Of a stretch of 64,000 bases of DNA, positions 1 to 64,000 are shown piece by piece. Made by a program: the position numbers and the translations under genes. The DNA is from Hemileia vastatrix (taxonomy: Eukaryota; Basidiomycota; Pucciniomycetes; Pucciniales; Zaghouaniaceae), in NCBI GenBank assembly GCA_030280995.1, contig JASXTE010000001.1:4521001-4585000 (forward strand). Reading direction: 5' to 3'. Under the pieces are notes generated by a model. That model ran no database searches and was not told the DNA's origin. It saw only the letters and a program-made list of their open reading frames with translations. Position 1 is the first letter of the stretch; every line of letters begins with the position of its first letter.

Positions 1-20
1 GAAGTAATCATACATCTACA

Positions 21-1556
21 ATGACAGCCATCTGCAATTTCATCAATTTGAAACAAACCCAGTTCACTTCCCACAGTGAATATCTAGAGGCATTCAACAA
101 ATACTTTGAAGCAATTGAGCATCAAGGAGTCACTTTTGACCATAAAGTTTTTAAAGCACTGATGTCCCACGCACTTTTACCATCATCTCTGAGAGACCTG
201 TATGTTGATCTTTGTGTTGCTATGGATAACCGCCCTGACTGGAAATCTGTCACCTTTGAGGATTTCTGTCAACTCATGCCATAGTTAGCTCAAAACAGAG
301 CAGATAGAGAATTGGTTTCACCTACCCCTACAACGTCCTTGTCTACTGAACCCATCTTTAATGCGGCGGCTAATCCACAACGTCAAACTGACTCTTACAG
401 ACCCCCTGGTGCTCAACAACAATGCCATGAATGCAAATCAACAGCTCATTTCTTTACCCACTGTCCATACAACCTTAACTCATCCACCTTTTCTGCAAGG
501 CTCTACCTCATGAGAGAGTGTGATACAACCTTTGCCTCTGACCCAAAGGCAAAAAGCAAACCAATATACATCCCTTAAAAAAGACCACAACACAGACAAA
601 TTAGAGCAAGAGATGTACAAATTGAAGCAGATGAATTCACTATCTTTGAATAAAATGTGGAGGCTTTGTATGAAAAGTTGGAACAAATTGACCTGAACAG
701 TGCAGAATGGTCACTTGAAGCGCTCGCCGGGAATGTGGCAATATTGGACTCTGGTGCCACCCATCATGTCACTGGCAATGTGAGCCTTCTCAGCAATTTC
801 AGACCTCTTAAAAATCAAATAACTATCAAAGTAGCAACTAAATGTCCTTCCTCATTTATAACTGGCATAGGGGACCTAAAAATAAAAGGAGATGGGAAAG
901 TTGTTACTATTACCAATGTTTTTTACTGTCCAGAAGTTAGAACTACTCTTATTTCTCTCTTTGATTTAGTGGACAATGGTTTTTGTTTTGATTTATGTTC
1001 TGAAGACAAAAATTTAGGGATTTATTTTAAAGATGAACTGATTATGACAGGGTGGTTGGAAAGTACAAGGAGAAGATGGATTTTAGATGTACTTAGGTCT
1101 AGTGACTTCAATGAAAATGTTTCCTCTTATCATTTTCCCTTGAATCCTTCCCTCCTGCGTACTTTTAAAATAAATGATACCATCAATTGACCCCCTGCTG
1201 CAAAAGGCTACCTCATGGACTGGCATAGAAGGCTTGGCCATACCAGTGAAAACAAAATTCAAACTATCATCAGAACTGGAATTGGTGCTGGCTTGCCCAT
1301 CTCTATGCCACCAGGTAAGATTGACTGTGAAGATTGCTTAATAGCAAAAAGTACAAGGAAACCATCAGCAACATGGGAATCAAGACCAGAATCAATGATG
1401 AGCCTTATTGTTGGAGACCTGGTTGGTCCTATGGATCCAAATGTTAATGGGGCAAGATGGGCGGCAATGTTTAGAGAAAGTTCAACCTCCTATGGTGAGG
1501 TATTTTTGCTCAATTCCAAATCTGAGGCCACAACTGTTTTTGTCACCTTTTTATAA
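21..1556 (+). pseudogene. copia gag - protease - GAG-pre-integrase - integrase N-part
   Basis: One reading frame can be followed from 21 to 1556, interrupted by stops near 282, 576, 651 and 1188. It encodes a gag region, a zinc knuckle of the form CxxC-x4-H-x4-C (CHECKSTAHFFTHC, about 456-497), and the aspartic protease core ILDSGATHH (about 744-770). A GAG-pre-integrase domain starts WHRRLGHTSENK near 1218, followed by a CEDC zinc-binding pair. The first integrase aspartate is probably in IVGDLVGP. The frame is lost in a T/A run near 1550 and continues one frame over. The product would be the capsid/protease part of a copia polyprotein acting in cytoplasmic particles. Nonsense codons make it non-functional. 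Confidence 0.85.
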
Positions 1557-1960
1557 AAAGCTAGAATATGTTACTGGTAAGAAATTACAAGCATTAAGAA
1601 CCGATGGGGGGGAAATGCACAGTAAACAAATGGCTCAGATCCTGGCTGACATTAGCGCGACTCATGAAATAACCTGTCCTCATCATCATGAACAAAATGG
1701 ATCAGCTGAAAGTTTCAACAGAACTGTTGGTGAAATTTCCAGGACAATCTTACTAGCAAGCAAGCTACCCAAATGTTTCTGGGGCCAAGCTTACAAATGG
1801 GCAGCTCATGTTCACAACAGGCTCCCCAATGTAAAGACTGGTGACAAAACTCCACTGAAGCTCATGTACAATTGTGACCCAACTTACTCAAACCTCAGAA
1901 TATTTGGTGAAACAGCTTTTGTTCATATCCATAAAGAAACTAGACGTAAACTGGACCAAT
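1552..1960 (+). pseudogene. copia integrase core, cut by MITE
   Basis: After a frameshift the integrase core continues with LRTDGGEMHS (second catalytic Asp) and HEQNGSAESFNRTV (catalytic Glu), the spacing typical of rve-family retroviral integrases. The frame then runs through TPLKLMYNCDPTYSNLRIFGETAFVH, the usual copia region after the core, up to KLDQSPHN, where a MITE begins. Homology resumes immediately after the MITE at 2222 with KYIGYSLNNAGWIFWNP, the expected continuation. The integrase would insert the cDNA into the genome; this copy is broken. Confidence 0.85.
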
Positions 1961-2221
1961 CACCACACAATATGGGGGGCAGACTTGCTAGCGAGTCCGC
2001 AACCTTGGACCCAAACTCACCACAGATTGAACACACATTGAGCTATTAATAAAGGAACCATACAATCAGGGATGAACACCACTCAGCAGAACAGTTTTAG
2101 GTGGGTGTTCAAGTAGAGTTCAGTATGGGTTCAGTATGAGTTCAGTCTGAGTTCCATCTGAGTTCCATTTGAGTTCAGGTTGAGGAGTTGCTAGCAAGTC
2201 CACCCCCTATATTGCGTAGTG
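1961..2221. mobile_element. CACTA-like MITE, copy 1 (261 bp)
   Basis: The element begins CACCACACAATA and ends TATTGCGTAGTG, whose reverse complement starts CACTACGCAATA. It is flanked by a 3-bp AAT duplication (1958-1960 and 2222-2224). Both ends carry a near-palindromic block around ACTTGCTAGCAAGT. One side holds about six 11-bp tandem repeats of the type GAGTTCAGTMT (about 2115-2180), like transposase-binding subterminal repeats. CACTA termini plus 3-bp duplications suggest a non-autonomous CACTA (EnSpm) derivative. It carries no transposase. A second copy sits inverted at 7139-7398. Confidence 0.8.
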
Positions 2222-4034
2222 AATGGGCTTTGATTTTTAAGTATATAGGTTATTCTTTGAATAATGCAGGTTGGATTTTTTGGAACCCAGAACCAAACTC
2301 CTTTTTTTAATCTGTGATGGCTGTTTTCCCTGGTGACCAACTGCCTGCTCACAACACTGCTTATCAACCACCACCATCCAAAGGATCTCTTGACCATATA
2401 CTCATTACTATGAAACTAGGCAAGTTCAAGGATGAGGAAACTCATAACTCTCAGGAAAAATCTGTACGTGACACTGTTAAAAAAGGGTTTTCCCAATCAT
2501 CCATTCTCACCAGAATGCACCTGCAAGCCATGATCTCACCTGACAGTCGAAAGTGGGACCAAGCATGCAAAAGGGAACTACTAAACATGAAAGATATGAA
2601 TGTATGGTATGAGGAAAAGCTCCCCCCTGGTTCCAAGCTCACCAATGAAAAATGGGTCTTCACAATCAAAAATCCTTCTTCCAAAACTCCAACCTACAAG
2701 GCACAATATGTAAAAAAAAGGTTTTTTACAACAGTATGGTATAGATTTTACTGACACCTTTGCTCCAACTGCTACTTTTGCTTCACAACGCATTCTACTC
2801 ACTTTAGCAGCTTATCACAAATGGCCTGTCAAATCTTTTGATGTCACTGCTGTTTACCTTCACAGTCCAATTGATGAAGCAATCTGGGTGCGACCTCCTG
2901 AAGGTTACCAGCAACTTGAAGTTGGCAATGTGTTACACTTAAAGAAAGCCCTCTATGGTACCAAGCAAGCAGCAAGATGCTGGTGGCTTCATATAGCCAG
3001 CAAATTGGATGCTCTGGGGTATAAAGCAAGTCAGTATGATAAAAGTTTCTATTTTCTTAGGAAGAAGGATTGTTTGGGTGTGATATGGATACATGTTGAT
3101 GATGGTATAGTTACTGGTAGTAGTGAGGAGGTGTTAAAGTGTTTGGAAGATGGTTTGGATGGTAGTTTGAAGGTAAAATGGAATGATAGTGTTGATGGTA
3201 TAGTAGGTGTTTCTATCAAAGAAGTTCCAGAAGGTTTTGATCTACACAATTTTCAGCTCATTGGCAAGATTCTACGGACTGATAACCCATCTGGATTGAC
3301 CACAAGATCACCCTTACCAAACAATTTGGAAATCACCACAGCAAAAGACAAAGAGGTAGCTATAGAGACAAATAAATATCTCTCCATTCTAGGTGCTCTC
3401 AGTTATGTGGCAGTTTCAACTAGACCAGATCTGTCTTTCCCAGTCAATTTTTTGACACGCTTCTCCTTCAAACCTAATTCCACCCACTGGATCTCTCTAA
3501 ATCACATTCTTAGATATGTCCAGCACACCACCACCCTTTGTCTTTACATCCACCCTGACTGTAACTCACCACTTGAACTACTATATTTTTCTGACTCCAC
3601 TTGGAATAACAAAGAATTCTCAAGAGCTCAAAGTGGACAACTGCTACTCCTTAACTCTTGCCCAATTGTTTGGACATCAAGGTGCCAGTTGACAGTAATT
3701 GATTCATCATGCACAGCTGAATATGTGGCACTTGGTGATGGTATGAAAGACACAATTTGGATCTCAAACTTGCTCAAAGATATCTTCCCTGATATTCCCC
3801 CTATCAAGATCTTCTGCGACAAAAAAGGAGCAATTGCCAATGCAAAAGATTAACCCTGGCAACAAGCGGACACGGCATGTAAATAGGTGTTTCTATATTG
3901 TTAATGAACAACTCTTTCTAAAGAAAGCAAAGTTGGAATGGGTTCCTACTGCTCAAATGCGGGCTGATATACTCACAAAATCACTGGGACCATCTCTAAC
4001 AATGCTGAGAAGGAAGGATGTGTGTGTGTGGTGA
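2222..4034 (+). pseudogene. copia reverse transcriptase - RNase H
   Basis: The frame from 2227 to about 2720 covers the linker and RT start (KWVFTIKN), then shifts in an A/T run. From about 2722 to 3853 it is open: KGFLQQYGIDFTDTFAP, VKSFDVTAVYLHSPI, the palm motif HVDDGIV (Y replaced by H in the usual YVDD), and SYVAVSTRPDLSF. RNase H follows with DSTWNNKEFSRAQSGQ, DSSCTAEYVAL and FCDKKGAIANAKD. A second frameshift near 3850 leads to KRTRHVNRCFYIV and ADILTKSLG, the conserved C-terminus of copia RNase H. It would copy element RNA into cDNA but is inactivated. Confidence 0.88.
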
Positions 4035-4183
4035 TGGGGTTATATTTCTCTTCTATTATTTTTTCATTTTAATTTTATTTCTCTTATTTATTTATTTATT
4101 TTTCATTTCCTTTTATTTCCTTTTTTCATTTTGGAGTTGGTTATGTTTGCATGGGGGGGATATCAGTAATATTTTTCATAACT

Positions 4184-4194
4184 AAGTGGGGGGA
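4184..4194 (+). other. copia polypurine tract
   Basis: The purine run AGTGGGGGGA sits directly before TGTTAAG at 4195. This is the expected position of the plus-strand primer next to the 3' LTR. Confidence 0.6.
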
Positions 4195-4370
4195 TGTTAA
4201 GTCACTAGGACTATGTACTTAGTAATGTGTGCGAATGTATATAGTCTGTAGTCGCGGCGTCCCCTGTTCTCCGGTTCTTTCTGGAGTTCTACAGGCTGAC
4301 ACTTTGCTACAGGTAAAGTAATGATAATTTTGATTCTTTCCGGAGTTCTACAGGCTGACACCGTGCTACA
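4195..4370 (+). repeat. copia 3' LTR (short) with internal 38-bp direct repeat
   Basis: The LTR starts TGTTAAGTCACTAGG and is judged to end in CTACA at 4370. A ~38-bp block (TTCTTTCYGGAGTTCTACAG and onward) occurs twice, at about 4274-4311 and 4333-4370. The true end could therefore be after the first block. No second LTR is in the window for comparison, so the 3' limit is uncertain. Confidence 0.55.
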
Positions 4371-4439
4371 TCATATTCCCTATGTATTCAACACTCAAAA
4401 TTCAAACATGCAAAGAGAAAAAAAAAGAAAAATTGAATC

Positions 4440-5637
4440 GACAATGTATGGAAGGCCATCAATGACTAATGAGTGACTACTTTACCCCCAAATGTACATA
4501 CAACAATATCATGTTTGAGAGATGTTTCCGCATGAGAAGGGATCTATTCAACAGTATCTGTCAGGACCTACAAAATCATAACTGTTTTTGGCTATGGAAA
4601 AAGGTAAGTTAAGAAATATTTCAACATACTAGTCATAATTTAATTGTCTTGCATTTACTTAAGATTGCTGTGGCCAAGTGGGTTTGACACCAGAATAGAA
4701 AATGTCAGCTGTTCTACAACAACTAGCATATGGTATTTTGACTTATAGCACTGATTAGTATGTCCATATTGGAAAAAATACTTCCCTGAGAGCTCTAAAG
4801 CACTTCATCAAAGAAATAAGTAGTTTATATGGAAAGTAGTACTTATGAGAACCTAATGCCATGGAAAAGAATATTATATTGAGTGAGTACAAAGAACAAG
4901 GATTCCCTGGATGTCTTGGTTCAATAGATGGAATGCACTGGGAGTGGAAAAATTTCCCAGCAGCTTGGGCAGGTCAATTTTAAGGAAAAGAAGGCACACC
5001 TACAATGATACTTGAGGCTGTGGCTAGCAAGAACCTGCATTTTTGGAATTGCTTTTTTGGAACTCCTGGAGTGCTCAATGATATCAATGTTCTCCATAGA
5101 AGTAACATATTTGACAAATTATTGGCTGGTACTCAAGATGAGGTGTGTTTCAAGATAAATAATCACCGATATAAAAATTTGTATTACCTGGCAGATGGAA
5201 TCTATCCTCCATGGTCCAAGCTTGTCAAGACTATACCCCACCCACAAGATGAAGCAAGTCAATCCTTTTCCAAACAACAAGAAGCTTCACAAAAAGACAT
5301 TGAGCATGCCTTTGGAGTATTACATGAACAATGGGGGATAATTAAACAGCCATGCCGTCTATGGAGGAGAGAAATTGTCTATCAAATAATGACATGTTGT
5401 ATAATATTACACAACATGATCATTGAGTTGAAATCTACAAAGGATCCATTCCTATCTAATATACCCAAAATATCAAGTCAAGTAGTTGAAAGTCATCATG
5501 ATCCTGCCTTGTTCAAAAATATATCTCATTATATGCAGAGGAGTCAAGATCTACACAACTCAACAATCCACTTTAAACTATGTGAAGATTTAAAAATTTA
5601 TAACTCGGCAAGTAGGGGAACTGAAAATGAAGAGTAA
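4440..5637 (+). pseudogene. PIF/Harbinger transposase (DDE_Tnp_4 / plant transposon protein type)
   Basis: Translations show FERCFRMRRDLF near 4517, then GLTPE*KMSAVLQQLAYGIL, then the catalytic block FPGCLGSIDGMHWEWKNFP (about 4905-4965, first Asp). Further on are GVLNDINVLHRS, YYLADGIYPPW (second Asp) and QKDIEHAFGVL (catalytic Glu), ending with the conserved MTCCIILHNMIIE. This is the plant-transposon-protein branch of Harbinger transposases. In-frame stops near 4696 and 4981 and a frame break upstream make it a pseudogene. 4602-4662 (GTAAGT...TTAAG) may be an old intron, though joining it does not cleanly restore frame. It differs from the transposases of elements A and B. No terminal repeats were identified. 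Confidence 0.8.
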
Positions 5638-6392
5638 TTCAGAATAAGTTTAATTAATCAAAAAATCTACAGAATATAAGTCTAGTTAAAAAAATTTCAT
5701 ACCTTTATTATTGGCCAGTCATCTAGAAGAAGGAGAAGAAGAAGAAGAAAAGAAGAGGGAGAAGGAGGAGAGAGAAAAAAAAAGGATAATAAAAGGTAGA
5801 AAGAAATAAAAGGAATAAGAGGAATAATGTAACTAATAAAAGAAGTGCAACGACAAGTTTGTGAGAATTGACATGACAAGGAGTATTAGTTTAATGGGGA
5901 ATATTGATCAAGTAAGTATTTGATTTCTGCTTAAATAACAATTATAATTGCTAATAAACTTAAAGCAACCTATAGGAATTTATATAATATTTTTATTAGA
6001 CTTATAACATCAAAAAAAATTAATAAAGTATTTAGATTATTATAAGTAATGTAATGTAAGTGATGGCTGCCAAAGTGCAATTACAAGGCCCTTTTATAGG
6101 CAAGGATACCTCTGAAGCGCCTCAAATGTATATACAAAAGTAGTAGTAATTTGAAGCAAGAGATTAAAAAAATTTAATTAAAACATAGAAATTAAGAGAA
6201 AAATTTGAAACAATAAATTAAACCTGTGAATAAGTAAAATTTTTTTCCACCATAAAGTCCCAAAACAAGCAATTAATATAATGAGTAACTAAGTGAGTAT
6301 GAAACCTGAGAACTGTGAGAAAAAAAATCATAAACAGGTATTAAAGTAAGATGTAAAGGGTTTAATTAAAACAAATAAAATTATTTTCATGC

Positions 6393-7554
6393 TGTAGACA
6401 ATCCTATAGTACTAGCTATAGGCCTTGACCAAGGGAGTTGGAGAAAAGCCAGAGAGAAAATCCCCTGTCCCTTTAGAAAAATAAGTGAGATTGACCTGTT
6501 GCAGCAAATTGGAGATCTGTTTGCTAGACCCTCTAATTAAACACTCTTGACCCCTTTAAAAGTGAAGATAATAGTCCCAGACAGACTACCAGAAAGAGTT
6601 AAAATGAACAGTAATATATTCCAACAAAACACAAGCCAATGAGACAGTGAGGAACAGAGAGGCAATGAGTAAAGAGATAAGATGATTCCTTTAAAAATCT
6701 TCCCACACACACATCATACAGCCAGTGCACAGACCACCCTGACCAATTCCCCAGCCTTTTTCATGCATAAAAGTGCATTTTAGCACCTCCCCAGTGCCCA
6801 GGCCGAGGTGCCTCCCGACGTTGGAGGTGCCGCCTGAAGTGGGCGGGCCGCTTCTAGGCCCTAAAACACCCATACAACCCATAAAAACCCTAAAAACCCA
6901 TAACTTCACCAATAAACAAAATAAAAACACATAAGACATACCAAAATGAAAAGAAAATGAAGGACAATAAGCTGAGACATAATAAGTGACCCTAGCTTAA
7001 GCCTACATAAGTACCACTAAGCAATAAACATCCAATAAATACCAATAACAACACCATAACTACCCTATAAAACAAGATAACCACCCACAAGGGATACCAA
7101 AATGAAGAGAAAAGAAAGGACATTAAGCTGAGACATAACACTACGCAATAAAGGGGGTGGACTTGCTAGCAAGTCCCCAACCTGAACTCAGACAGAACTC
7201 AGATGGAACTCAGACTGAACTCATACTGAACTCCTACTGAGCTCTACTTGAAGACCCACAAAAACTGTTCTGCTGAGTGGCGTTCATCCCTGATTGTATG
7301 GTTCCTTTGTCAATAGCTCAATGTGTGTTCAATCTGTGGTGAATTTGAGTCCAAGGTTGCGGACTTGCTAACAAGTCCGCCCCCTGTATTGCGCGGTGTA
7401 ATAAGTGACCCTAGCTTAAGCCTCCATAAACACTACTAACTACCACCCAAAGATGAAAAAATCCACTAATAACACCATAACCCCAATAACACCCTACATA
7501 CCAAATACCCCCAAAAATGCACTCCAAAGGCCTACCCAGGTTTGGATCACCACA
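6393..7554 (-). repeat. solo LTR of the 13.7-kb gypsy family
   Basis: It begins TGTAGACAATCCTATAGTAC and ends GATCACCACA, matching the LTRs at 35236 and 47898 over the first part and the ends. The flanking 4-mers ATGC (left) and ACGC (right) look like a 4-bp duplication with one change. The intact right chromovirus LTR gives the empty site. The interior holds a GC-rich block at 6798-6860 and a MITE (7139-7398). No internal element sequence remains, as expected after LTR-LTR recombination. Confidence 0.8.
7139..7398. mobile_element. CACTA-like MITE, copy 2 (260 bp)
   Basis: The ends are CACTACGCAATAAAGGGGG and, reverse complemented, CACCGCGCAATACAGGGGG. Both are followed by a palindromic block, here GGACTTGCTAGCAAGTCC (7159-7176). 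It is flanked by TAA on both sides. The flank GCTGAGACATAATAAGTGAC occurs uninterrupted at 6971-6990 inside the same LTR and acts as a paralogous empty site, confirming a 3-bp TAA duplication. Six 11-bp GAACTCAGANNG-type repeats lie at about 7186-7250. The copy is inverted relative to 1961-2221. Confidence 0.85.
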
Positions 7555-8156
7555 ACGCCAAAATTTATGTAATCAATTTCATTCAGTATAAAGGAAAATT
7601 AATTAATTGTTTTAAAAATTTTAAGTAATTTAATAATTAGTTTAATTGAAACAATTAATTAATTTAATAATATTCCTAATTTAAAGTGAGAATTTTAATG
7701 TCATTTTATTAAATAAGTGTTTTAATTTATTTAATAGTTATACTGACACAATTAAGGGTCAAAAAAGCGCCCAATATTTATGGATAATAATATATGAAAA
7801 GTTGTAGTTAATATATAATTTTATTATTTAAATTGTAATTAAATTATAATTTAAATTTATTATTACACTTATAATATAAATTTATAAATAATTATTTTTT
7901 AAATTTATAAATAATAAATACATAAAAATGACCCATGATTTTATAGAATTCAATATATTTTTATGTATTAAAAAATTAACTTACTAATAAAATTAATATA
8001 ATAATACTTTTACTTATATATAAAATATTAATATAATTTTATTATTCAATAAAATGTTTTATTGTAAAAACATAAAATACAAAATGTTATTCCCTTGAAT
8101 GATTCCAATAACTTATTATAAAAATTTACTGGGCTCCTGAAATAGCCTGGCTGACA

Positions 8157-8172
8157 CTCCCTCACTCTAAAA
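8157..8172 (-). other. chromovirus polypurine tract
   Basis: On the minus strand TTAGAGTGAGGGAG lies directly upstream of the LTR start TGTCAGCC. This is the expected place for plus-strand priming. Confidence 0.55.
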
Positions 8173-8189
8173 AAACAATAAAAAAAATG

Positions 8190-9748
8190 CTAAGGTTTTA
8201 TATTTCTATACTTTTTTAACAGAGTAGGAATATTATAAATTTCTTTTCCAGGTATCCATGCATCATGCTCAGATGGTTTGTTTTTATATCTCAATAAATA
8301 TTCAATACCTATTTTAGAAGTGACAATTCTATCATTGAGAATTTTTTCAATTTCTGCAGTTTCTGTGACTTCCTGAGGGTTTTTTTTAGGTCTTCCCCTT
8401 CTTTTGGGAAATAAGTCACTGTTGGAAGTATAAGGTTGAGGCAAGGAAATTGGGAAAACAGGATGTTTTCTATCATATGGAGAATACAATACAACTTCTA
8501 CTGCATTATCTTCAACCATTCTTTTAACAACAAATGGTCCCACAAAAGGATCTTTTAATTTATTGTTTCCCTGTAGATTGAAATGGAAAGTAGATATAAA
8601 CACTTCATCACCCTTGTTAAATGTGTATTCTTTATGGGATTTATCCCATCTTTTCTTTTCATTATAAAATGCCTTATCAATACAGCTCTGAGCATGTTTT
8701 CTGCATAGCTGTTGAATTTGCATAAAATACTTTACACCAGGGTGTAGTTCCAACTTAGGTAATTTATTATTGAGAATTTAAGCAGGAGTGTTTGGGAAAT
8801 AACTGAACCAAGGCTCAAAAGCTTCTTCTCAGTGACAGAATAAACAGCGCTATTATAAGCAAATTCAAGACCTGGAAATAGAGTAACCCAGTCATGAGTA
8901 AATCTGTCATTGTCTTTATATTCTAATCCAAAGGCACAATACCTTCTAATCATATCTTCCTGAGTTTGAATCATTCTTTCAGCTAGACTATCAGTTTGAG
9001 GATGGTGAGCAGTAGATAATTTCAACTCACAGCCACAAATATACATCAAAGACATCCAAAATTCAGATGTAAATTTAGGGTCTCTGTCAGAGATAATGGC
9101 TTTTGGAAATCCATCAATATTAAGCATGTATGACCACCAAAAGAAAGCTAATTCTTTAGTGGATACATCTTTGTGGGTGGGAATAAATTTGCACATTTTG
9201 GTGAATCTATCCACTATTACCCAACAAGAGTTATAAATTTCTTTACCTGCTACAGGAAGACCAGTGACAAAATCCATGATAATGATTTTCTAAGGAGCAT
9301 CAGGTGCTTCAATATGTTTCAAAAATCCTGCTCTTTACCTCTCAATCATTTAGATTTTTGACAAGAATCACAAGATGAAACATATAATTTAGTGTCTTCA
9401 GACATATTAGCCCACCAAGAAGTATTTTTAATTCTAATTATGGCTTTCTTAAGATCAAAATGTCCTGCTAATATGTCAACATGACAAAATTTTAAGATGT
9501 TTTCTTTCATGGAAGGAGGAATAACAATGATATCTGTAAGTTTTCTCCTGTAATAAATATAACCATCTTCAATGGAAAACTTTCCTTTATTCAAAGCATT
9601 TTGGTACTTTGGACAAAGAGTTTCTACCTGTGCTTGAAAAGAAGCATTCTTTGTATCATTCAAGATTGTAAATAATTTATTTAAATCAGAATCTTTATCA
9701 TATGAATACAGAATTAATTGCAATAGTTCCTCTTCCATATCAACAATA
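8190..9748 (-). pseudogene. chromovirus integrase with chromodomain-like C-terminus
   Basis: Read leftwards from 9748 the region gives VDMEEELLQ, then the integrase zinc finger (HVDILAGHFDLKKA ... CDSCQKSK, an HHCC type). A frameshift near 9350-9280 follows, then the catalytic core with MDFVTGLP (first Asp), IISDRDPKFTS (second Asp) and HPQTDSLAERM (Glu). After another shift near 8740 come the C-terminal barrel (FVGPFVVKRMVEDNAVEV), a basic RRGRPKKNP stretch and a chromodomain-like segment (EIEKILNDRI ... IEYLLRYKNKPSEHDAWIP). Chromodomain integrases direct insertion to modified chromatin. At least two frameshifts disable this copy. Confidence 0.85.
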
Positions 9749-9782
9749 GGGGGTATGAATGTTGACCGATCCACAATTATTT
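9749..9782 (+). repeat. element A left terminal inverted repeat
   Basis: GGGGGTATGAATGTTGACCG and onward to CACAATTA matches, with several changes, the reverse complement of the right end and the element B ends at 23724 and 31769-31800. Confidence 0.75.
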
Positions 9783-10140
9783 TTGCTAATAATTGGGTTA
9801 TTAGACACTTTACATGTAAATGTTCACCTCTTATCTGACATTTTTTCACTCAATTTTTCATAACCACATCTTTGACAACTTTCTTTCATAACCAAATCTT
9901 GACCTACATTCTGCCATAACCACATCTTGGACTACTCTCTGGATATGCCTTCTACCTTTCTGCGCACTCCCATTCTCATCCCATCCTGTTCATTCTATCT
10001 TCTCAGAACCCCTCACCATCTTATCTGCTTGTTTCAGCTCCTTTTCATCTCGCTATCTCATATGCTTGTTTCTGCTACTTTTCATCTCTCTATCTCATCT
10101 GCTTTTTTCTGATCCTTTTCATCTTAATTTATATTTTAAC

Positions 10141-11651
10141 ATGCCTTGTTGTCCTAGATCTTCTCAAAGGCAGCCATCACCCAGTTGTTCTTCAAATCCC
10201 AATACTCCCTCTTTTCCCTGCTCAGCCAAGAATTCTAAGACTGTTCAATTGAAAAAAGATTATCATCTCAATTTTATCAATTGGTTAAAAACCAAATCTA
10301 ACAATGATGCTTGTTTTGGTACTGAGTATGCAACTAAAGTAGGACGGCCCCCAGCATCAAAAGTTAATGGCTATCTTCTAATGGAAAATGAATTAAAGAA
10401 TAAGACCAAGTGAAGGATTGATCTTTTGCATAAACAGAAGTCTGAACGCTTCAAGAATTACCAAGTCAAATACAAGAAGGCAAAGGCTCTTTCATCTTCC
10501 ACTGGTTTTGGGGTTACTGACATTGATATAACTAAGGGTATCAAATCCATAGAAAATAAACTTGAATCTTTATGTCCTTACTTTAAAGAGATGGATGCAA
10601 TTTTTGGAGAGCGAGCCGATGTTAATCCTGTAAACATGTTGGATGGAGAAGATCCTATCTCCAAACATGATGTTGAAGCAAATCTTTTTGCATCCTCTTC
10701 CTCCACTCAAGCCTCCCCTCATTTGAATGAGAAAAATCTAGATAGATTTTCTGTAGATATTATTGGTGATTTAACCCAACCAAATCTAACTCAGGTCTGT
10801 TTCTTTTTTCTTTTATCTTATCAATTCTATTTTTTTGTTTACTTATCTTTTTTTATTTCTTAAAAGGCTGACAAACAAACCCAGGATCCTCAATCAACTG
10901 AGTCTGAATGTAGTGACAATGATGAGGAGGAAAATATGACCTTGAACAAGAAGCGTATGGCTTCAAGTAGTCTAAATTTCCACTCCCAAAGAAGACAAAA
11001 AAGTGATACTTCATCACAAACCCCCTTTTTTTCTATGGAACAATTTTTAGAGAAACATGATGCTGGTAAGTGATACCATACCTCTTATTACTTTAATCTT
11101 CTTTTCTTATACTTTATATTAATTTTTATTATCACTCTAGAACAAGTGGAAATTGTTAAAGAGACTCTAAGCTTTAAAAAGAAGAAATACGAGATATCTT
11201 TAAGGAGGGATGATAGGCTACAAGATTTGGAAGAGAGGAAGTACAAGCTCTCTTTACGGAAGGATGAGCAGGCCCAAGATTTGGAGGAGAGGAAGTACGA
11301 GCTCTCTTTACGGAAGGATGATCAGGCCCAAGATTTGAAGGAGAGGAAGTACGAGCCCTCTATACAAAAGAAAGATAAGGCCCAAGATTTGGAGGTGAGG
11401 AAGTACAAGCTCTCTTTACTGAAAGATGGTTGGGCCCAAGATTTGGAGGATAAGAAGTTTGAGTTAACTCTAAGTATTGAAAAATTACAAAAAAGGAGAA
11501 AACACTTGAACATCAAAACCTATTAGAGCAGATGAAATATAAGTTTGATCATGAAGAAAATTCCAAAAAGAAAGACTTCTTGATAGAATGTGTTAAAGCT
11601 AATAAATCTGTTGAGGAAATTATCCGTTTAAAGAAATTTTTGGATGACTAG
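10141..11651 (+). pseudogene. Harbinger accessory Myb/SANT-like protein with coiled-coil repeats (element A)
   Basis: The ATG at 10141 follows a long pyrimidine-rich leader. Exon 1 (10141-10794) encodes a Ser/Pro-rich head and a Myb/SANT-like domain: LKKDYHLNFINWL, KVNGYLLMENEL, FKNYQVKYKKAKAL, then the conserved TGFGV and LCPYFKEMDAIFGER. GT-AG introns are inferred at 10795-10866 and 11066-11140, and both preserve frame. Exon 3 contains five to six 18-residue repeats of the type DLEERKYELSLRKDDQAQ, predicted coiled coil. A TGA at 10411 interrupts this copy (element B has GGA). The frame also ends early at 11526. A one-base shift in an A6 run near 11492 would restore EHQNLLEQMKYKFDHEE to a stop at 11649. 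In Harbinger elements such a partner binds DNA and imports the transposase. Confidence 0.75.
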
Positions 11652-11817
11652 TTTGTTTTATTTCTCTCACACTTCAACTGTTCATATTTATTTGTACATT
11701 AAATTTACAATAATTTCATGTATTTCATTACTCTATCAATCATTACTTGAATTTTTGTATTTTAATGTTAAATATTCTTTTTTTAAATAAAATTTTCATG
11801 TCTCCTTTGAAAATTTG

Positions 11818-12240
11818 AAGATCCCCCACCCCTAGATTTTTTTGAAGTAAGGGGTGGGTATCCCCAAAATTCTTTCATGTCATGAATCTTGAAAGTCTTA
11901 TATGAAACTTTGCCTTTACTACCACCTTCATTTTACAGGTATCCCCTAAATTCTTACATGTCATGAATTTCACAAGTCTTATAAGAAATTTTGGCAATAC
12001 CCCCCCTGGATTTTATTGAAGTAAGGGATGGGTATCACCAATTTTTTTTCACCAAAATATTTACAAGTCACAAATTTTACATGTTAAATTTGAAAATTTG
12101 GAAATAAACCCCCCTACATTTTATTGAAGCAAGGGGTGGGTATCACCAAAATTTTTACAAGTCTTCAATTTTGAATGTCAGATTTGAAAATTTGGCAATA
12201 CCCCCTTCCTGAATTTTATTGAAGTAAGGGGTGGAATTCA
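11818..12240. repeat. degenerate ~100-bp repeats with CCACCCC/GGGGTGG hairpins
   Basis: Four to five units, each a C-rich run, ATTTTATTGAAG, then AAGGGGTGGGTATC, lie between the 3' ends of the convergent Myb-like and Tet-like genes. The first unit can fold as CCCACCCCT ... AGGGGTGGG. Element B has the same array at about 25750-26155. They may serve as bidirectional terminators or transposase sites; this is inference. Confidence 0.6.
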
Positions 12241-12534
12241 TCTAAATTTAATATAATTACATAAATTATTAAATAACTATCTATTATATATCAATTTCCC
12301 TAGTTTAAAGTAATGACAATTCCTCAAGCCAAAATGCAGATCAAATCTAGAAACAAAAGTTTGGGACTTTCAACAGGTATAGGTTAGAGGAACCCCATGA
12401 AACAAATAAATGTTATCATGATTACCTGTTATACAACCAAAGGTCGTTGGCTCATTGCTTTAGTTGAGCAAATTGATATATAAAAAATATTTATTAAAAA
12501 TTTATGAAAAAATATAAAATTTTCAATGACAACT

Positions 12535-13890
12535 CTAATCCCCATACTTTTTGGATCTAGATTAAGTTTTTTTAAATCAATTAACTTTAACTTCTTTCTT
12601 TACCTTTTTGCCTCTTTGAATCAACTTATGACTGATTTGAAATGAGCAACCAAAATGTGTGAAATCTTGACAGGATTCCAAACCAGGTGGAGCTTTGGTC
12701 GTTTGATGATTATCCTTAGAAGAATTCCAAATAGTTTTGATGATACCATTTCCCAAACCAAAATCAATGATGCACCGGTGGTCTTGAAAATATAAACCAT
12801 GTCCTTTTATTTTAACTGGATATGGTATTGTTTGGCCAGTTATCAGATTGATATATGAGACTATACCAAAAATAAGAAAACTGGCATCATTACTATTGAT
12901 ATAAATCCTATTGTGGAATCCAGAATGAGTGATGATAACATTAGAAAATAAAAGATATTTGTTGGTGATATCTTCCCATTTGGAGTCACACCAATTTGGT
13001 ATTCCAACTTTTTTTGCAAGTTCATGATTTTTTTCAAATGATTTATTACAGAGCTTTTTGAGTCAAAGAGCAAGAAAAGAGTTAAAGGAAGGTAGAGTGT
13101 CCCATAAGCAAAAATCTTCATCTTTTTGAGCTTTAGTGATATTTATGAGGAATGATTATAAGCCTATATAATTGAAATAACTGAAATGATATTAAGAATG
13201 GAACAAAAATTATTATACATACCAAGAGAATATACTTTAACAAAACCAGGTCTCAAACCAAATCCAATCATGATACCACCCAACAAATTTGTATTCCTTA
13301 TAGGTAACCAAACCAAAGCCATTTGATGAAGAGTTATGATAAGATTGGATAGTTGATAAAAAGATTCATCTTTTAAACCATCAAATGAATGAACTTCCAA
13401 AATGAATTGAGCCTTATAAGTATTACTGATAACTGCAACAACTCAATCATTTCCAAATTTGGTTAGATATTTGATATCTTCTAGAAATTTTTTCAGATAT
13501 TGATTTTTTTTATCTACTTTAGTTTTATGAAAAAAAATGTTTGGGATATGACAAAAAAAACTTTCACAGAGAATTTTTTTTTCAGATGTCTTTTCTTCTG
13601 ATGAGACTGATTATCTTTATTTTTTTTTTTGATGATTTAGATGATGAATTTTTTTTTTCAGATATCTTTTCTTCTGATGAGACTGATTATCTTTAATTTT
13701 TTTTGATGATTTAAAAGATGTTTTTTTTCAGATATCTTTTATTTTGATGAGACTGATTATCATTAATTTTTTTTGATGATTCAGAAGATGATTGTATTGA
13801 AGTTGATTTTGAAGAAGATGATAGAGATGATAAAGAGGATAAAGATGAAAATGATAGAGAAGTAAGGGGTGAATCTGAAGAAGAAGACAT
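12535..13890 (-). pseudogene. Tet/JBP-like 2OG-Fe(II) dioxygenase gene carried by element A
   Basis: Reading leftwards, ATG at 13890 opens a Ser-rich head, then imperfect 69-bp repeats encoding DNQSHQNKRYLKK-like basic segments. A conserved block follows (NTYKAQFILEVHSFDG ... GFGLRPGFVKVYSLG). A GT-AG intron is inferred at 13131-13222. Exon 2 reads KKVGIPNWCDSKWEDI, then SGFHNRIYINSNDASFLIFG, LITGQTIPYP, HGLYF, IIDFGLGNGIIKTIWN, DNHQTTK and FTHFGCSFQISHKLIQR. The order matches my recollection of fungal Tet-like oxygenases: FHN..H.D, TG, G..F..P, IDF..CNGI.E..W, H.T, RFGCS.QIS. The expected HxD reads YIN here (HIN in copy B), and the Arg before FG is His. Stops occur near 13713, 13445, 13069 and 12579. 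Family assignment is by eye. Confidence 0.55.
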
Positions 13891-14379
13891 TTTTTTGATC
13901 TGAAAAAAATTTAAATGTCAAAAAAAAATTCAACACATATTTTTTAAAAAATAAACTCACATAATAATATCTTTTAAAATAAAATTAAAGCAAAATCCTT
14001 ATAAAAAAATTAAAAAAAATAAATAAATAAAATAATAATAATAATATTAAGTAAAAATTATTTCAAAAAAAAAAATACAAAAGAAAACCTGAAGTTTGGT
14101 TATAAAAGACCTTCACAGAAAATCCTGATAAAATAATTTAAAAAAAAATAAAAAAAAATCAGTAAAAGAAAAATCACAACAAAAAAATTAAAAAAAAAAT
14201 TTAATTCAGTAAAATTAAAAATTAAAATCTAAACCTTTTTTGTTTTGTAATTTACAAGGAAAGACCTTAAGAGAAAGTAAAAGATTTTTTTTTTTCTAAA
14301 ATTCTGCCAAAAAAAAAAAATTACAAAAAAAATTTTTTTAGTATGTTTTTTAGAAAGTAGGTAACCCCTCTTTAACTAC

Positions 14380-15000
14380 GATTAAAGTCTTCTTTTCCCC
14401 CCATTATTTCCCTGAAATCCCCTATAAAATCCCTCCCTCAAGTCCCCTCCTAGCCTGTCTTAAAATCCCCCTGAAACCCCTTGTCTTAATTGCCACAAAA
14501 CCCCCCCAAATCCCCCCTTAGTTACCTTAAAACCCCTTCCTTTACCCCTCTTTAGATGTGCCAACCCCCCCCTCTTTAGCCCCTTCAAACGCCCCCCCTT
14601 ACAATCCCCTTAATCCACCTCTAGCCCCTCCTCCTTCTTAACAAACAATTGCTAACGATCGTTTGTTAAGAAGAAGGGGGGGTAGAGGTGACTAAAGGGG
14701 AGTGGAAGGGGGGGAGGGGACCTAAAAGGGCAGAAGGGGGGTTTTGAGGCGGTTAAAGAGAGGAGAAGGGGGGAGTGTTGAGGAACCTAAAGAGAGGGGA
14801 AGGGGGGTCTTGAGGCGCCTAAAGAGAGGGGAAGGGGTGGCCATGAGGCAGCTAAAGAGGGGGGAAAGGGAGATTTGGGACAGGTAAAGAGGGTGAAATA
14901 AGGGGGACTTGAGGAAGGTAAAGAGAGGGGAGAAGGAGTGACTTGAGGCAGGTAAAGAAAGAGGAAAAGGGGTAAAATGAGGAAGCTAAAGAGGGTGAAG
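14380..15000. repeat. inverted G/C minisatellite around a 12-bp-arm palindrome (element A)
   Basis: The left half (14380-14640) is C-rich and the right half (14668-15000) G-rich, with ~33-bp units of the form AAAGAGAGGGGAAGGGGGG-N-TTGAGGC. They face each other across a centre with arms CTTCTTAACAAAC and GTTTGTTAAGAAG (about 14636-14680). Every right-hand unit carries G4-G7 runs, so G-quadruplexes and a long cruciform are both possible. Element B has the same structure, split by a solo LTR. Confidence 0.75.
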
Positions 15001-15185
15001 GAAAGAAAAAAAAAGAAAAAAAAGGAGAAAAAAGAGAAAAAAAAATTAGTCTAACCTTGAAAAAAAAAGGACTTACAAAAAAAAAAAAAAAAAAAAAAAA
15101 AAACAAAACAACAAAATAAAACAAAAAAAACAAAACAAAAAATTCATGATTAGCAAATAAAAAAAAATAAAAAAGAAAAAAAAAG
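15000..15185. repeat. A-rich low-complexity tract
   Basis: Long A and AAAAG runs separate the G-rich minisatellite from the transposase 3' region. Apparent minus-strand frames here (Phe-rich) are low-complexity artefacts. Confidence 0.7.
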
Positions 15186-15499
15186 ACTTACCTGGTGAGA
15201 TGAGTTGAGAAAATAAAAGTAACAAAAATATTTGAGTGATGTTTTAGGAGAGGATGAAAAGGATATGAGTGATGAATGGAAAAAAAAATCACTGACAAAA
15301 TATGTGATTTCATGTTGAGCTGGTGAAAGAAAACAAATGAGCCATCCAAAAAAAAGATATTCACCATAAATTCCAAAAAAAAAAAATGAATATGCAACAA
15401 ACCAAAATACAAAACTAAGTGAATAAAGTACACAAAGTGGACATTTGGAGAGTACAAAAAAATAATTTAAAGGGTGGTTAGGAGAAAAGTTGGAGAGTA

Positions 15500-16727
15500 A
15501 TAGACATAATGACAGAGCGCATGCCGGTTGAATGAATGTTTTGTGATTCAAGGGAGGGGAGAGACGGTGCTGGTTCAGGATCCTCTTCTTCATAAAGATC
15601 ATTTCACTCATCCTTTAAATCAGCTAGGATATTGTGGAGTATAATTCAAGTCATGATCCAATGATTTGCAGTTTTGATCTCCAATTTTTTTTGAAATTGG
15701 ATTCTGAGCTCCCAAAGACTAGAAAATTGTCCCTTTAAAATACCTATAGCATGTTCAATTCTTACTCTTGATTGTGCAAGGTGATAATTAAAGGCAGTTT
15801 TGGGGTCACTTTATAAACTTGCACCACAGAAAGCAGGTATAATTTACTTTCCAATTGCATATGCTGAGTCTGCAAGGAGGTACTGAGATTCATCAAAGTA
15901 TGAGTCTGGGGTTTGAGGAATCCTCATTCTTTGGAAGATGCAAGAGTCATGACGTGAGCCAGGGCAGCCACTATGAAAAGCAATAAATTTTTTATTGACA
16001 TGGCATACAAGTTGAACGGCAATAGAGTATCTAGAAAGATGATAAAAAGTTAGTTTATGAAGGATGAGAAATTGGAGAAGATTTTGAAGAAACCTTTTTT
16101 TGTGATCAAAATAATGGTTTCCATCATGAGCAGGCTTTTGACTCAAAGGTATAGTTGTGCCATCAACAATCCTACACAGCCAGGGAAACATTCAGCTTGC
16201 ATTACTTGAGAGGATTCAAGTCGCTTTTCTGGAGCTGGCCAAGCAACTGTTTGAGACTTGAGGGAAAGGATAGCAATCATACAGTGCTTGGTGTATAATA
16301 TCATGGTACCATATCCTATGTTAAAGAGATTATCCAAAAGTCTTACAGCAGCACCGTTTCTATTTGAGCCAAAGAAAAATAGTGCAACAGCAAGTTGGAT
16401 GGCAGGATTACACTGTTTGTTATTGGAATTGTTATGAAAGATAGGATGATTGAAGATGAAGTGATAAATTTTGAAGAAAGAATTTGGAGAAGTTCTAAAA
16501 AGTTGGGTGAAGTTTAAATGAGGATTGTTGAGAATGGAGGCCAGATAATATTGGGGATCATGATAAAGATTTGGCCCCCTGGTGATGATGTAACGCTTTT
16601 TGGAAAGAAAACACATATAAGATAAAGCATCTTCCAAATAAGAGTCAGATTTATAGTAAAGAACTAAAAGAAAAGTAATAGCATTCATTGTTGAGTGAAG
16701 TAGCTTCCTAGTAGAGAGGTGTTTCAT
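15500..16727 (-). pseudogene. Harbinger-like DDE transposase (element A)
   Basis: The first plausible ATG is at 16727 (MKHLSTRKLLHS). A helical N-terminal region (NPAIQLAVALFFFGSN, then LFNIGYGTM) precedes the DDE_Tnp_4 core. GTTIPLSQKPAHDGNHYF holds the first Asp after CVG, GCPGSRHDSCIFQ follows, LLADSAYAIGK has the second Asp, and RIEHAIGILKGQFSSLWELR has the Glu. The end is TANHWIMTCIILHNI. Lesions are a 1-bp deletion near 16170 (AATCC against AAATCC in element B), a TAA at 15844-15846 between the second Asp and the Glu that is shared with element B, and further changes downstream. The enzyme would excise and insert the element in the nucleus. Confidence 0.82.
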
Positions 16728-17069
16728 TGTTTCCGGTGGAAGGGTTATGTGATGAGGGAAGTGGGAATTCACCGCCAAATGTGCAGTTGGGGTGTGTAGA
16801 TAGAAAAAAAACTTAAGTTTTTTCCACCAAAATTAAGTAGCATAGAGTGAGGAAAGACTTAAGGATGGCATCAGCAATTATGAATCATGTGACTTTCTTG
16901 CAAATCCATCATGGGTGAGATGAGTTTGGTATCAGGAATTAGGAATGAAAATTCTGGTATAAGAGGCTGGATAATGCATTATCATGGATTCCTTATCCAC
17001 TAGCCCCAGGGCTAGTGGATAAGAATCTTCCACAATTAATAATGTCTGATCCTGGGAAAAAAAATTCCT

Positions 17070-17106
17070 GATCCCTAATTGCGGATCCTTGAACATTGAT
17101 ACCCCC
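17070..17106 (-). repeat. element A right terminal inverted repeat
   Basis: GATCCTTGAACATTGATACCCCC ends at 17106, followed by TA. It is the inverse of the left terminus and nearly identical to the element B right end. Confidence 0.8.
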
Positions 17107-18909
17107 TAATATATATACCATGTATATGTACTGTATAATCCTCAGGTACATAAGCTCGATTGGATACATCATCTGGAAGAGGTAATCAAGAAAACATATC
17201 TACATTTGAAGGAAAATTTTTAGCCCTATGAATAATAGTCATTCTACCTCTGTATTCTTGAACAGCAAGTTGCCACATAAACATATGTCTATTTGGTGTT
17301 TTCAAGTTCAAGAGGGATTTCACAGCACTAAATTAAGTAACTAATTTAAAAATTTTGATCATCTAGATAATAATAAAGCTTTTCTAAAGCCCATACAACT
17401 ACTAAGCACTCTAATTGAGTGGCACCATATTTCAACTCACTCTTTATCAAGGTTCTTGAAATATAACAAATTACTACTTCTGAAATTTTATCATTAATAA
17501 TTTTTTTTTGGTGTAGAGCAGCTCCAAGTCCAATAAATCTTGCATCTGTATTGAGGAAAAAAGGCTTATTAAAATCTGGAAGGGCAAGTATTGTAGCTGA
17601 CATTAAACATTTCTTTAATGTATCAAAAGCTTTTTGAGTATCCTCATTCCATATATAAGCCACATCCTTTCTAGTCAATTTGGTAAGTGGTAGGGCTATG
17701 ACTTGATAATTTTTAATGTATTGTCTATAGTAGCCACACATTCCCAAAAAATTGTACTTCCCTTACAGAAGTTGGTGCTTTCACATCCTAAATAGCAGCA
17801 ACTTTACGTTGGTCTACACATATTTGTAAGCCAGAAACTACATGACCTAGGAATTTCAGGGATTGAAAGCCAAATTTACAATTTTTCAAGGATAGAGTCA
17901 TTTTAATTCATTTTTTTTCTGAAAGACTCTTCCTAAGTGTTGAATATGTTCATCAAAGTTTTAGAAAAAACTATAATATCATCAATATAAACCATTAACC
18001 ATCCTTCAATTATTTCCTGATGAAATTTTGTTATCCATTACTTTTTGGAACACTGAAGGGGAATTCTTAGGGCCAAAGGGAATCCTAAAATATTTATCAC
18101 TCCCATATGAGTTTCAATTTGCAAAAAAAATTGGGAGGATTTTTCAACAGGTATTTGATGATAACATTTATTACCATCTAGACAGCTTATGAATTTTGCA
18201 CCTTGCAGGGTAGCATGTACAGAGCTAATTCTGGGTAAAGGGTAAATATCATCTACAGTATAGGTATTAAATGCTCTATAATCTCCAAAAATTCTAGCTT
18301 TATTATTCAAATAGGAGATCAAAACTGGATAGATGACACAATATTTAGGTGTAACATCCTCTTTTTAAATAATATTCATACTTAATAAAGTTAAGATATT
18401 ATCTTCAATATCTTCTCTCTTTGTGGGAGAAGAAGGATAAGGTTTTTTTTTAGGCTAGGAGGTATTCCATTAAAATTACAGGATAAAGAAATTTTCATTT
18501 CATCTTTAACCAATCATAACACATGGGAACCATGAGCAAAAGGGGTAGGGAAAGATGTAATCAATGCAACTATTGAATCTATTTGCTCATTTTTTAATTG
18601 ATCACCAAATAAAGCTGTGTCTATTTCAGACAATAATACGTCCATTTCTTCTTTTTTTCTACCCTTACATTGGATCAATGAGTTACAAGATTTTAATAAG
18701 GGTTCAGAATGCTTTTTAGGGGAAATTTTTTTTAATTTTCTATTCCCTTTCATGACCAAGGTAAAACAATTGTTTTCAGGATCCAATTTAATGCCAAACA
18801 TGGTTAAAATTTCATTTCCTATAATAAACCAATTCCTTAAATTATAATTTTTCATCACAAAAAGTTCAAAAATAGCTCTGAAAAAACCACCATTATATTT
18901 AAAGAACAC
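17107..18909 (-). pseudogene. chromovirus protease C-side, reverse transcriptase and RNase H
   Basis: Reading leftwards from 18909: a region after the protease, then RT with RIFGDYRAFNTYTVDDIYPLPRI, FISCLDGNKCYHQIPVE and the catalytic YIDDIIVF (12 bases at 17978-17989, in a different frame). Next come MCGYYRQYIKNY and the RNase H block PFFLNTDARFIGLGAALHQ ... LIKSELKYGATQLECLVVVWALEK, ending near 17346. Residual linker VDMFS*LPLPDD reaches the element A boundary. Several frameshifts separate the blocks. It would have reverse transcribed the element's RNA. Confidence 0.85.
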
Positions 18910-21663
18910 AGTGGTCTTGTATTTTCCAATGGGACATAAAACAGAACCATAACCTCTCCATTTTTCAGATGTTATAGGTAAAAATTTGATATTACCATCT
19001 TTATCCAGTTAAGCTAGTGCTTTCTCAGACACTACACTTCCTCCAGCACCAGAGTCAAGAATAACCTCAACACTTTTACCATTTATGATAACTGGTGCTC
19101 TCAAGGGTGATATTAAAATTGAACTGTCAGTAATATCTTTAATGATTTCAGCATTTTCTACAGAAGATAAATCAATATCACAATTATCAGACCAAATATC
19201 TAAATATTGGATATCTTTTTCCAAGACTAGAACTCCTTGAGAAGAATAATGGTCATAAGAAATATTACTGTTACAGTCACTTGAGGAATCATCAAGATCA
19301 GCTTCAGTATTTTCAGATTCCTCAGTTTGTTCAATAAGGTGAAATTTCTTCTCACAAATATGTCCCTTCTGCCATGGTTTGTTACATTTAAAAAAATTGT
19401 TTGTTGCATATTTCTTTGGTGTAACTGGGGAAGAGGGTTTACCAGTTTTGTCTGGAAGTCTTGTTGAAGGCTTTTGCTGGTCATGATAAAATTTTAAAGG
19501 ATAATTCCTAGGTTCATATCTATGATTAAGTAGAACTTCATTACAGATATTAATAAAGGAAAAATTTTCTCTAACATGCTCAGTACTTGCCACAATCAAA
19601 TCTCTCAGAGAATTTGGCAATTTATAGAGAATTTTGTCTCTCCAAATATCATAATCCATTTTTGGATCCATTTCTCTATAAATTTTTGTTATTTTCATGA
19701 GGAAAAAAATAAGTTTTTAAGGAGAAGAGGACACATATTTAGCAGTCTCATATAATCTCTGTTGAGCAAGTCTGAATTTTGAACCACCAAATTGATTTTC
19801 AATTAATGTTTTCCACTCTTTCCAAGTATAATGTTGATTGTCCAATAAGACAGATTCATACCACATTAAAGCTACATTGTAAAACAAAGAAATTAATTTA
19901 GAAACAATCTCTTAATCTGGAAATTTATAGGAATATTTTAGATTATCAATTCTTTGGAAAAAGTGCTGCCAATCAGATGAAGAGTCACCATCAAAGGTGG
20001 GATACTGATCCAGCTTAGGCCAATTTTTCTGGCTACTGGGATGGTCCATCTTTTGATTAGAATTCTTTAAAATTAATAATTCTTGAATTTTAGACAGGTG
20101 TTCAGAAATTTCATTATTTATAGAAACAGCTGGTTTATGACCATTAAAATATTTTTTGCTAGTTTCAAAAGATTTCACAGACTCATTGTCAGGTTGCTTA
20201 ATAGATGAAATAGGAGGAAGAAAGGAGCTTCTTTGTTCAGGCTCTTTTTCTTTATGTTTATTCAGCTTATGGGAAGCATTTTGATCTATATCATAATGTT
20301 TTACAGGTGAGGCTGAGAATTTTTCTTGTAGGTCAGACAAATGATTTTTTATCTGTGGAATTTCAGACATTTGGTAATTTATTTTTGCAAGGGATATAAA
20401 ATTTCTGTCCTCAAAAACTGAGTATTTGTTACTCAGATCCTTGAAATCAATTTTCAGCTTTTTCAACTCATTGTGTAGAGACTTATTTTCACTCTTCAAT
20501 GAAGAATTCTCATCAATAAGGGGTTTTAACTCACTCAAAGTTTTATACAGATGAATATTTTTATCTGAAATAGCTCTATGATCACTTATTATTTGTTTTT
20601 GTTGACTAAGAACAATATTCAAAGTTTCTTTTATTTTAAAATTAGCTGTATCTTCTACAGAAGAACTCACTTTACAATGTAAATGCAAAATATTTAATCT
20701 GTCACTTTCATGCACTAATACATCTCTCAAAATTTTGTCTTTTACAACATTAAAATCAAGGGTATCTTTCAATATTTCCTCAGAAGTTTTCTCAAGCAAG
20801 GTGTAGACTTCAGGGGAAACAGAATCATTTTTAATTGCAAGAGAAGGATTAATTAAAGAAGTTGAAGTTAAATGTAAAGGCTCATCAAATGAAAATTTAC
20901 TAATTACATCATTAGGGCTACTTATTACAGGTAGTTGTCTCTTAATGGGTTTAAAAGTTCTTTCACCATTATCAAAAATATTACCTGTGGAGGAATATTT
21001 ATTATTATACATACCAACATGTTTATAAAACAAATCACTTACCATGGCAGGGGAGGAAATTTCCCCTGTGCCTTCTTTCTTCTGCCTCCCTAATAAGGAT
21101 GGGCCTGAGGAGTTTGATGGTAGGTTTGTGTCCTGGATGGGCCAGGGTGTTGAGCTGCTGGCTGCTGTAAATTCTGCTGGTAATGGATCATCAGGTAGTC
21201 TCATTTCCACTTTTCCACTTGTAGAGTGTTTTGACTTTGAGTGAAAGAGCTGGGTGCTTGATGGGGCTGAGGTTGAGGCTGAGTGGTTGATAAAGGAGGA
21301 GGTTGAACCTGCTTGTGTATTAAGAGCTCCTGAATTTTTTTCCAGAGTGTGTCTACTCTTGCCTTGAACTTCATGTTTTCTACCTTCAGTTCTTTTATAT
21401 GGCTGGACAGATTGTTTATTTGCTGTGTCAGAGGGATCTTTTATATTTTTATTCCCTTTAGAGGATTTTCCTTATTGATCTAAGGCTTAACTTTTTTCAG
21501 AGAAATTAGGGGAGGGGGGTTTTCCACTCCTCCTGAAATTTGTATGTCCTGAAGAATATGAAGGTTTTTTGTCAGCTGAAGAATTTTTGTTAGTTAATTT
21601 TGAAGAACCTACAGACTCATTAGCAACATCCACATCAATTTCATCAAGGTGAAGATTATCCAT
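18910..21663 (-). pseudogene. chromovirus gag and aspartic protease
   Basis: The likely start is ATG at 21663 (MDNLHLDEIDVD). A long low-complexity, Ser/Asn/Lys-rich and coiled-coil gag (open from 21210 to 19912) leads to QNWPKLDQYPTFDGDSSSDWQHFFQRID, a typical capsid entry. The frame shifts near 19900-19700, then reads YDIWRDKILYKLP, a degenerate zinc knuckle (FKCNKPWQKGHICEKK, one Cys missing) and the protease motif VILDSGAGGSVVS near 19050. Capsid and protease would assemble and process the particle. At least two frameshifts and several stops are present. Confidence 0.82.
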
Positions 21664-22363
21664 TCTGCTTGCCAAGCTACTGGAAATGAAAACTGTAAAA
21701 AAAAATCAATGGGATTTAATTAATGAATTAAACTTATGTTTTTCAAAATAATTTTTTTTTAATTATTTAAAAAATAAAAATATAAATTAAATCAGTTTAT
21801 AAATCAATTAACAATAAAAATATAATAAAAAATATGTAGTTACAAATTATATTATTAAAAGTTAAAAAAAAATTATTTTGGGACCAACCAAAAAAGGTTT
21901 AAGAAGCCAACCAAAAATAATTAATACCAAAAGATATATTGGTAATATTGGGACTAAGCACTTAGTACTATTATGGTCAACCAATAATATCAAAATTTCA
22001 ATAAAATAATTAATTTAATATTTCTTTAAGAAAATAATGATCATCTAAGACTAAGAGAATAACTCTATTATGGTCAACTAGGAAAAATAATTATTTTTTA
22101 AAAAAATTGATCACTTACACTCAGTGACTCAACTAAATAGCCAAGGCACTATTATTACAATAAATATTTAATAATATAATTGATAGGTGAAAAGGTTTAT
22201 TTACTATAATGATCAAAAAATCACTTTAAAATTTATATAAATTAATATATTATAAACCTAAAAGGTTGAACCCAAGTTCAAAACACAGTTGCAGCAAAAA
22301 TTGAGGTTTTCACGCTAGATATTCCATGCGCCGGGTCGTTCGTCAAAAGTTGTCATTGTTGTT

Positions 22364-22377
22364 CCAAAAGCCTCCCA
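22364..22377 (-). other. possible chromovirus primer binding site
   Basis: On the minus strand TGGGAGGCTTTTGG lies a few bases inside the 5' LTR boundary, where a tRNA 3' end would pair. The matching tRNA was not identified. Confidence 0.4.
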
Positions 22378-22382
22378 ATTAT

Positions 22383-23659
22383 TGGCCAGTTGTCTAGAAG
22401 AAGGAGAAAAAGAATAAGAAAAGAAGATGAAGAAGGAGGAGAGAGAAATAAAAAGGTAAAATAAAAGGTAGAAAGAAATAAAAAAAAAGGAATAAAATAA
22501 CTAATAAAAGAGGTGCAACAACAAGTTTGTGAGAATTGACACAACAAGGAGTATTGGTTTAATGGGGACTATTGATCAAGTAAGTATTTGATTTCTGCTT
22601 AAATAATAATTATAATAACTAATAAACTTAAAGCAATCTATAGGAATTTATATAATATTTTTATTAGACTTATAACATCAAAAAAATAGTAAGAAAGTAT
22701 TTACATTATTATAAGTAATGTAATGTAAGTGATGGCTGCCAAAGGGGAATTCCAAGGCCCTTTTATAGGCAAAGATACCTTTGAAGCGCCTCAAATGTAT
22801 ATACAAAAGTAGTAGTAATGTGAAACAAGAGATTAAAAATTTTTAGTTAAAAAATAGAAATTAAGAGAAAAAATTGAAAAAATAAATTAAAGCCATGAAT
22901 AATTAAATATTTTTCACACCATAAAGTCCCAAAACAAGTAATTAATATAATGAGTAACTAAGTGAGTATGAAACCTGAGAACTGTGAGAAAAAAATCATA
23001 AACAGGTATTACAGTAAGATGTATAGGGTTTAATTAAAACAAATAAAACTATTTTCATGCCAAAATTTATGTAATAAATTTCATTCAGTATAAAGAAAAA
23101 TTAATTAATTTTTTTAACTATTTTAAGTAATTTAATAATTATTTTAATTGAAACAATTAATTAATTTAATAATATTACTAATTTAAGGTGAGAATTTTAA
23201 TGTCATTTTATTAAGTAAGTGTTTTTATTTATTTAATAATTTTAATGACACAATTAGTGGTCAAAAAAGGGCACAATATTTAAGGATGATAATATATGAC
23301 AAGTTGTAGTTAATATATAAATTTTATTAATTAAATTGTAATTAAATTATAATTTAAATTTATTATCACACTTATAATATAATTTTATAAATAATCAATT
23401 TATTAATTAATAGATATTAAATGCATAAAAATTTGACATGATTTTATATAATATAATATGTTTTTATGTAATAAATAATTTACTTACTAATAAAATTATT
23501 ATAATAATAATTTTACTTATTTATAAAATATTTATATAATTTTATTCTTCAATTAAATATTTTATTGTAAATACATAAAATACATAATGTTATTCCCTTA
23601 AATTATTCCAATAAATTATTATAACAATTTACTGGGATCCTGAAATAGCCTGGCTGAAA
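22383..23659 (-). repeat. chromovirus 5' LTR (uninterrupted)
   Basis: It aligns with 5712-6392 plus 7555-8156. It contains the uninterrupted sequence TTTTCATGCCAAAATTT that marks the insertion site in the left LTR. The outer end reads GGCTGAAA where the left copy has GGCTGACA. 64 bp of AT-rich sequence separate it from element B. Confidence 0.85.
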
Positions 23660-24126
23660 TTTAAATTATATTAGTCCTTTGTTTTCATCCATTTAAAATA
23701 TGTGAAATATTATTACTTAATTAGGGGGAATCAATGTTCAGGAATCTGCAATTAAATTAATTGCGGAAAATAATCTGCATACCCCAATTATCTTCCGCAA
23801 TTATTTTTGCTAATAATTGGGTTAGTAGACACTTTACGTGTCAATGTTCACCTCTTATCCGACATTTTTTTACACAATTTTTCATCACCACATCTTGGAC
23901 AACTTTCTGTCATAACCACATCTTGACCCACATTCTGCCATAACCACATCTTAGACTACTCTCTGGATATGCCCTCTACCCTGCTTTGCACTCCCATTCT
24001 CATCCCATGCTGTTCATTCTATCCGCTAAGAACCCCTCACCATCTCATCTATTTGTTTCTTCTCCTTTTCATCTAGCTATCTCATATGCTTGTTTCTGCT
24101 CCTTTTCATCTTCATTTATATTTTAA

Positions 24127-25585
24127 CATGCATTGTCGTCCTAGATCTTCTCAAAGGAAGCCATCACCCAGCTCTTCTTCAAATACCACTACTCCCTCTT
24201 TCCCCCTCTCAGCCGAGAAATCTAAGACTGTTCAATTAAAAAAAGATGATCATCTCATTCTTATCAACTGGCTGAAAAGCCAATCTAACTATGATTCTTG
24301 TTTTGGTACTGAGTATGCAAATAAAGTAGGATGGCTCCAAGTATCAAAAGTTAATGGCTATCTTCTAATGGAAAAAGAATTACAGAATAAGACCAATGGA
24401 AAAATTGATTTTTTGCCTAAACAGATGTCTGTACGCTTCAAGCATTACCGAGCAAAATACAAGAAGGCAAAGGCTTTTTCATCTTCCACTGGTTTTGGGG
24501 TTACCAAAATCGATATAACTAAGGGTATCGAATCCATAGACAATAAACTTGAATCTTTATGTCCTTAATTTAAAGAGATGAATGCAATTTTTGGAGAGCA
24601 AGCCAATGTTAATCCTGTAAACATGTTGGATGGAGAAGATCCTATCTCCAAACATGATGTTGAAGCGAATCTTCTCCCATCCTCTTCCTCCACTCAAGCC
24701 TCCCCTCATTTGAATGAGAAAAATCTAGATAGATTTTCTGTAGATCCTATTGGTGATTTAACCCAACCAAATATAGCTCAGGTCTCTTTCTTTTTTCTTT
24801 TATCTTATCAATTCTATTTTTTTCTTTACTTATCTTTTTCTTATTTCTTAAAAGGCTGACAAACATACCCAGGATCCTGAATCAACTGAGTCTGAAGATA
24901 GTGACAATGATGAGGAGGAAAATATGACCTTGAACAAGAAGCATAGGGCTTCAAGTAGTCTAAATTTCCACTCCCAAAGAATACAAAAAAGTGATACTTC
25001 AACACAAACCCCTTTTTTGTCTATGGAACAATTTTTAGAGAAACGTGATGCTGGTAAGTGATACCATACCTCTTATTACTTTACTCTTCTTTTCTTCTAC
25101 TTTATATTAATTTTTATTATAACTCTAGAACAAGTGGAAATTTCTAAAGAGACTCTAAGCTTTGAAAAGAAGAAATACAATCTCTCTTTAAGGAGGGATG
25201 ATAGTCTACAAGATTTGGAAGAGAAGAAGTACAAGCTCTCTTTACGGACGGATGATTATACCCAAGATTAGGAGGAGAGGAAGTACAAGCTCTCTTTACA
25301 GAAGGATGATTGGGCCCGAGATTTGGAGGTGAGGAAGTACAAGCTCTCTTTACTGAAGGATGGTTGGGCCCAAGATTTGGAGGATAAGAAGTTTGAGTTA
25401 ACTCTAAGTATTGAAAAATTACAAAAAAGGAGAAAACACTTGAACATCAAAACCTATTAGAGCAGATGAAATATAAGTTTGATCATGAAGAAAATTCCAA
25501 AAAGAAAGACTTCTTGATAGAATGTGTTAAAGCTAATAAATCTGTTGAGGAAATTATCCGTTTAAAGAAATTTTTGGATGACTAG
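24127..25585 (+). pseudogene. Harbinger accessory Myb/SANT-like protein (element B)
   Basis: It has the same architecture as the copy at 10141: ATG at 24127, Myb/SANT-like domain, TGFGV and SLCP. Introns are inferred at 24782-24854 and 25054-25128. This copy keeps GGA where A has the early TGA, but has TAA at 24566-24568 (A has TAC, Tyr) and TAG at 25269-25271 inside the repeat region. It has about four 18-residue coiled-coil repeats, fewer than A. The A6 frameshift before EHQNLLEQMKYKF is identical to A. Confidence 0.75.
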
Positions 25586-25749
25586 TTTGTTTTATTTCTC
25601 TCACACTTCAACTGTTCATATTTATTTGTACATTAAATTTACAATAATTTCATGTATTTCATTACTCTATCAATCATTACTTGAATTTTTGTATTTTAAT
25701 GTTAAATATTCATTTTTTAAATAAAATTTTCTTGTCTCCTTTGAAAATT

Positions 25750-26155
25750 AGACAATCTCCCACCCCTGTAGTTTTTTGAAGAAAGGGGTGGGTATCCCCA
25801 AAATTATTTCATGTCATGAATCTTGAAAGTCTTATATGAAACTTTGGCTTTACTACCCCCTTCATTTTACTGGTATCCCCAAAATTCTTACATTTCAGAA
25901 TTTCACAAGTCTTATAAGAAATTTTGGCAATACCCCCCTTGAAATTTATTGAAGTAAGGGACGGGTATCACCAAAATACTTACAAGTCAAAAATTTTACA
26001 TGTTACATTTGAAAATTTGGAAATACCCCCCCTACATTTTATTGGAGCAAGGGGTGGGTATCACCAAAATTTTTACTAGTCTTCAATTTTGAATGTCAGA
26101 TTTGAAAATTCGGCAATACCCCCCCCCCCCTGCATTTTATTGAAGTAAGGGGTGG
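25750..26155. repeat. CCACCCC/GGGGTGG hairpin repeats (element B)
   Basis: This is the counterpart of 11818-12240. The last unit has a longer C10 run. It again sits between the convergent Myb-like and Tet-like genes. Confidence 0.6.
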
Positions 26156-26456
26156 AATTCATCTAAATTTAATATAATTACATAAATGATTAAATCACTA
26201 TTTATTATATATCAATTTCCCTAGTTTAAAGTAATGACAATTCCTCAAGCCAAAAATGCAGACCAAGTTGAGAAACAAAAGTTTGGGACTTTCCACAGGT
26301 ATAGGCAAGAGGAACCCCATGAAACAAATAAATGCTATCATGATTACCTGTTATACAACCAAAGGTCGTTGGATCATCACATTACTTGAGCTAATTGATA
26401 TATAAAAAATATTTATTAAAAATTTATGGAAAAATATAAAATTTTCGATGACAACT

Positions 26457-27830
26457 CTAATCCCCATACTTTTTGGATCTAGATAAAGCTTTTTTAAATC
26501 GATTAACTTTACCTTCTTTCTTTACCTTTTTAATTCTATGAATCAACTTATGTCTGATTTCGAATGAGCAACAAAAATGTGTGAAATCTTGACAGGATTC
26601 CAAACCAGGAGGAGCTTTGGTCGTTTAATGATTATCCTGAGAAAAATCCCAAATAGTTTTTATGATACCATTTCTTAAACCAAAATCAATGATTCACTGG
26701 TGGTCTGGAAAATATAAACCATGTCCTTTGATTTTAGCTGGAGATGGTATTGGTTGGCCAGTTATTGGATCGATATATGAGAATATACCAAAAATGAGAA
26801 AATTGGTGTCATTACTATTGATATGAATCCTATTTTGGAATCCAGAATGAGTGATGATAACATTAGAAAATAAAAGATATTTGTGGGTGATATCTTCCCA
26901 TTTGGAGTCACACCAATTTGGTATTCCAACTTTTGTTGCAAGTTCATGATTTTTTTCAAATGCTTTATTACAGAGCTTTTTGAGTCAAAGCGAAATAAAA
27001 GAGTTAAAGGAAGGTAGAGTGTCCCATAAGAAAAAATCATCATCTTTTTGAGCTTTAGTGATATTCTTGAGGAATGATTATATGCCTATATAATTGAAAT
27101 AACTGAAATGATATTAAGAATGGAACAAAAATTATTATACATACCAAGAGAATATACTTTAACAAAACCAGGTCTCCAACCAAATTCAATCATGATGCCA
27201 CCCAACAAATTTGTATTCCTAATAGGTAACCGAACCAAAGCCATTTGATAAAGAGTTATGATAAGATTGGATAGTTGATTAAAAGATTAATCTTTTACAC
27301 CATCAAATGAATGAACTTCCAAAATGAATTGAGCCTTATAAGTATTACTGATAACTGCAAAAACTTGATCATTTCCGAATTCGGTTAGATATTTTATATC
27401 TTTTGGTAATTTTTTTGGATATTGATTTTTTTTTATTTACTTTAGTTTTATAAAAAAAAATGTTTGGGATATGACAAAAAAACTTTCACAGAGAATTTTT
27501 TTTTCAGATATCTTTTCTTCTGATGAGACTGATTATCTTTAATTATTTTTGATGATTTAGAAGATGAATTTTTTTTCAGATATCTTTTTTTCTGATGAGA
27601 CTGATTATCTTTAATTTTTTTTGGATGATTTAGAAGAAGAATTTTTTTTTTCAGATATCTTTTATTCTGATGAGACTGTTTATCATTAATTTTTTTTGAT
27701 GATTTAGAAGATGATTGTATTGAAGTGGATTTTGAAGAAGATGATAGAGATGATCAAGATGAAGATGATAAAGAGGATAAAGATGAAGATGAAAAAGAAT
27801 TAAGGGGTGAATCTGAAGAAGAAGAATTTT
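26457..27830 (-). pseudogene. Tet/JBP-like 2OG-Fe(II) dioxygenase gene (element B)
   Basis: It is collinear with 12535-13890. The intron at 27053-27144 has the same length (92 nt) and splice sites. Exon 2 keeps NRIHINSNDTNFLIFG, so the putative iron-binding His (codon at 26823-26825) survives here while copy A has Tyr. The C-terminus reads through where A has TGA and ends at TAG 26457-26459 (SRSKKYGD). Private lesions include ATG changed to ATT at the start, TAA near 27288 and a stop in FPDHQ*IIDF. The TGA in the FxxL*LKKLCN segment is shared with A. As in A, His replaces the expected Arg before FG. Confidence 0.55.
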
Positions 27831-28299
27831 TTTTTATCTGAAAAAAATTCAACTCATCTTTTTTTTTTAAAAAAACTCACCTAATAATATCTTTTAAAAT
27901 AAAATTTAAAGCAAAATCCTTTTAAAAAAAATTAAAAAAATTTTAAATAACAAAAAAAAATAAAATGATTTTACAAAAAAATTATTTCAAAAAAAAAAAT
28001 TCAAAAGAAAACCTAAATTTTGGTTATAAAAAACCTTCACAGAAAATCCTAACAAAATAATTTAAAATAAAAAAAAAATCAGTAAAAGAAAAATCAAAAA
28101 AAATAAATTAAAAAAAAAATAAATTCAGTAAAGTTATTTGGAAGAAAAATTAAAAATTAAAATCTAAACCGTTTTTGTTTTTTAATTTAAAGGGAAAGAA
28201 CTTAACAGAATGTAAAAGATTTTTTATTTTCTAAAATTCTGCCAAAAAAAAATTATAAAAAACTAATTTTTAGTATGTTTTTTAGAAAGTAGGTAACCC

Positions 28300-29650
28300 C
28301 TCTTTAACTGCCATAAAAGTCCCCTTCCCCCCCCTTTATTTCTCTGAAATCCCCTATAAAATCCCTCCCTCTTTGCCTGCCTCAAAATCTCCCTGAAACT
28401 CCCTCCTTAATTGCCTCAAAACCCCCCAAACTCCCCCCCTTTACCCCTCTTTATATGTCCCAACCTCCCCCCTTCCACTCCCCTTAAACCACCTCTAGCC
28501 CCCCCTCCTTCTTAACAAACAATCGCTAATGATTGTTTGTTAAGAAGGAGGAGGGGTGTCACCGGAAAACCTACACACAAGGTCAAGGGTGTTCCTGGAA
28601 GTGAGATGGAGGGAGGAGTTTAGAAACTTCTTTGATGCACAGAGGAAATGTTCGAGGAAGTAATTCGAAGATGACTCAAAGGAAGAGCTACTGCTTCAAG
28701 ATATGTTTGAGAAGAGCTCTAATATAATTTAAAGGTAATATTAAAATTCTTAAGATCTCACAAAGGGTTGGAAACTCAATAATCAAAGATTTAGGATTTA
28801 GAAATGATTACTGATAAAAAAAGGAAAGATACAATAATAATGATTTAACCTAAAGCTTTACCACTATTAACTATATATAAATTTTATAATTTAATTCTAA
28901 AGAATGTCAAACCAAAAACCCAACCCCTTTTATATCCTTTACTCCTCCTTGCATTGAACTCATACCCATCAATTACTCTGCACACCACAGACCATTAAAA
29001 ATACACCCGTTACACCTGGACCCTCCTCACTAACATCTGTCAACCATTTAATCCTCCACTAACCATTCCATCCATGCTCACTACCCCTTTTAATAATTCA
29101 CAGACACTTAATAAACCTTTTAGTGTACTATTACATTGACTATTGCGCTGTGCGTCGCTTATTGAGGAAAAGACTGAGACACACTATTGAGAGATTGACT
29201 ACTTAGATTTAGAGTTTAGACTAGCGCGGTTGAATAGTGAGTACACAAAGGAAAGTCGCAGTTGCTATGTAGAATTGCTTTCTGTGCTTCAAGTATGGAT
29301 TTAGACCTCTGTTTTAATTATTTAATGAGCTGCTTTTGCCTCAAGTGTCATGTGGCGCGTGACAGGGGGTAGAGGCAGATTAAGGGGAGTGGAAGAGGGG
29401 GAAGGGGGGATTTGAGGCGGCTAAAGAGAAGAGAAGAGGGGATGATTGAGGAACCTAAAGAGAGGGGAAAGGGGGTCATGAGGCGCCCAAAGAGAGGGGA
29501 AGGGGGGTCATGAGGCACCTAAAGAGGGGGGAAAGGGGGGATTTGGGACAGGTAAAGAGGGTGAAATAAGGGGGACTTGAGGAAGGTAAAGAGAGGGGAG
29601 ATGGAGTGACTTGAGGCAGGTAAAGAGAGAGGAAAAGGTGTGAAATGAGG
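28300..29650. repeat. inverted G/C minisatellite of element B, split by solo LTR
   Basis: The C-rich arm (28300-28505), palindromic centre CTTCTTAACAAACAATCG ... GTTTGTTAAGAAG (28508-28548) and G-rich arm (29365-29650) correspond to 14380-15000. The G-rich arm resumes directly after the solo LTR. Confidence 0.75.
28557..29364. repeat. solo LTR (808 bp) in element B
   Basis: It starts TGTCACCGG and ends GCGTGACA, giving a TGTCAC/GTGACA terminal inverted repeat. It is flanked by G-rich AGGGG and GGGGG. The same position in element A is uninterrupted. It belongs to a family not otherwise seen in the window; orientation is unknown. Confidence 0.75.
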
Positions 29651-30183
29651 CAGCTAAAGAGGGTGAAGGAGAGAAAAAAAAAGAAAAAAAAGAGAAAAAA
29701 AGAGAAAAAAAAATTAGTCTAACCTTGAAAATAAAAAAAAGGACTTAAAAAAATAAATATATATAAAAAATAAAATAAAAAATAAAAAAACAACAAAAAA
29801 ACAAAAAAAAGGAAAATAAAAAAATTCATGATTAGCAAATAAAAAAGAAAAAAAAGAAAAAAAATACTTACTTGGTGAGATGAGTTGAGAAAATAAATGT
29901 AACCAAAATATTTTATTGATTTTTGAGGAGAGGATGAAAAGGATATGAGTGATGACTGAAAATAAAAATCACTGACAAAATATGCAATTTCAGAAAATAT
30001 GTGATTTCATGTTGATCTGGTGAAAGAAAACCAATGAGCCATCCAAAAAAAAATATTCACCGTAAATTCCAAAAAAAAATGAATATGCAACAAACCAAAA
30101 TACTAAACCAAGCGAATAAAGTAGACAAATAGGACATTCAGAGGGTACAAAAAAATAATTTAAAAGGGTGGTGAAGAGAAATG

Positions 30184-31422
30184 TTAGAGAGTAATAGGCA
30201 TAATGACAGGTTGTATGCCGGTTGAATGAATGTTTTGTGATTCAAGGGAGGGGAGAGCCGGTGCTTTTTCAGGATCATCTTCTTCATAAAGATCATTCAA
30301 CTCATCCATTAAATCAGCTAGGATATTGTGGAGAATAATGCAAGTCATGATCCAATGATTTGCAGTTTTGATCTTCAATTTTTTTTGAAATTGGATTCTG
30401 AGCTCCCAAAGACTAGAAAATTGTCCCTTTAAAATACCTATAGCATGTTCAATTCTTACTCTTGATTGTGCAAGGTGATAATTAAAGGAAGTTTTGGGGT
30501 CACTTTCTAAACATGCACCACGGAAAGCAGGTATAATTTACTTTCCACTTGCATATGCTGAGTCTGCAAGGAGGTACTGAGATTTGTCAAAGTATGAGTC
30601 AGGGGTTTGATAAATCCTCATTCTTTGGAATACGGAAGAGTCATGACATGAGCCAGGGCAGCCACTATGAAAAGCAATAAATTTTTTATTGACATGGCAT
30701 ACAAGTTGAATGGGAATAGAGTATCTAGAAAGAAGATAAAAAGTTAGTTCATGAATGATGAGAAATTGGAGATGATTTTGAAGAAACCTTTTTTTGCGAT
30801 CAAAATAATGATTCCCATCATGAGCAGGCTTTTGACTCAAAGGTATAGTTGTGCCATCAACAAATCCTACACAGCTAGGGAAACCTTCAGCTTGCATTAC
30901 TTGAGAGGATTCAAGTCACTGTTCTGGAGTTGGTCAAGCAAGTGTTTGAGACTTGAGGGAAAGGATAGTAATCATACAGCGCTTGGTGTATAATATCATG
31001 GTACCATATCCTATGTTAAAGAAATTATCCAAACGTCTTACAGCAGCATTGTTTCCATTTGAGCCAAAGCAACATAGTGCAACAGCAAGTTGAATGGCAG
31101 GATTAAGCTGTTTGTTATTGAAATTGTTATGAAAGATAGGATGATTGAAGATGAGTTGATAAAGTTTGAAGAAAGAATTGGGAGAAGATCTAAAAAGTTG
31201 GGTGAAGTTTAAATGAGGATTGTTGAGAATGGAGGCCAGATCATATTTGGGATCATGATAAAGATTTGGCCCCCTGGTGATGATGTAACACTTTTTGGAA
31301 AGAAAACACATATAAGATAAAGCATCTTCCAAATAAGAGTCAGATTTATAGTAAAGAACTAAAAGAAAAGTAATAGCATTCATTGTTGAGTGAAGTAGCT
31401 TCCTAGTAGAGAGGTGTTTCAT
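30184..31422 (-). pseudogene. Harbinger-like DDE transposase (element B)
   Basis: ATG is at 31422 (MKHLSTRKLLHS). The N-terminal region is open to about 30934, where two stops (TGA replacing a TGG Trp codon and TGA replacing CGA) break the SQT.AWPAPEKRLESS segment that is intact in A. The core CVGFVDGTTIPLSQKP, GCPGSCHDSSVFQ, LLADSAYASGK follows in one frame. The TAA at 30538-30540 is shared with A. The frame then continues through RIEHAIGILKG to a natural stop near 30184 after an acidic tail (YEEDDPEKAPALP). All three catalytic residues (D, D, E) can be placed. Confidence 0.82.
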
Positions 31423-31804
31423 TGTTGCTGGTGGAAGGGTTATGTGATGAGGGAAGTGGGAGTTTACCACCAAATGTGCAGTTGGGGTGTGTAGATAGGA
31501 AAAAACTCAAGTCTTTGCCACCAAAATTAAGTAGAATAGAGTGAGGAAAGACTTAAGGATGGCATCAGCAATTATGAATCATGTGACTTTCTTGAAAATC
31601 CATCATGGATTAGTTGAGTTTGGGATCAGGAATTAAGAATGAAAATTTGAGTATAAGAGGCGGGATAATGCATTATCATGAATTCCTTATCCACTAGCCC
31701 TGGGGCTTGTGGATAAGAATCTTCTGAAATTACTAATGTCTGATCCCTGGAGAAAAAATTCCTGATACCTAATTGCAGATCCCTGAACATTGATACCCCA
31801 TATT

Positions 31805-33445
31805 ATATAAGTAGAGTTGAGCTCAAAAAGAATATGAATAAATCTATAGAAAAAAATAAGAGGCAATAATATAATATTGGGTTGTTTCATAAAAAATTAT
31901 TGGGTCATTGGTTAATATATTATTACAATCTATATTAAATTATTGGGTTGTTGGTTAATGTATTATTAAAATTTTGATTAAATTATTTAGTCAATGGATA
32001 ATATATTAATACACTGTATTTTGAATTCTTGAGTTGTTGGAAAATGTTTTATATTGTTTTTAGGGAATGTTTTGCATAACAACCCTCCTTATATATTGCA
32101 TGAGGACCCTCAATGGTAAGTGGCTTTTCCACTGGCCACTTGTGTCTAGAGGGGCCACTTGAGGCAAATATGCCTTACTCCTGGTAGATTGGGGCAGGCA
32201 GGTTTCCAATAAAAAGAACCTAAAAAAAGAAAATCAAATTAAAAAGAAATCAAAAAAAATTAACATACCAAAAATAAGAGAGAGCCAAAGGAAAGATTGT
32301 TAAAAAAATAAAAACAAATTACATATAAGAAAAAAAATTACCTACTAAAAAGAAGGGTGAGCAGAAGAAAAGTACAAAAAAAAGAAAAAAAATTACCTCC
32401 TAAAAAGATGGGTTAGCAGAGGAAAAGTAAAAAAAAAAAGAAAAACAAATTACTGAGAGGCTAAAAAAAATTAGCTACTTAAAAGAAGGGTGAGCCAAAG
32501 AAAAGTACAAAAAAAAAAAAAAAAGAAAAACAAATCAAAGATAAGGCAAAAAATTATTTACCTACTAAAAAGAAGAGTGAACTGTAGGATAATAAAATCT
32601 TTTTAGTAGGTAAATAATATTTTTGCCTTATCTTTAATTTGTTTTTCTTTTTTTTTGTATTTTATTTTGCCTCTCTCTTCTTTTTAGTATCAAATTTTTA
32701 TTTTTGGCATTCTCTCAGTAATTTTTTTTATAGTTCTCTTTGGCTCACCCTTCTTTTTAGTAGCTAATTTTTTTTTTCCTCTTGGTAATTTGTTTTTCTT
32801 TTTTTGTACTTTTCTTCTGCTAACCCATCTTTTTAGGAGGTAATTTTTTTTTCTTTTTTTTGTACTTTTTTTCTGCTCACTCTTCTTTTTAGGAGGTAAT
32901 TTTTTTTCTTATATGTAATTTGTTATTATTTTGTTAATGATCTTTCTTTTGGCTCTCTCATATTTTTTGTAGGTAATTTTTTTTTGATTTCTTTTTAATT
33001 TGGTTTTCTTTTTTTAGGTTCTTTTTATTGGAAACCTACCTGACCCAATCTACCAGGAGTGAGAAATGTTTGCCTCATGTGACCAGTGGAAAAGTCACTA
33101 GCCATTGAGGGTCCTCTTGCAATATATAAGGAGGGTTGTTATTAGGAAAATTCCCTCATCATACCATGTAATTTAAGTTATCTTCTAATAAAAATATAAA
33201 TTTTTTTCCAATGACTCAAGAATTTAATATAAAGTGTATTAATATATCATTGAAAGACTAGATAATTTAATAAACAGTTTAAAAATATATTATCAAACAA
33301 CTAAATTATTTAATAAACAGTTTAATAATATATTAACCAATGACCCAATAATTTTTTATACAACAACCCAAAATTATATTATTTCCTCTTATTTGTTTCC
33401 AAAGATTGATTCATATTATTTTTTGAGCTCAGCTCTATTTAAATA
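31805..33445. mobile_element. foldback element / ~1.6-kb imperfect palindrome
   Basis: The left arm (about 31811-32572) and right arm (about 32599-33440) are reverse complements with scattered changes, around a ~26-nt loop. Landmarks are GAGTTGAGCTCAAAAAG against TTTTTGAGCTCAGCTC at the outside and AACAACCCTCCTTATATATT against AATATATAAGGAGGGTTGTT further in. The pair CCTACTAAAAAG and CTTTTTAGTAGG closes the centre. The arms contain 60-70-bp A-rich tandem repeats. No protein is encoded. The left end abuts the TA after element B. Confidence 0.8.
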
Positions 33446-33749
33446 ATATTTATATAATTTATGTTTTACTTATATATATTAAATTTTACAAAAAATGGAC
33501 GCTCAACAAAATATATAAAGGTAAGCATTAATCTTAATTTTTTTCTTAATTGGAAAGCAGTTTAAGCTAATTACTTTTTAATTTCAGATACAATTAAATA
33601 CAAAAATATTAATTTATTATTTGGGTTTTATCAAATTTTAAATAATTAAGTAGCAATATTTCAAAAATTTTAAATGGAAGAAAACATAGGACTAATAAAA
33701 TATATAGATTGGAATTTTTTACAACTAGACATATTCTGTAGATTTTTTA

Positions 33750-34853
33750 TTAAGACCTACCACCGCACCACCTTTTTTTTAAATCTTCTTTCATTTTATA
33801 TAAAATCTGCATATCATCAGCATCACACAAATTCTTTTCTTTCAGAATTAGAAGCTGTTTAATCTCACTTCTCCTCATCTCACAGTCTGACTTCTCCAAA
33901 TTTGTTCTCATGTTTGTTTCATCAAGTTCAAAATTTTTTTTGTAAAGAATGAGTCTTTCCTTTTGAATCAAGATTTGCTCTTTTGTGAGCTCAAGTTGGT
34001 CTTGAGATATATTGAGTTGTTTTTCTGATATACCTAACTTTTTTACAGCTAACTTATTACTATCAAAAATAGCTTCAATTCTTTTTTCAGTTGTGTCATT
34101 GTAACATCAAGAACTTTCTTTCTATTCTGCTTCCAAAGATTCTGCATATCAACGTTTTTTTGCTGCCTTCTGACCAGGAGGAAGTAAATTATATGATGGA
34201 GCATTTGAGGAAGGACAGCTGCTTGATTTCATTTGCCAGATTTTTTCACTAGACAAACTATGTACACCCAATCTTTTTGTACTTGAACTTGGGTCTAAAG
34301 GGACCATTCTTTGTGCACTTGAAAAACTGTCTAAAGGTTAGTTTTTGTTAGGTTCTTAATGCCATTTCAGAAAAATTTTTAGTTTCTTCCAAGCTAATAA
34401 ATGCTTGAATGTAGTTTTACAATGATCATGATAGATTGAAAGTGCACTTTAGATCCAATCTCTTGGGCTTCTTCCACTGGGTGGATTTCTCTTGATACCA
34501 TGATATATAGTACTAAATTTAAGAGTTGCTGTGTTTAAGGTTTGCCATCTAGTGTTAGATAGAGGTGCTACTAGCTATTATTCAGTTGTTAGGTATTGTA
34601 GTAGAAGTAATCAAAACTTTGAAGACCTAATTCTAATCTGTTCAAAATTTCTGTAGTGCAGTTTATTATGAGCGTTTAAGTGTGCATTTATTTTCTTGTA
34701 AAATGTTTCACCTGACTGTGAAGTAGAAACCTTGGCTTGTTTTCTAACTGATAAACAGGATATTGCTAGTTGTTTTTCTTCCTGGGGGTTCCAGTTTGGA
34801 GATTGCTTTTTTCCTAGGATCATTTGACATTTTTGGTTGAGAATAGGTTGCAA
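33750..34853 (-). pseudogene. Harbinger-associated Myb/SANT - NAM-like accessory gene
   Basis: The upstream exon reads NWNPQEEKQLAISCL ... GETFYKKINAHL ... NFEQIRIR. A GT-AG intron is inferred at 34549-34625 (77 nt). Exon 2 continues in frame WQTLNTATLKFSTIYHGIKR with NPPSG, the usual trihelix/Myb pattern. The same frame then shows CKTTFKHLLAWKKLK, PPGQKAAKKR and a long coiled coil (KLGISEKQLNISQDQLEL to 33750), as in NAM-associated C-terminal domains. Five or more stops make it a pseudogene. Such proteins partner transposases of the type at 4440-5637, so it may belong to that family and not to elements A and B. Confidence 0.65.
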
Positions 34854-34879
34854 GTAGTTTATAGTAGTGCAAACAGGGT

Positions 34880-35150
34880 AAGTTTGGTTATGAGTAGTGA
34901 GTTAAGTGATTTGAAAAGATAATGTGTGAAATGGTTGTGTAATCAAGGGTGTGACTATGTATCTTGATGAGCAATGCAAAATGAAAAAAATTGGCAGGGA
35001 GAGGTCCGAGTTAATGACACAAAGCAAGTATCTGTAAGTATATATACTAACTTGTACCAAACATTTACCAAAATGAGTATCTAATGTGAGGTATAAATGA
35101 TACTGTTACGGATTATGCATCAAAGTAATAGTTAAGTATGAATGGAGCAG
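34880..35150 (+). repeat. ~270-bp inverted repeat arm, left of the gypsy element
   Basis: The block reads TGAGTAGTGAGTTAAGTG through TAATAGTTAAGTATG. It matches the reverse complement of 49010-49285 closely over its length by eye. The two arms bracket the whole 13.7-kb gypsy element at unequal distances. Confidence 0.75.
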
Positions 35151-35162
35151 GGTGTTACTGAC

Positions 35163-35235
35163 ATGGTGGTAGATACTCTTTTAAATAGATACCAATGAAA
35201 TCACAATTGGATGATATAAGGGCATCTACCACCAT
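35163..35235. repeat. 73-bp short inverted-repeat element
   Basis: ATGGTGGTAGATACTC at the left is answered by GGGCATCTACCACCAT at the right end. A related single end, TTACAGACACGGGGGTAGAT, occurs at 49586-49605. It looks like a miniature element or a transposon end; the gypsy LTR starts right at its edge. Confidence 0.5.
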
Positions 35236-36336
35236 TGTAGACAATACTATAGTACTAGCTATAGGCCTTGACCAAGGGAGTTTGAGAAAACCCAGAAAGA
35301 AAATCCCCTGTCCCTTTAGAAAAATATAAGTGAGATTTACTTGCTACAAAAATTTGGTTCCTGTTGTTTAAAGCCCCTTTTCCAATACACTTGACTGCCT
35401 GATCAACCAAGAAATTAGTCTCCAGACAGACTACTAAACCAAAGAACTGAAATGTAGACCAATGTCCACACCAGAGAAAGCAATGATACTTGATGTAGGT
35501 TGCAAATCCACACCAGAGACAGCAATAATACTTGATATAGCTTGCAAGACTACACCAGAGAAAACAGTTGCAAAGGTTGAGTTAAATGAAGAACTAACCT
35601 TGCAACAAACACAGCCAATTGTAGCCAGAAAACAGTGAAAACTGAGTGAGGAACAAGGATATCACCTCTGGATAGTTGTATGATGTTTAAGGTTGCCCCA
35701 AACTGTCTTATTTACTATATATACACAGACCACTATCTAAGAGCCCATGCAAACCTACAAATTTGGGGTTTCTGAGCACCAAATTGCATAAAACCCCTCT
35801 ATAAACGCTTCCCAGACTTCTAGAACTGAGGCGGGCGGTCCGCCCGACATTGGGAGGCCCTCCTGAGGCGGCCGGACCACCCTGAAGCCAGAAAACCACC
35901 AAAAACCTCCAAAAATACCCAAAATACTTAGAAAAATAAGCTATGACTACTAAAACTTTTAAAACACATAATTAAGCTATAACAACATTGAGACATGAGA
36001 TGTAGAGAAAAATTAGCCCATTCTAATGGTACTAAGCACTTACCCTAAGACTTAAATTTAGCCTGTAAAACACAAAAAACAAAATTAAAAAGCTATCTTT
36101 TAAAATGAAAAATGAGAAATAATCCCTTAAATACTTAGAATATGAAAAATGTCATAAAGACATAAAATATAGAGAAAAACCGGAGCTATCCAATGGTAAT
36201 ACCTACATTCCTGCAGTACCAATATTCACCGAATAAATCAAGAAAAACACCCAATTATTAAGCAATGCCATTTAAGACATATCAAAACAACGCCAAATAG
36301 AACAACAAATGGCTGTGCCAATGTTAGAAGACCACA
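35236..36336 (-). repeat. gypsy 3' LTR
   Basis: Minus-strand TGTGGTCTTCTAACATTGGC begins at 36336 and the LTR ends GTCTACA at 35236. It contains a TATA-like CTATATATAC (35715-35725) and a GC-rich palindrome CGGGCGGTCCGCCCG at 35832-35846, which stands out in the AT-rich LTR. Confidence 0.9.
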
Positions 36337-36351
36337 TACTCCCTCCAATAG
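36337..36351 (-). other. gypsy polypurine tract
   Basis: Minus-strand CTATTGGAGGGAGTA directly precedes the 3' LTR start TGTGGTC. Confidence 0.6.
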
Positions 36352-36384
36352 AGAACGTCCACATTCTCCTACATCAAAAACACC

Positions 36385-37011
36385 ATGTTCAGCTTTCTTT
36401 CCAAATCTGCTACTGACATGGTTCTTGCCAATACTTCATTGACAACAATCTCATCTGTACCATCACACCACCAGCTCATCCCTACAGAACCTCCTGTGAT
36501 GCCTGTCACTTTAGGAAGAAGACTTTTTTCAGACCTGGTCCATCTTCCTCCTCAACATCTTCTCCTCCTCCACAACCTGATCCGCCTTCCACCAGCACCA
36601 AAAGATCCAGACCATCCATCCTGATCCCCAGACTGGTAAACAAATTACACCCTTCAAAAAAGAGTGCCAACCCCACTAAAAACACTACCTCTACCATCCC
36701 TGGTTCTTCTGATGGCAAGCCCAATACTTACTCATACTGATTTCCATCCTGAACAATTTTCAGTTCATTTCCATCCAGACAGTGATGATGACAATGTTGG
36801 AACCATTGAAGAGCCCCTACCTAATCCATTGCCCACTATCAAAGACAACTTTCAACAACATTCTTCTCAACAGAAGCATCACATCCTAAATTACTTCCAA
36901 TCCACTCCTTCCAGGAACCCACAGGACCTTGAGAAAAGGAAGAACCTCATTCACCAGTTCAAAGCCAATGCTGAACATTTTGTTACATCTCTTAATTCTT
37001 TTCTGTAAATA
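36385..37011 (+). pseudogene. antisense Ser/Pro-rich ORF remnant inside gypsy
   Basis: ATG at 36385 starts MFSFLSKSATDMVLAN. The open frame changes near 36520 (KKTFFRPGPSSSSTSSPPP, TKRSRP) and again near 36725, giving FHPEQFSVHFHPDSDDDN and a Lys/Gln-rich tail that stops at 37009-37011. Composition stays Ser/Pro/basic then acidic across frames, which suggests one decayed gene with two frameshifts. It runs opposite to gag-pol. No family recognised. Confidence 0.4.
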
Positions 37012-37053
37012 ACTCTTTCCAAAAAATCTTAATTTAGAAAAAAAAAAACTCCA

Positions 37054-37557
37054 CATTTTAAAGTCTTGGGGGACTAAACCTCAGTTTTAAGTCTTGGTGG
37101 ACTAACAGCCCTCATTTTATAGTCTTGGGGGACTCAAAAACCCTCAGTTTATAGTCTTGGGGGACTCAAAACCTAAATCAAAAGACAGAACCAGAGATCA
37201 AAACATTAAAGACCAAAAAACAAACTAATATTCTGGGGTAACTGTTCTACAGAGAAGCCAGCTCATCAGTTACCCCCACACTTGCCTTTAAAAAATTCAG
37301 AGACTCCCCCTTGGATGCCCTCTGCCAGAATCACACCAACTCCACATTATCAGTTTATAGTCCTGAAGGACTCAACCAACAGCTATCCTCAGTTTATAGT
37401 CTTTGGGGACTATCCACAGTGTTCAGTTTAAAGTCTTGAAAGACTACATATCTGCAGAAGTAATAAAAAAATAAAAATCTTGAAGCAATCCTTAAATAAC
37501 CAGCCAGTTTAAAGTCTTGGAGGACTACCAGTCTTCAGTTTAAAGTCTTGACAGACT
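37054..37557 (-). repeat. nine AGTC-N6-GACT hairpins with TAAACTG-type tail
   Basis: On the minus strand each unit reads AGTC, six bases, GACT, then NTAAACTG or a close variant. Units lie at 37054-37075, 37082-37103, 37113-37134, 37145-37166, 37351-37372, 37390-37411, 37424-37445, 37505-37526 and 37536-37557. All stems are perfect while loops vary. Further units are at 40081-40102 (one mismatch) and 40341-40362, and one at 63935-63956 in the plus-strand relative. Confidence 0.85.
37235..37276 (-). repeat. GGGGTAACTG/CAGTTACCCC hairpin, copy 1
   Basis: A perfect 10-bp inverted repeat encloses 22 bases. Related copies with the same loop context are at 40174-40215, 40434-40474 and 63827-63867. 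Confidence 0.8.
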
Positions 37558-37569
37558 ATCCACATTTTG

Positions 37570-37578
37570 CATATAAGG
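37570..37578 (+). promoter_or_regulatory. TATA-like element of the antisense gene
   Basis: CATATAAGG lies about 130 bp before an ATG at 37709, with a pyrimidine-rich leader between (ACTCTTTCTTCATTATC, CTTTTCTCTTCATT). The arrangement suits a fungal promoter reading opposite to the retrotransposon. Confidence 0.4.
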
Positions 37579-37708
37579 GCAGAGAAACCTCTATTCACAG
37601 TGCTCCACAGCCAACCTGCTGAACTTCCACTCTTTCTTCATTATCTACACATCACTTATAAAATTTTTATTCATCTCTTTTCTCTTCATTATTTTTCCTT
37701 CACAGATC

Positions 37709-39249
37709 ATGGCTGAATCCCCAGACTTTTAACCATTGGACCTTCCCTGTTTCACTGCTTCAAAGGACTATGCTTTTAAACAGTGCACCCGCATGTGCAG
37801 GCCTTGTACTTTCACTCTTTCAACTCCTCAGGCCAGAATCTATAACAGAGCCTGCGATTCCTGCAACTCTCAGAAGAAATGATGTTACAGAGACCACGAC
37901 TATCCAATACCTCTGCCTTCACCTTCACACAAATATATTTCTAGATCTCCTACCAGGTCACCAGAACTTGGACCTTCTTCCGCTCCTTCCAGAAGATCAC
38001 ACCATTCTATTCCCAAATCACTCCCTAAAAGACCTGCTTTATCTTCTAAAGAATCTGCTTTTAACTCATCAAATTTGGCCAAATCAGCTTCAAAATCAGC
38101 TCCCAGGCTGCTAGACTGCGTCCAGGCGGCCCGCCCGCCTTGCCAGAAAGCAAAAATCTGGCTCAAAACTCCCAAATTCAGCCAAATAACAGCCAAAATA
38201 CACCATTAAACACCAAAAACTCTATGCAACTACCTCCTTGTGCTCCCAGAGCCATGCGTACACATAAAATTTCTTCCTCAGACAACCCCAAAAATTCCAA
38301 CATCTCTAGAAAACTTGCCAGAGGACCTCCTGAAAACACCAGAGCACGCAACACTGGTTCCAAACAAAAATCTTCTGTTACTTCAAGAAGAACTAACTAC
38401 ACCTCTCCTCTGGCCGCCAATTATTCCTCTGATAGTTCTCTTTCTTCTAGATCTTCATCAAGCAAATCACAATCAGCTTCCAGGTCACCTTCTCCTGATC
38501 CTTCCTTAAATAACCCTGGTACTCCACCACCAGTGTCCAACCCAACTGGGCCAAGCAATAATAATATCCACAACAACAACAGCAGCCCTGCTTCTCTAAC
38601 CAGGCAAAAGGAACTCCCTTCTTCTCCTACATCTTCTCAACACCATTTAGAGAATGATCATGAGAATCCATACCTCTATCTGGTTTATCCTTCTTCAAAA
38701 TCAATTCAGCTTTCTTCAACAGCTCAAATCCTGGCTGCTTACAAATTTGATGAGCTCCCAATCTGTAAGTACCAAATTAATAAATCCAATTTCTTTAACA
38801 GAGAACAATTACTGATCTAATTCTTCTGTGTAGTTGGAACCCGACCTCCTGAAACTACAATTGATATTGGCCAGCCTCTAGAAACTACCTTAATTCTGGA
38901 TTACACCCACATGAAACAACACCTAAGCATGATGTGTTCAAAAATGATTAAATCCTTTTCCCTCCACGGTCTGTTGAATGACTTTGAAAAAAATCTGAGA
39001 AAACAGCTCCTTGATGACCACTGGAAGATGTCTAGAATAATAAAGCACACCTTCCAACACTCTAACCCCACTTCTTCCACTTCTTCCAAAAAATTACCTT
39101 CAACTTTGGTCCCTGACCATTACAATCCATATACTCTTTCCAGCCACCTACACCACAAAGAACACAGTTCTTCTTCCAATACTAACAAAAAGCAAAAACG
39201 CCACCATAATCCGGACCAACCGCTGGAGGCTTCTTCTTCCAGACATTAA
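37709..39249 (+). pseudogene. antisense spliced gene inside gypsy, function unknown
   Basis: ATG at 37709 opens a Cys-rich start (CTRMCRPCTF ... RACDSCNSQKK), broken by TAA at codon 8 and a TGA. A basic Ser/Pro-rich segment (SRSPTRSPELG) follows. After a frame change near 38140 the frame is open (RRTNYTSPLAANYSSDSS, Ser/Asn-rich) to a GT-AG intron at 38765-38833 (69 nt). Splicing joins ELPI to GTRPPETTIDIGQPLETTL exactly in frame with the last exon: MCSKMIKSFSLHGLLNDF, KQLLDDHWKMSRIIK and a basic Ser-rich tail, stop at 39247-39249. The frame-preserving intron argues for a real gene. I recognise no family. Confidence 0.5.
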
Positions 39250-39309
39250 AATAAACAAGAAAGAAATTAATAAGTCAATAAATAGAGAGAACAATAATAA
39301 TTAACAGAA

Positions 39310-39455
39310 ATATATATAAAAAATTTGTTTTATTTTTATTTTTATTTTTATTTTATTTTATTTTATTTTTTTATTTTATTTTATTTTATTTTATTTTTAT
39401 TAGTTTTTTATTATTTATTTTATTTTTATTTTTATTTATTTTAAACTACTAACAT
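39310..39455. repeat. TTTTA/TTTAT low-complexity tract
   Basis: About 145 bp of (TTTTA)n and TTTATT repeats lie just after the antisense gene stop. Confidence 0.85.
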
Positions 39456-39559
39456 ACTAAAAAAAACTTGAAAATAAATAAAAAATTAACCAAAAATATG
39501 AGAGTTGAAAAATTAAAATGAAATGGATGATAATAATAACATGAGACAAATAATAGTTA

Positions 39560-39810
39560 CTAATGGTATCCCCCAGCCAGTTGATGAGCTTATCCCCTGA
39601 TACCTTACCCATATCCAAGTGCACCTTGAGGTGGATACACTGTTCAAAAATTTTTAAATGAATTGAAATAAAATATAAAGATGAAATAAAGAGAAATTGA
39701 GAAAATAATAAGAAAAAGAAAGAAAATAGCATTTCCCAGCCAATTGATGAGCCTTTCCCAGCCAATTCTTTCCCACATCCAGGTGACCCTGATGTGGTGA
39801 CACCATATAA
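39560..39810. repeat. two diverged copies of a CCCAGCCAGTTGATGAGC unit
   Basis: CCCAGCCAGTTGATGAGC at about 39571 and CCCAGCCAATTGATGAGC at about 39737 each precede a small inverted repeat: TATCCA ... TGGATA and CACATC ... GATGTG. No protein is seen in this interval or in the gap to 40560 apart from the hairpins listed. Confidence 0.5.
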
Positions 39811-40080
39811 TATAGTTTTATTATTTTTCCTGCTTTATATCCTAATAACTCCCATAAAAAAATTAAAAGAAAAAAAAGAGAAAAAAAAGAAAATAACCTA
39901 AAGCTACTATCTAAGACAACCATAGACAAAAAAATTAAGGAAAAGAAAAAGTCCAGGTCCATAGAAAGTCTAGTACAAAGAAACAATCACTGGGTGGGCT
40001 CCCTCCAATAAGTAAAAATGATGGGAGACCACCAGTGATCCACTACCAAAACCAAAGAAGTCCATCTTGAACCAGTAAGC

Positions 40081-40609
40081 CAGTTTAAATTCATAGTGGA
40101 CTTAAACCCTGAATAACAAAAACCAGAACTAGGATTCAACTAGGACAAACAAAATACTTGAGACAGACATTTTGAGGTAACTGTTCCACAGAGCATCCAG
40201 CTCATCAGTTACCCCCACACTTGCCAAAATTAAATCTAGAATCCCCCCTGGGTACCTTCTAACAAAACACAAAATCCAACACATTAAATCAAAAACCAAT
40301 AAGGGTGAAGTGTCCAGCACATGAAGATAAAAAGAATTTCCAGTTTAAAGTCATAGAGGACTAAAAACCTGTGAAGAAAAAGCAATACTAGGGTTCAACC
40401 AAATTAAGAGAAGGGGTTGGAAACAGACAAACTGGGTTAACTGTTGTTAGAGCAGCCAGCCCATCAGTTACCCCAACACTTTCCAAAACAAAATCTAGAA
40501 GCCCCACCCATGGGTACCTTTAAACAAAAGTTTCCAACAAAACAGATTCACAGCATCACCCAAAATCTAAATTTAAAAAATGGCCCATAGTTTATCCTCA
40601 TTGCGGAGT
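40081..40609 (-). repeat. mixed hairpin cluster 3' of integrase
   Basis: It contains AGTC-type hairpins at 40081-40102 and 40341-40362. GGGGTAACTG-type hairpins are at 40174-40215 (GAGGTAACTG arm) and 40434-40474 (GGGTTAACTG arm). One CCTC-type unit is at 40588-40609 (stem end GAGT, one mismatch). The order shows a duplicated ~260-bp block. Confidence 0.75.
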
Positions 40610-40695
40610 CAATCTTCTTCACTTCTTGTGCCTCTTGGGTAAAATCTCTTCACCTGATCAGCAGCCACTCTCTTCTTTAAGACTGAACCATCTAA

Positions 40696-42280
40696 CTACT
40701 CCAAAACATAAGAACCTCCAGACACCTGAGATCTGAATCTGTAAGGTCCATTCCATCTGTCAGCAAACATCTTTCCCCACTTACTCTCCAAACTTCTATT
40801 ATACACCAAAACTAAACCACCAGGTTTCAAGGGATTCCTGAGTCTATGAGCTAACTTCTTGTCCCAGTATCTGACTGATTGATTTCTTATCTCCATCATT
40901 CTAGAGTATTCCTTCTCTTGACATTCCTCTCTACATTCCAACTGTTACAACCTGGCACAGAGAAAATCTTCTGTTGAGCATATATCATCTTAATCAATTA
41001 CAAGATAAGAGACAGCTTCCAAATCCACTGGTAGAACAGCTTTCTTCCCAAAAATTAATTCATAAGGGGAATAGCCAGTTGTCCTTTTTACAGTGACTCT
41101 ATCAGCAAATAACACCAAGGCTAAATAATGCCTCCATTTTTCAGCACTATCTCCACAAATTTTCACCAAAGAATTCTTGATAACTTGATGGCCTCTTTCA
41201 ACAATGCCTTCAGCTTCAGGATAATAAGGTGTAGCCACTCTGACTTTAGAGCCAATACTTACCACAGCTTCTTTAACTTCAGCTTTAAACTCTGGACGGC
41301 CATCAACAGTTACCAACTTCATTAACCCATACCTAAACACCCATTCCTTCTTCAAAAATTCTGCCACGTTTTTGGCAGTTGAATTCACCAGAGGCACCGC
41401 TTCAACCGAACCAGAAAAATTATCCCTGGCAATATTCAAGTATTTATACCTGCCCTCTTTGATATGGACAGCATCCAAACTGACTCTTCAAAACACAGTT
41501 GGTTCACCAGTAGCATGGCCAACCTCTTTAGGTTTCAAATGACTTCTTCTTTGAAATTCTTCACAAGATTGAACCCAACCCTGCACAGCCAACTTCATAC
41601 CTGGCCACCAAAATCTATCTGCTACTCTTCTATAAGTCTCCCCAAAGCCTCTATGGCCAAGGTCTTCATGAAAAGACTTCAAACCCAATTCTTGACCCTT
41701 CTTCTGAGTCACCACAACTTGAGGATTGGGATGTCTCTTCCTCATCAACATCCTTCCTGACACATAAAAGCCAGGACTCTTCTTCTTGATTTCCACCCAA
41801 GTATCATCATTACAAGTATCTGGTCTCTCTAAGGTTAACAGATATTCAACCATAATAAAATAAAACCCAATCTGACCCCAGGTCTCATATTCAAAATCCA
41901 ACAAAAAATATCCAAGGGTAAAACCCTGTCATCAAAATCTCCAGTGTACACATGAGCAACACGACCGGCCCATCCAGGACACCAATCCCTAAACTTTTGC
42001 ACCTCCTTTTTCTTCCACTGAATTTTAAAAGAGTCCAGTTCACCAACAAAAACATCATTCTCCAATTTTGAGCCATCCCAAACAACAGCCCCATCTTCAT
42101 CAACAAAAACATCCTGATCACCAGAATAAAGATCAGAACCATCCAGTTTAACCTCTTGGTGGAGGTGAGAGGAATCATCCAGTTTAGCCTCTTGGGGGAG
42201 GAGAGAAAAATCTTCAGCACGCATTGTTCTGGCCCTAACCACTGGAACATCCTTATCAAATTCTTCAGAATCAGAATCAT
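40696..42280 (-). pseudogene. gypsy integrase (zinc finger, core, C-terminus) and linker
   Basis: From 42280 leftwards: acidic linker (DSDSEEFDKDVPVV), two LPQEAKLD/LHQEVKLD peptides encoded by hairpin motifs, then GHRGFGETYRRVADRFWWPG and SCEEF, an HHCC finger with the last Cys changed to Phe. The core MDAVHIKEGRYKYL has the first Asp, VTVDGRPEF the second Asp and YPEAEGIVERGHQ the Glu. TTGYSPYELIFGKKAVLP follows, and after a frame break the C-terminal VYNRSLESKWGKMFADRWNGPY to 40696. Frames change near 41880, 41480 and 40990. It would integrate the element's cDNA. Confidence 0.85.
42144..42201 (-). repeat. two CCTC-N6-GAGG hairpins with TAAACTG tail in the RNase H-integrase linker
   Basis: Units at 42144-42165 and 42180-42201 read, on the minus strand, CCTC, CACCAA or CCCCAA, GAGG, then TTAAACTG or CTAAACTG. 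They are translated as LHQEVKLD and LPQEAKLD. The plus-strand relative has two at the same place (61793 and 61850). Confidence 0.85.
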
Positions 42281-43457
42281 TGTCAGTACAGTCTAGTATA
42301 TAAGTATGATATAATAGTGTTATTTTATGGTCCTACTACTTATTAATAAATGATTTAGTGATTAAACCTCAGGGGAAGACTAATAGAATAGTTATACTCA
42401 AATAAAACTCACAATACTTGGATTTAAATGCGTGCTAGTGGTGGAAAATAGAAGAATAAAATATAGTTATAGCTATTATAAAGATAATATCAATTTATAA
42501 GGGCTTTATAATATATTTCTGAATACTAATAATTGTATTGTAGTGTTTGTTTGAAGTGTAGTAATTGAATGATGATAATAAACCGTTAAAATCCCTCCTT
42601 ACTTATACCCAAATCCACTGGAGTGCACAGACCTTCAATCCAGATGATGTCACTGCTATCCCCGGCAATTACAGCACTGTGAGGGCCCATCACCTCCCCA
42701 TGGCTTCCACTTCAAGCAGTTTCAACACCCAGACCTCCAGTAAGGACCCTCCATCAATATTAATAATAACACAGAGTCATACCATAAATAGAAAACCCAG
42801 ATAAAAGCGGATACCATAAAGAAACAGGTAAAATAAATGATCAAAAAGAGATTTAATGAAACTAAAAGCATATAAAGGAAACAAATAAAATGTCCAAGCC
42901 CCCAAAAACATCCCCAAGCATCCACATTAACCCAGAAACATCCTTCCAACCCATAAATCCGTGAATAACCATCCAAGGAAGTAATTTCAGTTGTCCAAAC
43001 TGGGTGTATGCGCCTGATATAGGTGTCTATGCTTCTGTAGGCGTTGTGAGTCCACTGATTTCGTCCATATGACCTAAAATAAGCAGAAAAACAAAGTTTA
43101 TAGGCTATTAAGGGGCTAAAACCCACTTATATACCTAAATATACATAATATACTGCATATTTCACTGAATATGAGATTTATGTATACATATAAGCTTATG
43201 TATGTCAATAATTACTTCATATCACTTAAGATAAGTATATTATGACTCCATTAACACCTTAATAAGTATTATTAGGCCATGGATAAGCTATTTAAACTAT
43301 TATAAATTATATAATAGAATAATAATTATATATATATATAATAAAATAATATATATTATTATTTTAACCTTATTTTTAAGATATAAGCTTAATCTAGTTA
43401 AGGTTATCTTATTTTAAGCATAAGAAATACTCAGTCCTAAGGATATTTAGGCTGACA
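42281..43457. repeat. solo LTR (1177 bp) with perfect ATCAT target duplication
   Basis: It starts TGTCAGTAC and ends AGGCTGACA, flanked by ATCAT at 42276-42280 and 43458-43462. Removing it with one ATCAT restores the linker frame PPTDDDSDSEEF, matching PPTEEDSDSEEF of the relative at 61690. Its interior has no recognisable coding. Orientation is not determined. Confidence 0.9.
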
Positions 43458-44836
43458 ATCATCATCTGTGGGTGGTATTCTTGATTATCCATCTGGCATC
43501 CTAAAAGTCTTAACTGGCTTGTGAACCAGGTCAAAAGACAAATGTTGAATAAATGCCACCCACCTAGTCATTGGATCATTTGGAAGACTAGGTGTGTTGA
43601 TCATTTGAGCCAGAGATTTATAATCCACCTGCAGCTCAAAATGCTGCCCCCACAAAACAGTTTGTAGCTTTTCAAAATTTTTGCTACTCCACACAATTCC
43701 AACTTTGGTTGAGAATACCTAGATTCCACCTCATTAAAAACTACAGACTCATAACTTACTGGCCTTACCTTCCCAGATTTATCATCCTGAGACAAAACAG
43801 CACCAGCAGCAATATAACTTAAGTCCACTGCCAGATAAATTTTTTCAGCTTCCTTTCCATAATCCAACTTGTGAAGAATAATATCTTCACCTACTACCTT
43901 CTTCAATTTCTGTAAAGCCTCTTCACACTCTTCAGTCCATTCCCACTCTGCATCTTTCCAGGCCAAACTTCTCAAGGGTGAAGCCAACAAAGAAAAATCT
44001 TTAATAAAAATCCTGAGGTACACACTAACTCTCAAAAATCCCCTAAATTCAGTAGTATTTTTGGGCTTTGGCCATGACTGAATTTTATTAACTTTCTTCA
44101 TTGCCATAATCTTTCCCTCCTTACATACTACATGACCCAGAATTTCCAGAGCAGGAACACAACAACAAAACTTTGACCCAGAAATGGTTGAACCAGCCTC
44201 TTCAATTTTAAACAATACTCTCTCTAGAGTAATTTCATTTTCCCAAAAAAATCTCATTATTCTTGGGTTCTCCTTCAGCACTTCATTTCCATAATCAGTG
44301 GAGGGTCCTTTAATTCCACTGTCATCAATAAAAATACCAGCATGAGTCGGAAACTCATCCTGTAAAATCCAAGCAATTTGAGCTTGATATACTGAAACTA
44401 AATTAGTTGCTCCTTGAGGCAACCTAGTAAGCTGAAATCTTCCCAAAGGAGTCTCAAAAGTTGTGAGAGGCCTTGAATCTGTATGAAGTTCCCTCTCATC
44501 ATAACCACCCATAATATCACCCAAACCATAACACACCCTTCCAGCAAAAGCTTCAACAAAATCCTCTGCACTTGGTGGCATACCAGCGTCCTTGATAGTG
44601 ACTCTATTTAAGGCTCTAAGATCATGAACCACCCTCAACTTTCCATTCTGCTTTTTTACACAGAAAACCGGACTTGAGTAGCTGGAAGTCGATTGTTCGT
44701 ATAACCCAGTCCTGACTCTTTCCCTAACAATCTCTACAAAATCCTCTCTAATAGCGGCTGGAATTGGAATAGGTTTGATTTGCCAAGGATTCATCTTCTG
44801 AATCACATCTCCTAAAATTATGCAGTTTATCCTCAT
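43458..44836 (-). pseudogene. gypsy reverse transcriptase and RNase H
   Basis: Reading leftwards from about 44836: PWQIKPIPIPAAIRED, TGLYEQSTSSYSSPVFCVKK, LRVVHDLRALNRVT, RVCYGLGDIMGGYDER, LTRLPQGATNLVSVYQ. The catalytic segment GIFIDDSGIKG (Y replaced by F) and LEILGHVVCKEGKI follow, then RNase H with IYLAVDLSYIAAGAVLSQ and SRYSQPKLELCGV. The frame breaks near 43690 and continues LQTVLWGQHFELQVDYKSL to the solo LTR. It is close to the plus-strand copy at 59858-61700. A frameshift, an in-frame TAA (PDG*SR) and upstream loss of an open frame make it inactive. Confidence 0.88.
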
Positions 44837-44910
44837 TCCAGGGGCCCAAAAATTGATCTTTACAATCTTATTTCTTCAAAAATTTGTGCAGTTTAACCTC
44901 ATGCTGAAGG
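44823..44910 (-). repeat. two CCTC-type hairpins before reverse transcriptase
   Basis: Units at 44823-44844 (stem end GGGG) and 44889-44910 (stem end AAGG, a G-T wobble) read GAGG then ATAAACTG or TTAAACTG on the minus strand. The surrounding ~65 bp is tandemly duplicated (CCCAAARATTGATCTT). Four equivalent units precede RT in the plus-strand relative. Confidence 0.75.
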
Positions 44911-45556
44911 CCCAAAGATTGATCTTGATGATCTTTACAAAAAGAATTCTTTTTTTCTTTTTTAATTATCTTCAGATTTTTTTCTTGCTTTTTTCTCAGT
45001 TATCTTGAAATTTTTATCTTCTTTTCTTGAGTTTTCTTCCATCCTACAAAAAGAACCAAGGGTTTCCCCAATTCTCACAGGCGTGGCCAAAGTAATGTTT
45101 TTGAAAGGCGTAGAAGAAACCCTAGCAGTGCACAATTGGGAGGACTTACTTTTAGAACCCAATCTCACCACTCCACAGCATTTCTGCATATCTTTCAATA
45201 AAGATATATAGCCAATCTTCTTTTTTGAACTTGAATTAAAAATAATTGAAAATCGTGAGAGAGAACAGATACTTGATAAAAAACATGAAGAATACTTGCA
45301 GAGAAGAGAAACATTAAAAAGTGAAAGTTGAAAATCCACTTGGTATATCTCCAAGGGAGCTGACCTACTACAACCTGGGATTTCCTTATCTTAAGGAGAG
45401 GTTGTAGCACTAGGGCAATCAGCCCTTATTACTCTAAAAAAGACAGAGTCTCACAAGAGCCTGAACCACACTCCAAAAACCAGAGGCGGCACCCACTTCT
45501 TTTCTTCTCCTACAAAAATCCATGCACTGGCACATTGAAGAAAAGCCAGGCCTGTT
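44837..45556 (-). other. gypsy spacer between protease and RT
   Basis: A remnant reads LEIYQVDFQLSLFNVSLLCKY, matching HLEIIQVDSQLFSVNITWECKY in the plus-strand copy at 59370, so this segment was once translated. A 9-bp inverted repeat CTACAACCT ... AGGTTGTAG encloses CCTTATCTTAAGG at 45368-45407. Confidence 0.5.
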
Positions 45557-46180
45557 CTACCAACCATCATCTCCAGGAGATGATAACCTCATGTGAAGCC
45601 TCCTCTCATCTTCACCGGTAAAATCCAAACTGATTCCCATGTCAAACTGATAACCAATTCTTGCCTGGAAATCCATCAAGAATGGTCCACCCAAAACTAC
45701 TTTTACATTACCTTTGGCAATGTAAAAATGAACCTTTCCGGAGGCCTCACCGACATCCAGCTTTACAAATTCAGCTGTCCCAATCAACTCAGTGACATTG
45801 CCACCAATCCCTCTTAAACATCCACCAATTCCTGTCTTTATGGGGAGGTCCAGATGAGTAGCCTCAAATAAAGAAATTAAGTTAATTTGAGAACCTGAAT
45901 CCACCAATTCCCTAGCCTCCCTGCCATTCAGAGTGACATTGACATAACCCAGAGGAGCAGAAAAATGAGTTTCCAACCCCTCACCAGACTTCTCAGCAGA
46001 ATCACAAATGTATTCCACCTCCCAGAAGAAACCATTCTCCTGGTCAACAACTTTTTTTGTCTATCAGCCAACCCAGGACTGATAGCATACAATTCTCCAT
46101 AAGAAAGGGAGACCTGACCCTGATTCATTCTTTCCAGAACCAAGTCCATAACATTAGATTGGCCAGAAAACTACTGGCCT
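45557..46180 (-). pseudogene. gypsy aspartic protease
   Basis: VTLNGREARELVDSGSQINLIS carries the protease DSG motif, followed by GIGGCLRGIGGNVTELIG and KVVLGGPFLMDFQARIGYQF, the usual flap and C-terminal motif of retroviral-type proteases. Upstream residues (MNQGQVSLSYGELYAISPGLADRQKK) lie in another frame near 46000. It would cleave the polyprotein. I could not find an equivalent in the plus-strand relative. Confidence 0.8.
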
Positions 46181-47804
46181 GAAATATTAAGCCCTTGGCT
46201 TCACTACCTTGGTCCTAGAAATCTCCTGAGGACCAGAACCACCAACAGATTTTCCATCAACAGGAATCAAACAAGATCCCTCACCAACATCTCTAACTCC
46301 AGAAGGCTTTGGCAATGAAGCCAAAGGGACATCCTCCTCTGAGTCAGAATCAACATCCATTGGCATTGGCTCACCATTCATGTCCAATTCACCAAAACTG
46401 GGGGGTGCATATCAGCAATCCCCTTCTGCATCTTGTACAGCTCCTCTTTGCTGTGCTTCCTCCTGGCTGCACTCAGCTTAGGTTCCACCTTTGAAGATTT
46501 AGGCTTTGGTTGGGCCTGAGAACTGCTCTTAGGGCTTCCCACCTTTCCAGCTTCAACATCATAGAAACCAGCCAAGCATTCACCACTTGACTGTCCTCCA
46601 CAAGAATACAAATCCAACCCATCATAGGAAATAGAAAGAGAGACTTTATTAACCTCCTTCCCTTTTCCCTTGACATCTTCATCTGCCTTAGCAGAAGAGC
46701 CCCCTGATCAGGGATCTCCTCATAGCTTGGCCTCCTCTGATTGAGACCATTTCTTCTCCTGACCAAATCAACAGGAGCCTGCCCCTCACTGGGCTTCACA
46801 AATGAACCATCAGGGAATTTGAACACCCAGCCATAAAACTCCACCTTTCTTTCTGACACATCTCTGTTCAGAGCCCAACAATCATTGGACTTGTTACCCC
46901 TCCTGCTGCAACAAGAGAAGACCCAAGGATCACTCCTACCAGCCCTCCTATCAAAATCTTTAGGCTGAGAAGGAGCCCTAATGACCTTCTTAGCCTCCTG
47001 AAAAAAATATGTAGCTTTTTTGTCAGATCAGTCAACTGCTCCACCACTTGGTCCCTCTCCTGCTTGGGAAACACCACCATATTCTTCTCTTCCCTCTTCA
47101 CTCTACTCTCCTCTTCACCAAAGCCTCACTGACCTTGCTGACAAATTTTGCACACCCCTCTTAATAGGTGTCCACACCAATAACTTCAAATGGGCCTCCA
47201 CAGCCTCATTCACCTTGTCCAAGGCAGGAAACTTCTAGTCCCCATTGGAAAGATTTTTCATCAAGTCCTTCCTTGACAACTCCTTCAACACATCCATCCT
47301 GACATCTTTTGCCAGGGCAGACCAAAAAACATCTTTGGCAGCATTTTCATGTGCCAGCTCCTCCACTTCCACCAAGTATTCTACCACAGGATCAAATTGC
47401 AGCAGAAACTTCCTGTAACTGAGTAAGTTACCAACACCACCTTAAGACTGCCATTTACTGACAACCTTGTTCAGATCCGCCATAGTGAACCTGACACCCC
47501 ATCTATCCACCATCTCCCTGCACAGCAACTTCCAATCCCTCTTCTTGTAGCCAGACATGTCCTCAACATCCTTCTCCACTGCCCTATCACCAATGAAGAA
47601 AATGATCTGCTTCACCATGTCCAGGTAAGAAGCAGCATCCACACCAGCAGCAGTTTCATATTTCTCCAGAAACCACTTCACGTCTTCCCCATTAAACTTG
47701 GTACCATCTCAAGTTTTAATCCTCACACACTCCCTAACCATCACAGAAGGAGGACCATCCCCCCCACTGACAGTCACCACAGGAATAGCAGAACCAGAAG
47801 CCAT
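46181..47804 (-). pseudogene. gypsy gag
   Basis: The likely ATG is at 47804 (MASGSAIPVVTVSGGDGPPS). A TGA near 47707 is followed by KWFLEKYETAAGVDAASYLD and GYKKRDWKLLCREMVDRWG, homologous to RYETAAAIDVKQIRFFIL and KDQDWRKLKMEMEKRW at 58160-58300. A degenerate zinc knuckle (CCSRRGNKSNDCW, His changed to Asn) lies near 46890-46920, then VEFYGWVFKFPDGSFVKP. The C-terminal acidic region (MDVDSDSEEDVPLASLP) ends near 46190. Several frame changes. Capsid function is inferred from position and the knuckle. Confidence 0.75.
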
Positions 47805-47878
47805 TCTTCCAGACCAATATCACCAAAAAGGACCAACCAAAGACAAAAGAGATTCCAAAGAACTAGCAGGTTCTACCA

Positions 47879-47893
47879 CCATGTTGGGCACCA
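47879..47893 (-). other. gypsy primer binding site
   Basis: TGGTGCCCAACATGG on the minus strand follows the 5' LTR end GTCTACA after four bases. The plus-strand relative has TGGCACCCAACGTGGGG at 57866. Confidence 0.7.
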
Positions 47894-47897
47894 TAAA

Positions 47898-48983
47898 TGT
47901 AGACAATCCTATAGTACTAGCTATAGGCCTTGACCAAGGGAGTTGGAGAAAATCCAGAAAGAAAATCCCCTGTCCCTTTTGAAAAATATAAGTGAGATTT
48001 ACCTGCTACATTAAACTGGTTCCTTTTGTTTAAAGCCCCTTTTCCAATACACTTGACTGCCTGATCAGCCAAGAAAGTAGTCTTTAGACAGACTACTAAA
48101 CCAAAGAACTGAAATGTAGACCAATGTCCACACCAGAGAAAGCAATGATACTTGATGTAGGTTGCAAATCCACACCAGAGACAGCAATAATACTTGATAT
48201 AGCTTGCAAGACTACACCAGAGAAAACAGTTGCCAAGGTTGAGTTAAATGAAGAACTAACCTTGCAACAAACACGGCCAATTATGGCCAGAAAACAGTGA
48301 AAACTGAGTGAGGAACCAGGATATCACCTCCAGATGGTTTTATGATGATTAAGGTTGCCTCAAGCTGTCTTATTCACTATATATACACAGACCACTATCT
48401 AAGAGCCCATGCACACCAACAAATTTGGCGTTTCAGAGCACCAAATTGCATAAAACCCCTCTATAAACGCTTCCTAGCCTTCTAGCACTGAGGCTGGTGG
48501 TCTGCCTGCCTGAGGCAGCCGGGCCACCCTGAAGCCAGAAAACCTTCAAAAACCTCCAAAAATACCCAAAATACTTAATAAAATAAGCTACGACTACTAA
48601 AACCTTTAAAACACATTATTAAGCTATAACAACATTGTGACATGAAACATAGAGAAAAATTAGCTTATTCTAATGGCACTAAGAGCTTAACCCTAAGACT
48701 TAAGGTTAGCCCGTAAAACACAAAAAACAAAATTAAACAGCTATCTTTTAAAATGAAAAATGAGAAATAATCTCTTAAATACTTAGAATATGAAAAATGT
48801 CAACAAGACATAAAATATAGAGAAACACCGGGGCTATCCAATGGTAGTACCCACATCTTTCAGTCCCAATATTCACAGAATATATCCAGAAAAACACCCA
48901 ATTATTAAAAAATGCCATTTAAGACATATCAAAACAATGCCAAATAGACCAACAAAGGGCTCTGCCAATGTTGGAAGACCACA
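47898..48983 (-). repeat. gypsy 5' LTR
   Basis: It pairs with 35236-36336. The minus-strand start TGTGGTCTTCCAACATTGG is at 48983. A TATA-like ACTATATATAC at 48376-48387 is the likely promoter for the leftward transcript. The GC-rich block near 48480-48535 has lost the perfect palindrome of the other LTR. Confidence 0.9.
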
Positions 48984-49009
48984 CCGTGTGGGGAACACCT
49001 AGCTCCATG

Positions 49010-49285
49010 CATACTTAACTATTACTTTGTTGCATATTACATCACCGTGTCATTTACACCTCACATTGGATACTGATTTTGGTAAATGTTGGGTACAAGT
49101 AAGTATATATACTTACAGATACTTACTTTGCATCATTAACTTGCACCTCTCCCTGCTAATTTTTTATCATTTTGCCTTGCTCATCAAGATACATAATCAC
49201 ACCCTTGATTCCACCACTGTTTCACACATTATCTTTTCAATTCACTATACTCACTACTCATCACCAAATTTTATCAATTTTCACT
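49010..49285 (-). repeat. ~270-bp inverted repeat arm, right of the gypsy element
   Basis: CATACTTAACTATTACTTTG through CACTACTCATCACC is the inverse of 34880-35150. Confidence 0.75.
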
Positions 49286-49289
49286 ATTT

Positions 49290-50290
49290 AACACACCTGG
49301 CTGCACACTCCAAGCCTCAATTACTAAAAAATACTTAGAAAACACCAGAAAAAGTGCTCTCTAAACACAAATACAAAATAATATACTCATATTCTTTCAT
49401 ATCAAGTAATTCATTGAGAAAATTGAATGACATGCATAAAAAATTAGCAGTCGAGGTTTACCTAATGACTGCCAAAGTCCCAGAGTTGAATATTAACTAA
49501 ATGCGGTGATCAGTAAAAGATACTGCATAGGGAGGTTGAATATTGAAATTAATTATGAAATGAACAAGTAAATGCAATTCTATACTTAATTTTTACAGAC
49601 ACGGGGGTAGATGCTCTTTCAATCTCACCCAGAAAGGGGCATGAAAGAAAACACAACTGAAGACATAGGGTTAAGTATAGTAAATGGATGTAGCTAATAA
49701 TAAGGTACTAGCTGTTAGTGAAATGAATACCTGAGTCTACATTCTTTTACTCCTTTACTATGTCAAACTTGTTCTCAATAACTTACCTTTGTTGCTACCT
49801 GATTGTACGCTACATATTTTACTACCAAGTGCCTTTATCACTATTTCCCTTGCACTAATACCAGCTTATATTCAACAAACTATTTGTTGATTTGTGTGTT
49901 TTTTCTCCTACTGGTACTCATAAAAGAAATCCTCTATGTCCTTTTTTCTCAATCCTTGTATCTACTTCTCCATTGTTTTTGTCCTGAATTGAGAATAGAA
50001 TCTTTTGTATTTAAGGAGGCTCTTCAAGCCTATCATTCTCATTAATATCATCTAAATTCAGGTACATTCATCTTGTTTCTTATACTTTACAAGTTCTCTA
50101 TTACTTCTCAAATTATGTTACTTTTATAGGTATTTTTTGAATACTTTTTTCATTCCTGATATAAAGCTAGCGCTTATATCTTTCCATTCCACTTAAGTTC
50201 TCTGACAATTGCCACAAATTCCTGTGAAATAATAGAGGAGGTAGGAGATATGAGAGGGGTTTAGCTATAAGTAATCACATTATCTATATC
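49290..50290. other. intergenic, no supported gene
   Basis: AT-rich sequence. It includes a transposon-end-like TTACAGACACGGGGGTAGAT at 49586-49605. An 80-residue plus-strand frame at 49803-50045 lacks motifs and a clear start, so it is not called. Confidence 0.6.
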
Positions 50291-50349
50291 TTGCATGATA
50301 ACGGGAGGTTGTTTTTAAATCTACCAGTTTCAACTAAGAAAGAGGCAAC

Positions 50350-50760
50350 TTATAAAATGATTAAAGAGAGTGAGAGGAGGGATGAAGTGATAAAATTGAA
50401 TTTTTTAGATTTTGCAGATTTTATGAGAGAGGAGCACAGATCTGAATGGGCGGGGCACAGGAGAAGAAGGTGTTCATGAGTGTCGTTACATCTAGAATTG
50501 CAGCTGGTGCACCATGGGTCCTCCACCACTTTGAATTTGAATAAGTAGTGATGGAAGGAACAATGTCCAGACTGAAATTGTATGAAGGCTGTAACTTTGG
50601 CTCTGGGGAGAAGGGAGAGTTGTTTAAACATTATAATATGACCAAAATGACCACATAGTTTTCTTAGTGTACTACCAAGGGGAGGGGTGAGAAGCAATGA
50701 TTGGGACTAGGATTTGAGTAATGATTTGAGAGAAGATGAAGATGGAGGAGGAGCTAAGAA
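50350..50760 (-). pseudogene. LINE ORF2 C-terminal zinc-binding region
   Basis: SGHCSFHHYLFKFKVVEDPWCTSC ... DTHEHLLLLCP gives the CxxC-H-C arrangement seen at the C-terminus of fungal and insect LINE polymerases, where it contributes to nucleic-acid binding. The frame is open from 50697 to 50350. Confidence 0.7.
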
Positions 50761-51500
50761 ATTGAGGCTTGATAGGGCAAATGATGCAAAAGGGTGAGAG
50801 CCATTAGATAAACCATCCACTGTTTTATTTCCAGAAATGCCAGCATTACCTGTGCACCACTAAAGCTTGAGTTATAGGGAGTAATTGCAATGGAGGAGAA
50901 ATGAGATGACTTTTATAATAGCACTGATTGTATAGGAGTTCAAAGTTGGTAGAGAAGTGTTGGAGAGGTCTTCAATTATTGCTTTATTGTCAGTTAGGAT
51001 TTTGAGGGTGTTCATCTGATCCCATAACGGGTTGGCAAGAATGAGATGAAGGCTGAGGAGTATTCCAATTAATTCAGCTTAAAAACCAAATATAGAGTGA
51101 AATTTCCTAGGAAGGAGACAAAGGAGAAGGGTAAGCTGCTGTCAAATGCAGCAGCAAAAGTGCCAGCCGGTGATTTAGATGCACCAGTGAATATGAAGTG
51201 GTTAGATTAAGGAGAAGGGAAAGGGAAGAGGAAACTTCTCTGAGTGTAGTTTCCTTATTGGGGGTAATGGAAGTATTAAAGAGATGGGGGATCAGGGTGG
51301 GAGGGAGAACAGCATCTGATATCCAGGCCGTCAGTAGGGAGGTTTCTAGGGAAGGGATTTTGTGAGGCACAATGGTGAAGTTGGCGCTGATGCATTTTAG
51401 GAGGGGTGGCCTTGGATAATTGTCTGGAAAGTTTTGCCATGGGATTTGTTTAAGGGAGGGAGAGGAGACAAAGCCAGTCTTTGCATACTGCAAGGTCTAA
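50761..51500 (-). pseudogene. LINE RNase H domain
   Basis: Across frames I read AELIGILLSLHLILANPLWD, then LKILTDNKAIIEDLSN, then WCTGNAGISGNKTVDGL. These are the Glu, Asp and late catalytic motifs of LINE RNase H. A frame and a stop separate it from the RT thumb region (open from 51493 to 51107). It is inactive as it stands. Confidence 0.65.
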
Positions 51501-51794
51501 TTGCTGCAGACAAGTGAGTGAAGTTAAATCATGTAAGAGAATACACACAGGGGTGGTTCTGAAACATCTGAGTGACCTTCTGATAGCCTTGTTATTAGAA
51601 ACTTGGAGCATTCTAATTTTGTGTGAGTTTTTCTTAGGAAAGTGCCATACAATAGCTCACTGATCAGTGCGGGAGTGGATCAAGGAGGAAATGAGAATCT
51701 TGTAGATTTTTAGGGGGATACCCTTCCTTAAAGAGGCAAGGAGATGAATTCTGACTACTGCTTGGAGACTTGTTGCCAATAGCTTGGAACCATT

Positions 51795-53040
51795 TTATTT
51801 GAAGGAGAGGGTTGGGTCAAGTAAGGTACCCAGCCATTTAATGCAGGAAGAAGGGAGAATACTATGATGATTAAAGTTGAGTAGAGGGGGGGTGGTGAGT
51901 AGTGAGCAATTTTTGGAAAGTAAAAAACACTTAATTTTGGAGAGATCAAAAACTGAAGAATGATGTGCACCCCAGGAGAGAGAATATGATCCTAAAGAGG
52001 ACAATTTGTCTATGATCCACTCTGGATCTTTGTTGGCTTCCAGGTAAATGACTTCCTCAATGTAATATAAAGACAAGCAGTTAGTAGCAAGGGAGGGAAA
52101 GTAGAGGAGTGGGGAATTAAAAGTAATATAGAGGATAGGGGAGAGGGGAGACCCCTGTTTGAGGCCTTTAGGATAGAAAATTGGGGAGATTTGTAAGGGG
52201 AGAAGGAAATGCTGTTGCATCTTCCTTTGAGTGATTGAAAATGAGGTTTACCATGTTATGAGAAAGAGGGAGGGAGAAGAGGGTAGCTTCAAGTGTGTGA
52301 ATTTTAACAGAGGAAAAGGCTCCTTTGATGTCAAGTGAAAGGGCTCAACTACATTACCTTTCATCCACTGGTCCTTTGTCCAAGTGGTGAGGTGTAGTAA
52401 TGCATCTAATGTGGATCAGAGGGGATGACCATCATAGTGTGTTTCAAGAAGTAGATTAATGGTTTCAAGCATGAAGTTTAATTGTTTGTCCAGTAGGGAG
52501 TCAAGGAGTTTCCCAATTGTGTTTAGGAGTGCAATTGGCCAGTAGGCATTAGCTACTGTGTAGTCTGGGCATTGAGGCTTTAGTATAATGATTTTTCTTG
52601 CATTTTTCCATGTTTTGGGGTAGTGCCCTGTGACTAGGCATGCTTGAAAAATTGGGTGTAGAAGGTGGGAGGTAAGCTGGGGGTCCAATTTTAGAAGTAA
52701 ATTTGGGATGCCATCTGGACCAGGGGCTCTTTTTGTTTTGGTGCATTTTAAGGAAGAGATGAGTTTTGAATTGGTAAATGGGGGAGAGGAGGGGAGGAGG
52801 GGGAGCTGAGGGGATGAAGATAAATCACTAATATCACATGTGATAGAAGCGACTGAAGTGCCTTCAAAGAGGTATTTGGCTTTGTCTAGATTGTCCAGGA
52901 TGGGGAACCATCTGGAGCAGAGAGAGGGGGTTAGCATGGGGGGGATGTGAGGATGAGAACTTAGCTGCTTGGTGGACTGTGGAGGGGGTGAGATTAGAAG
53001 AAGCAATTTACAGTGTTGTTTTTTGAGGTAATCAATTTTG
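51795..53040 (-). pseudogene. LINE reverse transcriptase
   Basis: Block 1 (53006-52416) has RAPGPDGIPNLLLKL, PKTWKNARKIIILKPQCPDYT and AYWPIALLNTIGKLLDSLLDKQ. Block 2 (52220-51795) has GLKQGSPLSPILY, then LYYIEEVIYLEANKDPEW where a (Y/F)xDD motif is expected, and KCFLLSKNCSLL plus SCIKWLGTLLDPTLSF. The segment between blocks is frameshifted. The catalytic pair reads Glu-Glu (52053-52058 on the plus strand), so the enzyme would be dead even in frame. Confidence 0.85.
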
Positions 53041-53042
53041 GC

Positions 53043-54121
53043 TCAGAAGGCTCTTCTTGCCACTTTGAACTCAGCTACAAGGTGAGGTGCCTGGGAAAAC
53101 TTAAGTTGTTGATGGGCCTGATAGAAAGATTGCTTGAAGGGATCCAGAATACTTTTGTTCCACCATGCATGACACAATGAGTTGGGCTGAAGAAGCAGGG
53201 CAGAGCCATCCATTATTTTGATAATAGTAGAAGTGTGGTGTTCAGCAACCAGATCATTCTGAACTGGGGAAGAGAGAGAGGGAAGGGAGGGAAGGGAGGA
53301 GAGAGAAGAGAGAAGGGAGCACTTATCAAGTTTATTCCAGTTGCGGAAAGGGCGTGAAACTGGAGGATAGGTAGGGGACAGGTGGAGAGAGGTGGTGATG
53401 AAGCAGTGATCAGAGAGGTGGGACTTTGAGCCAGTTGGTCTGTGTTGCACTTGATGAGGAGCTTGAGTGCTTTCTCGTTTGCATAAACAAGGTCAATTAC
53501 TGAGGTGAAGTTTTGGGTGTTTCAGAAGGTAGTGAAGCCTGCTTGAGAAGCAAGAGACATTTTTAGGGATGTCATGGAATCAAGAAAAGAGGTGGCTTCT
53601 AGGTGGTTGGAGGAATGCTTTGAGGGATTTGACCACACATTGTGATGTAGATTGGAATTTTAAAACAGAAGGCATGGGATGTGCTTGTGCTGTGAAAAGG
53701 AGGGAAGTAAAAAAGGAAGAGACGAGAAAGATGAAGGGGGGTTATACATGTTTGTAAAGAAAATAGGAGGGGAAGAGATATGGGAGGGAAGGAGGGTGAT
53801 ATTGGGAAATGGGGAAGGGAGGGAAGAGAACAAATGGATTTGGAGTTTATTGCTAACATAGAAACAGCAGCAAATAGGATGAGGGGAGGGAGAGGGAAAT
53901 TGAGGGGTGATGCAAGCCCATCCTTTGGCATGAGCTGGATTGGTCTGGTCAGGGGCAAGGTATGGCTCCTGAATAGCTAGTAGGTTAAAAGAAGAGGTGT
54001 AAGTATTATTAAAGAGGCAGTGGAAACAATGAAAAGATTGGTGACAATTGAGTTGATAGACGGAGAAGCTTTTGTTGAGGGTGTGTTGACATTGCAAAAA
54101 AATAGGGGAGCCATCTATCAT
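53043..54121 (-). pseudogene. LINE apurinic-type endonuclease
   Basis: NLLAIQEPYLAPDQ near 53960 carries the conserved QEP of the metal site, and HLSDHCFITTSL near 53410 the SDH catalytic motif. Intermediate sequence (GWACITPQF, FYVSNKL, MYNPPSS) is spread over two frames. The domain would nick target DNA for primed reverse transcription. The segment after SDH (RPFRNWNKLDKCSLL, WWNKSILDPFKQSF) is the usual linker to RT. Confidence 0.8.
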
Positions 54122-54777
54122 ATATTTCTGTGAGGACAGAATGACTGGTGGGGAAAATGGAAGATTGGGGGTTTTGGGGTTGGATTGTCAATAACATCTT
54201 GAAGAGTAGCTTCTGACATTTTGAGGGGGTGGTTGTGGGGGAGAGAGTCCATGTACCGGAAGCAGACTGGAGAGTTGAATTTTGCTTTATCACACATTAA
54301 AGTGTTGTGATGACCTGCACAGTTGGAAAAGTGGATGGATAGGTGGCCCTTACCCCAGAACTGGAAACAGGTGTTTCATTCCTTGTTAATGGTCTCTGTG
54401 CGGTGTAACTGGCCATCACAAATAAAATGATATAAAGGAGAGGGGGAGGCAATTATTTCAGCATCATGTTTATTAAGGAGATGTAAGTTTATGGAGGAAT
54501 TATTTTTGCCCACTCTTCCTTCTGCACATTTGAGCCAGGAGACCCTGTAACAGTAGGGAATGAAGGGGGTTTATAAATCATCCCTTGAGGGATCCATTTT
54601 TTCTATGAGTTTTTCAGGTCAAGTTTCACTTCTTTGGATGGGAGGGTGATCTTGATATAATTAGATTTGTGGAAGAAGGCCCCTCTGATCTTGATGGGGG
54701 AGGGAGAATGAGGGAGAGAAATTTTTTTGGTTTCAAGGCAGTTGTTGAGGAAATTAAGTAGTTGAATTGTTTTTTAC
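54122..54777 (-). pseudogene. LINE ORF1 C-terminal, zinc-knuckle-like region
   Basis: Across frames I read FHKSNYIKITLPSKEVKLDL, VTGSPGSNVQKEEWAK, then CFQFWGKGHLSIHFSNCAGHH and LMCDKA. That gives a degenerate C-x-W-GH-C pattern and a second Cys pair, as in LINE gag proteins. Two or more frame breaks. Confidence 0.55.
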
Positions 54778-55095
54778 TTATCCAAGACTGGGGCTGTTGG
54801 GTTCATTTGTTTTATGGTTAAGTTGGGGCTGATAGGAGATGTGGTTGAGGAAGGAGGGAGGGAGGGAGGAGGCTGCTGCTTGGGAAAATGAGCGTTGAGG
54901 AGTAGCTGCCGGCTTTGGTTGAGGGGCCGCAGTTTTTAGACTTGCAAGGATTGATTTGAGTTTTTCTTCAATGGAGGAAAATGAGGGGGAGGATGGGGAA
55001 GGGGAAGGGGCTTGTTGAAGAGGGGACACACGTTGGAATGTTGCTTTGTTGATGAGAGGTAGGAGGGAGTTGGAGAGGGTACAAATGTCCGCCAT
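54778..55095 (-). CDS. LINE ORF1 N-terminal fragment
   Basis: ATG at 55095 (MADICTLSNSLLPLINK) opens a frame of about 105 codons with a Pro/Ser-rich stretch and an EEKLKSILASLK helix, stopping near 54778. The position at the 5' end of the LINE suggests the RNA-binding ORF1 protein, here truncated relative to the region that follows. Confidence 0.5.
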   Translation of the reverse strand: MADICTLSNSLLPLINKATFQRVSPLQQAPSPSPSSPSFSSIEEKLKSILASLKTAAPQPKPAATPQRSFSQAAASSLPPSFLNHISYQPQLNHKTNEPNSPSLG

Positions 55096-55159
55096 GGTGA
55101 AAGTTGTAGACTGTTCTGAAGTACTAAGCAGTAGACACAATGCGAGATGGGTTGGTTCT

Positions 55160-56140
55160 CCTCTTCAATTTCTAAAAATAAGCACCTGCCACTCTTATTT
55201 TTAAAGACAGTGCAATAATGTGTAACAATAATATATGATTAGAAAATTTATAAGTTGAGAGATGAGTTTTAGAGATCAGGAAAAAAACAAGTATTACTAT
55301 CTGGATATTTCTATTCTTAAAAAGCGCTAATATCCACAGCTACCCCCTCTTGAAGCGCTCTCTTTGAATATGCCTTATTATAGCAATAAAAGAACTCTAA
55401 TAATAGTCAATCCTACTAAATCTATATATTCTTTCTATGTTGCGCTCTTTTCACTATACTATATGAAATACACACAAAGAGGCACGAATGATAAAAGACT
55501 CAGAAAATATCTCTAATTCACTTATTTTATTCCTGTTATATTCTACTTACAAAAAGACTCCCCTATCTCTATCAAATAGTCCTCCTTTTATATTTTTCCA
55601 GTACTCAAGACACAGTTCCCTAGTGGATCTCCAGCGCTGGCTCTAGCGCCACATTAGTAAAACAATAACTAATCTATTAGTAAACTACGTACACTTCTTG
55701 TAGCAACTACAGCACCTAAACATACCCTATGATTACTAACACTAGTATTAACTTGTTTCACTCATACTCCACATATGCGCTCTTGACTATACCTTTGTTA
55801 TGTTTCAGTGCTACTTTCAGGTTTGACCCATTCTAAAGCTGATCATAGTCGCCTTGACTCTTGAGTAGTTTTGTGATTGTGTCCTCACTCTCCTTTCTTT
55901 AATACTAAGTTCATAGTTCTGACGATTCACTTAACTAGTTAGCCTCCTTTATTACCTGTTTCAGTAAGTTTACCCAACTAGCCGCGGTGCAGTATACTAT
56001 GCACTTGAGTCATCCTTAAGCCAAAACTCCTTCCTTAATGTGTAACACATAGTTATTGGAAAATCCAAATCCATATTGTTTAGCGCTTTACAGTCCTAAA
56101 TCAATAACATACAATTCCCCATTGTGCGGCACATCTTGCT
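55160..56140. other. non-coding region with recurrent GCGCT motifs
   Basis: No gene is seen. GCGCT or its complement recurs in AT-rich sequence, for example at about 55324, 55355, 55442, 55634 (inside the palindrome CCAGCGCTGG), 55777 and 56081. It could be an upstream regulatory region or an LTR remnant; ends were not found. Confidence 0.35.
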
Positions 56141-56264
56141 GCAAAATCTGAGCGCACCGGCCCTTAATCCTTTTCCGCGGTTCCATTTCCTTTGTTCTTT
56201 GAAACACACAAATACATATTATATTTTAGCACTACCTACTGTGCTAACTCCCTTTGTCCTTCTT

Positions 56265-56360
56265 GGACTACGCGCGCTGATTGGTCTAAAATTATGCTAC
56301 CTGCAAGGCGCATACCACATCCTCCCTCTACTCGCGACTGTCCCCAGGAGCCCATAAATA
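56265..56360 (+). promoter_or_regulatory. promoter-like region of the cysteine-rich gene
   Basis: GCGCGCTGATTGGTC (inverse CCAAT) at about 56270 and CCATAAATACC at about 56350 are followed by a CT-rich leader (CTTCCTCCATCTTC) and ATG at 56430. The layout resembles a fungal promoter. Confidence 0.45.
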
Positions 56361-56429
56361 CCTGCGTCTTGCAGTGTTTCCTTCCTCCATCTTCTATCTT
56401 CTTCTCTTATTTTCCTTTATATATTTCAA

Positions 56430-56775
56430 TGAATACTAGAAGAAAAAATCCTAACACTTAAAATACTGCCAACCTCATGAATGCAATTTGACAGTTCGTG
56501 CGCACTCAGCCCCCTGCTGCTCTACTAACAACGCCCATAACTACACTGATGGGTGGGACAAGATGCACCCGTTGTATCAAGAATGGCATAAATCCCTGTC
56601 ATTTCTCAAAAGCCTGCCGTGGCTATAATTTCTTTATTGTAAGTTATCTTCACTTTCCTTCCTTATTGTTACTAACCTTTCATTTCTTCCTCTTTTTTTT
56701 CAGTCATGCAATTACTGCAAGAAACGCAAAAAGAAGTATAGTTACAATGGGCCGCCCACTGTTGTGGTAGCCTAA
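56430..56775 (+). pseudogene. small cysteine-rich, zinc-cluster-like gene with intron
   Basis: From ATG at 56430 the frame meets TAA and TGA early, then reads PAALLTTPITTLMGGTRCTRCIKNG, PCHFSKACRGYNFFI. A GT-AG intron is inferred at 56639-56703 (65 nt). Exon 2 joins in frame as SCNYCKKRKKKYSYNG, ending PTVVVA at the stop near 56775. The Cys pattern CxxC-x7-C ... CxxC-x6-Y resembles a Zn(II)2Cys6 cluster lacking its last Cys. If translation begins at the internal ATG 56549 the protein is about 53 residues and intact. A similar Cys pattern starts the antisense gene at 37709. Function unknown. Confidence 0.45.
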
Positions 56776-56779
56776 AGTT

Positions 56780-57865
56780 TAGTATGGAACCTAAGTACGT
56801 AAGTGGAGTTATTACGGCGTACAAGATTGGCGTTATTATTTTTTTATAAAAGGGTTTTATTTAATTTATTTGAGTTTTAAATATGAAGAAATTGGTCAAG
56901 AGCAAATGCCTACGTGAAAACAATTTATTTTACAGAGAAAACTTATTTTTACGATCTGAAGAATTTATAAGTATCAAGTTGAGTCACTCAAGAACCTTGG
57001 GAAATTTTCCCAGAATTTTTACTATTTTTCTTATATTTTTAAATGAATTTTAAAGTTTTATAGAAATATTTACGTTTTCAGAAATTACTTAAATTTGATG
57101 AATTTTCACGGGGTAATTAGAGCTGCGCAGACTACGAAAATTAGTTTGGAATATAAAGAGGAAGTAGTTCTATCATGTGTAATTTTTCTAGGTTTTTTAT
57201 TATAGTTTTTAAGGTTCTAATTGAGTCCGGAAGTCCGGACGGACTCCGCTTCGACTCTGTACGGGCTCCGGATTGACTCTGGGAGAGCTCTGGAGAAGAA
57301 AACTTAGGCACGTGACTAGGAATACTTAAGCGCCTCTCAAACTCGAAATTGAGAGGGGGGGACACATCATACAGCTTAATCTTTAACCACCACGGTCTCA
57401 TTTTTTATTACTCAACAAATTAAAATAAATTTGTAATACCCTTATAACTTTATATTTATATATAACATTTTAGAAATACTACTCAACAATTTAAAACACA
57501 CTTCATACAGGGTATCTTTAGAAAGGTCTTCATGGCTGAGACTCGATTATTGCTGTCTCATAAAAATTCAAATTATTATAAAAACATAAAAGTCAATCTT
57601 TTCAGATCTTTCACTGGTACACCTTAATTGTTTTTATCAGTATTTCTTTCTCAACAGCCACTTTTATTTAAATCTCAATAAGCGTTAAATATTTTAGAGT
57701 TTCATTATTTTTTATCAATCAGATCCAAGTAGACTGGTTAGCTTAGTGATTTAGAATTCCCATTTTGTTATTTTATTGGAAGGACGGGGTTTTCCACTAA
57801 ATCCACATATCTCCTCCAGATTCTGCTTACAGCAAGGCGACTGTAAGAGTTTACCTTACCATAGT
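56780..57865 (+). repeat. probable 5' LTR/leader of the plus-strand gypsy
   Basis: Non-coding sequence ending just before a primer site at 57866. It contains a TATA-like AATATAAAGAGG near 57150 and a GC-rich hairpin GAGTCCG ... CGGACTC at 57223-57246. The LTR start was not located because the partner LTR is outside the window. Confidence 0.45.
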
Positions 57866-57882
57866 TGGCACCCAACGTGGGG
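57866..57882 (+). other. gypsy primer binding site (plus-strand element)
   Basis: TGGCACCCAACGTGGGG is a typical tRNA-complementary primer site and corresponds to TGGTGCCCAACATGG at 47893. Confidence 0.75.
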
Positions 57883-58041
57883 TTCGAAATCTCTAGCTTT
57901 TTCTAGGACTTTTTTTGGGTCAAGGACTTTGTTAATAGCCTTCAAGAGGCTTATTCTCTGGAACTCTAATTGGATTTTTTTTATTGGCCTGCAAGAGGCT
58001 TGTTATTTTAACGGTTGTTAACGCTTTTCTTATGTTTTGGG

Positions 58042-59184
58042 ATGTCTTCTACTATTGAAACTGCTGTGTTGGCTGCTGGTGTAGCTGTTAGGGCATCAGT
58101 AAGGATTGTATCTTGGGTTGGGCCCAAGTTTTCTGGAGATGATTTAGAAGGATTTTTACATAGGTATGAAACTGCAGCTGCGATTGATGTGAAGCAGATT
58201 AGGTTCTTTATTTTGGACAGAGAGGTGGAAAAGGAGGTTATTTCTATGGATGGTTAAAAAGATCAAGATTGGAGAAAGCTCAAGATGGAAATGGAAAAAA
58301 GATGGCCAAAAGTTTATTCATTGGAGGATCTAAAGGATATAGCTAGGAAATGGGAATCAAAAGGTGGTGTAACATCTCTGCATCAGTATCATCAGTTTAT
58401 GGTTGAATTTCAGGTGGTTCTGGATTATTTGTTGGAGTATGAAATTTTATTTCATGATAATGCATCAAAGTATGTTTTTTGGGATGCTATGGGGGAAAAG
58501 GTTAAGAAAGATGTTTTGATGGTGCTTATTAATGGGAATTTAATGAAGGATCTCCCAGATGGAGAAACTAGGATTCCTGGTATGGAGGTGCTAAAGAAGG
58601 CTATTTTAGAACATCTGGATACTCATAATTCTGTTGATTTGGACTCTGGAAAAGAGGTTTTTCTTGCTCAAGAGATAGAAGAGGGCGGTTTAGAAGAATT
58701 AGCTTCTGTTGAATTTTTGGAATCAGCCATTCCTGAAGATATTATTTTTGTTAACAATTCTGTTGGGAAAGAAGAGATTTTTGAAGATGAAGATATTGTT
58801 GTCATTAATGACAAAATTTTGGATGATGGGGATAATTTTGTGTTGAATGATTTGAAATCAGATTTAGAGGATTTTTTGCCTCAGGTTTTGTCTTCAGAAG
58901 CAGAGACTGTCTGCAATGAAGATATGGATATGGTGGATTTGTTACAATCTCAGGGAGAGATTGTTAAGGAGGATATGGTTTTCCCTGCACTAATAAAGAG
59001 TGTAGTGGCATTTGATAATAGAGTGCATAAACTGTATGCACTCATATTTTGGAAAATGGTTGTTTATTTTTTATGTCCAATGGTAGGACAAATTATGGGG
59101 GTTTATTTTTGGGTTTTATGGAATCGGTGGATAAGCCCTTGGGGCAAAATTATGGATTATCTCCAGGGGATATCAAGAATTTAA
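58042..59184 (+). pseudogene. gypsy gag (one stop codon)
   Basis: ATG at 58042 (MSSTIETAVLAAGVAVRA) starts a single frame to 59184 with one TAA at 58255-58257, where the minus-strand relative has a Tyr codon in GYKK. Regions: GPKFSGDDLEGFLHRYETAA, DWRKLKMEMEKRWPKVYSLED, YHQFMVEFQVVLDYLLEYE, VLKKAILEHLD, then a long acidic tail (EEIFEDEDIVVIND, DLEDFLPQ). No zinc knuckle was seen. It would form the capsid. The acidic tail and following residues replace the knuckle and protease found in the relative, suggesting an internal deletion or divergence. Confidence 0.75.
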
Positions 59185-59186
59185 TT

Positions 59187-59208
59187 CCTCCGAAATGAGG
59201 ATAAACTA
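59187..59208 (+). repeat. CCTC-type hairpin after gag
   Basis: CCTC CGAAAT GAGG ATAAACTA lies just after the gag stop and before the next reading frame. Confidence 0.8.
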
Positions 59209-59240
59209 CCTAAACTGGGCTGAAATTTTCTTTTATTGTT

Positions 59241-59903
59241 ATGTCTTCAATTTATTCAGGATTCAAATTATTATGGAAGCCCTCATTTTTTGGGGTAGCA
59301 GGGGCTGATCACTCTAATGTTGTAATCTCTCCTCAGGATGAGATCCCGGATTGCAATAGGTCAGCTCACTTGGAGATAATTCAAGTGGATTCTCAATTAT
59401 TTTCTGTTAATATTACTTGGGAGTGCAAATACGTTATGGACGTTTCTATATGTTTATTGGATTTACCCTGTTTTTCTATAAAATTTAAAAATGGTGAAAA
59501 AGGCAAAATGGGCCAAATTAGGTTGGATAAAAATTGGAAGGGTATGTTTTTGGACCTCCAGCAAGAGGGTAAACTGCGAAAATCTCATCAAAATCCAATA
59601 AAAAATCTCGGTATAAGTAAAACACAAAAAAATAATTTATGTGAAAATGTTATTCCGGACCTCCAGCAAGAGGTTAAACTGCAATTATCTCCTTCTATTT
59701 TGGACCTCCAGCAAGAGGGTAAACTGCAAATATCACATCAAAACCCAATTAAAAATCTCAGTATAATTAAAACACAAAAAAAAATTTTTGTGAAAATTCA
59801 ATTCAGGTTCTCCAGCAAGAGGTTAAACTGCCAACTTTCTTTACGGGTGATTTACTGTTGGATAAGGGAAGCAAAGGTGTTGGAAAATCTGTTTATAAAT
59901 TAG
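59241..59903 (+). pseudogene. gypsy pre-RT polypeptide with LQQEVKL repeats
   Basis: ATG at 59241 opens a frame with SNVVISPQDEIPD, HLEIIQVDSQLFSVNITWECKY and MGQIRLDKNWKG, shared with the spacer of the minus-strand relative. Three DLQQEGKL/DLQQEVKL peptides follow, separated by KSHQNPIKNLGISKTQK-like spacers. An A-run frameshift near 59780 then joins it to the RT frame, where a fourth LQQEVKL is encoded. Each repeat peptide coincides with a CCTC-type hairpin. Function unknown; it could be a linker or processing segment. Confidence 0.5.
59555..59830 (+). repeat. four CCTC-N6-GAGG hairpins with TAAACTG tail before RT
   Basis: Units at 59555-59576, 59660-59681, 59705-59726 and 59809-59830 share the loop CAGCAA. 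The last has TCTC for CCTC, keeping a wobble pair. The tails read GTAAACTG or TTAAACTG. Confidence 0.9.
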
Positions 59904-61720
59904 ACGAGGTAAAGGAGAAAAGGGTAAAATTTAAAAATGAAATAAAATATTTTTCTAATTTTTCTTATTCCGATTCTGGCGATGAAGAAGATTCATTTGA
60001 TGAAATTTTTAATGGCGATACAAAAGTAAATTTTTTACCTCAAGTTTATTTAGATGTGGACGCAGCCAAATATAAGAAGGTAGAAAATAAAGTTCGACCT
60101 ATTAATGAACCGCTACCTGCTGAATTAAATCCACCTTTGAGAAGACCAAGGTTATCAAGAGATCCTTATGAAAGTCCCTTGGTAAAGAATCTGCCTGAAT
60201 TTTCTGAGACGTCAAGAATCACTTTTGAGAGACTGGGTGTTGTTAATTTTGGACCTGATGGTTGGTTGTCTGGAGAAGAGAAGAAGTTGTTGTTGGATGT
60301 GATGGTCAAGCGAGAGAAGGCCATTGCTTTTGTAGAAGAGGAGAGGGGTGTGTTGAAGCATTCCTATGGGGAGCCTTACAAGATTCCTGTGGTATGTCAT
60401 GAACCGTGGCAGCAGAAACCAATTCCTATTCCGGCTGCATTAAAAGAAGCTTATATTGAAGTTGTCAGAGAACGGATATGCACTGGACTGTATGAGCAAT
60501 CAACATCAAGTTATTCTAGTCCAGTATTTTGTATCAAGAAACCAAATGGCAAGCTTAGAGTTGTTCATGATCTTAGGGAATTAAATAGGGTTACAATAAA
60601 GGATGCTGGGATACCACCTAGTGCTGAGGAGTTTGTTGAAGCATTTGCAGGGAGAGTGTGTTATGGTTTGGGAGATATTATGGGTGGATATGATGAGAGA
60701 GAGTTACATCCGGACTCAAGGCCTCTAACTACATTCGATACGCCACTAGGACGTTTACAGTTAACAAGATTACCACAAGGAGCAACAAATTTGGTTGCAG
60801 TTTATCAAGCTCAGATGGCTTGGATCCTTCAAGAGGAAATTCCACAATATTCTGGAAACTTTATAGATGATGGAGGAATTAAGGGACCAACAACCGACTA
60901 TGATAACCAGGTGTTGGAAGAGAATCCCGGGATACGCAAATTCATTTGGGAGTTTGAAATTACATTAGAAAGAATCTTGTTTCGAATTGAAGAGGCTGGT
61001 TTAACTATTTCAGGTTCAAAATTTTCATGTTGTGCTCCAGCCTTAGAAATATTAGGCCATGTGGTATGTAGAGAGGGTAGGATTATGTCCAAGAAGAAAG
61101 TTAACAAAATTCAGTCCTGGCCAAGACCCAAGAATACGACTGAAGTCAGAGGGTTTTTTAGGCATTTGCGTATATGTTAGAATGTTTATTAAGGACTTTT
61201 CTTCATTGGCAGCTCCATTGAGACGGTTAACTAGAAAGGATGAAGAGTGTGAGAAGGCGTTTGTGAAGTTGAAGGAGGTTGTAGGGAAGGATTTAGTCCT
61301 GCACAAGTTGGATTATGGAAAAGATGCTGGTAGAATTTATTTAGCAGTTGATTCAAGTCAGGTTGCAGCTGGGGCTGTTTTGTCTCAGATGGATAAAGCT
61401 GGTTACATCAGGCCAGTTAGGTATGAATCTGTAGTATTTACTGAGGTCGAATCAAGATATTCTCAACCAAAATTGGAATTATGTGGTGTGGCGAAAATAC
61501 TGAAGAAACTTCAGCATATTTTGTGGGGGCAACATTTTGAGTTGCAAGTGGATGCGAAATTGTTAATCCAGATGATTAATTCCCCAAGTTTACCGAATGC
61601 ACCCATGACGAGATGGGTAGCTTTTATTCAACATTTTTCATTTGATTTAGTTCATAAGCCTGGCAAGACTTTTACTATGCCAGATGGTTTATCAAGGAGA
61701 CCACCCACTGAAGAAGATTC
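59850..61720 (+). pseudogene. gypsy reverse transcriptase and RNase H
   Basis: The frame from about 59790 to 61180 carries PWQQKPIPIPAALKEAYIEV, TGLYEQSTSSYSSPVFCIKK, LRVVHDLRELNRVT, RVCYGLGDIMGGYDER, LTRLPQGATNLVAVYQ, the catalytic NFIDDGGIKG and LEILGHVVCREGRI. One extra T in a T-run near 61155 shifts the frame, which resumes with GICVYVRMFIKDFSSLAAPL. RNase H follows with IYLAVDSSQVAAGAVLSQ, SRYSQPKLELCGV and LWGQHFELQVDAK. A single-base correction would reopen the whole of RT-RNase H-integrase, so this copy is young. Confidence 0.88.
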
Positions 61721-63530
61721 AGACTCAGAAGAGTTCGATGAAGATATACCTATTATCAAAGCCAGCACTAAAGGAGCTGAAGACTTTCCATACCTCCCCC
61801 ATGAGGTTAAACTGGCAGGACTATTGTGTTTAGATTATGGTAATGATGACCTCCACCAAGAGGATAAACTGGAAAATAGTTTTTATGTTAATAAAGGTGT
61901 TGGAAAAGGTGTAGATAAATTTGGTAGAAAGGAGGTAGAAGAAGATGTGGTGTATGTAGAGGAAGATGGATTGGTACTGTGGGATAGTAGTAAATTAAAG
62001 AATGGTGTATATGTTGGAGAATTAGAGAATTTAAATAAAAGGGTGGATAAAGAGAAAGAGGTATTTTCAAATACGGTTTACAAAGGATCCAAAGGTTCAG
62101 AAGAAAAACGTCGACATAGCTCGATTAAAGATTTATTTAGGGGTCAACAATTATTGGCTCATTCATGTGCAGGTGATATTGGTGATAGAGAAGTCTCTAT
62201 TGATGTTATATTAATCGATTTTCAAGATGAAGTCTGGGGTCAGACTGGATTTTATTTTTTGTTAGTCAAATATTTGTTGACTTTAGAGAGGCCAGAAGAG
62301 TGTGAAGACAATGAATGGGTGGCTATCAAGAGGAAGTCATCTACGTTTTACCTATCTGGTCGACGTTTAATGAGGAGAAGGTATCCAAATCCTCAAGTAG
62401 TTATAACTCAACAGAAGGGGCAAGAATTAGTTTTTAAATCACTGCATGAAGATCTTGGGCATAGAGGCGTTGGAGAAACGTATAGAAGAATTTCTGATCG
62501 ATTTTGGTGGCCTGGCATGAAGATGGCTGTTAAACAGTGGGTTCAGTCATGCGAAGAATGTCAAAGACAAAGTTATTTAAGGCCAAAAGAACCTGGACGG
62601 GCGACCGGTGAATATACGCTCTTTGGGAGAGTTAGTTTAGATGCCGTTCATATAAAAGAGGGACGGTATAAATATTTAATAGTGGCCAGAGATGATTTAT
62701 CTGGTTGGGTAGAGGCAGTGCCTCTTATTAATTTAACTGCCAAAAATGTGGCAGAATTTTTTTTAAATAATTGGGTATATAGGTATGGGGTGATGAAGTT
62801 GGTAACGGTAGATGGAGGTCCTGAATTTGGGACAGAGTTTAAAGAGGCCGTATTGAAAGTTGGATCAAAGGTTAGGGTAGCAACCCCATACTATCCTGAA
62901 GCTGAAGGCATGGTTGAAAGAGGGCATCAAGTTATTAAGGATGCTTTGGTTAAAATGTGTGGGACAAGTGCCAAAAAGTGGAGGCACTATTTACCTTTAG
63001 TTTTATTTGCTGATTGAATCACTGCCAAAAGGACGACCGGATTTTCACCTTATGAACTTGTTTTTGGACAGAAAGCAGTTTTACCGGTTGATTTAGAAGC
63101 TGAATCATATCTTGGAGTTGACTGGGACACGGTCAAAACTACTGAAGAATTATTGTGTGCAAGAATGATGCAGCTAGAAAAGAAAGAAGAATATTTAGAA
63201 AAGGCATATTCGCAGATGATGAAGATCCGAAATCAATCAGTCAGATATTGGGATGAGCGGTTGGCACATCGATTAAGGAAACCTTTGAACCCAGGTGATA
63301 TGGTCCTGGTGTATAATAGGAGTTTGGAAAGTCAGTGGGGAAAAATGTTTGCAGATAGGTGGAAAGGACCGTATAAAGTTAAGGAGCAAGTTTTTGGCGG
63401 TTCATATGTGCTAGAAGAGTTGGATGGAGTATTATTGAAGAAGAGGGCAGCGGCCGATCAAGTGAAACGGTTCTATCCTAGAGGCACCAGGAGTGCCAAA
63501 GTCATCCTCCACAATGAGGATAAACTATGA
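61721..63530 (+). pseudogene. gypsy integrase (single TGA)
   Basis: In the same frame as RNase H: an acidic linker with LPHEVKLA and LHQEDKLE hairpin-encoded peptides, then GHRGVGETYRRISDRFWWPG and SCEECQRQ (intact HHCC finger). The core is LDAVHIKEGRYKYL, LVTVDGGPEFGTEF and YPEAEGMVERGHQ (D, D, E). TGA at 63015-63017 replaces an Arg codon present in the relative (ADRVTVKRTTGYSP), consistent with CGA to TGA. The frame continues TTGFSPYELVFGQKAVLP and VYNRSLESQWGKMFADRWKGPY to NEDKL, stopping inside a CCTC-type hairpin motif. Confidence 0.87.
61793..61871 (+). repeat. two CCTC-N6-GAGG hairpins in the RNase H-integrase linker
   Basis: Units at 61793-61814 (loop CCCCAT) and 61850-61871 (loop CACCAA) have tails TTAAACTG and ATAAACTG. 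They sit at the same protein position as 42144-42201. Confidence 0.88.
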
Positions 63531-63620
63531 TATCTACAAAATTTTATGGATTCCTCCGCAATGAGGATAAACTATGATTTTTATAAAAATCTTATCAACC
63601 TCCGCAACGAGGATAAACTA
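63506..63620 (+). repeat. three CCTC-type hairpins after integrase
   Basis: Units at 63506-63527 (loop CACAAT), 63553-63574 (CGCAAT) and 63599-63620 (CGCAAC) all have the tail ATAAACTA. The first contains the integrase stop as CTATGA, where TGA overlaps an ATG. The second repeats that overlap at the end of a 16-codon frame. Confidence 0.88.
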
Positions 63621-63826
63621 TCTTCTTTTTATCAAAATACTTTACTATCATTACACTGCATATGGGCGACAAAACTGTGATGATCCATAACAAAATGCGA
63701 GAAAACCTTCTTTTAAAATTTTTAAAATTCTTAAAATATGAGAGAAGATAGTGTTGGAAAATTTTAAAAATTTATTGGAAGAAGTGTTCACAGGGGAACC
63801 TTCTTAATTTAATATTGGCAAGTGTG

Positions 63827-63867
63827 GGGGTAATTGATGGGCTGGCTGCTCTATACACAATTACCCC
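63827..63867 (+). repeat. GGGGTAATTG/CAATTACCCC hairpin
   Basis: The 10-bp arms differ from the GGGGTAACTG/CAGTTACCCC copies by a compensating pair. The loop (ATGGGCTGGCTGCTCT...) matches those of the other element. Confidence 0.8.
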
Positions 63868-63934
63868 ATAATGTTCGTTTCCAAATTTTTCCCTGTTTCT
63901 AGTTGAATCCTGGCTTTGTCTTTTAATTATAGGA

Positions 63935-63956
63935 AGTCCACTAAGACTATAAACTG
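63935..63956 (+). repeat. AGTC-N6-GACT hairpin with ATAAACTG tail
   Basis: AGTC CACTAA GACT ATAAACTG is the plus-strand equivalent of the nine-unit array at 37054-37557. Confidence 0.85.
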
Positions 63957-64000
63957 GAACAAATCAAGAGACACCGTTCTCAACGCCGGATTCAAGATTC

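Follow-up and report, generated by a model that had tools for sequence, protein, structure and literature searches.

Single-stranded RNA viruses can carry dispersed packaging hairpins, i.e., many small hairpins with a common recognition motif spread over the genome. In yeast Ty3, sequences in pol and in the untranslated regions (UTRs) are required for RNA localisation and packaging, and the ribosome occupancy of pol is inverse to localisation; the sites themselves are not identified in the available parts of the two sources (PMC11381356, PMC4974528). One review regards the cis-acting packaging sequences of Ty3 as poorly delimited and allows for a contribution from several RNA sites dispersed over the transcript (PMC4974528). 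In Rous sarcoma virus (RSV), the text available describes an RNA stability element of tested function, a single stretch of at least 155 nt located downstream of the gag stop (PMC2925335).

Here, we analysed a family of 22-nt units carried by two Ty3/gypsy elements in a window of 64,000 nt (the whole stretch of DNA under study) from Hemileia vastatrix. These units are reminiscent of the dispersed hairpins of single-stranded RNA viruses; host, replication and protein partner differ. As in Ty3, also a Ty3/gypsy element with signals in pol and UTRs, the units lie in pol and the 3' UTR on the strand of the genomic RNA; in contrast, the available text on Ty3 makes no mention of a repeated hairpin of 22 nt, and the packaging role tested there is a candidate role here (PMC11381356, PMC4974528). 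The units share with the RSV element, as far as its description is available, a position downstream of the gag stop (14 loci), but they are many 22-nt copies, whereas the RSV element is one structured region of at least 155 nt (PMC2925335).

A pattern scan of viral contigs returned 27 stretches with one match apiece and no array, and the search for related loci in viral contigs found no relative. The same search in genome contigs gave one distant locus (L028), and the long linker, used as a protein query, matched none of 539 candidates at E ≤ 1. In the open-licence literature searched, to the extent that its text was available, we found no description of such a motif; the terms hairpin, stem-loop and motif are all absent from the available text of a 2025 paper on rust transposons (PMC12210899).

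Units in the two carrier elements

Both carriers have the Ty3/gypsy order of reverse transcriptase (RT), RNase H and integrase, with matches to PF00078, PF17917/PF17919 and PF00665 (the latter scoring just under the curated cut-off), and PF17921 in element 2. Flanking LTRs, 91% identical and with TG...CA ends, were found in element 1 only, element 2 being cut by the window (Table 1). Of 22 sequences scanned, nine contain a CCHC knuckle, and the two window elements are not among these. Element 1 also has a conserved antisense ORF, with the far 3' array located immediately upstream of it; a Pfam search with three pieces of that ORF region gave no match at E ≤ 0.1.

We counted 27 units in the window: the minus strand has 16 (37054-44910) and the plus strand 11 (59187-63956), and every unit is in the sense orientation of its element; the far 3' array of element 2 lies beyond the window end and hence outside these counts. 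Each unit comprises a 4-nt arm, a 6-nt loop, a 4-nt arm, any nucleotide and the tail TAAACT(G/A), from which three of the 27 depart by one letter. Our recount gave four Watson-Crick pairs in 22 units, one G-U pair in two (TCTC/GAGG and CCTT/GAGG) and incomplete pairing in three (CCCC/GAGG, ACTC/GAGG and AGTC/GAAT). These counts bear out the first-pass annotation of the window, which reported about 27 units of common layout in two gypsy elements and both wobble variants. It stated that three of four pairs differ between the stem classes CCTC/GAGG and AGTC/GACT; only two do (pair 1, C-G or A-U; pair 2, C-G or G-C).

A covariance model recovered 26 of the 27 units at E ≤ 0.5 and nothing else in the window, all on the element sense strand, missing only CCCC/GAGG at 44823-44844. 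It was built on 49 units from the window and related copies: two L069 units were added by hand, and 47 were taken from a list of 52 distinct units representing those clusters (64 of 118) that have at least two members. The omission of the other five as probable non-units favours pairing in the model, in its search of the window and in the shuffle measures. The chance comparison was restricted to exact tails: fully paired units make up 9 of 13 on the sense strand of element 1 and 10 of 13 in element 2, as against none of six on the antisense strands and none of 14 in the remaining window (one wobble-only case). Dinucleotide shuffles (300 per element) contained on average 0.013 and 0.007 paired units, with a maximum of 1.

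Table 1. Carrier elements and units in the window.
Feature	Positions	Strand	Details
Element 1, Ty3/gypsy	35236-48983	-	LTRs 35236-36336 and 47898-48983
Element 2, Ty3/gypsy	58000-64000	+	protein domains; cut by window end, 5' limit nominal
Three AGTC/GACT units	37054-37075, 37082-37103, 37113-37134	-	element 1; one-letter tail departures
AGTC/GACT unit	37145-37166	-	element 1; about 70 nt after 40-nt hairpin module (in 37230-37309)
Five AGTC/GACT units of the far 3' array	37351-37372, 37390-37411, 37424-37445, 37505-37526, 37536-37557	-	
AGTC/GAAT unit	40081-40102	-	pair 2 mismatched
AGTC/GACT unit	40341-40362	-	downstream of hairpin module
ACTC/GAGG unit	40588-40609	-	pair 1 mismatched; immediately past integrase ORF stop
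Two CCTC/GAGG units	42144-42201	-	RNase H-integrase linker, in frame (LPQEAKL, LHQEVKL)
CCTT/GAGG (wobble) and CCCC/GAGG (mismatch) units	44889-44910 and 44823-44844	-	before RT
CCTC/GAGG unit	59187-59208	+	2 nt past stop of element 2 gag-like ORF
Four units, last TCTC/GAGG (wobble)	59555-59576, 59660-59681, 59705-59726, 59809-59830	+	before RT; spacing 105, 45, 104
Two CCTC/GAGG units	61793-61871	+	RNase H-integrase linker, in frame (LPHEVKL, LHQEDKL)
Three CCTC/GAGG units	63506-63527, 63553-63574, 63599-63620	+	at and after integrase ORF end
AGTC/GACT unit	63935-63956	+	element 2; about 70 nt after 40-nt hairpin (near 63826-63868)

Abundance and stem variants in the genome

Four unit patterns have at least 135,132 exact matches in the 747.6-Mb host genome, compared with 82 for the same patterns reversed. 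Genome counts are lower bounds that exclude AGTC with GAC[ACG] and CCTC with GAG[ACT], and the loop was fixed at 6 nt, so that constancy of loop length holds for the patterns searched. Pair 2 is G-C or C-G genome-wide (at least 78,331 GTC/GAC and at least 56,801 CTC/GAG), and mixed combinations are scarce (333 GTC/GAG, 461 CTC/GAC). In an amplified subclass with 10,041 matches to D-CTC/GAG-N, pair 1 is disrupted; the 100 of these that were listed comprise 78 ACTC/GAGG, 20 TCTC/GAGG and 2 TCTC/GAGT. Further stems occur elsewhere in the genome: GGTC/GACC and, less commonly, TGTC/GACA and CGTC/GACG.

Pairing, covariation and folding

Judging from their sequences, the two arms of the unit likely pair as RNA. 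Covariation was analysed on 345 of 426 rows (those with three mismatches were dropped), clustered to 118, 71 or 38. With the 118 flank-cluster representatives, stem pairs 2 and 1 ranked first and third among 231 column pairs (the non-stem pair 2-14 came second), and covariation exceeded that of shuffles of the 3' letters. Two of the five measures compared with shuffles did not exceed them and were uninformative. Under a home-made, R-scape-like null that preserves the tree, E was 0.16 for pair 2 and 2.7 for pair 1, and E < 0.05 was not reached. Same-branch switches at pair 2 numbered 1, 12 or 9 according to the tree, co-change at pair 1 was not significant on any of three trees (p of 0.27, 0.13 and 0.39), and pair 1 gave no covariation signal within the C class (p of 0.58 to 0.65). 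Given these tree-aware E values and tree-dependent switch counts, the covariation put forward in the first-pass annotation is seen in the ranks and against shuffles of 3' letters but does not cleanly pass the test in a larger alignment.

Across the genome, class C has more variants whose G-U pairing is possible in sense RNA alone than it has mirror-image variants of the antisense kind (3,024 vs 2,228); in class A the difference is small and the chance background large (1,615 with a control of 370 vs 1,439 with a control of 738). Single-step variants within families look neutral, with 16 mismatches, 8 sense G-U and 6 mirror G-U. Native flanks brought no gain in mean pair probability over 203 units (0.417, vs 0.431 with shuffled flanks, p = 0.57), local folding is weak, with positive z-scores in four of five micro-hairpin segments, and an Rfam search of 34800-64000 returned no match reaching the gathering score. 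Ideas of a splice site, of complementarity to rRNA and of a loop-tail pseudoknot were dropped after inspection by eye.

Placement across related copies and constraint on nucleotides

We fetched 20 loci chosen by motif, and the proteins of the clade are present in all of them. Units recur in the protease-RT spacer, in the RNase H-integrase linker, just past integrase and in far 3' arrays, and the tandem arrays are regularly spaced. In the 14 loci with a protease match (leaving out L069, whose match is partial), a search tolerating at most one mismatch placed 240 units downstream of the protease end, none upstream and none in antisense, and each copy has 9 to 25 units. The first unit lies about 260 nt beyond the end of the gag-protease frame in L066, L067, L070 and L075, a stop codon is only a few nt away from the first unit past integrase in 13 of 14 loci listed for this feature, and the far 3' arrays are 1-3 kb beyond the last stop. 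Copies that keep units at matching places have pol proteins 48-96% identical to those of element 2. Unit edges are sharp at 22 nt, the flanks carry little information and the TAAACT tail is conserved as strongly as the arms. The matching positions and sense-strand bias seen in the window thus recur in other copies, and the units go, as far as sampled by motif, with this gypsy clade. The first-pass annotation would have been refuted by units as frequent in antisense and in unrelated sequence as on the sense strand, and the counts clearly contradict this.

A search with the peptide pattern gave 87 matches, of which two were set aside as non-units. The codons of the 85 in-frame units kept are nearly fixed and mostly rare: CTC encodes 73 of their 75 leucines, against a background of 5%. 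Non-coding arrays retain the identical 22 nt even though their intervals differ and are not divisible by three. Near-fixed rare codons and the same 22 nt in non-coding arrays imply that selection acts on nucleotides; peptide selection alone is insufficient, as had been argued from the presence of units in both coding and non-coding sequence.

Proposed function and alternative explanations

We tentatively propose, as a quite possible reading, that the unit acts in cis at the RNA level, its many copies serving as protein docking sites that steer genomic RNA to assembly and to packaging or localisation. As RNA it would form a mini-hairpin of 4 bp with a 6-nt loop, followed by N-UAAACU-R, and the candidate binder is either a host protein or the Gag nucleocapsid that the element itself encodes. 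Units sit where ribosomes should be scarce, in pol (expressed via a probable -1 frameshift) and in the long 3' region, and a bound protein would escape stripping by translation because few ribosomes would pass. Many weak sites could then jointly provide the avidity that directs the RNA to assembly and packaging.

The main rival, which we consider unlikely, is that the units act as RNA stability elements against nonsense-mediated decay, which would shield the stops of gag-protease and pol, both of them with kilobases of apparent 3' UTR behind. The lack of any unit before the protease end in 14 loci, the first unit about 260 nt past the gag-protease frame in the four loci named above and the stop close to the first post-integrase unit in 13 of 14 listed loci would all suit such a shield. 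So would the RSV precedent, with its element immediately past the gag stop and pol and src 3' UTRs that may have a similar action, but in the text available that element is one structured region of at least 155 nt and not a 22-nt repeat (PMC2925335), and arrays 1-3 kb past the last stop fit poorly. Weak RNA folding, palindromic arms with a 6-nt spacing fixed in the patterns searched, and an array just upstream of the antisense ORF of element 1 would be compatible with a site in DNA, where a dimeric protein with a role in transcription, silencing or chromatin would read the inverted arms (CTC-N6-GAG or GTC-N6-GAC). This seems improbable given the single orientation throughout 14 loci, the equal conservation of the tail, the lack of units in gag-protease and the joint change of arms between classes, whereas half-sites could vary singly.

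Regular tandem spacing and neutral-looking variants within families might also be produced by a functionless 22-mer spreading within elements, e.g., by template switching; the retention of matching places across pol proteins of 48-96% identity amid unconserved flanks, together with the fixed rare codons, makes this very improbable. It is harder still to believe that the units reflect protein selection on a peptide motif, [LV]xx[ED]xKL, with non-coding copies as debris. The linkers and spacers inspected do use the motif, and all 85 in-frame units share one phase, but they do so by construction of the peptide-pattern search, and shared phase is a weak signal because one of the three phases always contains a stop. 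Synonymous sites are fixed, non-coding copies keep the unit at spacings that are not a multiple of three, and of 120 homologs listed, 117 are without the peptide and three have it near the N-terminus and not in the linker.

With docking as the preferred reading, this LTR retrotransposon lineage might possess a modular RNA code, a broader proposal that we regard as rather doubtful: a 22-nt hairpin-plus-tail word used about 9-25 times per copy outside gag-protease, its stem variants (CCTC, AGTC, GGTC and others) retaining arms that match, through which one protein would tell RNA to be packaged apart from RNA to be translated. The unit family accounts for a 22-nt word with over 100,000 occurrences in a single genome. 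For the packaging choice of Ty3-type elements, the candidate sites found here are short, numerous and uniform, and may therefore be tested with short synthetic arrays.

Carrier elements and their units

Domain content assigns both carrier elements, element 1 and element 2, to Ty3/gypsy. Of the highest-ranking named proteins in the protein search, most belong to rusts (Puccinia coronata, P. striiformis and Austropuccinia psidii), which makes a rust the most likely host. Element 2 is possibly chimeric, because its gag-like ORF is merely 30-48% identical to its matches in 20 loci and the domain search found no protease family in the ORFs preceding its RT.

The first-pass annotation claimed about 27 units of a single layout, and the count in the window is indeed 27; a covariance model recovers 26 of them, every one sense, with no other match. 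Their stems pair fully in 22 cases, by wobble in 2, and are unpaired in part in 3. The two stem classes, said to differ at three of four pairs, actually differ at two. Fully paired units number 9 and 10 in the two elements, against averages of 0.013 and 0.007 when the elements are dinucleotide-shuffled; a chance origin of the window units is excluded.

Judged from sequence, selection acts on the unit's nucleotides. A codon-blind peptide pattern applied to frames of at least 150 codons finds 87 places, 85 of which are units, drawn from related copies and hence not 85 independent observations. At the first codon, 73 of 75 leucine units use CTC (background 5%) and all 10 valine units use GTC (11%). 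At the acid codon, all 74 glutamate units have GAG (43%) and all 10 aspartate units GAC (18%), with lysine at that site in one unit. AAA fills the lysine codon in 84 of 84 (47%), with AGA in one unit, and for the last leucine 69 units use CTG and 16 use CTA (13% and 6%). Identical 22 nt are retained in non-coding copies, and at flanking positions the information content is low (0.06 to 0.23 bits).

Genome-wide abundance and tests of covariation

We searched 747.6 Mb (791 contigs) for exact matches, adding both strands and using each pattern read backwards as control. CCTC/GAGG has 46,760 matches (control 1), AGTC/GACT 53,199 (control 17), CTC/GAG with A/G/T as first and any last letter 10,041 (control 34), and GTC/GAC with C/G/T as first and any last letter 25,132 (control 30); these four mutually exclusive patterns total 135,132 against 82. 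Decaying copies seldom show C-to-G transversions, so that the rarity of stems mismatched at pair 2 (GTC/GAG, 333, control 82; CTC/GAC, 461, control 162) indicates that no mismatched lineage was amplified, not how strong the constraint is per copy. The mismatched ACTC/GAGG subclass has been amplified, and makes up 78 of 100 among the listed D-CTC/GAG matches.

Among 266 units, matched regardless of pairing at pairs 1 and 2 (the outer two stem pairs), 149 have G-C and 102 have C-G at pair 2. With units collapsed by their flanks (118, 71 or 38 clusters), the top corrected mutual information belongs to pair 2 at two of these three thresholds, and pair 1 is within the top five at all three; the non-stem pair 2-14 ranks first or second throughout, as expected since whole classes differ. 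Pair 1 covaries within the G class, that of GTC/GAC stems (Watson-Crick permutation p < 0.004 at each threshold), and its covariation is absent from the C class, that of CTC/GAG stems (p 0.58 to 0.65). For 49 distinct units, five doubtful ones having been excluded beforehand, 95.4% of cells pair versus 75.1% in shuffles, and three of five measures beat all shuffles while two do not. A null that preserves the tree puts pair 2 at E = 0.16 and pair 1 at E = 2.7. Three trees give 1, 12 and 9 same-branch changes at pair 2, and on none of them does pair 1 reach significance.

In the RNase H-integrase linker, stems are GTC/GAC in three of the fetched loci (L065, L069 and L076) and CTC/GAG in the others; the post-integrase units of the same three retain CTC/GAG. 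The linker switch reads as a two-sided replacement at a matching position, although the GTC/GAC units may have arisen there by duplication from elsewhere. In class C, sense-only wobble variants are more frequent than their mirror images (3,024, control 36, versus 2,228, control 50), and slightly so in class A (1,615, control 370, versus 1,439, control 738), an excess that is weak evidence because many copies go back to a single event. Native flanks gave no advantage for hairpin folding.

Placement and possible function

Placement was assessed in 20 stretches of 10 kb from one contig of one species, picked solely by exact CCTC/GAGG matches; all 20 contain sequence resembling the gag, protease, RT or RNase H-integrase of this element clade. 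Allowing one mismatch, the 14 loci with a protease match hold 0 units in 33,105 nt upstream of the protease end and 240 in 106,895 nt downstream (9 to 25 per locus), with none antisense. The opposite strand of L065 bears a second unit array, with no pol match on that strand within the fetched stretch, and in L077 units follow a gag-like region that has no protease match.

Locations of features and recurrent sites of the units
Feature	Location	Detail
Units, protease-RT spacer		Spacing mainly 45, 105 or 66 nt, multiples of three
Units, RNase H-integrase linker		Spacing 36, 57, 33 or 66
Units at or just past integrase stop		Spacing mainly 45 to 56, often 47 or 52
Units, far 3' arrays		Fourth recurrent site in sampled loci
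Probable frameshift site	Window 45430-45325 (-); window 59286-59396 (+); L066 3136-3250	
Gag-protease frame	L066 524-3154; L067 505-3132	
Pol frame	L066 3136-5928; L067 3114-6827	
Element 2 gag-like ORF	Window 58285-59184	
ORF antisense to element 1, 3' region	Window 37662-38820 (+); L064 8052-9224 (-)	No Pfam match
40-nt hairpin module	Window 63826-63868 (+); 40428-40507, 40169-40248, 37230-37309 (-)	
Long direct duplication	Window 5707-17115 vs 22378-31809	~90% identical across several pieces
Inverted repeats immediately outside element 1 LTRs	Window 34883-35168 and 48982-49268	87% identical

The 3' regions hold other features as well. At protein level the antisense ORF has similar counterparts in 8 further sequences, with 50-83% identity over the main pieces. 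Also recurring there is a 40-nt hairpin module (GGGGTAACTG...CAGTTACCCC), each time about 70 nt ahead of an AGTC unit, and by eye a 3' splice-site-like sequence lies between the two.

A -1 frameshift between gag-protease and pol is probable from the reading frames: in both L066 and L067, pol is in the -1 frame and shares 19 nt with the gag-protease frame. The slippery sequence is U UUU UUG in L066 and others and U UUU UUA in L068 and element 1, and a large hairpin lies 3' of it, 4 of whose 31 pairs show changes on both sides. Given the overlap, slippery sequence and hairpin, the units of the sampled copies would sit in RNA where ribosomes are expected to be scarce. Such a placement would fit a shield of element RNA against decay past the gag-protease stop, and also a docking site at which protein binding would sort element RNA to packaging. 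By a small margin we favour the docking site, because the units extend across pol and into the far 3' region and because localisation of Ty3, according to two sources (PMC11381356, PMC4974528), requires pol and UTR sequence.
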